Origin: Heterotrichella gracilis
Lineage: Eukaryota > Sar > Xanthophyceae > Tribonematales > Xanthonemataceae
Direction of reading: 5' to 3'
Assembly (NCBI GenBank): GCA_032358255.1
Contig: JAULBX010004443.1
Coordinates: forward strand, 62,001 to 126,000
Length of the DNA stretch: 64,000 nt
Part shown: positions 1-64,000 of the stretch, in pieces
Numbering within the stretch: the first letter of the stretch is position 1
How the letters are laid out: each line of letters begins with the position of its first letter
Made by a program: the position numbers and the translations under genes
Notes under the pieces: model-generated
Told to the model about the DNA's origin: nothing
Seen by the model: only the letters and a program-made list of their open reading frames with translations
Databases searched by the model: none

Positions 1-126
1 TGCCCTGTGCTATCCTTGAAGTGCTGCCTGTGTAGGGTGTAGAGTTGAGCAATCACGTAGCAGGTATTCATGATGCGGACATATGCAATTGGTAATTTTC
101 TCACGCGGTATGTGCCCCTCCCGCAG

Positions 127-3100
127 GGCTCCCTTCCTGCTGAAGAGCAACATGAGCATGGTGCTGTACAAGGCGCACGACCACCCCGCCACCCATATGC
201 ACCTCACAGCCACCCCCCTCACGGGTGTCATGAACAACAGCAACTTCACATCGCTGCTGGCATTCATCGGGGGGAACCTCAAGGAGCTGAGCGCGCAGGT
301 ATGTATATAAAAAATAGATGGGATTTAATATAACTTACTTATAATAAAAATGTTTTTAAATTATTTCGTAAAGTACATTATCAAGCGGTATGTACTACGA
401 ATTGTGCTTTTAGCTAACAACATCTGAGATTCAAAAGTATAGAGGGTTTTAAATAACTTCTTGCGTATTAGAAATGCGAAGGAGTCCCCGGATGTGAGAT
501 GAAGGGTCCTGATTTTTTGCAGGAGGGGGCGATGCCGCCGGCCGCCGCGCCGGTGCGCACTGAGTTTGCGCCGCGAATGAAGTTTGGGCCGCCGCCGGGC
601 GACATGGCTTCCTTCCGCATGACGCTTGCGCTGCGCTCCGTGACGCTGCTCATGGAGGCGGATCCCTGTCTGTGGCAGGCGGGGGTGCCCTCGCAGCAGC
701 CGCTGGCATTCCTGCGCACACAGGTACTGCGCCTGCCGGGTGATGATATATATATTATGACTATTGTTACTATACCTTTGTTATTATGACCTTGTTACGA
801 CCTTGTTATCTATTATCAGGTCATGGTCATGGACATGGTCCAAGTGGCACAGTGACAGAGTTACACAATGTATCAACACATGGTCCACATGGGCGGGAAT
901 ACATCCATGTGGTGGCGGTATATTGCTCTGCGCGCCATTGTGGGGATGCCCTCGCACCACAAGCCTTTTGTTTGGTTGCACTGTGTCACTGGTTCCACTT
1001 GCATCGCCTTGTGATGTGAAGTGGAACTTACCACATCACATGGTGTGATCAACATTGCATTGTGTCATGATGACATCATGTGGTTGCGCAGGTGAGCGGC
1101 CTGACCATGGAGCTGAACACGCTTGTGCACAGCGGCAGCACGCAGCTGGCCATAGACGTGCGCGGGGTGCAGCTGGACGACCTGAGGCTGGCATACAGGT
1201 GGGTGTAGGGTTTGAGATTTAGGGTTTAGGGTTCATTGGGCATACATGAGTACACACACTGGGTGCCTTGTCACTGCTTAAAGCTATGGCCCTGTGGCTG
1301 CGGCTTGTTGAGTGCCCCTACCTGGCGCAACTTTCAATCACAGGGTTTTTTAGTGAAATTCAAGGTCGAATCTCCTGTAGACGTGCACTTGCTGCATGCC
1401 ACTGGTTCAAGGTTGGGTGTACCGATATTGCTGCACAGGGAACTGTGCATAGCTGGCTGGGCAGTCACTGCCAGTGCATGTGGCGTGACTTCATATTTCA
1501 TGCATGCTGCAGGGTGGGTGCGCTGCTCCCCACCACCCAAGGCACGCCCATGGCCACCCCCCCGCCCACGCCTGGTGCCACCACCACCCCCTTCGTCAGC
1601 GAGATCGCCTCCACCTCGCAGCCACCCGCCACCCCCGGCGCATCGGTGTACGCGTGGCAGCAGGCAGCGCGGAACAGCCTGCGCCGCTCCACCCCCGGGA
1701 TTGGCGCGGGGATTGCGCAGTCCTACCCCCCCATCGTGACTGTGGAGCAGCTCCCTGACCTCAACCCCGAGGGTGTGCCTGTGATCCACCTGCTGCAGTG
1801 CCCTGTGCTGCTGCCGCCACCCGAGGCGGGGCACCTGGAGGACAGGACAGTGTCGGTCAGCAACACGGCGCTGGAGGTGGGGTGTGGCGAGTGAGGGATG
1901 GCGTGGATCCTGTTGTTGCCATGCAGTTCGAATGTCAGAAATTACTGTCCATGCTTGCAATACCACTGGCAACACAGCTTGAAGATGTGAAAAGTGCAGC
2001 TAGTGCACAAGCAGTACCCCATGGAGCGCACATCCTGACGTCGCTGCTGCTGTGCTGTGGCCGCGCAGGTGAAGCTCGCCATGTACCCCGGCGGCACCAT
2101 AATATTACATTTTGTGTATAGAATTGAAGTGATTTTTTGTACTGACGTTGCTGCTGTGTCTGCGCAGGTGAAGCTCGCCATGTACCCCGACGGCACCATG
2201 GCCATCGAGGTGTTTGCCGCGCAGGCGCTGGTGCAGTGGCCCTTCCTGGCAGAGATGTCGCTCATCAACACCATCACTGCGGTGTTTGCAATGCCAGACG
2301 CAACCACCGCGGCGGCCACGGATGAGAGCGGCACGGTGCAGGCGGTAGCCGCGGCGCTGCCCCCCGGGCCCAAGCCCTGGATGTACCTGAATGTGGTGAT
2401 TGCGGATTCCCAGATCTTTGTGCCCCTGTTCGACATGGTGAGGGCAAGGTGCTTTGAAATGAATGCTGGTACTGTGCCTGCAGCCAGCGTGGCTACCACC
2501 ATACTGGAAGGTGTATGGTGGTAGTTCCAGCCGCACCCTACCAGGTTTTGTAGTTGTGATTTCTACCACACAGTACAACTGCGTGCAGCCACACAGCTCT
2601 GTAGTACCTGCGCAGGTTATTCACTAATATGCACTGCTGAATGTCTCTGTGTGTGCGTCTGGGTGGGGGGGAGATTTGGGCAACGATAAGACATCACCCC
2701 TGATGGTGCATACAGATAGATTTATAAACCCTAAACCCTTGGGTCCCCCTGCAGGACGAGGTGTACAGCCTTGCGCAGCAGCTGGGCAACCGGTGCGGCG
2801 GCGGCGGGGGCGCATGGGAGCGCCTGGCCGACCTCATGCTGGCCACAGTGGTGCTGGCAGAGCGGGAGGGGGCGCAGGGGGGTGAGGCACGGGAGCTTGA
2901 GGAGCAGGGACTGGCAGTCACTGCGGCGGCCATCCGGTTTGCTTTCTCTGCGGGCGGGGATGGTGGTGCGTGGGCGGGGATGCGGGTGGGCTTGGCAAAG
3001 TAAAATTGTTAGTATTCAGGGTTTAGGGTTAACTTGAAAGTGGGCTCGGTGCAGTACTGCTATGTGTGCGGTCACAGTGATGTGATGCCAGCCTTACGGT

Positions 3101-6100
3101 TATGGTGAAGTAATGCCAGCTGATCAGGGAGAGGTTTTGTAATGACAGAGGGATACTTGGTGGGGTTTGTGCAATGTTGGCCCGCACAGCGTGGTCATAA
3201 CCAGGAACCCTGGATGTGGTGCTGGAATCTTGACGGGCGCGCCCTTGTCATGCAGAGACCAACATGAAGGCGGATGTGCGTGACGTGGCGGCGTTTGTGC
3301 GCCACCCTCAAGCCATCGTCAAGTGCGGCCTGCTGCCATTCTCGGCATCCTTTGACATGCACCAACAGGTATGGCGTCTGGCTTGAGGCATCCCTCTGTC
3401 TCTCTCTCCATGCATCCTACTTGGGCAAGGGGGTCGCAGCCTGCCTGTCCAGCACATATGCCACTGTGGCCAGTGCTTGTGCATGCTTGTTAATTTCCCT
3501 TTGATGGCCACTGGTGTGTGCATGGCAGCTGTTCTCTGGCGATTCCCTAGAAAGATTCTGCCTCTGCTTGCCTGGGAAAGCAGGCGGATGGTGGTTGTAA
3601 TGACTGCCGCTGCATGTGTGCTGGCAGGTGCCTATTGCTTCTTGATTGTGTTCCTGGGGCAAACTCTTGAATATTAAACCCTACACCACTTATGGGTAGT
3701 GACATCCTTCCCATCTGCAGGTGCCCATTGCCTCCGAAATGGACATGATTGTGCGCCTCACGCGCGCCGCCATCCGCATACAGCGATGGTGGAGGAGGCA
3801 GCTGGTCAAGATGGGTGCGCAGAACTGACATGCACTACGCGGAATCTACTACATGCGACACTAGTATGCCATACTACTGTGGTTCGACTGGAGTTCAATG
3901 GACCTTCCCGTTGCCACACACAGCATGACTGGATCGGCAGCCTTGCTTCCATAAGGCTACCTTGTTAGCCGCACATATGACACTGTTGAGCTACAACATA
4001 GATGCCTCCCTCTCATATGCTTTTTAACACCACTCATTTCACCCCCTTGTCCCCCAGGCAAGAAGGTGGCACCCGAGTACGCCGACTACGACCCCAGCGA
4101 TGCCGGCAGCGACATCACCGATGAGGCAACGGCTGCGGCTGCCGCGGTGAGCCACTCCGCGGTGGATGCGCTGCTGTCCGCCCCTCTGCGCGCGCTGTCG
4201 GTGCGGCCGCGCCAGAGCTCCTTGCTTGACGACGCGGTGCTTGAGTTTGCCACCCCGCGCACCAAACAGATCCTGCTGGAGTACCAGCAGACGTCCAGGG
4301 TAAGCTCATATTGACGTAGTTATGTGGGTCCTGCTACAGTGGGGACGGCAGATTGTCTGTGCGGTTGTATGGTACACGTGCCACCTCATAATGACGCTGG
4401 GAGGCCGGCAGTGTCTGTGCTTAGCACCGTTGCTTGCATGGATGTTGAACACCTAACGCCTTGGTCTGATGTGCAATCAATGTGCCATCAACCTTGATCT
4501 GATGTGCAAGCAATGTGCAATCAGCCTTGCTCTGATATGCATCTTGCGCATACCGGCAACGGTTGAGACAAGTCCCTTGTGGTGCCGTTACAGGAGGGCA
4601 TGCGGTCGCTGCTGGCGGGCATCCTCCAGCGCAGCCCCTCCACCACCAAGATTAGCGTGCGCGCGGGCCAGATCACATGCCGCGCTGCCTTCTCCTACAT
4701 CCCATTCATCCAGGCGCTGCAGGTTACCCTGGATAGGGTGCTGGGCCCATCCATGGCAACACCGCCAAACCAGCCCTCACCCACAGCATCGGTGCAGGTG
4801 GGGACAGGGGTCCTGTTTATCACACAAAACGATGTTCTAATGACTTTGCCTCATACAATGCCATCGACACCATATGCCATGGTCTATGAGTCACGGAGCC
4901 AGTAGCGGATGTTCAAAGAGGCTCGGCAGCTGGTGGAAACAGATACATGCATGGTTGTTGTGAATGACAAGTACATTGATTTCATTGCTATTATTGTATA
5001 TGCATGACTACACCCAAGGATACTGCTTGACTGGTTTTCCTGCTGTGCAGCCCACCTTCCGGCCCAGCAGTTTCAAGCTGGATGCGGCTGCGGGAGGCAT
5101 AGCGCTGGTGCTGTGCAACGACAAGCCAGAGACATTTGGGGCGCCAGATGTGTTGCAGGTAGGTGTGGCGACCACTCGGGATATCATATGCAGCGTATGG
5201 CAGGGCCTGATGGGTCTGCTTCTACTCATCATATGCAGGGGATGGCCTGATGGATCTGTTTGCACGCCTCATTGGCCCAGTTTGTGATACACACCATTGT
5301 GCATGGCAACATCCAAGGATGCACTCCAGAGGCACTCCAACCTGCACATACGTGCCGGTAGTTGAAGCAGGCGTGCGATTGGACCACCATTGGTGCCCCC
5401 ATTCGTGCTCTTTGTTCCTTGCAGATGTGGCTAGATCATAAATCCATGCATGCCGCCCACTCCACTCCATTCCCTTTCCTTGCAGATGAGCATCAGCCAT
5501 TGAAACCTGTCCACGTTGCCCTCTACCACTCTCCATGTCCCATCCTCACACACACCACCATCCCCCCTTTACTCCCCTTGCAGATGAGCCTGAACCAGAT
5601 CCAGGCGAACGCAGAGATCCAGCAGTTGAGCACATTTTGCCCTCTACCACTCCACGTCGCCCCCCCCTATACACACCATGCTCAACCCTAAATCCTAAAC
5701 CCTAAACCAACACCCCGCCTCCCCCCTTGCAGATGAGCCTGAACCAGATCCAGGTGAACGCCGAGATCCAGCGGCTGAGCACCGAGCGTCGCCCCAACAT
5801 GGCGCTCATGGTGGCGTTCAAGCTCAAGGGCAGCTTCCTCAACAACAGCAGCAGCAGATGGGAGTCAATATGCGAGCCCTGGCCATGCCAGCTGGAGGCG
5901 GTGGAGCAGGTGTCCAGGGTGTACCGATCGGACAGGAGGCTGTAAGTGGAGCAGTTAACCCTGACAACCTCTGCATTGCAAACCCTGGATCGCAGGAGTA
6001 AAATCTGGCAAATCCCTGGTGGTGGGGCCACACATATGCCTGATGCACTAATCAGCAGAAGCATGCCTTCAAAATGGTACAGCTGGAAAGTACAAATCCC

Positions 6101-9100
6101 CGAAGCACAATACTCTGAACACTACACTTCGCAGAAATCCCTGATGCCAAAAACCCTAATTCAATGATGACAGATTATCACCAAGTGCAAAACCTGAGCT
6201 TTAAAGCATGCGTTTTTCTGTGCCTGCAGCATGGCCTGGGTGACGTCCGACAAGATGCTCAACGTGCGCTTCAACCCAGCTGCGCTGCTGAGCATAGGCG
6301 ACGCACTGGCATTCCTGCGCCAGCTCACCACCATACCAATCCCCGGCGGGATCCCCAACGAGGAGGAGGAGATGAACCTGGGGACAGAGCCGGTACGATG
6401 TATCCCCGGTTTTGCCCAATCATGGACATTGGTCTTTTGGCCTGTGCCTGTGTAGTCATTTATGCAGATTAATTACATACAGCCCATGGCAATTGGACAA
6501 ATGTGGTGGATGTGGAAGCTTGTGCAAGAAGGGTATACTAATATGCCAACTGTTGGAAATATTAGCATATCCCTGGTGCGAGTAGTGGATCCCTGTCGAA
6601 TCAACGAATGAATCCACAATGGAACTTACCTTCCCCCTGCCCTTGCGCCCCCAGGACGCTGCCCCCCCTGTTGAGGAGCAGGTTGGTTCCACCAAGAGCA
6701 TCACCAGCAGGGTGCCGCAGAAGTACCTCATACAGAACCAGTCGGGGCTCAAGGTGTACTACTGGGCAGATGAGCAGGTGCGCACGCTGTGGCACAGACC
6801 TGCATCTGGGAAGCCAGTGCAAGACGAGTGTTCTCCATTGCCTGGCAAGCTGCACATGCCTGCGTACTCCACCGTGCACGCACGCAAAATGCTGCTCATT
6901 TGTTTGCGTTACAGCCAATCACATCATTATATGTTTCAGTGAATGGTTTTACTTTGCAGCCATACTGTGGCTGGCTAGTCCGTCTGCTGCCTGTGCCTGT
7001 GGCAGTAGCAGTGCATGTGGCAATTAAAAATTGACTTTGGCTGTCCAACCTAATGTGGGCTCCTTGGCTGTGTGCAGGCGTCGCGCGACTCCCCCTCCAC
7101 TTTCTCCCTTGACAGTGGTGGCGCAGAGGCGCTGCGCTGCTCCCCGCGGCGCAAGGCGCTTCAGATTGTGCAGGAGGGCCATGGTCAGACTACCGACAAG
7201 GAGGCGCACATGGTCAACCTGCACTTTGAGGGGAACTGGATGCCAATCCGGGTGAGGGGCAATGGGGGTGGGGGGTGGCAGACGCACAGTGACTTTGTAC
7301 TCTTGGAAGGCTGTGGGTCGCAGCTTAAAAGATGGGCTGCATAATCCACAATAGCTGTGGTAGCAATCACATTTGTCAGGCAAACGGCACAGTGCGCCTT
7401 GTGACACACGCTACTCTGCACTGTATGCTATAATTTCAAATACCTGTGAGATGATTGTATCGTATCCCCTCCGGCTGGACATCCTCATGACCGTGGCAAG
7501 TACCCTATAGGGTATACTGATAAACCCTAGACTCTCAACTAGTCTCGATTTCCCTCTCCCCTTGCAGGACATCCCCGTGAACGTGGTCGGCAAGTACCGC
7601 TACTACATGGCCTCACCCCGCGAGCTGGTCAAGGTGCCAATCATAGTCGACATCATCCTGGTGGGCCGCACCAAGATCATCACCCTGCACTCGTGCGTGT
7701 GGCTGGAGAACAAAACCGACATCAGCATGGCATTCCGGCTGCTCATACCCACCACGCCGCTGGTGGCGCCGCTGCGCACCGAGGCCCAGCTGGGGGAGCG
7801 GGGGGGGGATGTGTCGCTGGAGACCAACACCATGTGGATCGGGCCGCTGGAGCGGGATGCGGGTGCGCTTGCATTAAACCCTAATACCTAAATCCTAAGT
7901 ACCATGTGGACAACACCATGTAGATCGGGCCGCTGGGGCAGGATGCGGGTGCGTGGCCTTGGCCCAAAGCTCTAGACCCTATGCTTTAAATTTTCAACCC
8001 TAAACACCATGTGCATTGGGCCGCTGGAGCGGGATGCGGATGGGTAGCTTTGGCCTGAAACTATAACCCTAAACACCGTGTGTCGCTGGAGACCAACACC
8101 ATGTGGATTGGGCCGCTGGAGCGGGATGCGGGTGCGTGGCCTTTGCCTGAATCCCTAAACTCTTAACCCTTGACCCTAAAGCTTAAACCCTAAACATCAT
8201 GTGGATCGGGCCGTTGGGCTAAATGTTAGCTAGGGTTTGTTGCATGCCCAGTCTGCCGCAAGGATCCTTGTAGCTGTGCAGTGTCATACATAAGGTTTGT
8301 ACACTATATGTGCAAATGTTTTGTCTGTTTTAGTCAGGGTTTAGGGTTGAGCCAGCCTATGTAAGTACATGGGCATTTATGGCTGCCCACATAAATCACG
8401 TTGTTCTTCCCCTGCGCAGGCACCTACCTGCCCGTCACCTCGGTGCTGGGCGGCCTGCTGTTCGTGACACCAGCCGGCTACCAGGAGGCGGAGCGCGACG
8501 TGATCAGGCTGTCGCCAGACATTGCGCGCATCCAGCAGCAGCAGGGATACATCACATGCGCCCCCATGGCGCCCACTGTGCCTGGGGTGGACAACCACTC
8601 GCTGCACTGCGCGGTCAAGGTCACGCCCGCAGAGGTGAGGGGTGGACTGCTTGAGGGGCTAGTATAGTTGCGCCAATGAAAGCTACCGCCAAAGGGCATA
8701 TGCACCATTAAAATTCCCCCAGGACTAATTACTTCAAGAGTATGGATGGTAGCCTGTTCCATATACGGTAGACGCACAAGAAACTGCTGCACTGAGCAAG
8801 CCAGTCCGCTATATTGGAGTGGTGGGCATGTATAAAAAGCACACACGTTGTCAACACACATATGCAGGCAGAGGAGGTTTCGCATCTGTGATGGTGGTGC
8901 CACCATGCTTGCTCTGTGCTGGCTCATTGCCAAGGTTTCTGGGCTGTGCGCAGGTGATCTCTGAGTTCCAGGCGTTCAAGCACATGGAGAGCCCCAGCGC
9001 AGGGGAGCTGCAGAAGGCGACCTCCCCTCTGGAGGCGTCGGTGTCCATACACCCCCCATTGGTGCTCAAGAATGCGCTGCCGTACCCCATGCGTGTTACG

Positions 9101-12100
9101 GTCTGGCAGGTGAGGGGCCCACCTGCGCACAGTGCAGGAAATTTGTACTCCTGTAAACAGGGTTGCAGTGTGCGAGCAGTCTGCCCATGGTGTGCTGGTT
9201 TAAAAGGCTGTGTTTGGGGATTGCTTGTGCTGCCCACCTATCTTGCCCCAGCTCTCCCCTGCTACTCTGATCTCGGCAGATTGCGCTGCTTTGTACCCAG
9301 CAACTGTGCCACCTTTCATCTGCCTTGCGCTGCCTTCATTCCTCACATTGTGTGATTAGCCGCCCCTAAACAGACACCCGCTGGCCAAAGCAGCCAACGA
9401 TTTTCTGGTCCATACTTTGTCGAATTCCCGATCCCCTTACCGCACTACTCCCCAACTGCATTAACCAAATGTTTCGCCCACCGCGGCTCATTTCTTGTTC
9501 CATATCTGCCTCACGCCTCCTCGCTGCCGCAGCTGACTGTGAAGCAGCCCGACCGCCCCAAGGCCGAGGCCGCCGGCGCCCGCACCACCGAGATGATGCG
9601 CCAGACCGCCTCCGACATCCAGTCCATCCCCGCAATCACCAGCGGCGCAGTCCCCCTGGGCCTGTCCAAGGGCCAGGAGGCAAAGGAGGAGATGAGACAC
9701 ATACAGGTGGGGCAGGTTTTTAGTGTCATCTGATTTTTGACTACAACTGAAATGCTGCAAAAGAAACCCGTCCAATGTGTTTCCAGATGAAACTCAAAAA
9801 TCAACTTCTTTTGTCAATTTAAACTTTCGTAAGTACCCTATTTGGCCCTGTTGGGGCGTTGTATCCAGTTGGAACTGGGAAATCTGCCACAGACTGTTTC
9901 TATTTAATTCCCCAAATGGTGCTCCATGGAGTGCACTCAAGTGTCCCCGCTCCTACCCGTGCAGAGCTTCAAGCGCGACGCGCGTGTGGGCGAGGTGGCT
10001 AAGGAGGTTGCCGCCATGGGCGAGTCCCCCGCCAAGCTTGCGCGCAACAAGACCATCATGCGGGTGCAGGGCACCAAGCTGGCGGGGGGCCGCTTCCTGT
10101 GCATCATGCTGCAGCCAGGCGCAAGCCAGGTGGGGAGGGGGGTGGGGAGGGGGTGGACTGGCATCCGCTGCCGGTGTCTCGGTCCTGTTGCGAGGATCCA
10201 TCATGTATTTTTTTTGTCATAGGGAATAATGTTCAGGGGCATGGGTGTGGCGTAGTCCCCATCCTGCCAGTGCATGCCCTCATTAAAATTGCCACTGTGT
10301 TCCCTTGGTTCTGTTGCCCAGAGAATGACATGGCATCTGCCCCACCTGCTGCACAGGGTGTTAGCAGGTATCAACGCACCTGTGCTGGTTTAGGGTGTTG
10401 GGTTCTGTATGATTGATCCCTTTCCCCCTTGGCGCAGAGCGTGTACGCGGACCTGAACGCGCCTGTGCTTGTCAAGGCTGCTGTGCCCGATCTGCGCCTG
10501 TACCCCTCTCACTGGGCGGTGCTCAACTGGGGCCGCATGGAGGACGAGGCAAGGTTCAAGTCAGTCAAGAGGTAAGGGGAGTGGTGTGTGTGGGGATGGA
10601 GGTGGAGAAAACCTGGAGAGTCTTGGGATAGCTTGTAGGACTCGAGTAATGTGGTGATGCAGTGTTGGATATATGGCGCTACTCCCTCTCATCCAGGAAT
10701 GGTGCAATCAGTGCGGAGCTGCAGCCGCGCTTGCAAGGCTGGCTGCTAATTTCCTGCTGGGAAGTAAGGGACATGGATGTGCCAAACGAACTGCACTCAG
10801 TCCCCCCCCCTTGCGCCATGTCCTCCGCAGGCTAGCCAAGACCATCCGGCTGCGCAAGCGGGAGCGCACCACCCCTCCCGCCCGCCACGTGCAGGTGGCC
10901 ACAGGGGTGGCTGAGGGGCTGCAGTCCGCCGCCACAAGGGGGGCGCAGGGGGTGGTGTACGTGGGGAAGGAGGTGCAGCACGCGCTGGGGACGGTGGTGG
11001 ACAAAGTGACCGAAAAGGTGGGCGTGGGAGTGGGCAATGCTGCTTGTGATGGCCACTGTCAGTTTGCAGTTGACTACTGCTCAATGCAGCTGCCCATTCT
11101 TCTGACTGATGAAGGTCACGTGAATCAGGGCCGAGCACCGGGCGCTGATTGACCGGAATGCCGCTTGCCACGGCCGTGCGGACACAAATGCGCCCAGAAG
11201 CCACATAACGGGCAGTCAAACAGCAATGGATTTTATTTAGCAAACAAAATCATGTACATTTTTATCTAAGGGAATGTAAATGTTATATATTCTATAAAGA
11301 TGCTGCAGTGTGGTTTCCATTGGCAACCGTCCCTTGTGGTTTTTTTTACATTGTTTTTACATTGTTTTTGTACATTACACGTATTGCCCCGCAGCGCGAG
11401 CCCCACTCCGACCTGTGCTCCGACATGGGGGTGCGGGGCCAGACTGAGCCCGAGATCGTGGAGATGGTGCCCGAGCCCCAGTACCGGACCAAGCACTCGC
11501 GTGTCATCCCCGCTGTCAAGGCGGTGGCAGGGGTGCCCAAGAGCCTGGGCCACAAGGCCAGCAATGCGGTGCGGCGCAGCACCAAGCAGGCGCCCAGCAG
11601 CGGCGGGGGGCACTTTGTGCAGGGGGGGGTGTATGCGGACCAGGTGGTGCCTGGGGAGAAGGTGAGGGAATAAATTATTGGCTTTCCGTGGCTTGGAATC
11701 CTCATTGAGACGTTTGTATGGCTTCTATGAGACATGTATCATGACATTATCATGTTATTATCAGGATATCAGGATTATGTAAATAATCACCACAGACCAA
11801 CCCCTGTCTGCCCACCAGCCACCAACTTCTCAGAAATATGCATTTGGAGATATAAACTGGTATATGGGTGGCCGCACTGCTAATTCCACAATTTGTGGCC
11901 CCACAGGAACCGGTCACCATGAAGCGGAGTGTGTGGAACCGCCTGAAGAACGCGCTGGTGCCCGCCACCCGCATCCAGTCCACCACCAAGCGCGGCCACC
12001 TGCCCTCCCCACAAGAAATAACTCCGGAAGACCTGTCCCCCTCCCTGCAACCCACACCCGCACCCTCAGCAGGCAGCGCCAGCAGCGTGCGGGAGGTAGC

Positions 12101-15100
12101 CACAGGCGCGGGCCCTTCGGGAACCGCGGGGGTGGAGGAGGCACAACCGCCACCACAGCAGCAGCAGCAGCAGCCGGTGGTGGAGGGTGCAGAGCAAAGG
12201 GGGGTGGAGGGTGGGGATGGTGGCGGGGTCGACACCGCATCGGCCCTGCTATCAGCTGTCCCAGGGGGCAGCACGCAGGCGCCACAGCCACCAGCCACTG
12301 CCTCTGGGTTGGCGCCGCTGGGGGTGGTAACAGAGGATCGAGACGCTGGCGAGGACGGCAGCGGCAGCGACGGCACACCCACCGCAGCAGGCGGCGGGAG
12401 TGCGAGGCAGGGCGCCAGCCCCGGTGGCTCTGATGCAGCCACCCAGGCGCCCACCCACCCCACAGCCGGCAGCCCCGAGACAGACGTCTCAGATGCCACT
12501 GGGAGCTCCAACCGCTCCAACGCGCCGCTGCTCAGGTCCACCCGCAAATCCCATGAGGCGCCCGCCAGCGCTAGTGCCACCACGACCGTGCCACCTGCGG
12601 CGGCGCCTGGCGATGCGCCAGAGACGCGTGGCAACTGGAGCGGCTACCTTGGATCGTGGTTTGGCAGCGGGCGCCGCGCATCGGCATCCGCCCCAGCGCT
12701 GCAGATGACGGAAGCGGTGAAGTTGCATGTGGAGCCTATTGCCACCACCACCTCTGGGGCGGTGGCTGGGCCCAGTGGGGTGACCACAGTGCTGGAGATT
12801 GTGCCGGAGAGCGGTGCTGTGCAGCCGCCGGCATCCCCCCTGCCGAACCTTGCTGACCAGGCGCCTGCGGGTGGTGTGGAGGGTGGCGGTGAGGGTGGGG
12901 GTGAGATTGAGGCTGACATGCCTGAATGGCAGGTGAGCGCTGCCGATACCCTAGTGCAATGCCCTGTGCGATAACGTTTGGCCAGGATGGTAGCACTGAT
13001 TGTGTTGGTGATGGTCAATGATGGGTGCATGAAGGACCATGCTGGCGGTACACACGAGCTCGTTGTGACATGGGTATGGAAATAGTGGTTTAACAAATCT
13101 TCCCTCTTGAACTGGGTGAGCGATAACCAGCAATGCTAGCCTGGCTATCAAGATGGAACGTACATTGCCTGCTCCTGACACAGATTCCCCATGCCATGCA
13201 GGAGCGCATGCATGACTTTGGCGGCAGGGTGGCGGAGGGTTTAGGGGGCGTTGGGCGGCGCGTGATGCACGCCATGCAGCCCCCAGCTGACTGGACCCCC
13301 GAGCAGCGCAGCCAGGTGGCGGCTTGCTTTGCCTCGTGGCGCGAGTACGCGGTGAGCAACAGGCCGCTGCCAGGGGAGAACACCGAGCCAAAAGGTAGGA
13401 GGCCCAAGGGGATGTACTGCATATTATGTAAAATGCACTGAAATCATGTACAAAACTAGGCTCTCCAGGGGTTTCCCTACATGCATTGTCTAAATCATTC
13501 TTAGAAGTACGTACAGAACAGGCTGCTGCCAGGGAGAATATGGAGGGAGCTGAAGGGTAGGCTGGTCAGGGATGATATTGTGGGCAGGGATAGCCCCAGG
13601 GATGGCCCACCACGACTCATGGAAGCATACCAACTCCGTCACAAAAAGATCATAATTACTCAAGAATATGCTTTGTTTAAAAACAATGCATGGGTGTTTT
13701 ATCCACTATTGGTGTTGTACAGCACATTTGACTCGTTTTATTTTTCTGTAAAAAAGTATTAAATTGTCACATGCTTTGTGATGAATTTGCAGGCATGGCA
13801 CCTGCCAACATGATGCTGGGCATCTGGAACTCCATCGTAGCTGGTGACGAGGGCGAGGTCATCTGCTCAACCACATTCTATGCACCATACTGGATCCAGA
13901 ACCTGACGGGCGTGGACATAGTGGTCCAAGACTCGGAGTCCATGCCCGCTAAGCGCTGGCTGCTGGGGGGCCGCCTGCCCTGGGACTTTGACGAGGTGCT
14001 CACGCCAGGTAAGCGCAGGAGGGGAGGGGGGCTGTTAAGGCTTGATGGGGTGGTCACGCCAGATGCGCGCAAACGGGGGGCAAGATGGCTGTTTGGACAT
14101 GCTGAGGCGCACATTCTAGGTCCTTGCAAGGGGTGGGGTAGCGGCAGCTGCATCTGGGGACTGAACCGCTGACCTCCCAAGAGGTCGTGAATATGACCCA
14201 TCCAATTGCTAATGCCAAAGGCAGATGATCCTGCCCCCATCTGATGTATGATCATATTCCACCCCCCTGCTGCAGCCCCCAGCGAGCCCATCGTGGCGGG
14301 AGTGGCCATGTCCCCCTCACCCGCCTCGCGCCCCGCCACACCCGGCGGCGCAGGCGACCTGGCCCCCACCCTGGCCGTCATGCCCGCCATCATGAACCAC
14401 TGCAGGGACATGCGCATACGCCTGGCGTCGGTGTCGCGCCAGCACTACTCGCAGCGCATACCCATCTCGACCACAGGTGCGAGCACGCCGCTCAGCTTTT
14501 AGGGTTTAGGGTTTCAGGATCAGGGGTTCACGGTACATGTGTGAGCACCACTCGCAGCGCATACCCATCTCGGCCACAGGTGGGGGCAAAAGTGGAAAGG
14601 TAGTTGATACTGCCAGTCCATGCACATGCCATAAGGTGGCAGTAGGCAGCGCAGGTCGCAGGCGGCACAGCTGTGAGCTCAAGAGATGCCAAGACCAGCA
14701 TTGGGGGCCAGCCCTTAGCTCCCTCCCTGGTTTTTAGAGTCGCTTGGCTACGCTGAGTGAGGTTGTTGCGTTTGCGTGTGGATGCATGCATTTCCTCCCC
14801 TCCTTCGCCCACATGGCAGCATCTGGTTCTTACGGCAGACCCAGTGCCAAGTGCGCTCTAAACCCTAAACCCTAAACCCTAAACATGCCCCCTTCTACCC
14901 CCAGGCAACAAGGGCAGCATCAAGATCAGGGGCCCCATCGAGCAGGTGCTGCCAAAGTGGCGCACATCGGTGGTGGGAGCAGTCCTGTCCCAGGCAGACC
15001 GCTCTTTTGCTCAGCGTCCGTCCCTGGTGGTTCAACCCCTGGAGGTTCCCTCCTCACCCACACCACCGCCCCTTGGGGATGCGGTGGCTGTGGAGTTTGT

Positions 15101-18100
15101 GGTTGATGGCAGCGAGCGCGTGCGGGTGCACATCGACACCGATGTGACGGTGCATGGAGGCATCTCGGTGAGCTTGCATTAGGGTTAGGGTTTTGGGTAC
15201 ATGGAGGCTAGGGTTTAGGGTACATGGGGGCATCTCGGTGAGACACGCTGGTGTTGCGTCAGGGTTAGGGTTTAGGCTGTGCAGCAATTCCTGCACATGG
15301 GCAACCGCATGGCTGACACTTGGCAAGCAGCACAACTGGCTGGCCACCATTGGCTTGATGAGCATGGTTTAGGGTTTAGGGTTTTGGGTCAAGCGCGTAA
15401 TTTTTTTTTTATATATGTTTTGTGAACAATGGGAGGGCAGCCTTGAGATGGCGGGAGGCATGTAAAAATGTGCTCGCGTGCTCACCTGTTTTTCAAAGCT
15501 GGAATCCACATATATCCAGTATTTGCACCTGACCCTGCGCTCTATTTTCGGTGCCGCAGATCAGCCTGCCTCCCATGGACCCCGATGAGCCCATGCCAGT
15601 CAGCTCACCCTCCCTCCTCCACCGCCTGAGCGTGACCCGCATGAGCATGCCATCACCGCTGGGGCGCCGCTCCAAGACCCCTGGGGCCGACTCGGGCGCC
15701 ATGCGCAGGCCCAGCCACTCTCCAGCCATGCTGCCGCTGGCCGAGGAGGGGTCTGCGCCGGATGTGGAGGCCGCGGGAGTGCATGGGGGTGGGAGTGGGG
15801 GTGGTGCGGCGATCCAGCATGGGGATGCGCTGCCGGTGAGTGGGCTCGCACCTGCACTGAATTTGCTTGCATGGTTCAACCGAGTTGGGGATTTCCACGC
15901 TGGCTGCCAAGCTGGCTGCAGCGCTTGAATGCCATAGTATATTACAACTGCATCCTAACTGCATCCTAGCTGTTGCCTGTAGTGGGGCACAGGCCTATGT
16001 TGCGCCATCGCGCAACCCCCTGCTTTGTGACCCCTTGGGGTTTGTGCGCAGGCCCAGCCCATGTCCCCCACCATGCAGAGGGACCTGGAGGCAGTGAGGG
16101 GCACAACACAGGAGGAGCCAGCGCCATTAGGTAAGGATTCCACCTTGCGCCATTGCATGTTTGTGTTCCAATGATTGCCACCACTTTTCAGTGGAATTAG
16201 CGTGGGCAATTTGTTGATGTGTATTTTCATGCCTCGCGCGCCCTACCACCCTTCCCCCAAGCTCATACAGCTCCCCGCCCCCGCCTCCACGCAATCCAAC
16301 CCGCACCTTTCCCCCCTGTGTAGACCCCACACTGTCGGATGTGAGTGCAGCCTACACGGGCCAGCGCCTCTATGACTTTGCAGTGGAGGTTTCGGCTGGC
16401 CCGCCCCAGTCCATCTTCCGACACACTAAGGTATGCGAGTTGCTCCCTCATTTTACAGTGCCTGGTCTGCACATGATTCTTTGGTCTCGTTATTTTTTTT
16501 TTTTTTTTCTTCGGGGATATTTCATTTATGTCCTTTCAGTTTGTGTTAGGAAATGTTTCTAATGGGGGAAGGATCCTGGTGATGGCTCTGGCATTGCTGC
16601 TCGGGGCCCTTCTCAATTTTCCTCCTCTTCCCCTTGTTGGTTTCCCTCTTTTATCCCCCTTGTCTCCGTGAAGAGCAAGTACATGGTTCAGGACATACAT
16701 GCAAAGCTCTTAACCTTTAACCCTTAACCTTCTATGTCTGCCCCTCGCCAGGTTGTGATTGTGAAGAGCAAGTACATGGTTGAGAACAACACGGGCATGC
16801 CGCTTGAGATCAAGCAGAAGGAGACGCCTGACCCCAACCCGGGGCTGTACATGCACGACACAACAAGATGCGCACGCAGGCTGGAGGTCAACGAGAGGTG
16901 TGGGGGGTGGGGACGGGGATGGGTTTGTTGTGGCGTGGAATGGCGTTTTGAGGAGGGGAGGACTGCTAAAATGCCTTTGATGCGGCTTTTGTTCAATAGA
17001 AGAATTGAATTAATGCTGGTGATAGGACATACTGGCTAAAATGAATGAACGATCCACATACAATACTGCCTTAAGCTGCACCAATGATAAAAATATGTAT
17101 GCAATTTCAAAATAGGATTAAGATAGCAGTACCAGGAGGACTTAATTAATATATCACAATATCCTTTGGCAGTACCTTCCATATATCACGATAGATCAAA
17201 GTTCTCCTGATTGAGATAGGGTGGAAGGTTCCAATGAAATTTATCACTTTGCTCGCTTTCCTTGTAAATCTTTGCAGGTGCGCTGTATACTGGGACGATG
17301 CCGACCTTGAGAAGCTGCTGGTAATGCGGCCGGTGGGGTGGGGCGGTGGCGAGGAAGGGCCGTGTGAGGAGGGGGGTGAGGAGGAGGGTGACGAATGGCA
17401 CTGGTCAGGCAGCTTTCCCATAGTGGACACCGAGTGGTACTTTGGGCTGCGCATCCGCCACGTCCGGGATCCCAAGCGCATCATGAACATCCCCGTCAAC
17501 ATCACAGTGGGGTCCTCAGGTGGGTTACATGTAGTTGCACGAAGGCCCCAGGTGGGGTGCATGGTACCATACAGATGCCCCATGCCTGTGTGCTTGCATA
17601 TGCACACATGGGTACCATTCCGATGCCCCATGCCATGCACCCATGTTTTTGCAAGCCGCTGCCAATTCAGGTGGTGCCAGGTCAACATAAATAAAATCTA
17701 TAATTACACGTTTGGTGACTCTCGTAGTTACTGATACTACACCCGATGTACTAATTGTGCATTGCCTGCTATATGGCAGTAGTTTCTTCTAGTTATTTGC
17801 ACCCTCTCCCAACAGTCAACAGACTGGCTCCAATCTTGCATGGTACGGAATGCAAGCACTTCCCTTGCCTTTGTGGCCGTACTGCTACCCGTCTGCTATA
17901 TATTCCCATTGACATCCAATTCTCTCCGCCCCCGCAGGCTCTGTGCTTGTTACCTTCAAGAGCCCTGCCAGCGTGGCGCCCTACCGCATCGAGAACAGGT
18001 GCAGCGAGATCATGGTGGCGTTTGTGCAGGCGCCGCTGGCACGCGTGGGCGAGCAGTACTACTGGACGCGCCTGCACCCCGGGGATGCAAAGGCCTACGC

Positions 18101-21100
18101 CTGGGATGAGGTCACGGCGCAGACGCGGCTCATGGTTATGGTGCGGTTTTGTGCGGTTATTGTTTTCCTTTGTTCCTGATGGGCTTGATGTCGCTGCATG
18201 CTGTGGATTCTTGTGTAGTCTTTTGTCACTGCATGTTGCGACATGAGGTTCACCAGAATTTGACACTTCATGTCAAGGACGGTGCTGTACGCATGATACA
18301 GCCTTGATCAACCAATTAGCTGTGCCCTGCGCTTCTGCTGGGGAAAATTCCTGTGATTTCAAATTGCCGAGAATCGGTTACGCCCCCTTTTTTGGCGGTT
18401 CAGAAGTTGGGAAAACCTGGCAAATGCATCCTGCATTTCACATTGTGACTGATACACTGCTCCCTCCTCCCGCTCACATCCCCACACATCCCGAAACCCT
18501 CATGCACCCCGCTTGCGCAGGCGTAGCACCGCTCGCAGCGCACCCAATACCATGTTTCAGGGATCTAGATCACCACTACCACACACCCTGGACACTCCTC
18601 ACACATGCAAAAAGCCTCACCCACCCCGCACGCGCAGGCGTGGCACCGCTCTCAGCGCACCGACGCCAAGTTCGCCACCTACGACATCGACCGCCTGGGG
18701 GAGCAGGTTGAGTTGGTGCTGCCCATACAGGAGCAGCGCGCCATCGCCACGCAGCTGGAGAAGCTTGCGGGTGCGGTGCCAGACCAGATGAAGCAGCGCC
18801 TGGCCAACATACTGGCGGAGAGCTTCTCGCGCAAGGTGTGGGTGTGTGTGTGTGGGGGGGACTAATATCCAGGAAGGAAATGTTTGGCATTTTCTGTCAT
18901 GTAGATCTGTTGGAAGGGACAGTGCATTTTGTCACGGTTTAGGAAATAGATATAGAATGAAGAAGAAAAGGAGTTTTTTTTATATAAAGTGCCTTTCTTT
19001 GCGAGGACTTCAACGTGTATGGGTGTCCAATCGCATCAGACTCATCCATGCTGAGGCCTTCAATTCCCTATGTGGTGCATCACCTCTCCAGGCGGTTGCA
19101 TGCGCATGAATACAGCATCACTATTATCGTCTTGTAACTACTGTTTTGTGCGCAGGTGTTTGTGCGCGTGTATGCGGACGGTCCCACCCGCGTGCTCCAG
19201 TTCTCTGACCGGAAGGTGTCATCGGAGATGGAGGAGACGCTGGTGGATGTGCTGGCAAGGCTGCAGCAGGTGAGCAAAGGGGGAGGGAGGGGGGGGGTGG
19301 CAGACAGCAGTGGCGGTGGGGGTAGTGTGGTGTGGTGGTGGGTGACGCTGCAATTTCCAAATGCCATCTAAGAGTGCCCAACAATGTATCCTTGCGGTGT
19401 GCAAGTTGAGCAACAGCTGAAGGAGGTGAAACGCCGTTGACAATTATCACGTGATAGTGGGTGACGTTTATGATGAGCACTGTCACATTCCACCCCTTTG
19501 TGTGCGCAGGTTGAGCAGCAGCTGAAGGAGGTGAATGCAAAGTTTGCCACGCTCAACGGCGGCTCCCCCATGGCGCACCTGGACCTGTTTGGGCGGGTGC
19601 CGGCACCCACGCAGCAGGCGCGCGTGGCCTCCGACCCCCAGCTGCACACCAAGAAGAAGAAGCTGATGAGCAGCCTGCAGTGCGTGTCTGATATTCGCAC
19701 AATACTTGCATTCGTTGCAGCAATACAGCCAATTTTGCCAGGCTGTCACGCACATAAGGGCCCAAGCAGTTTAATCAACCCAGCTATGCACCCACTAATG
19801 TTGTATCACATCTGCATGTGCCTCCCACATATGCATTGCACCCCTCCTGAATCCGTCTCCCGGTGACATTGACATATGTGCAGCCCCTAGTCCTTCGGCG
19901 AGGGTAATCCTATCAATACGACGGTGCACTTATACCACCACCTATACATATGCACGTGCCAGCTGGCTGCGTTACACATTCATTTTTTATTTCTATGTTT
20001 AATTATGTTTGACGGGTATTTGACCGCCTGTTTGTGTGTGCAGCCGGCTTGCCTCCCAGATGGTGATGCGCGGGGACACAGACGAGTCCGATGAGGTGGA
20101 TGGGGATGCGCTGGACAGAATCAGGGTAGGCAACACGTCTATGCCACCATGCACATGCACAACGCGTGTGTGTTGTTGCAGGGCAGCATCCCCTTGAGCG
20201 TGGCCCAGGGCTTGCAGTCAGATGTGTCTTTGATCATGTGTGATCGTGTGTGATTATGTTGGTGCAGGGCAGCATCCCCATGAGTGTCCAAAGGGCTGCA
20301 GTCAGGTGTTTGCCTGATCATGTGTGATCGTGTGTGATCGTGTATACCGTAATTATGTTGGTGCAAGGCAGCATCCCCAGGAGTGTGTCCCAGGAACAGC
20401 AGTCAGATTTGTGTGTGATCATGTTTGATTGTGTTTGTTGCAGGGCAGCATCCCCATGAGCGTGGCCCAGGGATTGCAGTCTGCCTACACAGCCAGTGTC
20501 ACACGGCTGTCGGAGCAGGCGGGGTCATCAACCAGCTCAGTGACAGGGGTGTCAAGGTAGGGCGGGTGTAAATGTTAACCCTAAACATAAACCCAAACCC
20601 TAAACCCTGATAGCTGTAGGAGCTGATCACCGGGGTCATCACTGGGGTCTCAAGGTAGGGGATTCCAAATAAATCCTCCTGTCCATTCTGTCTGCTACGG
20701 ATCCTGTAACAGCCTTCATGCCTTTTTGGCCTTCCCATGTACCAACACCTGCTGTGTGACTGGCTGCAGCGCCCCGCCCAAGCGCGGCAAGAGCGTCCGC
20801 CTACCCCCCTCCCAGCCGCCCTCCCCTGCGCCCGTGGCGCTATTATCCACCCCACAGGAGGCGCAACCCAGCCCTGGCACCTCCAGCATTGCCAGGTCAG
20901 CAGCAGCGGCAGCGGCAGGGGGGGGACCGAGCATGGATCCTGGGCATGTGGTGGGGAGCGACCCCTCGGTGCGAGGCAGCTTCAATAAGTCGGATGGGCG
21001 GGGCATGGATGCGGAGGCCGCCATGTCTGGCAGGGGCTTCATGGTGCAGGTGCGGTAGCTTTCATGGCTTGGGGTGGGGGTACTGCACCCACAAGGTCTG

Positions 21101-24100
21101 CTGCTTTGATGTAATCACATGTTCAAATTCTTCCTCAGGCGTGGCGTCTGTGCATGTGTGGTAGGTGTAGCCCTAATGTCTGGAAATCGCCCTTGGAATT
21201 CATTTGTCTTGAAAGCTGCCCCGTTTACCCTGTGTGTGTGTGTGTGATGTGTGCAGGGCGAGGCGCTTGCCCGGCTGCTGTCCGAAGGTGATGGTCCGCT
21301 GCTGGTTGGAGGGGACCTCACAGTCACAGTGCAGCAGGTAAACACAAACACACCCATGGACCCCTTCGCGCTCTCAACTCCCCATCCGCATCCCAATAGT
21401 GCGACACACAACGTGCACTAGAGTTTATTATGAACCTACAAACATGTCTTTGCATTTACTCTCTAAACTCATCCACAAATAATTGCCTTTACCGTTTGGT
21501 AAAAAAGTAACAATGGGTCCTAATATTATCATATTACCCTTGCTTTCACCGCCTGCCTGCGCCCATGCTACCCTCTCACCATTCCCCCTCCCCCCCTGCA
21601 GGCCAGCGGCTTGAGCGGCGTGGAGCGCACCACCCACCCCTTTGTCCAGGTGGCCATTGTGGACCCCTTCACCAGCGCAGGGGTGGGGCGCGACCAGCAG
21701 CAGACGCAGCGCCAGCAGACTTCGGTGACCTGGCAGTCGCTGAACCCCACGTGGGGCGAGCCGCTGGGATTCAGGTGGGGGGCAGGCTGTAATAGCAGGA
21801 ATTTGATCAAGTAACGGGGATTTTATGCTGTCTGTCTTTGCAATGGCAAGTTGGTTGTGGGAATTGATCAAGCTGCTGGACTTCAGGTGGGGGCCTCCCA
21901 GGCGGAGTGTAACAGACTGTACCATATGGAATGAATTCGATGAACTATGGTAAATCCGCCACTGCCTGTCCTTGAGCATGGGAGTTGGTGACGTTGGGGC
22001 AGGAGGAGGGAGCAAGCATTGCCCATCTTGGCCCCCTGGTCCCCTCCCGTGGTCCTTTCAACCTGCCTTTGTTACCCAATACCCTAACCTGGCCTTTACC
22101 TACGCCCGCCTGCTGCAGGGAGGTGAGCGCCGCCGCGCAGCTTGTGGTGAATGTGATGGACCTGTGTTGGTCCCTGGATCTCCCTCCTTGTTTTTTTTAC
22201 TTGCCTTCACCCCTGGTCAACTGCTGCAGGGAGGTGAGCGCCGCCGCGCAGCTTGTGGTTGACGTGATGGACCTCGGGGGCTCCCGCAGCAACAAGCAGC
22301 TGCAGCGCCTGAGCGACGACCCAGACGCTGTGGTGGCCACAAGCAGGTTCTTGGGGCGGTGCGAGATACCGCTGCATGAGACGCTGGCGCAGGGTATGTA
22401 CATGGGAGGAAGGGTGGGGTGGAATACCTTTGAGGGTTTAGTATGAGGTTTTAGTAAAACTACTAAAACATTCAAGAGGCTTTGCATCGCTAATACTGTA
22501 GGTTAAGAGAACGGTGGATGCTGCTGCCACAGTTGTGCACAACCCTCTTGATGCTACAGCTATTGCTGGAGAGAATGCTCTGTTCCTGTGAATGCTGGTG
22601 TAATGCACGACTGCTCTGTCCATGTGCGGTAGCATCCCATCTGCACACACCATGCACATCTCCACTCCCGCATGGGATGCACACAACATGCCCTCCCCCC
22701 TCCCTCCTCACCCTCCCACCCCCCACAGACACGCAGCGCTGGTACACCCTCATGCGCCGCACCGCGCGTGACAACGTGTCTGGGCGCGTGTGCCTGTCCT
22801 TCCAATGGGACATCAACGCAAAGGTGCTGCTGGGGCTCAAGCTAAGAGCGCTGGAGCGGGTGCTGCAGGAGAGGCTGGAGATCCTGGCCGCGCTGCACCC
22901 GGTGCCACCGCATGAGGCGGCGGCGTTTTTGGTGGAGTCGGCGCCGCAGGGGGTGAGGGGTGGGGAGGGGTTGTGTGCATGTGGGGGGGGAAACAGGGAC
23001 ACACGCCTGGCTGCTATTGCATCTTTGAAAGGAATGTTTATTCTATGACCCACATTTATGATGATGTTCTGGGCAATTGTGTTGGGTGCAATCGGCGCCA
23101 CATAGGGCCCGGGAGGGGGTTGGAGGCAGTCATTTAGTGATTGCATGCACTTTCAGCATTGAAAGTTGTGGCATGGTGTTGGGACGGTTCCCATGCACAT
23201 CCAAAACCGAGACCAATCTTGTATGGATGCTGCTGGCTGCCTTTCAAGCTTGGCTGTCAGCATTATATGGCTGCTGATGCCCTGCTGTGTGCCAGGGTTC
23301 CCACCCCGCCTTTGCCGCTCGCGACGACACCTCCCCGCTTGCCGCCGAGCTGCTCATGCGCCACGCAGCCGAGGACCGCACCAACCACCTCATGGTGTCG
23401 GTGCTGGAGGCAAGGGGGCTGACCACAAGAACAGGTGAGAGGGGAGGAAAGGTACCTGTAGTACACGCTGCAGGAGCGCGGGTTTGCCTGTGGGTCTGGT
23501 AAAATGATTTTCTCGTATATTTTTGTCATTATCCTGTGATTTTCTGTGGGTAGTTTAGCAGAATCTGCTTGCCAGCAAGGACTCTGCAGTACACACACAG
23601 GAAGGCTTGGCGCATCTGAAACCAGTTACAATCCTGGTGGCAACACAGTGGAGCTGTGTAATATATCCTACACAACCCACCACCCACCACCGCTCCCTCC
23701 CCTGCTGCAGGTGTGGACATCGCCCTGAGCGCCAACGAGTTCCCCTCAACCTACGTGGAGATGGAGAACCCCGAGACAGGGGCATGCTCCCGCACCGCCA
23801 CGCGCCACGCCACTGTCAAGCCACGCTTCAGCAGCCGCGCATTTGTGTTCCGGGGCCTGCGCCCCACCGGCCGCATTGCGCTGCGTCTGTTTGACGCGCG
23901 GGAGGGCCTGGTGCAGAAGAGCAGGCTCATGGGGGAGGCCACGCTCTACTGCGCGCACATACGGGTGAGGCTGGGCCCTTGTGGTTTTGCTAGATCTTGT
24001 GGTTTTTCAGTCTGCTTATTGCAGAAGGCGTGTTTGCTGCTAAGTTCCTGATGCGCGCAAGCTTGGCTGCCATAATTGCAGCTCATTTTGCCTCACCATG

Positions 24101-27100
24101 TGGTACGATAGTGTGGCTTAGTCGCTTCTGTGACCCTACATTGAGGTTTTTCCTTGCATCCCTCCTGATCCTTTCCCTTGTGGGCAGGGTGACGGCCCGG
24201 TGTACATCTGGCTTCCCCTGAAGCAGCCCCCCGTGAAGGGCGTGTACACCAAGGTCATGGGCCTGGCGGGCAACATGGAGGAGGACCTGGGGGCGGAGGA
24301 GGAGGAGGTGTCACCCCTGCAGGTACGGGCCGCAAACCCTAAATCTTTATCCAGAACCCTAAAGCATAAACAGGGCGCCGGAGGAGGAGGGTCTCGCTTT
24401 GAGCGGCCATCCCATAGCGCTGCGGTTGGCTTCATGTACAGTGATAGATTCCAACAATAATTAACAGCAGCTCAAATCCGTGCACGCGCCCTTGCCAAGG
24501 GGTTGTAGTAAAAGGGAGTGCAATGGCTCCTAATTCAAGAACAGGCAGCTGTGTTTCCCCCCATCCATGACCCCCCCTTCCCACCCCTTGTGCAGGTGTT
24601 TGTGCGCGTGCAGTGGTCACGCGAGGTGGTCCGCGGCCAGAGCCTGCGCGCCGAGGTTCGGTGTGCGGGTGTGCAGGCTACCGTGATGGGGGGGCTGCAG
24701 GATGAGCTGTTCAACCTCACGCTGGACAGCCTGCGCTGGGAGGCGGAGAGGAACAAGCTGGACCTAAAGGTGGGTGTGGGAGGGGGTGGTGGTGATGTAC
24801 ACATAAGTATGTGGGTGCAGGAGGGGGGCTTTCAGTTTGTCAGGGAGGAGTGGGAGGGGAGGGGCGCATGTGCCTGTGCTGAGGGAGAGGGAACACCCTT
24901 CAGAGTGGGGGAGTGTAGGTTGTTCCCCTCTCCTGGAGAGTGGGGGTTTCATCCTGATTAGTGCCGATCAATTAGTCATGTTACCATCCAAAATCACTAC
25001 TTGCTTTATCCACATTTTTTAAGGGAAATAATTACCAATGTATTCACTAGCAGTCGAGCAGTGAATAAAGCTTCATTCAAATCATCACCTGTTTATCTGC
25101 ATTTTGTAATAAATATAAATGCAGATATATTCACCAGCAACCTACCCCCGCAGGTGGAGGGCTCCATCCTCAAGATCCAGCTAGACGACCAGCGCGTGAC
25201 CGCCCTGCAACCAGTGGTGCTGGCCCCCGCCGCCTACCTGCATGCACAGAAGGCCCCCATCAACACCGCCACTGGCCGCGCGTACCCGCTGGTGTCGTTC
25301 AAGCTGGTGCGCTCATTCGCGGGCAGCTCAGCGCGCAGTAGCGGCAGCGGGGCGGGCGGGGGCGGCGGGGGGGCGGACGACGTGCAGACCATCCGGTCCT
25401 TCAAGGAGTTCTTCCTGCGGATAGGTGGGTGGCGGGCATGCAGCCATGATGTGCAGTGTGTGGACAGCGCATGGTGCTTGGCTGGCGCAAGGAAACTAAT
25501 GCTTTGGTCTTTGCTCTTTACCTGTCATCTTGCGCTGAGCATCCTTTTCCCAAATCATTGCAGTTGAGTGCATGCAATTGGCTAGCCAACCATCCCAGTT
25601 CCAGGCTACATTGCTGGAAGTAACCAGCCATAAAACCACACATCTCCCCACCGATGCCTTTGTAGACTACAGTCCTGGTAAAAGCACCACCTTCTCCCAG
25701 ATACAATATCAAAAATGAGCACACCCTCCCTGCAGGCGAGCTTGACTTCCAGGCTGACGAGTCCTTCCTGGAGGCGCTGCTTGCCTTTGCGGTGTCCATC
25801 CCCATGGCGGACGTGTGGCAGGACGAGGCATGGAGGGAGCAGCAGCTGAGGCTGCTGCGCGCGCAGTTTGGGCCCCGCGAGGTGGAGTCGCTGGCAATCA
25901 ACGAGTACCCGGCGCTCCAAGAGGCGGGGTCCGCGTATATGCACCCGCTGGCCTGGGTGGCGGAGAAGCAGCGCCAAGAGATGCTGGTGGGTGGCGTCGG
26001 TGGCAAGGGGGGGGATGAGGTGGTCCAGGCAGGGAGAAGCGGTTGCTGGAGATGCTGGTAGTCTAATTAATGAATAGGAGCTCTGGCATGTGCAAGCCTG
26101 GGAGCCCATGTGGCGCTGGCCATGCATGCATACATGCGTTTATCACATGAGATGGTGGTGCATTGTGTGCGCCGACATACCATCCTCCATTGCCTTGATT
26201 TGCGCCTCCCAGACCCTTACCCCGCCAACCACCACCCACCACCCACCACCCCACCAACCCCCCCTCCCAGGTCCTGCGTGGCCAGAGCGCCTTCAGCTCC
26301 TGGTACTTCATAGAGCAGGCTGAGATCAGCGACATCAACGTCAACGTCACCATATCGCTGTCATCAAGGCTGCTGAGCCAGCGCCAGCCAGCGCGCGCAA
26401 AGGAGATGGAGGCAGGGGTGGCGCGGACAGGGTGCGCAACAAGCATGAACGTTTAGAAAAATGTGTACAAGCTTTTAGGGCTCTACTTGAATTCCCAAAA
26501 AACATGAACTTGGAGTCTTGACTAGAACCCTGCCCAGCGTTACAATGGACTGTGTTTAAAACCTGCATTTATGGTTTGCATCATGCTTCTATAGATGACG
26601 AGATTCTACGAATGACGATTCCCGCCACCCATCCCACTTTGCACACATGCCTCAGCAATCTAACACCCTCCCCCCCGCCCCGCAGCCTGTTCTCGCGCAT
26701 CATCGGCGCCAGCGGGTTCCAGCTGATCAACGTGAGCAACGTGCCGCTGCAGCTCAGCAGGTGGTCCATATCAAACGAGTCGCGCAAGAGCGGGTTCCTG
26801 GCGCAGAAGGCGCTGGTGCAGAACCTGCTCAGGCACTACACCTTCCAGGCAATGAAGGAGGCGCACAAGGTGGGTATTCTATATCTGAAAATGTAGTTTT
26901 TTCTGTTACACTGATATGCCTTCTGTGCGTTCTCCTTATTTGATCAGGATCACATGGGGATTAGGGCGGAGGACGAGTAGTGTGTTGTTGCTATAGTCAC
27001 GTGCAATGATGGTGGACGTGCATCATGCCTCCAGCTTGCCATTTTTTCAGCCCAATGGGAGCCTGCATTGCGCACCTCGGCTACACAAGTTGTTGGTTGT

Positions 27101-29701
27101 ATGTTGATGGCGCAGTGGCGAGCTAATTGACTGTGTTTCCGCAGGTGCTGGGTGGTGCTGGCCCCGCAGTTGCTGCGCTGCCGCTGACCGTGGTGTGGCT
27201 GGGTGGCAGCACAGTCAGCCTGCTCAACTCCATCGGCAAGGGCAGGGTGGGGCCGGTGGAGGCGGTGGGCAGGGTGGGATACGTGCTGGTCACGTCAATC
27301 GCACAGGTAACTCCTGCTGCACTCCCGCACGCGCTGCATGTAGGTGTGTACTTGAGTCGCTGCTTGCTGGCTTCTACACTCCAGGGCTCTGGGGTCATAT
27401 CCTGCAGGGGGCGTCTTACACATGTAAAGTGACTCTGGTCATCATCTCATGCATATCAATACATATGCCAACGTATTAGTATATTTTACTTGGATGCTCT
27501 ATAATGTATGGCAGTGATAATGGTGTACAAGCAAATAGCATGAAACCATTGTATGTACCCGCATGCCTGACCTGCTTCCCCCTCCATGCCCGCCACCGCC
27601 TCAGACACCCCCTTGGTCCCCGCAGATTGTGAGCGCCTTGACCACCTCTGGCGCATTCCTTGTGTCCCTGGTGCCGCCCACCCGCGCCGCGCCCTTCTCC
27701 GACACAGACGCGGTGCAGCGCTCCATCCAGCGGCCAGTCAATGCCATCACCGCATTCTGGCAGGCATCTGAGGATGTGGTGCAGGGGCTGGCGGCGGGCG
27801 CATTTGGGCTGGTGCTGGACCCGCTGCAGGTAAGAAGATAAGAATCTACAATCCATCTTGCCTGCATGGGAGTCACTTGTCTATTGTAGCCCTGTAAGCA
27901 TGGCAGACAGGGTAATCCAAAGTGCGGGATTCCCACACCCCAAGCCGGTACTGAAAGTCAGAAACAGCCTTCCGCTGGTTGGCACAGGCTGTGCATGGGT
28001 GTCTGCTCAACTGGCTATGCTGCTGGCACGGATGGTGCAAGTCAGAAACCAACGTCTTGCCAAACTAATCTGTAACTCAGTAACTACCACTAGGTAACTA
28101 ACCAGCTACCCACCATGTCTCCCAGGGCTACCGCAGCAATGGCAGCCTTGGCCTGGTTGTGGGTGTGATGAAGGGCACTCTGGGCCTGGTGGTGCGCCCG
28201 GTGCTTGGTGTGGGTGACGGCGTGACCAAGGGGTTGTACGGGGTGGGGCTGCTGGCGCTGGGCAAGGAGGGCATCACGGGGGCGGTGCAGAAGCGGGTCA
28301 CGCCGCCGGGCACAGTCACCGAGGAGGCGGCTGAGGTGAGAATTTAGGGTTTAGGGTTCAGGTGGCATGGATAAGGCTTCATGATGTATGGTGTACCTGC
28401 CGCAGGGCCCTGCCATCTTGTACCTGGAGAGCTGCCCCCTGTCTTGCACCTGCAGAGCAAGCCCGTGAAATCCTAGTACAATTAGTAAATAACTACAAAC
28501 ATTAATGAAGCCCTTAAGCCCAGAAAATCCCTGAACAGTGCTGACGCTGGCCCTGATATGGTGCAGCTTGAGAGCATGGGTGTGGCTGGACACAGCGGCG
28601 ACACCGCGTACGCCGCGCACAAGGCAGCCATGATCGCCGCCTGGCAGGATGCGCTGCCGCTCACCTTCCCCATGCTGCGATCCGATACCATACAGGTAAG
28701 CCAGCTGCTGGTTTGACTTCTGCTGCTGCTTCCCGTTTTGCACAAGCTGCAAGTTCCGCTACTGCTTGCACTGCCCTCTGTGAACAAGCATGTGGATCTG
28801 TCATATCAAACCATGCAGGTAACATAGGTCCGCTATTGCTTGATCATCCCGCTATTCATTAGCTTTTGACCAGACCTGGCACAGACCAACCCGGTGCTCA
28901 GAAAACACTGGTTGTCTTCTAGTTAGATGGCGGGCATGACCCCGTTCCTTCCAATTCACTCACCCAAACCATCTGCTGACTCCTGCCCCCCCTCATCCCC
29001 CCCAGGATCTGCTGTACCTGCATCGCGACAGCGTGATCATGGTGACGGACTCACACATCGCGCTGCTGAGGGTGCAGCACTACCGCAACAGGTCGCTGTA
29101 TGCGCTGAGGTGGATCGTGCGGAACGTGGACCTGCAGAACGTCAGAGGTGAGGCGCGGGGAGGGTATGAATGTAATATCAACTCAGGGACCTAACACAAT
29201 ACATAACATTACATTCGCCCCCAGAGGGATGCATCCACCGACCTCCCTCGTGGAGGAAAGCAAAATGCCATGCATTGTCCAACACAATACGCTGCAAGTT
29301 GCCAGCCGATATTTGCAGATATTTAACATCATGAATAAAATAATTAATAATCACCCCAGTACAGTTGTGGCACATCCGACCCACCCCTGTGTCCCTCCCC
29401 AGGCGATGTGCAGAAGCTGGTGATTGTGGTCAACTACGTGCGCCGGTACGACCTGGGACTGGCAGGCACATGGCAGATCCCCAAGCGCGCGTCGCTCACC
29501 TGCCAGTCACGCGCCGTGTACTGGTACGTCATCGGCAAGCTCAACCGCATTCGCGCGGGCAGGCAGGGCGGCGCTGCAGCGGATACCGGGTTTGCCATGG
29601 CCTTTGACCCGCGCGCGCTCAGTGACCTCACCATACTTGACGCGCCCTACCAGCCGATGCAGGAGGGGCTGGGGCAGGGACAGGGGGGGCATGCTACATA
29701 G
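127..29701 (+). CDS. VPS13-type bridge-like lipid transfer protein (5' partial, 58 exons)
   Basis: VPS13 proteins form long hydrophobic grooves that move phospholipids between organelle membranes at contact sites. I traced 58 exons with GT-AG borders whose phases all agree; they encode about 3,870 residues and end at the TAG at 29699-29701. The upstream chorein start lies outside the window. Family evidence, in order: extended-groove beta segments; VAB-type repeats of the form Y-x-x-x-N-x-T (7568-18140); an SHR-BD-like segment with PYRIENR and AYAWDE; two C2-like blocks, one with LNPTWGEPLGF; and a C-terminal part with GLVVRPVLGVGDGVTKGLYG, which matches the VPS13 C-terminal/ATG2_C region, followed by a PH-like tail. 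The C2 plus PH arrangement resembles plant VPS13M proteins, but that subtype is inferred. Exons are GC-rich and introns are full of local duplications. The family call is firm; individual exon ends are predictions. Confidence 0.9.
2038..2201 (+). repeat. Duplicated 3' splice site and exon start (in-frame alternative)
   Basis: About 60 bases around the acceptor are present twice. The copies share GCAG followed by GTGAAGCTCGCCATGTACC, with exon starts at 2069 and 2168. The 99 bases between them are a multiple of three and contain no stop, so use of the upstream acceptor would add 33 residues. I took the downstream copy as the main exon start because its protein reads on smoothly. Confidence 0.8.
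3721..3814 (+). other. IQ-like calmodulin-binding segment inside the VPS13-like protein
   Basis: This exon encodes VPIASEMDMIVRL, then an Arg/Trp-rich helix with the core IRIQRWWRRQLVK. The core follows the IQ pattern (I-Q-x-x-x-R-x-x-x-x-K), with Arg in place of the usual Gly. IQ motifs bind calmodulin or related EF-hand proteins. A calcium-sensitive helix in a lipid transfer protein would be plausible, but a basic amphipathic membrane-binding helix would look the same. Confidence 0.4.
5417..5791 (+). repeat. Serial copies of an exon start (CCTTGCAGATG...) in one intron
   Basis: The functional exon begins at 5733 with ATGAGCCTGAACCAGATCCA. An almost identical start lies at 5583, with weaker copies at about 5484 and 5425. 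Each is preceded by a CTTGCAG acceptor, and the 5484 and 5583 copies share a following CCCTCTACCACT stretch. A CCCTAAA-type tract (5686-5708) separates the last two. The 150-base interval between 5583 and 5733 keeps frame but ends in a stop inside the telomere-like tract, so the upstream copy would give a truncated product. Confidence 0.75.
7568..10571 (+). other. VPS13-like gene: first VAB-type repeats
   Basis: Predicted exons: 7078-7251 (just before this block), 7568-7862, 8420-8634, 8954-9109, 9533-9706, 9965-10129 and 10438-10571. The repeat signatures HSCVWLENKTDISMAFRL and PPLVLKNALPYPMRVTVWQ fit the VPS13 adaptor-binding (VAB) modules, in which an Asn after the aromatic strand is conserved and helps bind adaptor peptides. 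The exons that follow, with SFKRDARVGEVAKEVAAMG and FLCIMLQPGAS, are less conserved. VAB domains recruit VPS13 to particular organelles. Confidence 0.65.
7815..8215 (+). repeat. Five copies of one exon end plus donor, separated by CCCTAAA tracts
   Basis: The 3' end of exon 7568-7862 (CATGTGGATCGGGCCGCTGG, then AGCGGGATGCGG and GTGCG) recurs at about 7907-7953, 8006-8046, 8083-8137 and 8195-8215. The intervals are 70-110 bases. Each interval contains CCCTAAA-like units, for example at 7876-7890, 7997-8005, 8066-8076 and 8153-8192. The copies degrade with distance, and the last one has lost the donor. None gives an in-frame extension that I can follow. Confidence 0.85.
10831..13394 (+). other. 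VPS13-like gene: low-complexity insertion, including a 1,026-base exon
   Basis: Exons 10831-11017, 11395-11661, 11907-12932 and 13202-13394. The first and last encode amphipathic LEA-like stretches such as ATGVAEGLQSAATRGAQG and RVAEGLGGVGRRVMHAM. Exon 11907-12932 encodes 342 residues rich in Ala, Gly, Ser, Pro, Thr and Glu with a short poly-Gln run, and almost no hydrophobic core; it is probably disordered. The exon is by far the longest in the gene, and all its neighbours are 80-370 bases. It sits between VAB-type repeats, so it is likely a surface loop. It could be a regulatory or phosphorylated linker. Confidence 0.6.
13360..13548 (+). repeat. Partial copy of exon 13202-13394 end inside the next intron
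   Basis: The exon end reads GAGTACGCGGTGAGCAACAG, then GCTGCCAGGGGAGAA and a GTAGG donor. A degenerate copy lies at about 13505-13548 (AAGTACGTACAGAACAGGC, TGCTGCCAGGGAGAA, AGGGTAGG). A similar, shorter echo of the following exon's end (GGTGCTCACGCCAGGTAAGCG at 13995) occurs at about 14049 (GGTCACGCCAGATGCGCGC). No telomere-like tract lies between these pairs. Confidence 0.6.
14445..15275 (+). repeat. Donor-side copies with TTTAGGG tracts in two successive introns
   Basis: Exon end 14276-14476 (CTCGCAGCGCATACCCATCT, CGACCACAG and GTG) is repeated at 14550-14583, with AGGGTTTAGGGTTT at 14502-14515 between the copies. In the next-but-one intron, the exon end at 15167 (GCATGGAGGCATCTCG and GTGAG) is echoed at about 15199 and again at 15221-15243 (ACATGGGGGCATCTCGGTGA). 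TTAGGG units separate the copies (15180-15198, 15208-15220) and recur at 15261-15273. Distances are 103 and 70 bases, so these copies would shift the frame. Confidence 0.8.
14857..14884. repeat. Longest of many intronic telomere-like (CCCTAAA) tracts
   Basis: Here CTCTAAACCCTAAACCCTAA continues for over three perfect units, ending about 20 bases before an acceptor. Other tracts lie near 1206-1231, 2726-2740, 3019-3031, 5689-5707, 8153-8192, 8338-8348, 14502-14515, 15180-15220, 15366-15384, 16709-16728, 20576-20610, 28343-28356, 37693-37708, 40976-40992, 41907-41922, 58626-58639, 58866-58892, 59083-59102, 59784-59799, 61023-61054, 61183-61199, 61663-61676, 62306-62323, 62447-62461 and 62513-62542. 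Most tracts just before an acceptor show the C-rich strand, which may help form the pyrimidine tract. Donor-side tracts occur in either strand. Confidence 0.9.
16668..16786 (+). repeat. Acceptor-side exon copy with CCCTTAA/CCTTAACC tract
   Basis: GTGAAGAGCAAGTACATGGT occurs at 16668 in the intron and again at 16761 inside exon 16752-16897. A degenerate telomere-like run (CTTAACCTTTAACCCTTAAC, 16709-16728) lies between. The upstream copy lacks a good AG acceptor. Confidence 0.75.
18508..18662 (+). repeat. Duplicated acceptor and exon start before exon 18638-18835
   Basis: The stretch CGCAGGCG, then TGGCACCGCTCTCAGCGCAC, at the exon start is repeated about 117 bases upstream (18517-18550: GCGCAGGCGTAGCACCGCTC). 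The upstream copy reads into a stop at its second codon, so it would not be productive. A GAAACCCT element sits just upstream of the first copy. Confidence 0.75.
19396..19545 (+). repeat. Degenerate exon-start copy (TTGAGCAGCAGCTGAAGGAG)
   Basis: The start of exon 19510-19679 (TTGAGCAGCAGCTGAAGGAG at 19511) is preceded by a near copy at 19405 (TTGAGCAACAGCTGAAGGAG). In the copy the acceptor GCAGG reads GCAAG, so it has lost the AG border. Confidence 0.75.
20171..20484 (+). repeat. Four-copy array of one exon start in an intron
   Basis: The functional exon starts at 20444 with GGCAGCATCCCCATGAGCGT. Related copies, each preceded by TTG(T/G)TGCAG or similar, start at 20182, 20268 and about 20365. 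They are followed by CAGTCAGATGTGT-like and TGATCATGTGTGATCGTGTG tails. The period is 79-97 bases. The third copy has GCAAGG instead of GCAGGG. The offsets (262 and 176 bases for the first two) are not multiples of three. No telomere-like unit lies in this array. Confidence 0.85.
20533..20662 (+). repeat. Donor-side copy flanking a CCCTAAA tract
   Basis: The exon end GTGACAGGGGTGTCAAG with donor GTAGG (20540-20561) has a copy at about 20632-20660 (GGGGTCATCACTGGGGTCTC, AAGGTAGGGG). Between them lies a run of CCCTAAA-like units from about 20576 to 20610. The 98-base offset breaks frame. Confidence 0.75.
21602..24769 (+). other. VPS13-like gene: C2-like domains
   Basis: Exons 21602-21774, 22230-22393, 22729-22952, 23296-23434, 23711-23964, 24188-24322 and 24596-24769. 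The first block reads VQVAIVDPF, then SVTWQSLNPTWGEPLGF, then LVVDVMDLG and SRFLGRCEIPL, a C2 beta-sandwich order. The second begins HLMVSVLEARGLTTRTGVDI, followed by STYVEMENPE, VKPRFSSRAFVFRG, RIALRLFDA and MGEATLYCAHI, again C2-like. C2 domains usually bind acidic membrane lipids, often with calcium. Some typical Asp positions are visible (VDP, FDA), but full calcium coordination cannot be judged. Confidence 0.7.
22109..22287 (+). repeat. Duplicated acceptor and exon start, 111 bases apart, in frame
   Basis: About 55 nearly identical bases (CTGCTGCAGGGAGGTGAGCG, then CCGCCGCGCAGCTTGTGGT and ATGGACCT) occur at 22110 and again at 22221. The exon starts would be 22119 and 22230. The interval is 37 codons long and open, so the upstream acceptor would add 37 residues and repeat the strand EVSAAAQLVV. 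The upstream intron contains ATACCCTAACCTGG at 22079-22092. Confidence 0.85.
25154..28335 (+). other. VPS13-like gene: C-terminal VPS13/ATG2_C-like core
   Basis: Exons 25154-25424, 25736-25986, 26271-26431, 26686-26869, 27145-27306, 27626-27829 and 28126-28335. Signatures: DESFLEALLAFAVSIPMA; SSWYFIEQAEISDINVNVTI; NVPLQLSRW with NLLRHYTFQAMKEAHKVLGG; then Gly-rich helices with AFWQASEDVVQGLAAGAFG and KGTLGLVVRPVLGVGDGVTK. This order (groove end, hY-x-x-Q helix, then a Gly-rich K-G-x-x-G-L-V-x-x-P amphipathic region) is characteristic of VPS13 C-termini, which attach to lipid droplets or other membranes. Confidence 0.85.
28567..29701 (+). other. VPS13-like gene: PH-like tail and stop
   Basis: Exons 28567-28695, 29006-29147 and 29403-29701. 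The tail reads LPLTFPMLRSDTIQ, DLLYLHRDSVIMVTDSHIAL, YALRWIVRNVDLQNVRGDVQ, KLVIVVNYVRRYDLG, RASLTCQSRAVYWYVIGKLN, and ends DAPYQPMQEGLG...GGHAT. The strand order and closing helix are like the C-terminal PH domain of VPS13, which binds phosphoinositides or partner proteins. The stop is TAG at 29699-29701. Confidence 0.8.
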
Positions 29702-30209
29702 GGGTTTGTTGGGGTAGTGCTGCTGGCAGGTGCACGGGGATGGGGGCAGGGGCCCTTGCAATGTTGGGTTTGGGGGGGATGGGGGTGGGGTTGGGGGGTA
29801 CGCTTGGCTCGCTGGGGCAGGGATGGGCAGGGGAATGACCACAAGTAGGGTGAGGGGGTAGATTTACATAGGAAAGGGACTATGCTTGAGAGCTGGTAGC
29901 AGGCACTGCGGTATGGTACATGCGCGGCCGTGCTTGGGGAAGGGTAGTGATTGTTTTAGGTAGGACGTGTGTGTGCATACTTCGTTTGTCCTTCCCCGTT
30001 GGTGGCTTAACAGCCTGTTGGCAAGAAAAAAAGGGGCTGGCGGGCTGCATACTATACATGTCATCATGAGGGCAGGGGCCAGCGAGTAAAGATTGAATTA
30101 ACGAACTTGATATGTTGTTCAGTATAGCACAGCAATGCAATACCACCTGTTGTTTTTAAAATTATTCTCATCCCAGCCTGACAGCCTTGTTGCTATGTCA
30201 TTTGTTGAC

Positions 30210-30214
30210 TGTAA
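30210..30214 (+). terminator. Probable poly(A) signal TGTAA of the VPS13-like gene
   Basis: TGTAA, followed by TAAAAACC, lies about 510 bases after the stop. TGTAA is the usual near-upstream element in chlorophyte mRNAs. It sits near the convergent end of the LEA-like gene. Confidence 0.5.
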
Positions 30215-30702
30215 TAAAAACCAGAAATAGAAGCAGCTGGTGTTGATTGCAGCTGGTAAATACTACGCTGGCTTGGTACAATGTCCAAGTTCTTTTTCAA
30301 CAATAATTCTTACAGCATGACATGCCGCATGGCGCTGGCGGCCATGCATGACGAAGGGGATTCATCAGGGTGGGTAACTCGCCAGGATTGGTTGGCACAC
30401 AATAACCATTCATAATTGTGCTGCTATAACCAAAGGACTTGATCCAAATGCCCATATCATATGCATGCATGTTGGAAGATAACCATTTTTGGTGCATGCC
30501 AAATATATATCATTGCTGCGCATGGTCAACAACAATCAGCTTGAAGTGACTTAAATTGCAATTGCACATGTTTTGCAACTGTGCAGATTCAACCATTGGT
30601 AACTTGGCAGATTCAATCAACTGTGCACACATTGGCAGAATGTGATCACACATGCCACTGGCAAACTGTCAAAATATTGTGAAATTGTCAACATTCATAT
30701 GG

Positions 30703-30707
30703 TTACA
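30703..30707 (-). terminator. Possible poly(A) signal TGTAA of the LEA-like gene
   Basis: TTACA on the plus strand reads TGTAA on the minus strand, 326 bases past the LEA stop. A second candidate is at 30310-30314, which would make the two convergent transcripts nearly touch. Confidence 0.35.
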
Positions 30708-31032
30708 GCCAATTATTTCACTTCATAAGAAGTATCATGCTGATTGTTCATTTCTCCATTATCAAGATCAACAGTCAAATAACAAAAATTGAAGCATGAC
30801 AACAGCACCCTACTATACGCGTCTCAATACTTAAATCAGGATAACAAAAGATCAGCGCTGCACATTCAAGTATTTTTCCTATCCACCCTGTGGGATTAGC
30901 ATTTAAACTTTCCCTTCACTCTTCAAGCGAACAAAAACCATACACATACCAGCCTAGCTGGTAGCAAATTGATCTATTGCGTCATGTGAAACACCCCCAC
31001 ACACACTCAGCATGAAAAACATTGTAGACACT

Positions 31033-33149
31033 CTACAACTTCTTGCCAGCATCCTTGATGCCTTGGCCCACATCCTTGCTAGCATCCTTGGCACTGCCCT
31101 TGGCCTGGTCGTACTGGCTGCTGGCCTTGTCACCGGCCTTGTCCAGGTTTTTCTCAGCATCCCTCTTCAGGTTGCCAGCTCTGTGGAAGAATAAGGGCAC
31201 ACGTAAGTATATTGACCAGTAAATGAGGAGGGATGCTGTGCAACAGTCTATTTCACCAACCTCAACAATAGGCAAGCATTGCCACATTTCCACTATCGCA
31301 CAGCATATTGAATAGTCGTTGTCTACTTCTCACATATGCTCCAAGCTTATAGTAAATATGTAGATGACATCCCTAATTCCTTTTTTGTAACTTGCAGACA
31401 TACTTCCCCACAACCTATGTAACTTGCAGACATACTTCCCCACAACCTATGTAACTTACGTGCTGGATGCGTCGCTGCGAGCCTCGTCGAACTTGCTGCC
31501 AGCCTTGTCAGCTGCATCCTTGGCATCACCCTTCAGGTCTTGGAACTTGTCCTGGATCTTGTCACCGGCCTGGGAGGAGCAGGAAACGCAGGTAAATTTC
31601 AGGCTCTGCTGTCAGTTGCAATGCCATACAAGGCATTCATCTCAATATGCAGCTAGACTGCTAGTAGACAAACATTGCTGCCCCAATGCAACCCCAGTGA
31701 CTATGCAGCATGCTCATGCGATTGTGCATTGTCCAACCTGACAGAAATGCTGAGCAGCAAACAGCCTAGGAATTCTGGGCGAGGGCCAGTGTTTCAATGC
31801 GTCTCTATACAGCAGATAGATAACTGTCCAAGATTGCTTGGCAATATCCCATCTGCCACCATTACAATCATCAAACTCTTCCAGCGAGACGGGACCACCT
31901 AGCACCCTCCTGCTCTGCATCCGGTGTAATTAATGGCGGTAATTGCTATGCATCCTAAGAGCGCAAATACTTTGCAAAACCTATTCTACCACACCCTACA
32001 TCTCTATTCCAGGTGGCCCACTACTACCCACCTTCTCTGCATTCCTCTGCACATCCTTGCCAGCGTCCTGGACATTGCCCTGGGCGTCCTTGAGGCCGGA
32101 CTGCACCTTGTCACCAGCCTCCTCGGCATCCTCCTTCCTTCACAGGACAAAAAAGTTCGAATGGTAAGCACTTCATAATGTGTACATGTGAAGGCAGATA
32201 ATGTGTACATGTGAAGGCAGACCACATCCAAGTAGGGCTGCATGATTGACTGGGATTTGGTCAAGTACAGGCCATATGGGCATTTTCAGCAACATATGGG
32301 CATGGCAGTACTTCAGAGAATGACACCACATTGTATCCAATATTTGGTGCAAATTACAGTGTAGCACTGGCAAAATATGGCTGGCACCTGTACATGGCAG
32401 CTTGCATGCCAGCCCTCAGTGCCATTATAAATAGTATGCCCTTACCTGTCGGAGGCGAAGCCCTTGACGGCGTCCTTGGCATCGCCTGCCTTGTCCTTGA
32501 TGGCCTCTCCTGCGGATCCAAGCTTGGACTTGACTGCGCCGGCAGCATCCTGGATGCCGTCCTTCACGTTCTCGTATCCGGACTTGGCAACGTCACCAAG
32601 GCTGTCACCATCCTGCAGGAATAGGAAAGCACAGTTGGTTTTGACTGAAGTGCCAGTGGTGCACCACTATGGTGAAGCTGTTGCATTGTGTACATGTCAA
32701 TACAGAGGCTTGCATAGCTAGCTTAACCCAGAGGGCCTTTTCAAACCACTGGCTGTACAGGCACCATACGTTTGAGACTGTAGGTCCACACAAAAAGACT
32801 GTACCAGCATCCTGACATGCCATGCCGAAACACTTCGAGAAAAGTCAGGCTTGCAGTAGGACGGGCAGTCAACCTTTGCATATAGGAAGAGTATTGCAAA
32901 CGTCGCTGAGCATACGCCGTGAGGGCGGGGGTTATGCCCTGCCACTGGATAAGGTGACGTGGACCAGAGCATGCAGGCCAAGCTACTATCGCAGGCCAGT
33001 GGGTTCCTGTAGCGTACCTTTGCCCTCACGATGAGGGAGGAGCGGCGGGCAACCAGGGCGGGGCGGCTGGTCTTGGCCACCACCCGTGGGCGGCTGATGG
33101 TGGTGGGGCGGAGGGATGCCATGGAGGAAGCCATCACGGAGGACGACAT
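31033..33149 (-). CDS. Chloroplast-targeted LEA-like (group 3-type) stress protein
   Basis: Five exons (33018-33149, 32446-32612, 32032-32137, 31460-31569, 31033-31180) join in phase to 220 residues. The first 44 residues are Ser/Arg/Ala-rich, lack acidic residues and end RRSSLIVRAK, a typical chloroplast transit peptide. The rest is wholly hydrophilic and made of 11-residue-like amphipathic repeats: AGDKVQSGLKDAQGNVQDAG, AGDKIQDKFQDLKGDAKDAA, AGDKASSQYDQAKGSAKDAS, ending DVGQGIKDAGKKL. Each of exons 2-5 carries one or two repeat units, so the gene probably grew by exon duplication. Such LEA proteins fold on drying or freezing and protect enzymes and membranes; Chlorella HIC6-type LEA proteins are plastid-located examples. 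The start ATG (33147-33149) was chosen because it opens the transit peptide. Confidence 0.85.
31387..31450. repeat. Exact 32-base tandem duplication next to a splice donor
   Basis: The unit GTAACTTGCAGACATACTTC...CAACCTAT occurs twice without change (31387-31418, 31419-31450). The following GTAACTTAC contains the minus-strand donor of LEA exon 4. Sequence identity implies a recent event. Confidence 0.9.
32177..32221. repeat. Short tandem duplication in a LEA-gene intron
   Basis: ATAATGTGTACATGTGAAGG followed by CAGA is repeated back to back, about 22 bases per unit, within the intron upstream of exon 32032-32137 on the minus strand. Confidence 0.85.
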
Positions 33150-35817
33150 GGTGGCGAGTTGGGGTTGGGTGTGGGACTGGGTTTGCTTTGTAAGCGTGGT
33201 TGTAGGGGGTTTCGTAGGAGGTATGAAGGCTGGAAATAGTTTGGATAACAAGTGAGAGGGTTGCGCCAGGCTTATGTATGTTCCGTGCGAGGTATCGACA
33301 CCTGCGCAGCCCAGCTTCGTGAGGCGCTGGGTCTACCCGCGACCAGTACCAACCCTCTTACCCACAGCACGTGCGACAGTGGCGCTGGTAAGTACACCTG
33401 CGGCGAAGGTGTGCAGCGGTTCCGGTGAAGCTGTCCCCGCAGGCCCAGTGAAAGGCCAGTTCGCGACAGCTAGTCAACAGTGATTGTGTGCAGGCGCGCC
33501 AGCGGGAAGCCGCGCCCAAGAATTTTCAGCACCGCCTGTGGCACAGGTACCCACACCCTATACGAACCCTATCAAGATTTGGACGCTTCCGTTGTCAATG
33601 GAGTGGCGGGGGGCGGCGGTAGTGGCGGTTGGGCAGCATGCATGAATCTCCGGCATCTGGGCATGGCTTGCGTTCTGTTCAGCCATTTTTCAAGCCATTC
33701 TCGTATATAAACCTGCCTGTAAGTATATTGTATTTTAATGGTAGAAACACCCAAGTTAATCTGTGAGACTGTTAGCAACCTTCGTAACAGGAGCATGCCA
33801 CTTATGCATGCATGCATGCATGCAAGCGGGCTGGCAGTGCTGCTGGGTGCGTGTAGTTCTTTGGTCAAGAGCACAATTACGGCCGTGGGCGTGGCTACCA
33901 AAATACGGCACCTGCTGGATCCGTTGTTTGGTCGTTTGGTACCATCATTGGGTGGTACGTATTTTCACCCCTCACCAGTTCCCCAGCCAGCATGTTGCGC
34001 AACCCCCACCCAGCGTTCACCCCACAACGAGAACCCCTTGTGTTGATGTTCAACACAGTGGGCCATGCCTATGTTTACAGCATTTAGGTGGAATACATTA
34101 CAGATGCAGTATGTCCTTTAATTGGAAACACCCGACCAACTGGGACTTGGGTACAGGCAATCAATCACCTGTATCCACTTGTGTTATCACTCACAAGCAC
34201 AGACAGGCAACTCACATAGCTAAACCACACATGGCTTGGGACGGGTAAGCGCTCGGAGTCACATGTATAAGGCATGGCGGGACCAGTGCCGCATCAAGGA
34301 TGTGAGCATAACGGTCATCTTGTTGGGCTAATTGGGCAAAAGCTACAAGTTAGACTTCCCTAACCAGGCATCCTTGGTAACCAGACCAGTGAAAGCTGGA
34401 GATGCAACTGCTACAAAGCGCAATGGGCAGTCCGGCGCAGGTGAAGGTGAGTTGACTGATCCCCTTCAAAGCTGCAGGAAGACAACCAGCAAGGCAGCAC
34501 AGCAGTCGTGCATCGCCCCTTTAATAATCAGTCAGGCAACCATTCCCTAGAGGTGTAGTTTCTGAGAATGCGCCCCAGACTGTTGGCCGGGAAATCTATC
34601 CCACCCTCCACCACACAACCAGCCTACCGGTACCTGCCTGATTCACATACTTGGGGCCATGCATAGGAGTTCAACTTTGCTATGCCACCTAAAGCCCCCC
34701 GTTGGCATTGGTTATTTTCCTATCTGTTCCCCGAGAAAGTGAGATGGCCCTCCCTTCCTATTAAGTGTTCTTTGAGTGGGCACCTTTACCTATGGTTTTC
34801 AAGAGCCTTCTCCTTTGGAAGCTGACACTGCAACTATCTGGGTCGCGGCCACACCAAGGCTCTGCGCCGCAGGTTTTCTGGTTTGAGCAGCCAATCAAAT
34901 CCGTATATTTTATGTTTTTTATTTTCCGTGGAGCCTGCAAGGCGTGCGTGGTTTCCAGTAGCAGCCACGCGTCACGCCGAGAGCCCCTTGCGCCATCCCG
35001 TTGATAGCTTATGTTATTCAATAAGCTATGCATGGTATGAATTGGAGGTTGTAGCTATTGCTTTTCAAAAACCGTGTTTATGGTATCCCATGAGCTGTGG
35101 TTTTCTGTTAGGGAATAAGGTGTGTGGCAGGCTGTGTCTCCCTTGACTTCCAGCCAGCCCCTTTGCTCCTTATTGCTAGAGCCATTCCCCCCCAAACTTT
35201 TGACGTGTTAATGTCCCAAGGCACTGCTGACTGAATCCTTCCCCAGGTATGGGGTTCATGGGGTTTATGGGCTGCTTCCTAAAACATGTACATATCGGTT
35301 ACGGTAATTCACTTTCTTTTCCCCAAACCCTAAGGTAGGGCTTTCAGATGAGTGCCAGCTTTTGCCAGGCAAACAACTTCGTCTTCAGCTTCGCAACGCG
35401 TTTATACGCTGCAAGGACGTAGTGGATCTTGCACAAAAACTTTCGGATTTTGATTTCTTAGGACACTAGCAGTTGTGTGTGTCTGCATATGGAAAGTGGC
35501 CCCGGTCTCAACTGACACACACGACTTTCTGTACGGTTTCTTACTCGACGTACTCCAAGCTGCCCCACACGCCTCGTGCTACCCTTCGGCTCTTTACCTC
35601 AACACACTGCCAACTGTTGTGCAGTAAACTTGGGAATAGGGCTCCGTAGTGCAACCGTGTTGGACAATACATGTAGCACAGCCTATTTCTCAAGATCGTC
35701 GGTTTTGACAGCTGTTATCGACGTTGGGGTGCTCTCAAGACCACACCTCCCGGTATGGGAGGCTGCCCAGCAGCTTTTCCTGTGTGGAGTTGGAGATGGC
35801 GCCCCTCAACAGTCTGG
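33150..35817. other. Intergenic region between divergent LEA-like and protease genes
   Basis: About 2.7 kb with no reading frame that I can assign. It should hold the LEA promoter (right of 33149) and the protease promoter (left of 35818). Visible elements are a TGCA microsatellite at 33804-33824 and one CAAACCCTAAGG element near 35325. Short open frames on both strands lack recognisable domains. No tRNA was recognised. Confidence 0.5.
33804..33824. promoter_or_regulatory. (ATGC)n / CATGCA-rich element upstream of the LEA-like gene
   Basis: A pure CATGCATGCATGCATG-type run about 655 bases upstream of the LEA start. CATGCA is the core of the RY element bound by plant B3 factors. Similar TGCATGCA runs occur upstream of Lhca3 (47812-47827) and ELIP (54851-54866). 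It may be only a microsatellite. Confidence 0.3.
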
Positions 35818-38800
35818 ATGTGTGCAACTGCAGCACTTGCCATGCTGCTGCTGTGCCACTGTGCAACCATCGGTGCACCAACGGTGCACCTAAAGACAGC
35901 TGTAATAGACACCACGCAGCATCCACAGTGGTAAGTTTGTGCAACTTGTAAGCGTGAAAGACAGGAACTTTTTGGCCCAGTGCTGATATTGGGATTCCAA
36001 AACCCCTGCTGCACAAACTCACTCCTGAAGTACCGTCCTTTCTGACCAGCTTAAAGCACACAAAGCACTGGATAAAACCTTGGAGGGTGACACTATGCAA
36101 AGACAGGCTCAAGATCCTCCACAAACCATTTAGTGTCACTCAGTGTTTTGCTACCTGGGCTTGCACAGGCACCACACTCGCGGGCGAAGTGTGCTGGAGG
36201 ATGCTCTGCCAAACACAGATCCACGCTGGGGACCGCTGCAAAACAGGGAGCAGCTCCTGATATCCTTCCAGCCCCCTGTGTTGGACGAGCAGCTGCACCA
36301 AGTTGCACAGCTATTGCACTCTGAGGGGGGGACTGTCAGCCACTACGTTCCAGACCATACGTTGCTGGCTGTGGCCAGCGAACAAACAGCAGCGGCAGTG
36401 CAGCACTTACCTGGGGTGGTGTGGGTGGTAAGAACCCGCCCTTGACCCTTGCCTGGTTGCCACCCATTCCACGGTCACCACATCTTGATGAAAATACGGT
36501 TGCATTGTGCAACAGTCCCCAACTAAGGGGGGCTTCGGTCCAACCACAAGCCACGCTGACCACTTGTCTGCACCGCAGGGTGAGTATGCACCAAAGTACA
36601 AGCTTGCGGAAGCTTGGAGTAGCTTATTGCCCAGCGTGCACAGCAGCACTGTCTGGCTAACCAGCAGCACACAACTTGGAGCCGTTCCGCAATCAGCCAG
36701 CCTGAAACAGCTGTTGCAGTGTGAGTTGCGCCAGCTCTCCAACAGGACAGCGCTGGTCATAGAAGTCACATTCCCCACATTTGAACAGAACTATGCCATC
36801 TTGGAGTCTGATACCACACCGCAGAGCATCTTGGCGGCACACCAGCAGTATGCCCCAGCTGAAGCAGCAGTTGCAGACTGGTCTGAAGGGGTGGCGTCGC
36901 GGTTTGGTGGCGCTGTGCAGCTGGAAACAGCAGGGCGCAGGTTGCATGTGGTTGCAGACTTGGCGCACGTCGAGGTGCGTTGAGCCAGCGGGGGATGGTG
37001 GGGGTAGCACAGCAGGCACAGCATCGCAACACTGAGGACTTTGGTGGGAAAGTGCTGCAGCGCACAGTCCCAATTGGCTAGCAGACAAGTTGTTGCATGG
37101 CACAACGTGCACACCAGTTGCCCAACCACAACCGCCTAAACCAGCAAGCTTGCTGCCGCCGCTTTGCCAGTTTGGGTATCAGCCTTATCGGGACTGCATG
37201 CTTCGCCATGGATGTGATGCATCTGCCTGGAATGCCACCAGGAGCCCCATCCTCACTCCTTATACTCTTGCAGGCTCTCGTGCACTGGCTGGCGCAGCAG
37301 CCAGCGGTGCACTGGATTGCCCCCCGGCCCACAATCCGGTCACGGAATTTTGCTGCAGGCTCCATCATCCAGTCTGGCAAGCCATCCGGCAGCGCTGGCC
37401 AGCTGTCTGACGCTGAGCACCACCCCATCTTTGCTGCGGGCATCAATGGCAAAGGACAGGTGGTGGGGCAGGGGGACAGCGGCATAGGTGGGTGGTGGTG
37501 GCTGTGGCGGTGGTGGTGGTGGTGGTGATGGTGGTGGCGGTGCGGTGTGGTGGTGGTGGGCATGGGCAGATGGACGGAAATGATAATGGCCGCGCCACCA
37601 GCTGGAACAGGTCGTGACAGGCAGTGTGGCGAGTGACGTGCTACTGCCATCATGAAGGGCATGGCAGGATGCGCGGCTGACCCCACCGCTGCACCCTAAA
37701 CCTCAACCCCCTCCTGCAGACATCAACCACTGCTACTTCAAGGACGCCAATGTGAAGCTCAACTCCTACTCTTCCTTCGACTCCACGGGGGTGCTGGTCT
37801 TTGACTCAGACCTGCACAGGAAGATCCGCTACTACCGCGCACTAGGCGACTCCAAGGACGGGAATGGCCACGGCACCCATGTGGCTGGGACACTGCTGGG
37901 CTCCCTCAGCTCGGCGTCTGGGTACAGCACTGACCTGGTGGACTACCAGGGCACCGCGCCAGCCGCCAAGGTGGCGTTCATCGACCTGGGGGTGGGCAAC
38001 AACGATGGGCTGATCACCCCCGCGGACCTCACCGCCAACTACTTCCCATACACCTACCGCGTGGTGCGTGCGATTGCGGGGCATTGGGCAGTTGGTGCAT
38101 TTGTGCCAAAGTGCATGGGTGGCTGAAGCAACAATGTGGCGATTGGGACACGGCAGGTCTCCATGTTGTGGCATCCAGGCGGCATTTGTGGATGGCGACC
38201 CGTCCTTGCATGTCTTTGGAAAAGACATAGCATGGCCAGCACATTAATGTAAAAAATATGCATAAAAAGCTTTTAAAATTGTAAAATGAAAGGAGAAGTA
38301 CAAGATGACAATCTTGGGGCACGCCAGCACCTCCCCACCCACCCACCCACCCCCACCCTGCGCAGGGCGCGCGCATCCACTCCGACTCCTGGGGCTCCTC
38401 CTCTATCGAGTACGACTCCCTGGCGCAAGACGTGGACACCTTCTCCTGGAAGAACCGCGACTTCCTGTCGCTCTTTGCAGCGGGCAACGACGGCCAGGCG
38501 CGCAATGGGCAGCTGGGCAGCCAGGAGGTGACCATCACCTCCCCAGCCACAGCCAAAAACTGCATGTCGGTGGGTGCGGCGCAGGGCGGGGAGGACACCG
38601 GGACCGTGGTGAACCCCGCATACCCCACCTTCCAGATGTCGGTGTCTGACGGCGCCACCTCCACCTCATCCTTCAAGGTGCTTCAGGCCATGTTTGGCGG
38701 CAACCCCACCAGCCTGTACGGGAAGCAGTTCAGCCTGGCGGTGGCGTCCCCCCTGCAGGGTTGCAGCGCGCTGCAGAACGCGGCGGGGCTGGCGGGGACT

Positions 38801-41800
38801 GTGGTGCTCATGCAGCGAGGTGCGTGGGGGTGTCGAGCTGTAAGGAACTGGGTGGGGTGGCGGGAACAACGGGGTGCATGTGGGAGCCAGCATGTGGCGT
38901 GGTGCCAGAGGCTTGGTGCATGCATGGCCTGGTTTGGGGATGTGCGCGTAGGATCTGCGGTGCATGACAGCATGTTTTGCTGCCTGCCCATGTGCCCCTG
39001 AACTGCATGCCTAGGCACGATGTTTTTTAATTTTTATGTGTGGAAAATAACTCCATACATGAACTAGTTTATATTCAGAAATACCCATGCTTGTACTTAA
39101 TCATATTTTGGTACTCGTATGCAGGCAGCTGCGTGTTCAAAAACAAGGCGCAGAATGCGCAAGCTGCAGGCGCAGCCGCCGCCCTCATCTTTGACGACGC
39201 ATTGGACAGCTACTTCATACTCAGCGCCAATGGGGACACGTCCGCCATCACCATCCCATCGCTATCCATCCCGCGCAGGTATGCTAGGTCGCCACTTTTG
39301 CCCAAATTTATCCCGCTTCAACAGGCTCCACCAGGTCCCAGGGTTGTGCTGGATTGGCATGGAGGCCCCGATTCCACTTTGTGCAAACTCATGGTACAAT
39401 GTTATCTAAATATCATGAGGAACAATCATGGATTCGCATGCTTGCCACTGGGACACCATCTGAGCCTGTGTTGTCATGGGGCAGGGTTGGCCAGAGTCTG
39501 CAGAACGCGCTCAACATGGGGCGCAAGCTGACGCTGGAGTTCTCGGCCGCCCAGATGCCCGCCTACACCTTTGACAACCTGGCCAGCTTCTCATCCCAGG
39601 GACCCACGCAGGACCAGCGGGTGAAGCCGGATATAGTGGCGCCGGGCATGCTGCAGTCAGCGTGGGCAAACCAGCCCAGTTGTTCGCTGACATACATGGA
39701 GGTGGGTGAGGGCTTAGGGTTGAGTAGTGGGCTGACCTACATGGAGGTGGGGTATGGGGTGCAAGGGGGTGGGGTGGGTGGTTGCAGTATCCTTCACGGG
39801 GGGTTTGACACAATTTAGTGTCAAACCCCCCGTGGACACTTTAGTTCATTGTGATGCAATCCAACTACACCTTAGGCTGCTGTAGGTGTGACGCTAACTG
39901 TTCTTTAGTCATGCATGTGCTGCTATTAGACTGCATCCCAACCTGTGGCCGAGGCGTAGCTATGAGTGCTCACCCCACTTCCCCCCCCCTTGCAGGGCAC
40001 CTCCATGGCCACCCCCGTGGTGGCAGGCGCAGCAGCACTGGTGCGCCAGTACTTCACAGACGGATTCTACCCCTCAGGCACGCGGACCACAGCCAACAGC
40101 TATTCCCCATCTGGGGCGCTGCTCAAGGCGGTGCTGATCGCCGGTGCGCAGCACATGGATGGGTTTGAGGCGGATACAGGGCTGCCGCTGGACCCTCCGC
40201 CCTCGTTCAGGCAGGGGTTTGGGCGCGTGATGCTGTCGCGGTCGCTGCCACTGGCGGTAAGTGATGCCCGGCACTTGCCGCCACAGAGCACGCATGCAAT
40301 AGAAAAATGGATTGGAAATTAAATACACCTTTTATGCTGTGTCCATGAACCTGTGTTTAACTGGCATGGATGGATTTAAGGTAGCCACAGCCCCGCCACT
40401 AGTATGCACCATTTCCATGAAGCAGGGTGATGCGGACAACATTGTTCCATGCCCAGGTGCTGTCAAGCGCAGCGCAGAACGCATCTGCGCAAACTGAATG
40501 GCATCCCATGGGTGCTACAGCATAACGAATCCGTATCCCTCCCTATACCCGCAGGGCTCCTCCAGCGGCCATGCCCTGCAGCTTGTTGACGGCGCCACCA
40601 TGAAGACCGGCGACAGCCACCAGTACTGCATCAAGGCCACCGGCGGGCCCCTGGTGGTCACACTGGTGTGGCACGACTACCCGGCAAGTGTGTCGGCGGC
40701 AAAGGCGCTGGTCAACGACCTGGACCTGTATGTTCGCGCGTCGGCGCTCAACGGCGTGCCACTGCTGGTGGGTGTGCTGGGGCGTGGTGGTCGCACCCAA
40801 GTGTAATCCCAGGGTCGGGCCCAATGCGCATAGAAATGTGCATTTCTGGCCATGGGGCACGGGATGAAGTAGGTAGGCGTTGTTGATGTCAGATGGTTGC
40901 ATAGGCCTTTCATGGCACATTGTTGCACTGTGGTAATTGGAGATGCAGTTGGGTGTGTAACAGTCTGGGGTAGAGGTTAGGGGTTAGGGTTTGGCTTGCG
41001 CTGCAGTGGATGGAGAAGCAACTGGGTGTTTGCTGGCTTGGGATCTAGGGCTTAGGCTTCAGGCTCTGGCCCGCGTGGTGGATGGCGAAGGCACTTGGGT
41101 GTGAAATGGCGATGGAGTTTCCTGTGCAGGGCAACGGCGGCGGCATCGCCAGCAGCACCACCCCCGACCGCGAGAACAACGTGGAGCAGGTGGTGTTTGA
41201 CGACCTGACCGCAGGGGAGGTGGCCATAGAGGTGAAGGCATACAACGTGTACGCAGCGGGGGGCACACAGCCATACTCCCTGGTGGTGCTGGGCTCCTTC
41301 AGCGGCACGCTGCAGAGCGCTTTCAACCCAGCCAGCGGAGCTAATGGGTCGGCCACCAACTGCACTGTCGTGGTGGCCACCATCACCACGGGGCCTTCCG
41401 GGATCATCAACAAGAAGTAAGGCCCCCATTGGGATCCCACTCGCGTGCCGCTGTGCTTTGCCATTATGCTGTATGGATGAATGATGCATTGGGCACACAC
41501 CTGCTGGGCACGCATACTGGCATGTCAATGGCACAAAATGTGCAGGATATTACACAATTTATTCTACTACACACTTTACATGGGACTGCTGCCCAAATTG
41601 TCGGGTGGTGGCAATGCTTTTCTGGGATCCATTCCCATTTGCTGGCATGCATTCACCAGCTATTCACTATTTATCCGCCCCGCAGCTCTGCCACCTTCAC
41701 CTTTGGCACCCAGTCTGGCTCCGGCTCCGGCGTGGCCTTCCAGTGCCGGCTGGGCGACGGCAACGGCAACGTCACCAACTCCGCCATGTTTGACTGGCGG

Positions 41801-44800
41801 GACTGCACCAGTGGCAGCACCTACGGCAACCTGCCGGACGGGAGGTACAAGTTCATGGTGCGGGGCAAGGGGGAGACGATAGCAGGTGAGGACAGGGGCA
41901 CACCCTTAACCCTAAACCCTGAACGAAATTTGTGGTGTGGGGGAGACCATGGCAGGTAACGACAGGGGGAAGCTGGGGTTGCAGGGATGCTTGTACTGTG
42001 GGCTGTTGACTGCGTGGTGTCGCCTTCATCATTGTACCTGAGAGCCTTGCTTGTCTACTGTGTGGTACGCACATATATAAGTGGGCAGCAGGGCGGTTTC
42101 CATGCACAGTGCACCAAGCCCCAGTGCCTACTATGCCGGTGCTGCCGTCACTACCGCTACCTGCATCTGCCTTGTGCACTCAAGGTGCATGCATGCAGAC
42201 CAGCTGAAACAGGCAGATTAGCTGACCCCCGCTCACGTGCCTTGCAGACTCCCTGTCCTTCATTGTGGACACCACGCCCCCCACCGTCACCACCACCTCC
42301 ACCGCCATGCCCTCCACCACCACCGCCGACACCGCGCAGTTTGCGTGGTCGGTCAGCGATGCCTCCCCCGTGACCTTCATGTGCAAGCTGGATGCAAGTG
42401 GCACCCTGGCGGAGCAGGGGCAGGTGTTCCAGGGCTTCAAGGCGCAGGTGGGGTATAGGGTTCAGGGTATGGCATGTAGGGGTTCGGTCTTTTGAGATGC
42501 TGGTGGGGTTCAAGGTGTACAGTGTAGAGCTATGCTTTTAATGGTTAAACGCAGGCAATGGCCATGCCAAGTGGGCTGGGCATTTGTTTCCTTCTAAGAC
42601 ATTGCGGTGCGACTGCGGGTGCTAGTGCGAATGTTTGTGGCGCCGATAGGGTGCTGGCATGGCTGTGGGAATTTGTGGGCACCACATGGAGTTAAAAACA
42701 TGCTGCACTCGCACCATGAGACATGCTTGCCTAGACATGGAAACTGCCTTGCTCATATCCCCTCCCTGTTGATCACGTTTGCTAGGTGACCCCCGGCAGC
42801 TGGGCCCCCTGTGTGAGCCCCCAGACCTACCGCTGGCTGCTGCCAGGCCAGTGGGCCTTCACACTCAACGCAACAGATGCAGCAGGCAACGCAGCCCCCC
42901 TGGTCAGCCAGTCCTGGCAGGTGGCGTACGCCGCTGGCCGCACCTACACCCGCCTTACCTCGGGGCCATTCCAGCTCACCGCCTCGGCCACAGCAGCCTT
43001 CCAGTTACTGGCGCTGCAGGCGGGCGGGGGCGGCCAGGTGGCGGCGGTGCAGCCCCCGCCCTCCTTCAACTGCCAGCTGTCGAGTACCAATGGGACCATG
43101 GTGGCGGCGTTGGCGTCGTGCGCATCACCCGCAAGCTACCCTGGCCTCTCGGATGGCAGCTACCTGTGCGTGCACAGCTACCTTACTTTGTTAGATTAAT
43201 TTGATTGAATGGAGCTGAAATTCTCAACAGCTCTTTATTTGTCACCTGTGCATGCGCACTGGCCTTGATAACCTTGAAGCTCTCAACCGCCCTATTTTTG
43301 TCTGTTTATTTATTTCGGAAAATGGAGTTAGCAAGTACGGTGTTTTAGTTGGGAAAGAGACAGCGCAAGAAAGCGCCAGCCTAATATATGGACCATTCCA
43401 TCGCGTGAATTGTCTCAGGGACAGACAGCGTATACTTTTCATTCTCATTCCCGGTCCCATTCCCATTTCCTTTTTCACTTTCATCTTCAATTTTTCCTTA
43501 AATCTCCCTCCCCCTCCTACGCAGGTTTTCCGTGACCACCCAGTCCTCCCTGCCCGGCGATGACACCCAGGCTGTGTCCAACTTCACGGTGGACCACACG
43601 CCGCCCAGTGTGACAATCACGCAGCAGCCAGACGGCATCCATGCGTCATCCTCGGTGTCCATCAGCTTCCAGTCAAGCGAGGAGGGCACAGACTTTGGCT
43701 GCAGGCTGCTGTCGAATGGTGCGTGTAGCATGTGGCCTTCACAGCGCACAGAAAAGCAATGGCAACAATTCTTTTTGACAGTGGGAACATGGATGCATGG
43801 CGGGGGTGTTTGTGTGCCAACTGTACAGCTGCATGCGATTGGTGGTTCAAGGCAGGAGCTGCTGGGATGCCAAGGGGCAAGCAAAACCTGACCCCTACTG
43901 AATGGGCCTCTGCAACTCTTTTGCATTGCCTTGAATCCCAGTGCGGTTGCTGTCATTCAACCCTTGTGCTAATGCCAAACCCTGCACCCATGCATGTTGC
44001 CATCCCTGAGCCAAACCTTTCAACCAGCACCCTAATAGAAACCCTCCCACCCGCAGACTCCGTCACCCCGTTGGCCGCCAACCTCACCTCCTGGGCCCCC
44101 TGCACCAGCCCAGCCCAGTTCACCGCGCTGCCAGATGGCAACTACGTGTTCCAGGTCAATGCCACGGACCTGGTGGGCAACGTGGGTGCAGCAGCAAACG
44201 TGACCTTTGGCGTGGACTCCAACGCACCCACCATCGTGGACGTGTCCTACCCGCGCGCCACCCAGGACTCCAATGTCACTGTGGGGTTCACTGTGACGGA
44301 TGGCAGCGGGTCGGGGCTGGGGTCTGTGCAGTGCCGCATGCGCCCCATTGCGCTGGTGGATGGGACCTCCTCCACCACGGCCAACTCCACAGCCAATGAC
44401 TTCTACAACTGCACGTCGCCGCAGAACTGGCCGGTGCGTGGGAGACAAAACATATACTGTTTACATGAAGAAATGAAAACGCACATGAAAGTACATGAAA
44501 TGACAAGCCTTTCCGCGTTTACTCAAATGTCTGATGACAATTATAGGCAACCTAATGGATGCTTCGTTCATATCCCATGCGGGGTACACGCCTGCTTGCC
44601 CTTAATGTTTCAATTTGATGCCGCAACCATGCCCGCCCCTACCTCACATCCCTTCTCGTTCTCAATTTTTAGGCCCTCCAGGAGGGGCGGTGGGGCTTCA
44701 CCATCCAGGCGCAGGACCTTGCCGGCAACGTGAACCAGAGCAGCGAGTACAACATCGTGGTGGATCGGCAGCCGCCCTCGGTGAACATCACGGGGGGCGC

Positions 44801-47239
44801 GCTGATGGGCGCGAGCGTGCGCTCACCCGTGCCCTTCACATTCCTGGGGGATGATGGCGGGCTGGCTGGGTCCAATGTGTCGGCCTGGCAGGTCATGGTC
44901 CAGGTGAGTGCGCTGGTGGGAAATCACTGATGGGGAGAGGGCCGGCCATGGGGGCCTTGCTTGCATTGGCCAGGGTTGGTTAAATGTTGGCGATGGGCTG
45001 TTGGAAGGAGGATCAACACTGGGATATAAAACATCCAATGCACAATAGAGATAATGGCAATGCATTCCTGGCTTCTTAAAGTTTTGTTCTTTCACCAGCG
45101 TTCTGTGCAAGGGCAGCCTGCGTGGCTAACCCCATGTATGTGTTCACCCCTCCACTGACTGGCCCCTACCCTCGCACCGCAGCCCGCTGACAAGGCTACC
45201 TTCAGCTCCATAGTGGATGGCACATGGGCTGCAGACAGCGCCGCATCAGCCGACCCCAACACGCAAGTGCTGTCTGTGTCACCTGACTCCACATCAGCAT
45301 ATACAGCCGCCACCACCACCACCTCCGCCACCACCACCACCAAGGTGCAGCTGAACAGCTGGCAGAACGTGACCAACCCCGCCAGCCTGGAGCTGGGCAA
45401 GGGGAGCTACATGATGCAGGTAAGGGGAGGGGAGGGGGCAGGGTTGGTAAGTGGCCCATGCAAAGTGGTCTGGTGCTGTAGGGGATAATGGGTGTGCTGA
45501 TGCGCAGCGCCAATGGCAGGTGGGCAGCATAAATTGGGCCACTGGGGAACGCAACAGGTTGTGCATGGAAGCCAACTTTGCCGAGCCTTGGGCTGGCTTA
45601 CATGGCCTTTGTGTGGGTTCTGGATGTCGAGATCTCCTTCATTCTGCATTCATGTGTTGCTTTTACATGCCTCTTAACCTGGGATTGGGGACTGCTGTTG
45701 GGTGCACAGCCTGGTGCTGTTGCTGCAACCAGCTTCATCCAGTTGTGATAAAGGCCAGGGGTGTAGCTAGCAGCCCATGGTGATTTATGCCTGGAGGAGA
45801 AGCCGTGAAGTGGCTGTGCAATCCCCTGCAGGCTCGAGGGGTTGACGAGGCGGGCAACGTGGGCAATGCCAGCTACCCCCTGGCATTCAGCGTGACCAAG
45901 CCCATCTACGACCAGCCGTGGTGGGTGTGGCTGTGCGTGGGCATCGGGGCGCTGCTGCTGGGGCTGCTCATCACCTGGGTCACCGTGCGATGCTGCAGGT
46001 AGGGTGCTGGCGGATGGTGGTTCAGTCTGGTGGTGGTCTTTCAAGCATGGGCAATTTGCCTGTGGTAATTGGTTTGCAGGACGCCGTAGTGTGCTGTATG
46101 GCTTTGCTGTCAAGCACAGCATGCGTGGCGTGTGTGACATATGCCCTGGCGTATTTTCTGCATGGATGGTGCATTGGCAGTCCCACTGGCAACAGCATTG
46201 GATGCAGAATAGCGCATTTGGCATACTGCTAGGACCTGGCCCTGGCTGATCACCTCCACCCCCCTTGCAGGCGGCGCAAGCGCAATGCCCTGCCCAGCAG
46301 CACCTATCAGAATGGCGCCAACCCTGCCTATGGCCCGCCGGCCAACGGCTATGCGGCCCAGGACCCGGCACTGGCAGCAGCACTGCAACAGTCGCTCAGG
46401 GAAACGCGCCGACAGCCGCCGCCCGCTGACGAAGCACAGGTGCGGCTGGTGGTGCGCCCACATCTGCCATGGTGGGGCCACTGCATGCTTGGCGAATTTG
46501 GGTCACCACTCAGGGACAATGCTAATGCTGGGGTGCACAAGCAGACGCACCTCCCTAGTGGTACCTGGGTCCACCCATCGTGCATCCCATCACATAAGGT
46601 ATCATCCTGCACCAAACGTGAGTGTTGCCTTCCCAGTGACAGTGGGCAGCCAGTGTGCGCCTGGTGCTGTGTCTGAGTGCTGACCCAGCCCTTTGTGTGT
46701 GCAGCTGCGCGCCGCCATGCAGGCCTCCATTGAGGAGGAGCGCCTGCGCCGGGCCATTGAGCGCTCGCGCAGAGAGACCACCGGGGTGCAAGCGGGCATC
46801 GTGGCGCCACCACCGCCGCCCATGGAGTCCTCCAGTGATGACCCGCTGCTGGCGGCCGCCATACAGGTGCACCACTGCAGTGCCGACCATGCTCCTTCAT
46901 CATCACCCCTACTTCTGTAGCTGCCAGGCGCACAAATCCCGGCCGCCTAAGTTGTAGAGTGCTCCGCATACACTAAGCTAGTTATCCCACCCACACTGGA
47001 TGTGCACAGAACCTGTTGGTGGCTGTGCAATCTGGCAGCAGCCTTGACTGACACCCTCTCCTGTTGCTTTGCCCCAGGCCTCTCTGGAAGAGGAGCAGCG
47101 GCAGCGGGGGCGCTACCAGGCCTCAAGCCTGTGGGGTACCGTGCGCAGCCCCTCTCGTACAGCGGCGCAGTCTAGCCAGCCCCTCATGCAGCAGAGCAAC
47201 GCGCCCTCTGCGCCGCCATCAAACCAACCCTACTTTTAG
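35818..47239 (+). CDS. Membrane-anchored subtilisin-like protease (S8) with PA insert, Ig-like repeats and UIM-bearing tail
   Basis: 22 exons join in phase to 1,796 residues. Exons: 35818-35930, 36169-36427, 36579-36974, 37274-37487, 37720-38063, 38366-38819, 39125-39278, 39485-39701, 39996-40256, 40555-40767, 41130-41416, 41686-41885, 42248-42447, 42786-43165, 43525-43718, 44057-44433, 44673-44903, 45183-45419, 45832-45998, 46271-46439, 46705-46866 and 47078-47239. Order: a signal-peptide-like start (MCATAALAMLLLCHCA); propeptide-like region to about residue 250; S8 catalytic domain with Asp324, His378, Asn483 and Ser720; PA insert near 590-700; a beta-barrel with LVVTLVWHDYPAS and NDLDLYV as in Kp43-type subtilases; Ig-like repeats; one helix at about 1607-1629; cytosolic tail. 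The predicted topology is type I. The first exon is short and was chosen because its ATG gives a hydrophobic leader and the exact phase. Confidence 0.85.
37491..37560. repeat. GGT-rich microsatellite next to a splice donor
   Basis: A GGT/GGC run starts three bases inside the intron after exon 37274-37487 and continues about 70 bases. A similar CCACC-rich run lies before the acceptor at 26271. Confidence 0.85.
39686..39752 (+). repeat. Duplicated exon end and donor, 45 bases apart, in frame
   Basis: GCTGACATACATGGAGGTGG (39686) is copied as GCTGACCTACATGGAGGTGG (39731), with GCTTAGGGTTGAG between. The 45-base interval is open, so use of the downstream donor would add 15 residues (start VGEGLGLSSG) just before the catalytic-Ser exon. 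Confidence 0.8.
39795..39834. repeat. Perfect 17-bp inverted repeat with 6-base loop in a protease intron
   Basis: The left arm is CACGGGGGGTTTGACAC (39795-39811), the loop AATTTA, and the right arm its exact reverse complement (39818-39834). It lies between the exons carrying the SSQGPT motif and the catalytic Ser. It could be a tiny foldback element or a splicing-relevant hairpin. Confidence 0.9.
40939..41103 (+). repeat. Three intronic copies of GGATGG.GAAG..ACTTGGGTG with TTAGGG units
   Basis: Related blocks at 40939-40957, 41007-41029 and 41079-41103 lie in the intron before exon 41130-41416. GTTAGGGGTTAGGGTTT (40976-40992) separates the first two and CTAGGGCTTAGGCTTC (41045-41060) the last two. 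Only intron sequence is copied here, and no exon base. Confidence 0.65.
41130..45998 (+). other. Protease: beta-barrel end, Ig-like extracellular repeats and transmembrane helix
   Basis: After the Kp43-like barrel come at least four repeats, each opening with a version of V-D-x-x-P-P (IVDTTPPTVT, VDHTPPSVTI, VDSNAPTIVD, VDRQPPSVNI) and closing with Y-x-F-x-V-x-A-x-D-x-x-G-N (FTLNATDAAGN, FQVNATDLVGN, FTIQAQDLAGN, VDEAGN). This is the bacterial-type Ig-like/adhesion repeat pattern, with many N-x-T/S sites and paired Cys, as expected for a glycosylated extracellular stalk. Exon 45832-45998 ends in WVWLCVGIGALLLGLLITWV, a single transmembrane helix followed by basic residues RCCRRRKR, a stop-transfer signal. 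Confidence 0.75.
41861..41965 (+). repeat. Donor-side copy with CCCTAAA tract after exon 41686-41885
   Basis: The exon end GGGGGAGACGATAGCAG with donor GTGAGGACAGGG has a copy at 41939-41967 (GTGGGGGAGACCATGGCAG, GTAACGACAGGG). TTAACCCTAAACCCTG (41907-41922) lies between. The 71-base offset breaks frame. Confidence 0.8.
46271..47239 (+). other. Protease: cytosolic tail with four UIM-like cores
   Basis: The tail after the helix contains LAAALQQSLRE (about 1667), LRAAMQASIEE (1690), LRRAIERSRRE (1703) and LAAAIQASLEE (about 1737). Each fits the ubiquitin-interacting motif core: hydrophobic residue, x-x-Ala, x-x-x-Ser, x-x, acidic. The last has the DD acidic lead-in typical of UIMs. Three are split across the last three exons in the same phase, which suggests exon duplication. 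UIMs bind ubiquitin and mark endocytic sorting or ubiquitin-regulated proteins. Pro-rich spacers separate them. Confidence 0.7.
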
Positions 47240-48275
47240 GGGACTGTACAAACAAAACTCTCCTCTTACGAGTTGCACAGACTGTTTGCTGTTGGTCATT
47301 GGGGTTGACCACCAAACTGACTTGCAGAAACGAATCCAAACGGCGTGTGGGCACCTTTTTGCAACAGCCTACACCCACCAACGAACAGCTGATGTTATCG
47401 CGTGACCCAATTTTTGAAACACAAACCATTATGTTAGTTCCATAAAACGTGCCTGCATAATTTATGCTATGTTTTAACCGCGTGGTACACTGTGGCGTTG
47501 AGACCAGTCCGCTACAGCAACATACTCCCAAAGTACCGCTCGTTTTAATCAACACTTGCAGGGTCCAGTTTTGTAACACTGACCTGCTGCCATCAGTGCA
47601 GGCTTGCCCAGGGGCTTGCCATAGGCCATAGGCTTGCCCTAGGCTAGCGCTAGCTCTTTGCACTCCCGCACAATAAATACGTTACGCGCTGAAAAGGCAT
47701 TCCAGAACTCTGCAACTGAAGTTAAATGCAACAGTACGCCAGGTGATATGGCTTGCGATTGCGGTATTTACAGCTTTGTCCACTTCAGCCACACTTGACC
47801 AACTCAACATCGTGCATGCATGCATGTGCCGAGAGACTGAGGTGTTGCTCCGTTTCCTCTGCTGTAGCGTAGGGGACCGCGTTGGGTCATCACAAGTGTT
47901 TTTCAAAGTCTCTGCTTGACCTTCGGCAGTGCGTTTGCGTCCGCTTCAATGCCGTCTCAGCCAGCCAGCCAGCATGCAGCTCCCCTTCCATCCTGACCGT
48001 GCTATGCCCACCCTGGTGGCGACAAACGCCCAAGTGCAGTAAATTGTGCTCGATTCTCCAGAGTTTACTGCACCGGTTTTGACAAATCTGGGCCTGCCAC
48101 GCGTCAGCATCCCACCCCTCACGGCGATCGAAAAGATCAGGTCTGCACCCAATCGCAGCCCGGCTCGGCCAGTGCTATCTGCGCACCGGTTTGTGCAAGG
48201 CATGCAGGCTATAACATCGTGCAGAGGCAATGCGTACCCATCTCCTTTGGTTTGGGACTGCAACTGCTGAACACA
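47240..48275. other. Protease 3' UTR and Lhca3 promoter region
   Basis: No gene was recognised. The left third is the protease 3' UTR. The right part should hold the Lhca3 promoter; a TGCATGCATGCATG run lies at 47812-47827. There is no obvious TATA box in the 60 bases before the ATG, apart from a CTATAACATC element at about 48209-48218. Confidence 0.45.
47572..47576 (+). terminator. Probable poly(A) signal TGTAA of the protease gene
   Basis: TGTAA lies 333 bases after the TAG stop at 47237-47239, in an otherwise frame-free 3' region. Confidence 0.5.
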
Positions 48276-49797
48276 ATGGCCTCAGCACTGCACGCTCAGA
48301 AGGCTGCCTTCACGGTAATGCTGCACCTAGCGCAGTGGGTCATCACCGCAGCGCAACTCTACAACACGCACCCCCCAGCCCCATGCGACCTACTGCAGTG
48401 CATTGTGCCTTGAAGTGTGTTGCAGGTTGGTTTTCATATGGTTGGCAACTGACCCTGGTGTTGTGTTCTTGCTGCAGGGCGCGTCAGCCCGCCTCAATGG
48501 CACCAAGTCCGTCTCCCGGGCCAGGCCTGCGAGCCGCATGGTGGTGAGGGCCGAGGTCCCAGCCAAGGTAACGAGCTAGCTGGTGCATCAGTCGACCTTT
48601 CTTGCCCATCAGCAGCTACTCGCCTGTGGTATGCTGTATGGAGAGTCAGTAGCGCCCACTCGAGAATACTGCTTCGCCCACCCATGCGCAGTTTCAGTGC
48701 TTATCATTGGGACCAAAGGATACCACCTACACCTCTGTCCTCTTATTCCGCTGTGTTGACGGTCTCTGGGTGGTGCACACGCAGGTTGATCGGACAGGCG
48801 ATAAGCAGCTGTTCTTCGCCGACGAGAGCTCCCTCACCTACCTGAACGGTACTCTGCCAGGAGACTTTGGCTTTGACCCCCTGGGCCTGTCTGACCCCAC
48901 CGGTGCCGGTGGCTTCATCGACCCAGCGTGGTTGACCTACTCCGAGGTCATCCACTGCCGCTGGGCCATGCTGGGAGCAGCTGGGTGCATCGCCCCAGAG
49001 ATCCTGGCCTCAGCAGGTGTCATCCCCCAGTCAGTAGAGGAGGTGCTGTGGTTCAAGTCTGGCGTGATCCCACCAGTGGGCGAGTACCAGACCGGCTACT
49101 GGACCGACCCATGGAGCCTGTTCTTCGTGGAGGTGATTGCCCTGCAGTTTGCTGAGCTCAAGCGCTGGCAGGACTACCGCTACCCCGGCTCCCAGGGGAA
49201 GCAGTTCTTCCTGGGCCTCGAGTCAGTGTTGGGCGGCTCCGGCACACCCGCATACCCAGGTATGGGCAGCCTGCAGCACAGAAAAGGGCAAAAGCTCAGC
49301 GTTGGGTAACGGTGCACTGGGAATGTGGTGCATGTGGTAGGCAACAGGGCACCTGGTGTGGATGCAACTGCTGGTCTGTTGGAGCGTACACTTCCATTTA
49401 AGAGTCAAGCAAGTGGCCGAATGCATCAAGCTGGGCTGTAGAAGCCTTGTGCCCAGTTGCAGAGGATGGCACAGTTGCAGAGCACAGTTCCAGGACCATT
49501 GCAACCTTCCATTGTGGCACTATGCACAGCCGCAGCAGTGGACGTGTGCTAACTCTGTGCCGGTGTCTGCTTGGCGCAGGTGGCCCCTTCTTCAACCTGT
49601 TCAACTTTGCCAAGACCGATGCTGAGGCAAAGAAGCTGAGGACAAACGAGATCAGGAACGGGCGCCTGGCCATGATCGCGTGCTTCGGGTACGGCGCACA
49701 GGCTGTGCTCACCGGGAAGGGTCCATTCCAGAACCTGTGCGACCACTTGGCCGACCCCCTGGGCAACAACATCCTCACCAACTTCTCCCCCAAATAA
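48276..49797 (+). CDS. LHCA3: Photosystem I light-harvesting chlorophyll a/b protein, Lhca3-type
   Basis: Four exons (48276-48314, 48478-48567, 48785-49259, 49580-49797) give 273 residues. A transit peptide of about 35 residues ends near SRMVVRA. The mature part has [19 protein letters not shown], helix B with [14 protein letters not shown], helix C with [20 protein letters not shown], the Lhca3-type [14 protein letters not shown] and [14 protein letters not shown], and helix A with [16 protein letters not shown], ending [17 protein letters not shown]. The C-terminal block and GKQ(F/Y)FLGLE motif match Lhca3 rather than other Lhca types. It binds chlorophylls and carotenoids and docks on the PSI core in thylakoids. 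Helix B has His at the chlorophyll a603-ligand position, where land-plant Lhca3 has Asn. Introns lack the telomere-like tracts seen in larger genes. Confidence 0.9.
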
Positions 49798-50663
49798 GCT
49801 TGTTGAAGGTATCACCAGCTGGGTGATAACAGGCAGGAGGGTTGCAAAGGGAGGTGGCGATGGTGGTGGGGTGCGCAGCGTGCAGCAGTTTTTTTTGGGA
49901 CCAATGGCAGTAGCAGCCACTAACCGAGAGCTGGTGCACGTGTGCAAAGTTTTGCTGCGGGTGCGGTGTTCGGCACCAGCCAGTTGCCTGGCAAGTGCTG
50001 AGCAGCGGGGTGTTGTGTTTTCACGGCGTTCAGAGGCAGTAGAGAAGAACAACTGTTAGGTCTTGTGTTTTTTAGGGCGGTGTAGGTTGGCAAAGGGGCA
50101 AGCGTGGGGCCTACTCAACGTTGGCTTGTGCTTGCACCTTGGTATTGTTTATGTACTTCAAACAGGTGTTGCACATTGTTGTATGATATGACGTGTACCT
50201 TTATGTGTAACAACTAGTCCATGCAATGGAATGTCTGAGGCTCAAGTGTCGACCATATATCGGCAGGCAACTGCAGAAAAGCTCCAATCGAGGCAAAGTC
50301 AAATATTAAGGGCACAGCCCACACGGAACTTCCTAGCTGGTAGTAATGAACTGCGACAGTCTGGCATTGTGCAACTTGACACACAGGGCAGGGCCCTAGA
50401 TGTGTCAAAAGACGTGGCTGGAAAGAGAGAAACAAAACGTCCTCAACGGTGTGATAAGTAAGGCGCCGCACAACCTGCCGCAGCTAGTACACCAGTCGAC
50501 TGGCAGATTGCTGAGTATGCTGCTGCCGTGACGCTAGCCAGATTGTTGTGCCCCAACCACAGACTGTCATCTCAAGCCTAGTTCAAAAATACTTGTGCGC
50601 AGCAAACTGAAACCAGCACAGCACAGCAGGCGCTCACGCATCGGTTATGAAAACCCACAGTGC
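49798..50663. other. Convergent 3' region between Lhca3 and V-ATPase C
   Basis: Contains the Lhca3 3' UTR and the end of the minus-strand V-ATPase C transcript. I found no TTACA in 50215-50663, so the poly(A) signal of the minus gene is not identified. No other feature was seen. Confidence 0.45.
50206..50210 (+). terminator. Probable poly(A) signal TGTAA of Lhca3
   Basis: TGTAA lies 409 bases after the Lhca3 stop, in TTTATGTGTAACAAC. Confidence 0.5.
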
Positions 50664-52535
50664 TCAGTTGTCAATATTGATCGAGAAGCAAACATATGGG
50701 TACAGCTCCTCGCCAGGCCCCTCCTTCTCGGTTGTGTCATAGTGCTTGTTCCCTGCAGGGCACAATAGGGAACGTCAAGAGTGTGCATGCACCATAGCTA
50801 TTCAGCACCTTTGCTTTGCTAGATGGGCAGTTGGGTAAAAATCACAGTGCCAACCAACCAGCTGCACTTGCTACTTGGCATCACTGTTGTCGCTACAGGT
50901 AGACACCGTGCAAAAGCCAGCAGAAGCGGTGCCTGTATGCCTCACCTGCACCAAACAGCGCTGCCAACAGCTTGCGCAGCTTGACTTGGTTCTTTGGGTT
51001 TGGCTTCATGACGGCACCCAGGAACTGTGGCGGTAGCCCGTACCGCAGGATGCTCTCAGCAAACAGCCGGATGGCGCACACGTGCACCCACGCACTGAAC
51101 GCCTGCAGAGGGACCACACACTGCATAAGCATGCTTGACCAGGGTGCGTGCAAGTGAGTGCTGCTCACATCCCTTTTGAAAGAAACACGATGCCCCCCCA
51201 CAGGGCACAGCACAAGAGGTGCAGGCAGACTGCTTGTTTTGGCCTCCTGTGTGCCCTACCTCGCCGTATGACGCCAGGCAGAACTGCTCCAGGAACGACT
51301 TCTTCTCGTTCAGCTCAGCCTTGACCTCCTCCGCCGCCTGGTTGGTGGTTGCGGCTGCGTTTTCTGTGTGCACATAGTCCCGCACCTGTCACACCAGGTG
51401 ACACGTCCAATCAGCGCCAGGATACTGTTGCATCCAGCAAGGTGGGCTGCTTAATAATGCCCTGCGTGGTGAAGTTGTTGCAACAAGCTTGGTAAAGTGG
51501 AACTGCGGCGGCGTACCTGGAACCCCCGTTGCCTGGCTGTCACCTTGTAGGAGTCTGCAATGCGCTTGAACAGGATGACACTGTGCAGCACATACTCCTG
51601 GTCCTCTGCGATTTGCCTGCACGACCTCGGGACCTGCAATGGAGGGGTGTTGCTTGTTGAAATTGTGCAACTAGGCAGATAAGCCACCAAGGGACTTGCA
51701 TTCTGGAACAAAACGTACCACAAACTCTGTCAAGTTCTCGTAGCACTTGAGCCAGTCTGTCTTCATGCCCTTGGGCACCACCACCAGCACTGTGGTCAGG
51801 TTCTCTGTGTCCACCATGTCACTGTCCTTGACAAGCGTGCTGAGGTCACGCACGGCCAGGCTTCCCGTCTGCTTCCTTGTGAGCGCTGTGTACTGTGACC
51901 TCAGCTGGTTGTACTCGTTGGTCCGCAGCTGCACCCACAGTGCATGCATGTCAGATGTGCTGTAGATGTTTCACCATTGCAGCACAATGGGCTAAACGAC
52001 GAGCAGACAGTTTCAAAACCATACAGGTGATCGGCTTCAGAGGTATCTAACACCTGTTGTGGGACACCCCGGGTGCAGACTGGCATGCATGGGCTAGGGT
52101 TATGGTTGGGAGATGTGCAGCAAGGGGTACCTTGAGGTCGTCATCAAGCCTCTGCACTGTCTCTGTGATGGACTGCACCGAGTCCTTGAGAGGCCGCCTG
52201 GACGGATACTTCGCCTCGTCCCACTTGAAGTCCTCCAAGTAGGACTCAGGAGAGACCCCATCCACCAAGGGGTCCTCCTTCTCCCCAGCGCTGGCTGTGC
52301 TCTGCAGGTCGAACAGCTGCCGCCGAATCTTGTTCACGATGCTCTCCATCAGCTGGTTGACCTTCACCAGGTCATCGCTGATGGACAGCAGCGCATCCAG
52401 GGTCCCTACTCGAAGCTCTGGGAGCTCGAACCTGTAGTTGATGCTGTACTCATTCTCGTACGCGGTTTTGCGCTCCAGGAGGTTCCAGGTGGCCTCCTCC
52501 CCGTCGATCAGGGGCAGGCTGACGAGCCAGTACAT
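50664..52535 (-). CDS. V-type proton ATPase subunit C
   Basis: Six exons (52131-52535, 51719-51928, 51517-51633, 51260-51385, 50946-51102, 50664-50752) join in phase to 367 residues, near the usual 375-390. It begins MYWLVSLPLIDGEEATWNLL, continues ELRVGTLDALLSISDDLVKV and NKIRRQ (the most conserved part of subunit C/DET3/Vma5), and ends with KPNPKNQVKLRKLLAALFG and a C-terminal GEELYPYVCFSINIDN. Subunit C clamps the peripheral stalks of the V1 sector and controls V1-Vo assembly, so it governs vacuolar acidification. The start was set at the ATG of MYWLV; an in-frame stretch upstream has no further ATG of note. The gene lies downstream of ELIP on the same strand. Confidence 0.93.
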
Positions 52536-53459
52536 GGTGGAAGATCGCCCGGTGCTTTCAAGGGCTAAGGAAGCACGAGTGCCATGTGCATGCAAAGGGT
52601 TTCCAACGAATCGCTGGGGTGCTGATGCGTGGTCCCTTCAAACCCACAGCGAACAAGACTGTTGCATGCAAAGGACAGTGTGGCAAGTCGAGGGCCTACA
52701 ATACAAGCCTTGGCTCCAAGTTCAACGTGAGTTTTGCCCACTTTCTCCCACTCTGCCTTTTGAAGGGCATCTCCCGCGAATTTTTCACTGTATGGGTTTC
52801 TTAGGGTACTTCATTAGGGTTTTCCTGTGGCCCAGTGCATGAAACCAGTTCCACATCAAGCCTTGCGGTTACAAATAGCGCTTCAAGAAAATCTACGGTA
52901 GCAGTGCACACCGCAGTGCCAGCAAATCCCCCCTCAGCGCCTCTATTCAGGCGTTCAAGAACGACGACAATGCATTGGTAAAAAGGACTCCGTTTCCAAC
53001 CACAGTACCACACAAGCTCAGGTCTTATCAAATGAAAACCCCACGCCATAGTTGTTTTAACAAAGGACATCAGAACCCAGTGTAACTCTCAGCACCTGAG
53101 GCGCGCTACTGAGGCACGCACACACACAGGCCGCAGCACAGGGTGCGCAGGCTGTGCGGTGGCGCCATCAGGCACAGCCCCATCCTGCAGTACCTGCCAC
53201 TGTTTCATCATCTGCCACGCAAAACATGCAATGCAATGTCTGTTCCCGGGTGGGCTTTGGACAGGAAGTATACACAATCGCATTGCACAAGGTGATAAAA
53301 CCACTGTCCCCTTCTAAGGAAGGCTCACCTGCTTTCAATAGTCTGAGACATTGCAACACTGTGCACAGCAAGGAGGGGTTCACAGAACGGCATGCCTGCC
53401 CTGTACTACCAATGCCACCAGCAAGCCATCGTTCAAGACTGCGTGCACCATTGAGGGCG
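52536..53459. other. ELIP 3' UTR and V-ATPase C promoter
   Basis: Lies between two tandem minus-strand genes. TTACA (minus-strand TGTAA) at 52869-52873 may end the ELIP transcript, 587 bases after its stop. TGCATGCAAAGG-like repeats at 52586-52597 and 52662-52674 lie just upstream of the V-ATPase C start. No reading frame is supported. Confidence 0.4.
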
Positions 53460-54499
53460 CTAGAAGAAGGGCACCCCCGCCTTAGACTCCAGTGCCGCAA
53501 GCACCACAAAGCCCAGCATTGCCGCCCGCCCGTTGGTGATCTCTGCCTGCGGTGTGAATATGCCTGCACCATGCACAAGACCTATGATGAGTACACAGAA
53601 GCCGCTGCAGGGTGGGCCATCAGTACCACACGCAAATGCACACAGCAACCGACACACAGCATGAGAGCACAAAATTCACTTCACACTTGCACATTTATGA
53701 CTAACTGGCGGTTGTCGTATCCTTGCACGTAAAATCCAACATGCATGGATACTGGCACATACCGAACGCTTCCATCTTGCAGCCCCTGAGCACCGGTACC
53801 ATGGTTCCGTACACAATGGCCAGCAGCAAGAGCACGGGGAGGGGCTGCAGGTGCTGCGCCTGCTCCAGCACTGTTTGCCCCGTGTGGACCTCGGTGTAGG
53901 CACCCATCAGGAAGCCCACCATGGCTAGCCTGCTGTTGACAAGCTCTGGGGCGGGTCCGCCGAACTTCATTGCGTCTGCAAGCATAGCCACCCCATAATG
54001 TTCACCGCACTCAGCGGTATGACTCATACCGTATGAGCGACAACTCCCGCTGTAGGACATTGCGACCCACGTATGCATGGGGAAACCCTCATATGCATGC
54101 GAAAGCAATTCAAACACCTGCTCCATAACAGGTGCATATTGCACGTAGCTCAACACAGCAGGGTGCCTTGGTGGCAATACATTCCAGCGAAAATGCACGC
54201 CTGCATACATATGCATGTGGGGGGAAATGACACAGCTCCTTACCAAAAAGGGAAACCCGGTACGACTTTGGTGGCACTCGAAGCGTTGTGCTGGTGGAAG
54301 GCACTGCCACCTCCACCACTTCTAACCCCGCAGCTCCGTTGTCAATGATCACTGTACTTGGCCCAGCGCCATTGAACTCCCGCATCCTGGGCCCATCTGC
54401 TGCAGCATACACTTTTATGTGCTTGTGCCTGGAGGGTTGTGTGCGGCTAGTACTCACAGGGCCTTGCTGCAAGAGTCTGGAGTTTGCTGAACTGAGCAT
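53460..54499 (-). CDS. ELIP-like chlorophyll-binding stress protein
   Basis: Three exons (54244-54499, 53763-53975, 53460-53563) give 190 residues. The N-terminus MLSSANSRLLQQGPVSTSR is a plastid transit type. The first membrane helix holds ELVNSRLAMVGFLMGA, a second hydrophobic segment is PLPVLLLLAIVYGTMVPVL, and the last is EITNGRAAMLGFVVLAALES. The two E-x-x-N-x-R-x-A-M motifs, facing each other as helices 1 and 3, and the short length are typical of early light-induced proteins, which bind pigments and protect thylakoids under high light. The pre-helix part (GAGPSTVIIDNGAAG) is less conserved. Exon 1 and its upstream region have a diverged second copy at 57.15-58.3 kb. Confidence 0.87.
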
Positions 54500-55310
54500 G
54501 GTTGCTGGGCCCACAAGGGCAAGATCAAGCGCTGCTGAAAGGAGTCGAGACGAGTGGTGTCACAGCAGCAGGACTAGGTTTCCACGCAACGCAGCGGTGT
54601 TGGCTAGTACAGACGTTGAACGCTCGCTAAGTACAGCGGCAATAGAGTCAGAAAAGAAGTCTCGTGTGGTTCGCAGGAACGTGTGGAGGAGGGCACTGTG
54701 GGTCGACTTGGCATGTACGCCAGGTACTGTTTGCCTTTAATATGGCACCTCTTCAACGTAGGCGGAAATCCAGCGACGTGTCAGCTCCACGAATACTTTA
54801 CAGTGAGCACTATGCAACGTTATGCCACGAGCTGATGCACAGTGCACAAACGCATGCATGCATATGCAGCATAGAGATCTCGGAGACCCACGACACTGGT
54901 TAGCGTCAGTTCTACACCTTGGCACTCGCACGGATTCCGAAATTGGTTTCAGAATTCCTTGCGCAGCTAAGGTGCTTGAGACCTGTTGGCACCAGATTTC
55001 TAGCATCTCGACATGCATGCATCTTGGTTGTGTCCGGTCTCTTGCTGTGGTGCCAACGCCAGGTGCCTCTTATATGTGCATTTGATAACCGTTATTGCAC
55101 TCTCAATATAGCTGCCCGTGACTGTGTTCCATGCAGGCGTTCTGTGATAAACTTTGGGCTACCTTGCAAAGCCCACATTTTCCCATTTTCCCCTGCCCAG
55201 TGAAAACTCCTGGAACCAGGTCATGCTTCTGCGAGCGTCCCTGTCGTACCGAACCCTGCCAACTCCTTGGGTTGGCACGAGTGGTGGTGTCAGCAACTTC
55301 ATGGGCTTTA
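54240..55310. repeat. Segmental duplication, copy 1 (ELIP exon 1 plus upstream DNA)
   Basis: Matches 57150-58320. Shared landmarks in the same order: GTGCTTGTGCCTGGAG and GTGTGCGGCTAGTACT (exon 1), GCTGAACTGAGC, CCCACAAGGGCA, GACTAGGT/TACTAGGT, CGCATGCATGCATATGCA, ACGGATT.CGAAA, GACATGCATG, a GCGTGACTGTG/CCGTGACTGTG element, TGCAGGCG and GTGGAACC/CTGGAACC. Identity is patchy, so the event is old. Confidence 0.7.
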
Positions 55311-55439
55311 GGTGAGGGACCTTCCAACAACAACACACCTGTGCTTTTACCTGCACCTGTGCCAACATGGGCGCCTGGGGTGCAGCAGCTCGTCCAGGTC
55401 GCTAGGGTCGCTGCAAAAGAGTGGTGCCTGGTTCAGCAC
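54500..55439. other. ELIP upstream region
   Basis: Should contain the ELIP promoter (to the right of 54499) and possibly a divergent one for the locus at 55.4 kb. Visible motifs are TTTAATATGG at about 54736-54745, a CGCATGCATGCATATGCA element at 54851-54868 and GACATGCATGCATC at about 55010. No reading frame was recognised. Confidence 0.4.
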
Positions 55440-56375
55440 CCTCTTTTCACGCCAAGACTCTGCTGTGCTTGACGCACTGAAAGAGATAAGGCAGGAGGTT
55501 AAACAGAAGCAGACAGGGATAAACCAGAAGCTGACAGACCTCCAGCGCTCTCAGGAGCAAATCAGCCAGGGGGTGACAGACACCAAGCGACAGCTCAACA
55601 CGCTGCCATTTGTCATGTGATTGGCTGTGTAAACCTGCTGTTTGTCAACTGGTGCTGCAGGGGATTGGCTTGGAAGATGAATGGTTTGATGGCGAGGGCA
55701 CCCCAGTGATGGCCAAGATAGCCCCATACTGTGAACAGTGCAGTGACTTGGCCCTACAGATTGGACTTGGAAGTTGCTCAATGCGATTAAAAAACGTGAC
55801 AACGACAAAGAACTGCGAGAGGTATGTTACTCCCCGTTTCAATACTTTAGTTTTGTATGCAATCCATCATCACTCGGAGCATACCAGAAGAAAACGTGAA
55901 AGTAACTGTGACTCAACACCGTGTACAAGTTACTGAAAATGTAGCGGAACTGTCCCCGCCTCGGCCTCTTACGGAATCCGCCCTGCTCCCCATGCAGTTA
56001 TATTGGCCTGCACACTGCCAGCCAAATTATATTGTTAGGGGACCCATGGTTGCCCTTTTCTTGCTCTTGTCACAGCATACTGGACTGAGCTTCTGGTGTT
56101 ATACCTTTGCCACAGGTCTTGAAGATGAGGCTGGGGCCTGGTGTCATGCTATTGCTGGCCATGGCACAGCCGGAGCAATACCTGGTGAGCACTGACAAGC
56201 TGCCCAGCGAGGAGCTGGAGGTTGACAGGAATGCTGTGTTTGACTTGACAAGGGTGAGGCCTGGATTGAGGTAGGAAAGGCCAAGTACACAAGCAAGTTT
56301 GCAGATGGCGAGGAACAGCTGGGGTTGCAATTGGCTGCACTGACAAAGGCAGCGCAGATGCTGCGCCACTTGTAG
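55440..56375 (+). other. Unresolved coding locus: coiled-coil protein of unknown function
   Basis: Coding-like stretches occur in order but in frames I cannot join. A coiled-coil segment (LDALKEIRQEVKQKQTGINQ, TDLQRSQEQISQGV) lies at 55464-55617. A segment GIGLEDEWFDGEGTPVMAKI lies at 55661-55720. DWTWKLLNAIKKRDNDKELR lies at about 55759-55820. VLKMRLGPGVMLLLAMAQPE, LPSEELEVDRNAVFDL and then, in another frame, AWIEVGKAKYTSKFADGEEQ with LGLQLAALTKAAQM lie at 56116-56374. The last part loosely recalls PD-(D/E)xK-type folds (D...E-x-x-K...Q-L). It may be a decayed gene or a real gene whose introns I misread. Confidence 0.3.
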
Positions 56376-56389
56376 AGCATTGTCGGGGT

Positions 56390-56775
56390 ACAGTGCTGAC
56401 TTACTCCCAACGCGGCGCAAAACCTCTTCTCAAATTGACCAGGAGCAGGCCTGCTCCTGGTCAATTTGAGTGCCTTGGGCAGAAAAGCCCAAGGCACTCT
56501 GGGGATATAATTTGCGGGTGAAGCAATTTTAGCTGTAAAATTGCGGCCAAGCACTTCCCACATGGAGCGGCAGCATTTCATGCAGACTTGGTCTGCATGA
56601 AAAGCTGCAGCTTAAGGTGGTAGGTGCTAGGCAGCAGCTTACAGCTGAAACTGCGTCACCCGCAGATAGTATCCCAGAGTACCTTGGCCTTGGCTGTATA
56701 GGCTGCCTACTCCCGGTCAATCTGAAGAGGTTTGCTTCCTACGGGAGAACTTCGGCACTGTCCCATTTTATTGTG
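56390..56775. repeat. Imperfect long inverted repeat with nested perfect palindromes
   Basis: The two arms (about 56390-56587 and 56591-56775) are reverse-complement relatives meeting at GCAGACTTGGTCTGC. Matching landmarks when folded: GTCTGCATGAAA, TTACAGCT.AAA, TCACCCGCA, TACCTTGG/TGCCTTGG, GGTCAAT.TGA, GAAGAGGTTT and CAGCACTGT/CGGCACTGT. Inside the left arm are further perfect hairpins: 56429-56470 (42-base palindrome), 56468-56480 with 56487-56499 (13-bp stem, loop AGAAAA) and 56523-56531 with 56536-56544. At the centre, 56576-56587 pairs with 56591-56602. AAGCTGCAGCTT (56602-56613) is also palindromic. Confidence 0.85.
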
Positions 56776-57149
56776 ATTATTTTAGCAGTAAGGCTGAGAT
56801 GGCGAATTGGTTACATACGCTTGCGAGTAAAGTTTGTATACTTACACGGTGGGGGTATAGGTTCAATTTTGAATATCTCAGTGGTCTGAATGTTGACCTT
56901 TGCCATGGGAGAACTCGGGCAAACTTCAGAGGCTGAGAAGTTAAGATAGAATGCACAAGCTCACCCGCCGCTAGGCGGCCACCAGCTAAGTGCCATGAGT
57001 CATGATAATCATGCTCTGCATCATGATGCAGCGTCACACCAGTGCATGTATGACCACTGCCAATTAATTGTTATACTGGCAGGGCTTCGTTTACTGGCAG
57101 GGCTTGTCATTTTGCATATTGCGTTGGCAATTACTTAATCTGTTTTTAG

Positions 57150-58320
57150 GTAACCTTTTTTGTTTGGTAAACCACAAGAGAACCTCCACCAGGGTCGTGT
57201 TTACAACCTATAATATTGCGACGGTGACGCAATGTAACAAATCTTGCAAAATCTGCCAGGTTGTGGCTTCTTGCCTTGCATGGCTTGATAATGGCATAAT
57301 ATGTACCTGGAGGGCCAGCTCCGTTTTCAATGACCACTGTGCTGGACCCAGCACCAGTGAAGGCGCGCATCCTGCGCCCATCTGCTGCATCATACACCTT
57401 CAGGTGCTTGTGCCTGGAGAGATGTGTGCGGCTAGTACTTGCAGGCCTTGCCGCAATAGTCTGGAAGCCAACAGCATGGCACCGACAGCATGCACGCCAT
57501 CAGCATGGCGCATAGTTGTTGCATAGCACATACAATAATGCAACTATTTTCCTTGTAATTTCCATGACTTTAGTTAGTCGCTGACTTGCTGAGCCCAGCG
57601 TTTTATGAGCTGCTGAACTGAGCCTTGTTGCTGCACCCACAAGGGCAGATGAATGGAGTTCACACTGGTGGATATACAGCAACTGGGTACTAGGTATTCA
57701 CGTACCGTTTCAAAGACACGTATGGTGCTCGCCATTTTTGCAAGTACCGGCAAATAGAAGGTCGTTTATGGGCGCAGGACAGTTTGGGGGAGAGGAGAGT
57801 GGGCATGTGAGCGACGTTTGTGTGCCATTTATTCAATGTCACCCCTTTAACTGTAAGCGCAAAGCCAGCAACCTGGTAGTTTCGTGAGCAGAACATAGCG
57901 GGCATGCAAAGTCGTGTCACGGGCCGATACAGCACAATTCCAACGGCCGCAACACGCATGCATGCATATGCAAGTGTCTCGAGGACGTAAACGCTGACTG
58001 CCTGGGTCGCGCATAGTTCTACCTACTGGGTGTCAGCACGGATTTCGAAAGTATACCAACCCTGGTAGGCGCAGGTAGGATGCCTTGAGGCCTGTCGGCC
58101 AACATGACATGCATGTGTTGATATGCATGCATTGGTTGCTCCGGTGTTTGCATGGTCTGCAGTGCGCGTACTCTGGTTCATGCAGGCAGATATAATAACC
58201 TCGATGCTAATGCGCGTGACTGTGATCGACTGCAGGCGGTTGACAACAGAGGGACGCTGCCACTGGGGCTGCCTTGTTCAGCGCCCACGAGTGGAACCAG
58301 TACTATACGATCTGACCACG
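57150..58320. repeat. Segmental duplication, copy 2
   Basis: Diverged second copy of 54240-55310, about 2.9 kb away in the same orientation. It carries the ELIP pseudogene and an extra stretch of roughly 110 bases between the exon 1 remnant and the former start region. Its right end abuts the RRM gene. Confidence 0.7.
57322..57650 (-). pseudogene. ELIP exon 1 pseudogene
   Basis: On the minus strand, 57480 to 57322 reads a relative of ELIP exon 1 (KVYDAADGRRMRAFTGAG, STVVIENGA, against VYAAADGPRMREFNGAG, STVIIDNGA in the live gene). The similarity stops after this point, and exons 2 and 3 with both chlorophyll-binding helices are absent. The region matching the live start codon (57605-57650) has CCT where the live gene has the CAT of its ATG, so the start is lost. 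An insertion separates it from the rest of exon 1. Confidence 0.75.
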
Positions 58321-58376
58321 CCTGAAACTTGAAGGAACTACTCTGGAATCCGAGTATCGACCCAGGTGCAGGCAGC

Positions 58377-61300
58377 ATGCAGGGGGCATATGACCCGGGG
58401 TTTGTGGGGCCATCCTTGCCTCCTGGGATGGGACCCGCACAGCCTGTGCACCCGGGTGGGTACGACCCAGCCTTTGACTACAGCAGCGAACAGCAATACG
58501 CGGAGCAGTATGCGGCTCAGTACGGGGCGCAGTACGGCGGGATGACCTATGCCCAAGCAGACGCCTATCAGCAGGTGACAGATATACCACCCAGCAGTTG
58601 ATGGGTATGAGCAGTGTCTGCTTGTTAAGGGTTTAGGGTTCTCCTTGGCCCTAGAAAATCAACACGCGTGCTGTGAGGGGCTGGCATGTCCCTGTTGCCT
58701 GCAGCGTGTATGACATACGCCTACTTACCTTAGTTTGCCGCCATAGGGGTGGCGCAGCCAGTCGCCAGGTAGTAACGTGGTGCCTATCTCATTCTGCACT
58801 GCACATCCCACTTTGGCACCCCAATTTTGCCATCCCTTCCCCTTTCTGTGCCCTCCCCTGCCATGCCCTAACCCTAAACCCTAAACCCTAAAACTCGATA
58901 CCATCTTTCCTCCCTGCTATGCAGCCAGGCGCGATGCCCTACGATGGCCAGATGCAGCAGCAGTATATGGGGGCCATGGGGGTGCAGGGTGCTGGCTGGG
59001 GACCAGGGCAGGGAGACAAGCCGTTTAGCAGCACCACTGTGTTTGTTGGGGGGCTCTTCCCTCCTGCAGGTAAGGGGCACAACCCTGAACCCTAAACCCT
59101 AAATCCCCAACCTTAATCCAGTGTGTTTGTGTGGGGGACTCGAGGCAGGTAGATCTACCCTGCTGCAGGTAAAGGGAATAACCCCAAGGAGGGATGCCCC
59201 CACCCACTCACACTCACACTCTCCCCCTGTGCTCGTCACCATGCATCAAGCTTTGGACACATGACACTCTCGTCATGCCGCACATGGATATTTCACCCTT
59301 CCAGCACAAGCTACCTGATTTGATCCGGTGTGGTGATGCCCATCAGAACCTTTAAGGTCCCACGCTGCGTTACAATCGAATTTCTGAAGCTGGCTTTCTA
59401 TACAAAGCAATGAGGTACAAATTGCCGTGCGCAGGCACCCCCAACGGCGAGGCCCCGGCAGCGATCGACGACGCGGCGGTGCACAACTTTTTCTTCTCGC
59501 GGTGCGGCCCCGTGGTGAGCGTGCGCCTGCAGCTGCAGCGCGGGTTTGGATTTGTGGAGTTTGAAAACGAGGCGGCCGCGGCGGCCGCCTTTGCGCTGGA
59601 TGGCGCCAGTGTGGCGCTGGATCCCGAGCACCCCGAGCGCCTCACGCGCATCAAAGTGGTGGGTGCTGGCTCTAAATAACATGTTTTCCACGCATTAATG
59701 TTGGTGGGTGCTGGCATCTATGTCCCTAACGCATCCCAGCACCCTCTACATGTGCTCCTATACTCGCCGCACGTGCTCTTGCACTAAACCCTAAACCCTT
59801 CGCTTTCCCAGAGCCACGCGCACCAGCGCGCCCCCAGGCCCATCCTACAGACGCCCACCCGAGAGGCCTGGCCCAGCCCCCACCCCCACCCCCACACAGG
59901 CCCCGTCACCTTGCTACCACCGGAGGCCATGCACACCCCACCGCCCCCTGAGATGCAGCCCTTCGACCCGCGTGGTGCTGATTTGCGTGGCCCTGATTCA
60001 CGTGGGGCTGATTCCCGTGGACTTGATTCGCGAGGCTCTGTGCCCTACCGGCCCCGCCCCAACCCCAGGAGTGCGAGGGCGTGGACCCCACGCAGGGGCG
60101 GTGAATCTTCCCCTCCCCGTCTGCCTCTCTACACGTACGTCTCCCACCCTCCCTCCTCCAGTAGACCACACACGTGGCTTGCATTACCTGGTGCCTGACT
60201 TGGCATGCTTTAAAACTTGAAACTGGGATTTAACCATTGTAATGCTTACATTAAAATTGGAATATGAGTTTGTATACTGCTGCGTGTCACACAGTACCTG
60301 CGAGGCCATGCAGTGAAGGAGTTGCCTCGAAAACCAGTATTATTATATTAGCGAGTATGGACAGTTTTGGACTGTTTCAGGGTCTAGAATCCTTGATATT
60401 ACAGAGTTTGCATCTTTTGTGATATGATTGTGTGCTCCCCCCCAGTGACCGTGAGGCCAAGGAGGTGAAGGAGCTTCTGAAGAGCGAGGGGGTGCGCCAC
60501 CTGCCAGAGGCGGCCCGCCTGGTGGCGCACTGGCTGGAGGGGGGGGAGTGCGCCAAGGCAAATGCAGACATCTTCTACGTGCTGGTGCAGGTGAGGAGGG
60601 GGTGGTGGGGAGGGGTGGTGGGGGAGGGGTTGCGGGAGGTGGTGGAAAGATCTGCAGACACCCTGGGCTGCATGTGTGTAGTTATCGGCCTCGGTAACAT
60701 GGGTATAGAAATGACGTCCCCAGATTCGGCAGCGTTGTTCTCTCAGAAAGTCCTTAGCACATGCTACAAACTCGCCATATTGGTGTTGGAGGGTTGGCAG
60801 GGCATCTGATGCTGTCACCGCAATGTGCACGTATATCGGCTCCAATCAGGGGGCTGTGCTGCTGGAGCCTATGCACCTGATACATAGGACACATTGCTTC
60901 TACACGTGGCTCGACACAATGTCATGGCATGCCATGGACCCTTAGGCCTTATGTGTATTTTGCCTGCATATGCGCTCTGCATGCTGGTTACTTGACACTG
61001 TTTCGTCTGTCACGCCCACGCCAAACCCTACTCTAGACCCTAAACCCTAAACCCCTGCAGGGGGTGAGCAACAAGGTGAAGGGGTGGGCAGCAGTGGAGG
61101 AAGAGCGGCTGAAGAGGAGGGCACTGGAGGACAAGGAGTTTTACGAGGACATGTGCAACACGGTGCGCTGGGGGTAGCAGGGTATAGGGTTTAGGGTTTC
61201 TGTGCAACACAGTGCGATTGGGTTGCAAAAAATGGGGTAAATAAGCGGTTTTTTGGGTTATGGGTACCACTGTGCCCTAGGGGTGGCAAGGGGGATGTGG

Positions 61301-64000
61301 TGCTCTGTTGGTGGCAGTGGCGGCCCATAGTTGATACATGCTTCAATGGTAAGGATGGCGACAAGGATGGTGGCACGGGATGGTTGGTGGGTTGGGGATA
61401 TGGGCAGCTGTTGGTGTTGTGCTGGCTAGGTGGGTGGCAAGCGCAGGAGGCTTGGTACCTTTGACTTGCTGGTAGGTGCGCTGCTGGCATACAGTGGGGA
61501 CAGGTTAGCTGCCACTGCGGTGGGCAGTGCCATTGGCTTGCATTGGTGGCAGGGGAGGGCAGTAAGCAGCAGGATTACACTAGTCACCCATCTGCGGCAC
61601 TGGAGACGGTGGCGGACATGCGCTTGGCAATTTATAGGTGGCGGGTGCACACGCTTGGGTTTCGGGTTTAGGGTTTAGTTGCTTACAAATGTGCTTGCAC
61701 CCCCTTGTGTGCCAGCGCCATCCCAGCTGGAGCATCACGCACACTGCACTCGCAGCAGTCCAGGTAAAGCGCAGGCCAGCATTAGCACTGTATCGATAAC
61801 CCGTATGAGTTCTGTCTGGCTCTTCATTCTTGCGACGGCGGACGCCTCATCACTGCGGTGGGTGATGTGGTTATGTCCATGTGTTGTTGCGCACAGTGTG
61901 AGGTTGTGGGGCGGGTGCTGGCGGCTGCTACCAAGCAGCGCGTGCAAGACGTGATGTCCAAAACGCAGCGCGCCAATGTGAAAACCATGCTCACGGGATT
62001 CGGGGAGCTCATGGAGCACTTTAGGTAGGGTTTTGCAACAGCGGTGCTACGGTTTTTTCATGCAAGCCAGTGCTGGTTTTGTATTGGGATGGGTTCATCG
62101 GCATGCAGGGGCGGTTGGGTGGCTTTGTCTTCAGATGGCATCGTGGTGGCGTATGTGGACGGGTATTATGTAAGTAAGTAAAGTAAGTAGGTACATAGGT
62201 TGTGTGAGGACGGAGCATATTTGTGGTACATCACACCCCTCTGATGGCTAATATATCCTGGTGCATGGCGGCGTCGTGGTGAGTCCACCCCACAAGCTCT
62301 GGTTTAAGGGTTTAGGGTTTAGGGTGTGGTGTGCTAAACCCAAACCCTCTCGTGTGTGGTACATATGTTGGATGGTCCTTCAAGTTGTTTTGCACCCTGG
62401 TTGCTAACCCCTTGGGTGCACATTTAAAGGTGCAGGAGACAGACCAAATCCCTAAACCCTAATGCAGCGCGGATACAGGCGGCAGCTGCAACAGCAGCCA
62501 GGCAAGAGTGGACCCTAAACCCTACATTTCTAAACCCTAAACCACGATCACTCAACCCAAACCCCTACCGGTGCAGGCGGAAGCTGCCACAGCAGCCAGG
62601 GGAGGGCGACATGGACATGGAGCTCGAGGACAGTTCAAAGCAGCCTGGGGCCCCACCCCCACCTCCCCCTGCTCCACCAGCGGGGGAGGAGGGGGGTGCG
62701 GAGGGGCAGCAGGAGGCGGGAGATGCTGCACAGGCGTACGCATCAGGCCTGATGGCTCCGCCTCCTGACATGCTACAGGTACGGCATGGTCCTGGTCTAA
62801 ATTTAACCTTAAACCTCAATCCTGATGCTGGTCTAATGCAGGTTCCGCTGATGTTGTTGCATTGAGGGTTATGCTGGTTGTGTGGCGGCAGCATCACAAG
62901 CTTGGAACCAGTCTTAGTTGTTGGTCGACCACTGCCCATTGTGTCGCTTCACGTGACATGCTGCAAATCAGTGATTGCAACCCATCCCCTGCACCTGTCT
63001 GATTTGATATTCCATTGTATAACCCGATTCCTGCCTTTGCCGTAATCACCTGGTTCATCATTGGCTTACCTGTGTTGAAAGCCGACCAATTTGAAAGCAG
63101 CACCCTTGACGCGATGATGCCGCGCATTCCCAGGACTATCCGCAAGGGGGAGACATCACGGGAGAGAAGCGTAGGCGCGAGGAGGAGGACACCGCCAGCC
63201 TCATCCCACTCATACAGGCGCAGAACGAGTGAGTGCAAGCGGTGTTGTTAATGGGGCTGGGAATAGGGCCAGTGGTGGTCAATGGTGCTGCAATGGCCAT
63301 GTCTTCCAGCGAAACGTGAGGCTGTGTGGCTTGACCACGCTGATGATCCAAGTGCGAGGTGGAGGGGCCAGCCATGCATCACCAACCTGCATCCCATGTT
63401 GGTGGATCCACAGCCACGTAATCACGCATGCATGCCACTCACATCAGCGCATAGCCCCAGCTAACACCATCACCCCCCTCTTCTACAGAACCATCACCAA
63501 CCTCAAGAGCCAGATCAGCCAGATGGAGAGCAACCTGGCAGCCACAAACACCCCCATCGCCCCCACCACTTTGTCATCGGGCGACCCCTCCCCCCTCACG
63601 AGCGCTATCGCCTCCACCCTCTCCATCTACCTGTCGGGCCAGCCGCATGGCGCCGCCCTGGAGGAGTGTGCGGCCTACATCGCCAAACTGGCCAGTGGGT
63701 CTGGGGTGGGGCGGGGGGAGGTGGCGGGGCATGTTACTGCAGCTGTGCTGCAGGCACTGGAGGGGTCGCCAGGTGGGTGGTGGTGGTGGGATGGGTGGTG
63801 TGGTGGGTGCAGGGGGCACGGTGACAAGGACTTGAGATGTGGGATCATGCCGCATGCATGCCTCTTGCGGTGGGGTAATATCTGCATGGTCTAGCTGGCA
63901 GAGGCTTGATGCCATTGGGTAATGATCCAATGCTGTGCACCAGAGCTCCTGATGGCATCAGTGTGCCACGATCACTTGTGTATGATTGACAAACCACCGA
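58377..64000 (+). CDS. RRM-containing RNA-binding protein (3' partial)
   Basis: Ten in-phase exons: 58377-58574, 58925-59069, 59435-59658, 59812-60134, 60446-60590, 61061-61162, 61897-62024, 62577-62778, 63134-63228 and 63489-63772. They give about 615 residues and the gene runs off the window. Residues 1-100 are Gln/Tyr/Gly-rich (EQQYAEQYAAQYGAQYGG), a prion-like low-complexity start. An RRM follows, with RNP2 VFVGGL (105-110) and RNP1 RGFGFVEF (150-157). Then come a Pro/Arg-rich region with RG-D repeats, a helical part (KEVKELLKSEGVRHLPEAAR), a poly-Pro and Glu-rich part, a KRRREEE nuclear-signal-like cluster and a coiled coil (NLKSQISQMESNL). It is probably nuclear and involved in mRNA processing. 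The exact family is not recognised; upstream noncoding exons are possible. Confidence 0.8.
59034..59176 (+). repeat. Donor-side copy with CCCTAAA tract in the RRM gene
   Basis: The RNP2 exon end (GTGTTTGTTGGGGGGCTCTT, CCCTCCTGCAG, donor GTAAGGGGCA) is echoed at 59121-59180 (GTGTTTGTGTGGGGGACTC, CCCTGCTGCAG, GTAAAGGGAA). CCCTGAACCCTAAACCCTAA (59083-59102) lies between. The offset is 99 bases, a multiple of three, but the telomere-like tract supplies an in-frame TAA, so the downstream donor would truncate the protein. Confidence 0.85.
59971..60040 (+). repeat. 15-base coding tandem repeat (RG-x-D-x)
   Basis: Four full units of CGTGGNNCTGATTNN plus a partial fifth encode RGADL, RGPDS, RGADS, RGLDS, RGS. 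Codon-third changes between units are few, so the array is young. RG-rich repeats often bind RNA or are arginine-methylated. Confidence 0.85.
61149..61220 (+). repeat. Donor-side copy with TTTAGGG tract in the RRM gene
   Basis: The exon end TGTGCAACACGGTGCGCTGG (61153) is copied at 61202 (TGTGCAACACAGTGCGATTG), with ATAGGGTTTAGGGTTTC (61183-61199) between. The offset is 49 bases. Confidence 0.85.
62466..62606 (+). repeat. Acceptor-side copy with CCCTAAA tract in the RRM gene
   Basis: The exon start GGCGGAAGCTGCCACAGCAG (62577) has a copy at 62479 (GCGGCAGCTGCAACAGCAG). The tract between them (62513-62542) reads ACCCTAAACCCTACATTTCT, then AAACCCTAAACC. The offset is 98 bases. Confidence 0.85.

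Follow-up and report, generated by a model that had tools for sequence, protein, structure and literature searches.

The introns of the window analyzed here (the whole 64-kb stretch of DNA) contain direct copies of their own exon edges and short telomere-like tracts, an observation that we confirm as real. The tracts tend to lie between an original edge and its copy and close to the exon borders, and the copy-bearing introns are longer than the others. We consider these structures to be probable scars of break repair (probability about 0.6), that is, duplications formed at staggered breaks that were rejoined with telomere repeats as filler. All counts, tests and comparisons reported below were made within this single window.

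The intron set comprises 101 introns (202 intron sides), of which 87 belong to three large genes and 14 to four small ones. All gene models are manual, since a simple hidden Markov model predicted too many exons. The three large models are phase-checked and include a VPS13-like gene of 58 exons with a single frame of 3870 residues, a subtilase-like protease gene of 21 exons (1758 residues), and an RRM gene with 11 stop-free exons inside the window. The models of the LEA, Lhca3, V-ATPase C and ELIP genes, with their 14 introns, are approximate, and that of Lhca3 retains an internal stop. The telomere repeat of the organism is taken to be TTTAGGG, by assumption from plants and many green algae. 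Strict tracts are exact telomere repeats of at least 10 nt, and loose tracts are those obtained at a looser cut-off. This looser limit was set post hoc, as were the scores required of a copy (12 and 13) and the distance of 40 nt that defines the border window; the strict tracts serve as a check. All coordinates refer to the plus strand.

We aligned each exon edge to the intron it borders and to all other introns. At score 13, the edge is copied in its own intron on 25 of the 202 sides, against 0.68 expected from the other introns, and the reverse-complement control yields 2 sides. All 17 copy positions listed in a previous, sequence-only reading of this DNA were recovered among the own-intron matches, together with additional copies at acceptors 3721, 7568 and 10438 and weaker ones at donors 724, 14009, 21775, 22953 and 25987. 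Local repeats amount to 35 direct ungapped pairs (offset 20-1000, score at least 17) in the window, with none in 6 block shuffles, and BLAST shows an excess in direct orientation only, mostly at distances below 500 bp.

The median offset of a copy is 99 nt, close to the difference of 96 nt in mean length between introns with copies (377 nt) and those without (281 nt). The medians are 357 and 276 nt, respectively, as expected from the earlier proposal that the process lengthens introns. That reading also envisaged spare splice sites, and as candidates present in the sequence such sites indeed exist: GT or AG is kept in 12 of the 14 copies inspected by eye, the AG being lost in the copies at 16752 and 19510. 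By eye, the copies at 18638, 19510 and 16752 contain an in-frame stop, and the frame is open in the copies at 2168 and 22230; offsets are divisible by 3 in 7 of 13 cases on the acceptor side and 5 of 15 on the donor side.

The window harbors 31 strict tracts, all telomere-repeat runs at non-terminal sites (30 in introns, 1 in an exon and none elsewhere), compared with 0.25 in shuffled sequence, and 45 loose tracts (42 in introns, 1 in an exon and 2 in unannotated sequence), compared with 1-4 per whole-window shuffle. The sequence-only reading held its mechanism to be incompatible with equal tract density in intergenic DNA; outside introns the tracts are scarcer, with 2 over 11.6 kb of unannotated sequence and 42 over 30.7 kb of intron (P about 0.0002), so that, within the window, this objection does not apply. 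As also stated there, the LEA, Lhca3, V-ATPase C and ELIP genes are tract-free, with none in 14 introns (P about 0.007 by intron length). The intronic tracts cluster at splice junctions: 28 of the 42 loose ones lie within 40 nt of a junction (9.3 expected), as do 18 of the 30 strict ones (6.3 expected).

The link between tracts and copies was assessed with edge copies of score at least 12 in plus-strand genes only (90 of the 101 introns), using border-matched controls. In 14 of 28 cases, a tract separates the copy from the original, against a null mean of 2.35 (maximum 9 in 2000 draws); for strict tracts, the numbers are 10 of 28 and 1.69 (maximum 8). A separate test by intron gives a Fisher p of 0.002. 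Viewed from the tracts, direct repeats flank 21 of the 42 intronic ones (in 15 introns) at score 13, against a background of 6.3%. In these 21 cases, copy and tract are separated by 0-50 nt of additional sequence; a flanking duplication of this kind is a mark of end joining. Within the window, the co-occurrence of copies and tracts is thus far above chance. The earlier estimate that about half of the copies have a tract between them and the original is fair, given that this applies to 11 of its 17 cases, two of the tracts (16712-16729 and 39709-39721) being degenerate.

On the donor side, there is an array at border 7862/7863 (7809-8217), in which the original edge (7809-7867) is followed by four diverged copies (7911-7964, 8006-8059, about 8082-8136 and 8198-8217), with a tract of the CCCTAAA type ahead of every copy (7875-7898, 7996-8005, 8065-8074 and 8153-8195). 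At border 14476/14477 (14441-14588), the original (14441-14485) is followed by a tract (14498-14514) and a copy (14544-14588), the copy being identical at 41 of 45 positions and retaining the GT. Two tracts separate original and copy at border 15167/15168 (15153-15242; original 15153-15172, tracts 15185-15198 and 15209-15221, copy 15223-15242) and at border 20556/20557 (20506-20660; original 20506-20562, tracts 20577-20586 and 20595-20608, copy 20613-20660). In the protease gene, the degenerate tract at border 39701/39702 fills nearly the whole gap between original (39678-39706) and copy (39723-39751; whole feature 39678-39751), and at border 41885/41886 (41869-41968) a tract at 41902-41924 separates 41869-41898 from 41939-41968. 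The RRM gene contributes border 59069/59070 (59034-59184), with the original at 59034-59077 (or to 59085), tract at 59081-59116 and copy at 59118-59176 (or to 59184), and border 61162/61163 (61152-61222), with original 61152-61173, tract 61179-61199 and copy 61201-61222. Besides the tract, the sequence left between the copies amounts to 2+1 nt at 39701, 3+1 nt at 59069 and 5+1 nt at 61162.

On the acceptor side, the copy precedes the original. Three cases are new compared to the sequence-only reading: border 3720/3721 (3624-3734; copy 3624-3641, tract 3675-3687, original 3717-3734), border 7567/7568 (7465-7598; copy 7465-7504, short tract 7521-7539, original 7557-7598) and border 10437/10438 (10341-10469; copy 10341-10386, abutting tract 10387-10404, original 10424-10469). 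At border 62576/62577 (62443-62600), the copy (62476-62502) and original (62574-62600) are separated by a tract at 62512-62543. The tandem duplication at border 16751/16752 (16611-16791) has the degenerate tract 16712-16729 in between, and its ungapped match is all exonic (16760-16788). At border 5732/5733 (5505-5782), the tract (5684-5708) sits in the intron part of the second unit (5646-5782) rather than between this unit and the copy (5505-5633), so that the tract may have arisen independently of the duplication at this border. Seven acceptor-side cases that were aligned, with tracts left unmasked, are near-contiguous tandem duplications of the intron tail together with the exon edge, with 8-41 nt between the copies.

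The other 14 of the 28 edge copies have no tract. On the acceptor side, these include border 2167/2168 (2035-2199; copies 2035-2100 and 2142-2199), the near-contiguous tandem duplications at borders 18637/18638 (18451-18672), 19509/19510 (19332-19535) and 22229/22230 (22089-22285), and an array of several diverged units with offsets of 77-101 nt at border 20443/20444 (20171-20481). On the donor side, there is a copy at border 13394/13395 (13358-13561) and weaker ones at borders 14008/14009 (13988-14062, score 14.4) and 21774/21775 (21759-21892, score 15.4); those at borders 22952/22953 (22925-23107, score 13.6), 25986/25987 (25962-26059, score 13.8) and 723/724 (681-959, score 13.6, 243 nt apart) may be due to chance.

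The plain, tract-free duplications at 18638, 19510 and 22230 are what one would expect if ordinary short tandem duplications, produced by slippage or unequal exchange, occurred throughout the genes and were best visible at borders through the conserved exon copy, with telomere-like minisatellites being unrelated. The LEA introns, which have tandem repeats without tracts, fit this explanation too, as does a simulation in which random tandem duplications were put into real introns (some of which already held copies, so that detection rates are slightly high): 28-57% of the detected duplications straddle a border. The observed share, 14 of 18, is weakly above the upper end (P 0.002, 0.02 or 0.06 at a null share of 41, 51 or 57%, respectively), and if the case at 16752 is counted as non-spanning, 13 of 18 remain (P 0.06 at 51%). 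The excess of the duplications themselves at borders over random placement is therefore weak. What ordinary tandem duplication leaves unaccounted for is the behavior of the tracts, namely, their association with the copies and their concentration within 40 nt of borders, given that tract position does not depend on exon conservation. Moreover, the duplications with a tract are found at borders in 14 cases and inside an intron in just 1, a set of three units at 40923-41102 with G-type tracts (40977-40992 and 41046-41063) between them. We regard this explanation as the strongest competitor of break repair, although a rather improbable one.

Half of the intronic tracts (21 of 42) have no flanking repeat above the threshold. 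Those following donors include tracts at 1201-1233, next to donor 1198/1199 and with a flanking repeat of just 8 nt; at 3018-3030 (55 nt after donor 2963); at 22433-22441 (a short tract, 39 nt after donor 22394); at 24334-24343 and 24355-24371 (from 11 nt after donor 24323); at 28343-28362 (7 nt after donor 28336); at 42451-42468 (3 nt after donor 42448); and at 58624-58640 (49 nt after donor 58575). Those preceding acceptors include tracts at 2725-2739 (15 nt before acceptor 2755), 14858-14884 (20 nt before 14905), 37693-37702 (17 nt before 37720), 58870-58892 (32 nt before 58925), 59784-59799 (12 nt before 59812), 61033-61054 (6 nt before 61061) and 61657-61678 (a G-type tract, 37 nt before 61716).

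Another explanation is that selection keeps the tracts as splicing signals, TTTAGGG downstream of the donor serving as a G-run element and CCCTAAA upstream of the acceptor as a branch-site or pyrimidine element, or else that the tracts are separators by which a duplicated splice site is silenced. Indeed, border-nearest tracts (within 60 nt) start 2-55 nt inside the intron at donors and end 6-37 nt before the exon at acceptors, and 21 of the 28 border-nearest loose tracts have the matching polarity, TTTAGGG after donors and CCCTAAA before acceptors (Fisher p 0.009). The opposite polarity, however, occurs in 5 of 15 tracts at donors and 2 of 13 at acceptors, 74 of the 101 introns are tract-free and presumably spliced, and selection on splicing leaves the direct duplications unexplained. 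We therefore deem a splicing role for the tracts decidedly unlikely. Polarity was also considered as a fingerprint of telomerase acting on exon-bearing ends and was dropped: it lends no support because it is non-significant for strict tracts, both over all of them (p 0.46) and over the border-nearest ones (p 0.10), and mirrors the base composition of the ends of tract-free introns.

The copy-insert-copy layout also resembles a target-site duplication, as would be left by a mobile element or introner with long target-site duplications and telomere-like ends. However, the matches listed between introns more than 2 kb apart (score at least 36) consist of the telomere motif or a few short, low-complexity-looking stretches, with no common insert body within the window. 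Terminal inverted repeats are likewise not seen: between the 100-nt flanks of the tracts, taken as flanks and not as single insert ends, inverted matches are found in 0 of 42 cases at score 12 and in 2 of 42 at scores of 10-11. In addition, the duplications are of variable size, with some longer than 100 nt, and the borders involved are those of existing introns. Thus, mobile-element insertion is very improbable. Searches for related sequences, made of viral contigs with the donor-plus-telomere pattern and of viral and bacterial/archaeal contigs with one Lhca3 exon product, returned no relevant match. The last alternative is an assembly artefact, for example, false duplication from two haplotypes. 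The copies (score at least 13), however, differ from their originals by about 2-37%, gaps counted, and are mostly short stretches at borders, often telomere-joined and in some cases arranged in multi-copy arrays, which makes this explanation equally hard to credit.

Break repair would account for these features as follows. A double-strand break with overhangs would form near an exon edge, by nicks on opposite strands from a few tens to somewhat more than 100 bases apart, and fill-in of both overhangs would double the inter-nick segment in direct orientation. If a few TTTAGGG units were put on one 3' end before end joining, whether through telomerase or through capture of a telomere fragment, the tract would come to lie between the copies. 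In the neat version of this scenario, the overhangs would be 3' overhangs, the substrate of both telomerase extension and fill-in by CST-Pol alpha-primase, so that one telomere-processing toolkit could give both tract and duplication. Where the doubled segment spans a splice site, use of the outermost site would leave the protein unchanged, and the inner copy and the tract would turn into intron and drift, the intron gaining one unit length. The excess at exon edges might reflect survival of events at edges, with events inside exons being lost. The mechanism envisaged in the sequence-only reading is thus borne out in part: the anatomy fits best with break repair, end duplication and telomere capture or synthesis, and both the co-occurrence of copies and tracts and the greater intron length agree with it.

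That reading knew of no established name for the pattern, but the kind of event is not without one. Mammals have short interstitial telomeric sequences that were inserted at staggered breaks and are flanked by a duplication (PMC2246262, PMC7215372), and small tandem duplications at staggered breaks have been described as well (PMC8355091). The mammalian loci, as described in the accessible parts of these reports, share with the window short internal telomere runs, end-joining-type flanks and, in some cases, direct target duplication ascribed to staggered breaks. Duplication is the minority there, namely, 6 of 130 loci in rodents and 4 of 25 in primates (PMC2246262), and 3 of 66 in horse, where duplication was also part of the complex changes at 2 of the 66 (PMC7215372), whereas in the window direct repeats flank 21 of 42 tracts and a splice junction is no more than 40 nt away from 28 of 42; the mammalian cases were called from empty sites and ours by an alignment threshold, so that the counts are not strictly comparable. 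In humans, 31% of the interstitial telomeric tracts are intronic, which was judged compatible with random insertion (PMC2246262, PMC7215372).

Where breaks have 43-bp 3' overhangs, fill-in by CST-guided Pol alpha-primase generates tandem duplications, as demonstrated by genetic tests in mouse and human cells (PMC8355091). The window likewise contains direct, not inverted, tandem duplications of tens of bases, probably formed at staggered breaks, and CST belongs to the telomere machinery. The accessible part of that report does not mention telomere repeats at the junctions, in contrast to the telomere filler seen here, and the CST-Pol alpha class is defined by dependence on CST, 53BP1/Shieldin and Ku, whereas the events in the window are known from their sequence scars. 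New introns in Daphnia also show direct repeats common to exon edge and intron, and staggered breaks have been proposed to lengthen introns (PMC4202315). Those introns are new, with exon-intron repeats of 4-12 bp and no mention of telomeres in the accessible text, and internal repeats are less frequent in established Daphnia introns (100 of 617); the copies in the window are longer and accompanied by telomere filler. Direct repeats at exon-intron borders have been described elsewhere too (PMC11782384), in the accessible portion as 4-30 bp matches (mean 11.4) between the 5' and 3' borders of each intron, rather than as one border copied inside its own intron. With introners and other intron-generating transposons (PMC12730881), the window has in common that introns gain sequence, without the shared element body or the inverted matches across tracts at score 12. 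Among the matches listed from the open-licence literature, in the parts accessible, there is no description of telomere repeats between duplicated exon edges. The kind of event proposed here, interstitial telomere insertion with target duplication, has thus been described before, the difference here being the exon-edge setting and the duplication at half of the tracts.

A more far-reaching possibility, which we put forward tentatively, is that telomerase and CST-Pol alpha-primase routinely repair staggered breaks within exons or next to them in this alga, driving an intron-lengthening ratchet. Exonic scars would be purged by selection and scars overlapping splice sites would be spliced out, such that introns would grow outward from the edges of exons by about 100 nt per event and gain decoy splice sites separated by telomere repeats. 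Intron lengthening is hard to watch, and if the scars are real events, the 64 kb contain two dozen or so readable steps of it, in which the original edge, filler and copy can be aligned. If so, break-driven intron growth would be directly testable by comparison of strains, alternative splice sites could arise ready-made by duplication, and telomerase together with the CST complex would be tied to gene structure, beyond chromosome ends.

The window, 64 kb, looks like a stretch of green-algal nuclear genome and carries seven genes. A long VPS13-like gene (plus strand, up to 29701) takes its name from the sequence-only reading and from one VPS13_VAB match in Pfam just under the curated cut-off (E 7.8e-05, 21.8 bits vs 22.6); three other stretches of its protein have no family match in Pfam. 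It is followed by LEA (minus strand), a subtilase-like protease (plus strand, to 47239; Peptidase_S8 in two exons, Pfam), Lhca3 (plus strand; Chloroa_b-bind in one exon, Pfam, the exon product matching photosystem I Lhca3 chains in the PDB), V-ATPase subunit C (minus strand), ELIP (minus strand) and an RRM gene (plus strand, from about 58378; RRM_1, Pfam), the names of LEA, V-ATPase C and ELIP again being those of the sequence-only reading. An automatic gene model predicted too many exons and was dropped, and exons were placed by hand from GT/AG sites. The hand models of the VPS13-like gene (58 exons, 3870 residues, one stop, terminal), the protease (21 exons, 1758 residues, terminal stop) and the RRM gene (11 exons in the window, no stop) each read in a single frame; exons of the four small genes are placed roughly, and the Lhca3 model has an internal stop. 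The seven genes contain 101 introns (30.7 kb in total, median 296 nt), 87 of them in the three checked genes, where G+C is 51% in introns and 66% in exons.

Many of these introns contain a second copy of an adjoining exon edge. Edge queries of 50 nt of exon plus 6 nt of intron, aligned to their own intron and to every other intron, match their own at 14 donor and 11 acceptor sides (score at least 13), compared to 0.68 expected from other introns and 2 in the reverse-complement control. All 17 coordinates at which exon-edge copies had been noticed by eye are recovered by this alignment. At a score of at least 12, copies are found on 28 sides, counted over plus-strand introns only (11 minus-strand introns are left out). 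In seven acceptor-side cases, the gapped alignment includes 26-87 nt of the intron tail, with 8-41 nt between the copies, although telomere sequence is unmasked here, and tract may account for part of the intronic match at 5733, 16752 and 62577; in other acceptor cases the match takes in 4-14 nt of intron. Donor-side copies with a tract, eight in number, consist mainly of exon, with 5-16 nt of intron; the intron reach is 29 nt at 15167 (gapped extension) and 25 nt at the tract-free 13394. GT or AG is retained in 12 of 14 gapped-alignment copies, judged by eye (exceptions 16752 and 19510; the count omits the 61162 row, aligned elsewhere, and the 2168A_ins row). The stretch from inner to outer acceptor is open in frame at 2069-2167 (33 codons) and 22120-22230 (37 codons), so that splicing to the inner site would insert extra residues into the protein and not truncate it.

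As had been proposed, copy-bearing introns are longer than copy-free ones (means 377 and 281 nt; medians 357 and 276 nt, P 8e-5), also within the three large genes only (377 vs 289, P 2e-4). This gap in length nearly matches the median original-to-copy offset of 99 nt; offsets run from 45 to 159 nt in 22 of 25 cases and from 261 to 269 nt in the other three. Long introns offer more room for finding copies, yet the expected number of false copies is below one.

Telomere-like CCCTAAA/TTTAGGG tracts are far in excess of shuffled sequence, under both the strict definition (exact, at least 10 nt; 31 vs 0.25) and the loose one (score 9; 45 vs 1-4 per shuffle). Thirty strict tracts are intronic, one is exonic and none lies in the 11.6 kb of unannotated DNA; the loose tracts divide into 42 intronic, 1 exonic and 2 unannotated. 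Tracts in the window are not equally common outside introns, which are enriched over unannotated DNA (P about 0.0002 by length, a guide only, the unannotated part being in part incompletely modelled), and the compact LEA, Lhca3, V-ATPase C and ELIP genes indeed lack them (P about 0.007 by length). The sole exonic tract, at 13236-13246 (AGGGTTTAGGG), is in frame within the VPS13-like protein and represents either chance or a fossil. Intronic tracts hug splice junctions: 28 of 42 have an edge within 40 nt of one, compared to 9.3 under uniform placement in the same introns (maximum 21 in 10,000), as do 18 of 30 strict tracts (6.3; maximum 17 in 5000) and 21.3 of 27 when one random tract is taken per intron (6.4). 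Among border-nearest tracts within 60 nt, 15 are on the donor side, starting 2-55 nt into the intron, and 13 on the acceptor side, stopping 6-37 nt short of the exon. Tract polarity follows base composition and was dropped as a fingerprint.

Copies and tracts co-occur by intron (strict tracts, score-13 copies: both 10, tract only 9, copy only 14, neither 68; Fisher p 0.0023). Because longer introns could hold more tracts and copies alike, tract position was tested as well: the space between original and copy (3 nt slack) was compared with matching spans placed equally far from copy-free borders. The co-occurrence, as had been claimed, is above chance: a loose tract lies between original and copy in 14 of 28 cases (control mean 2.35, at most 9 in 2000 draws) and a strict tract in 10 of 28 (1.69, at most 8). 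The 100-nt flanks match each other directly at 21 of 42 intronic tracts (score 13), compared to 6.3% at tract-free positions, both in introns at large and near borders; across the flanks of the 42 tracts, no inverted match reaches score 12, and 2 score 10-11. The 21 flanked tracts occupy 15 introns, four in one array, and are not all independent. The non-tract leftover between copies, 0-50 nt per side over these 21, is 2 + 1 nt at 39701, 3 + 1 at 59069 and 5 + 1 at 61162, so that the tract makes up nearly the whole filler in some cases. By intron, 14 tract-bearing duplications lie at borders and 1 is internal (40923-41102; P 0.003 if a 57% border share is expected). Just downstream of the 39701 duplication, the protease intron has a perfect inverted repeat (39795-39834, 17-nt arms, 6 nt apart).

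When the window is compared with itself (BLAST), direct repeats are in excess, mostly at <500 bp, a range in which inverted repeats show nothing comparable. An ungapped scan (offsets 20-1000, telomere units and simple runs masked) finds 35 pairs at a score of at least 17 and 0 in 6 block shuffles. Grouped by hand, these form 18 intron-involving clusters, 14 border-spanning (16752 in gapped alignment only) and 4 intron-internal (4459, 17563, 31384 and 32174), with 10577 (intron-exon match, G-rich), 31068 (exon-exon LEA repeat) and 59971 (exon-internal) left out. Among simulated random tandem duplications that are detected, the share crossing a border ranges from 28 to 57% with unit length and divergence. 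Given the resulting range of P (for 14 of 18, 0.002 at a 41% null share, 0.02 at 51% and 0.06 at 57%; for 13 of 18, 0.06 at 51%), duplications taken by themselves show a weak excess at borders. Two perfect tandem repeats in LEA introns have no telomere tract: 31386-31457 (32 nt x 2.2), the 31384 repeat, whose end lies no more than 3 nt from the modelled donor, and 32175-32221 (23 nt x 2). A 15/30 nt tandem repeat within an RRM-gene exon (59969-60040, in-frame reading RGADLRGPDSRGADSRGLDSRG) may be a product of the process that gave the exon-edge copies, one that survived in frame. Elsewhere, the ELIP region has a partial second copy about 3 kb away in direct orientation (54331-54521 and 57316-57647; a 151-nt match at 85% identity and a 37-nt one at 89%), apparently a tandem gene copy that has decayed. 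Three adjoining inverted repeats occupy unannotated DNA at 56429-56636: a perfect 42-nt palindrome (56429-56470), a perfect hairpin with 13-nt arms (56468-56499) and an inverted repeat with 46-nt arms at 80% (56542-56636).

A staggered break would leave two ends that both carry the stretch from one nick to the other; once both overhangs are filled in and the ends joined, a direct duplication would result, and filler added ahead of joining, here often telomere repeat, would end up between the copies. Telomerase extends 3' ends. We infer that a single toolkit produces both tract and duplication in the window. A duplication spanning a splice site would be spliced out whole when the outer site is used, whereas the equivalent scar within an exon would mostly be lost, a telomere insert tending to introduce stops, as is noted for mammalian exons (PMC7215372, in its excerpted text). 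Survivors would then be found at exon edges wherever in exons the breaks fall, which would fit donor copies being mostly exon. The layout at 5733, with a tract that falls within the second unit and not between units, does not fit readily; half of the copies have no tract and half of the tracts no copy; and the multi-copy arrays at 7862 and 20444 would require later rounds of duplication. The pattern described in the sequence-only reading is confirmed with controls, and its interpretation is partly supported, by layout and co-occurrence.

The same copy-filler-copy layout is reported, as a minority outcome, at mammalian interstitial telomere loci: in the excerpted counts, duplication accompanies 3 of 66 horse loci, plus 2 among complex changes (PMC7215372), 6 of 130 rodent loci and 4 of 25 primate loci (PMC2246262). 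Small tandem duplications are described in mouse and human cells as the result of CST-guided Pol alpha-primase fill-in at 3' overhangs (PMC8355091, excerpt). Unlike the junction-hugging tracts of the window, human tracts are 31% intronic, a share judged compatible with random insertion (excerpted text of PMC7215372). Staggered breaks have been proposed to lengthen new introns in Daphnia, but the exon-shared repeats there are 4-12 bp and the excerpted text does not mention telomeres (PMC4202315); the excerpts of a 2025 study of direct repeats close to splice sites compare an intron's two ends with each other (PMC11782384), and those of the Coccomyxa genome paper mention telomeres and introns without this pattern (PMC3446292). 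Among the matches listed from the open-licence literature, none describes telomere repeats between duplicated exon edges. Judging from the sequence of one window, we put at about three in five the probability that break repair with duplication and telomere filler explains the pattern. The pattern itself, here in a new setting, belongs with short interstitial telomere insertions that duplicate their target, a known kind from which it differs in the larger share of duplications and in the concentration of tracts at splice junctions.
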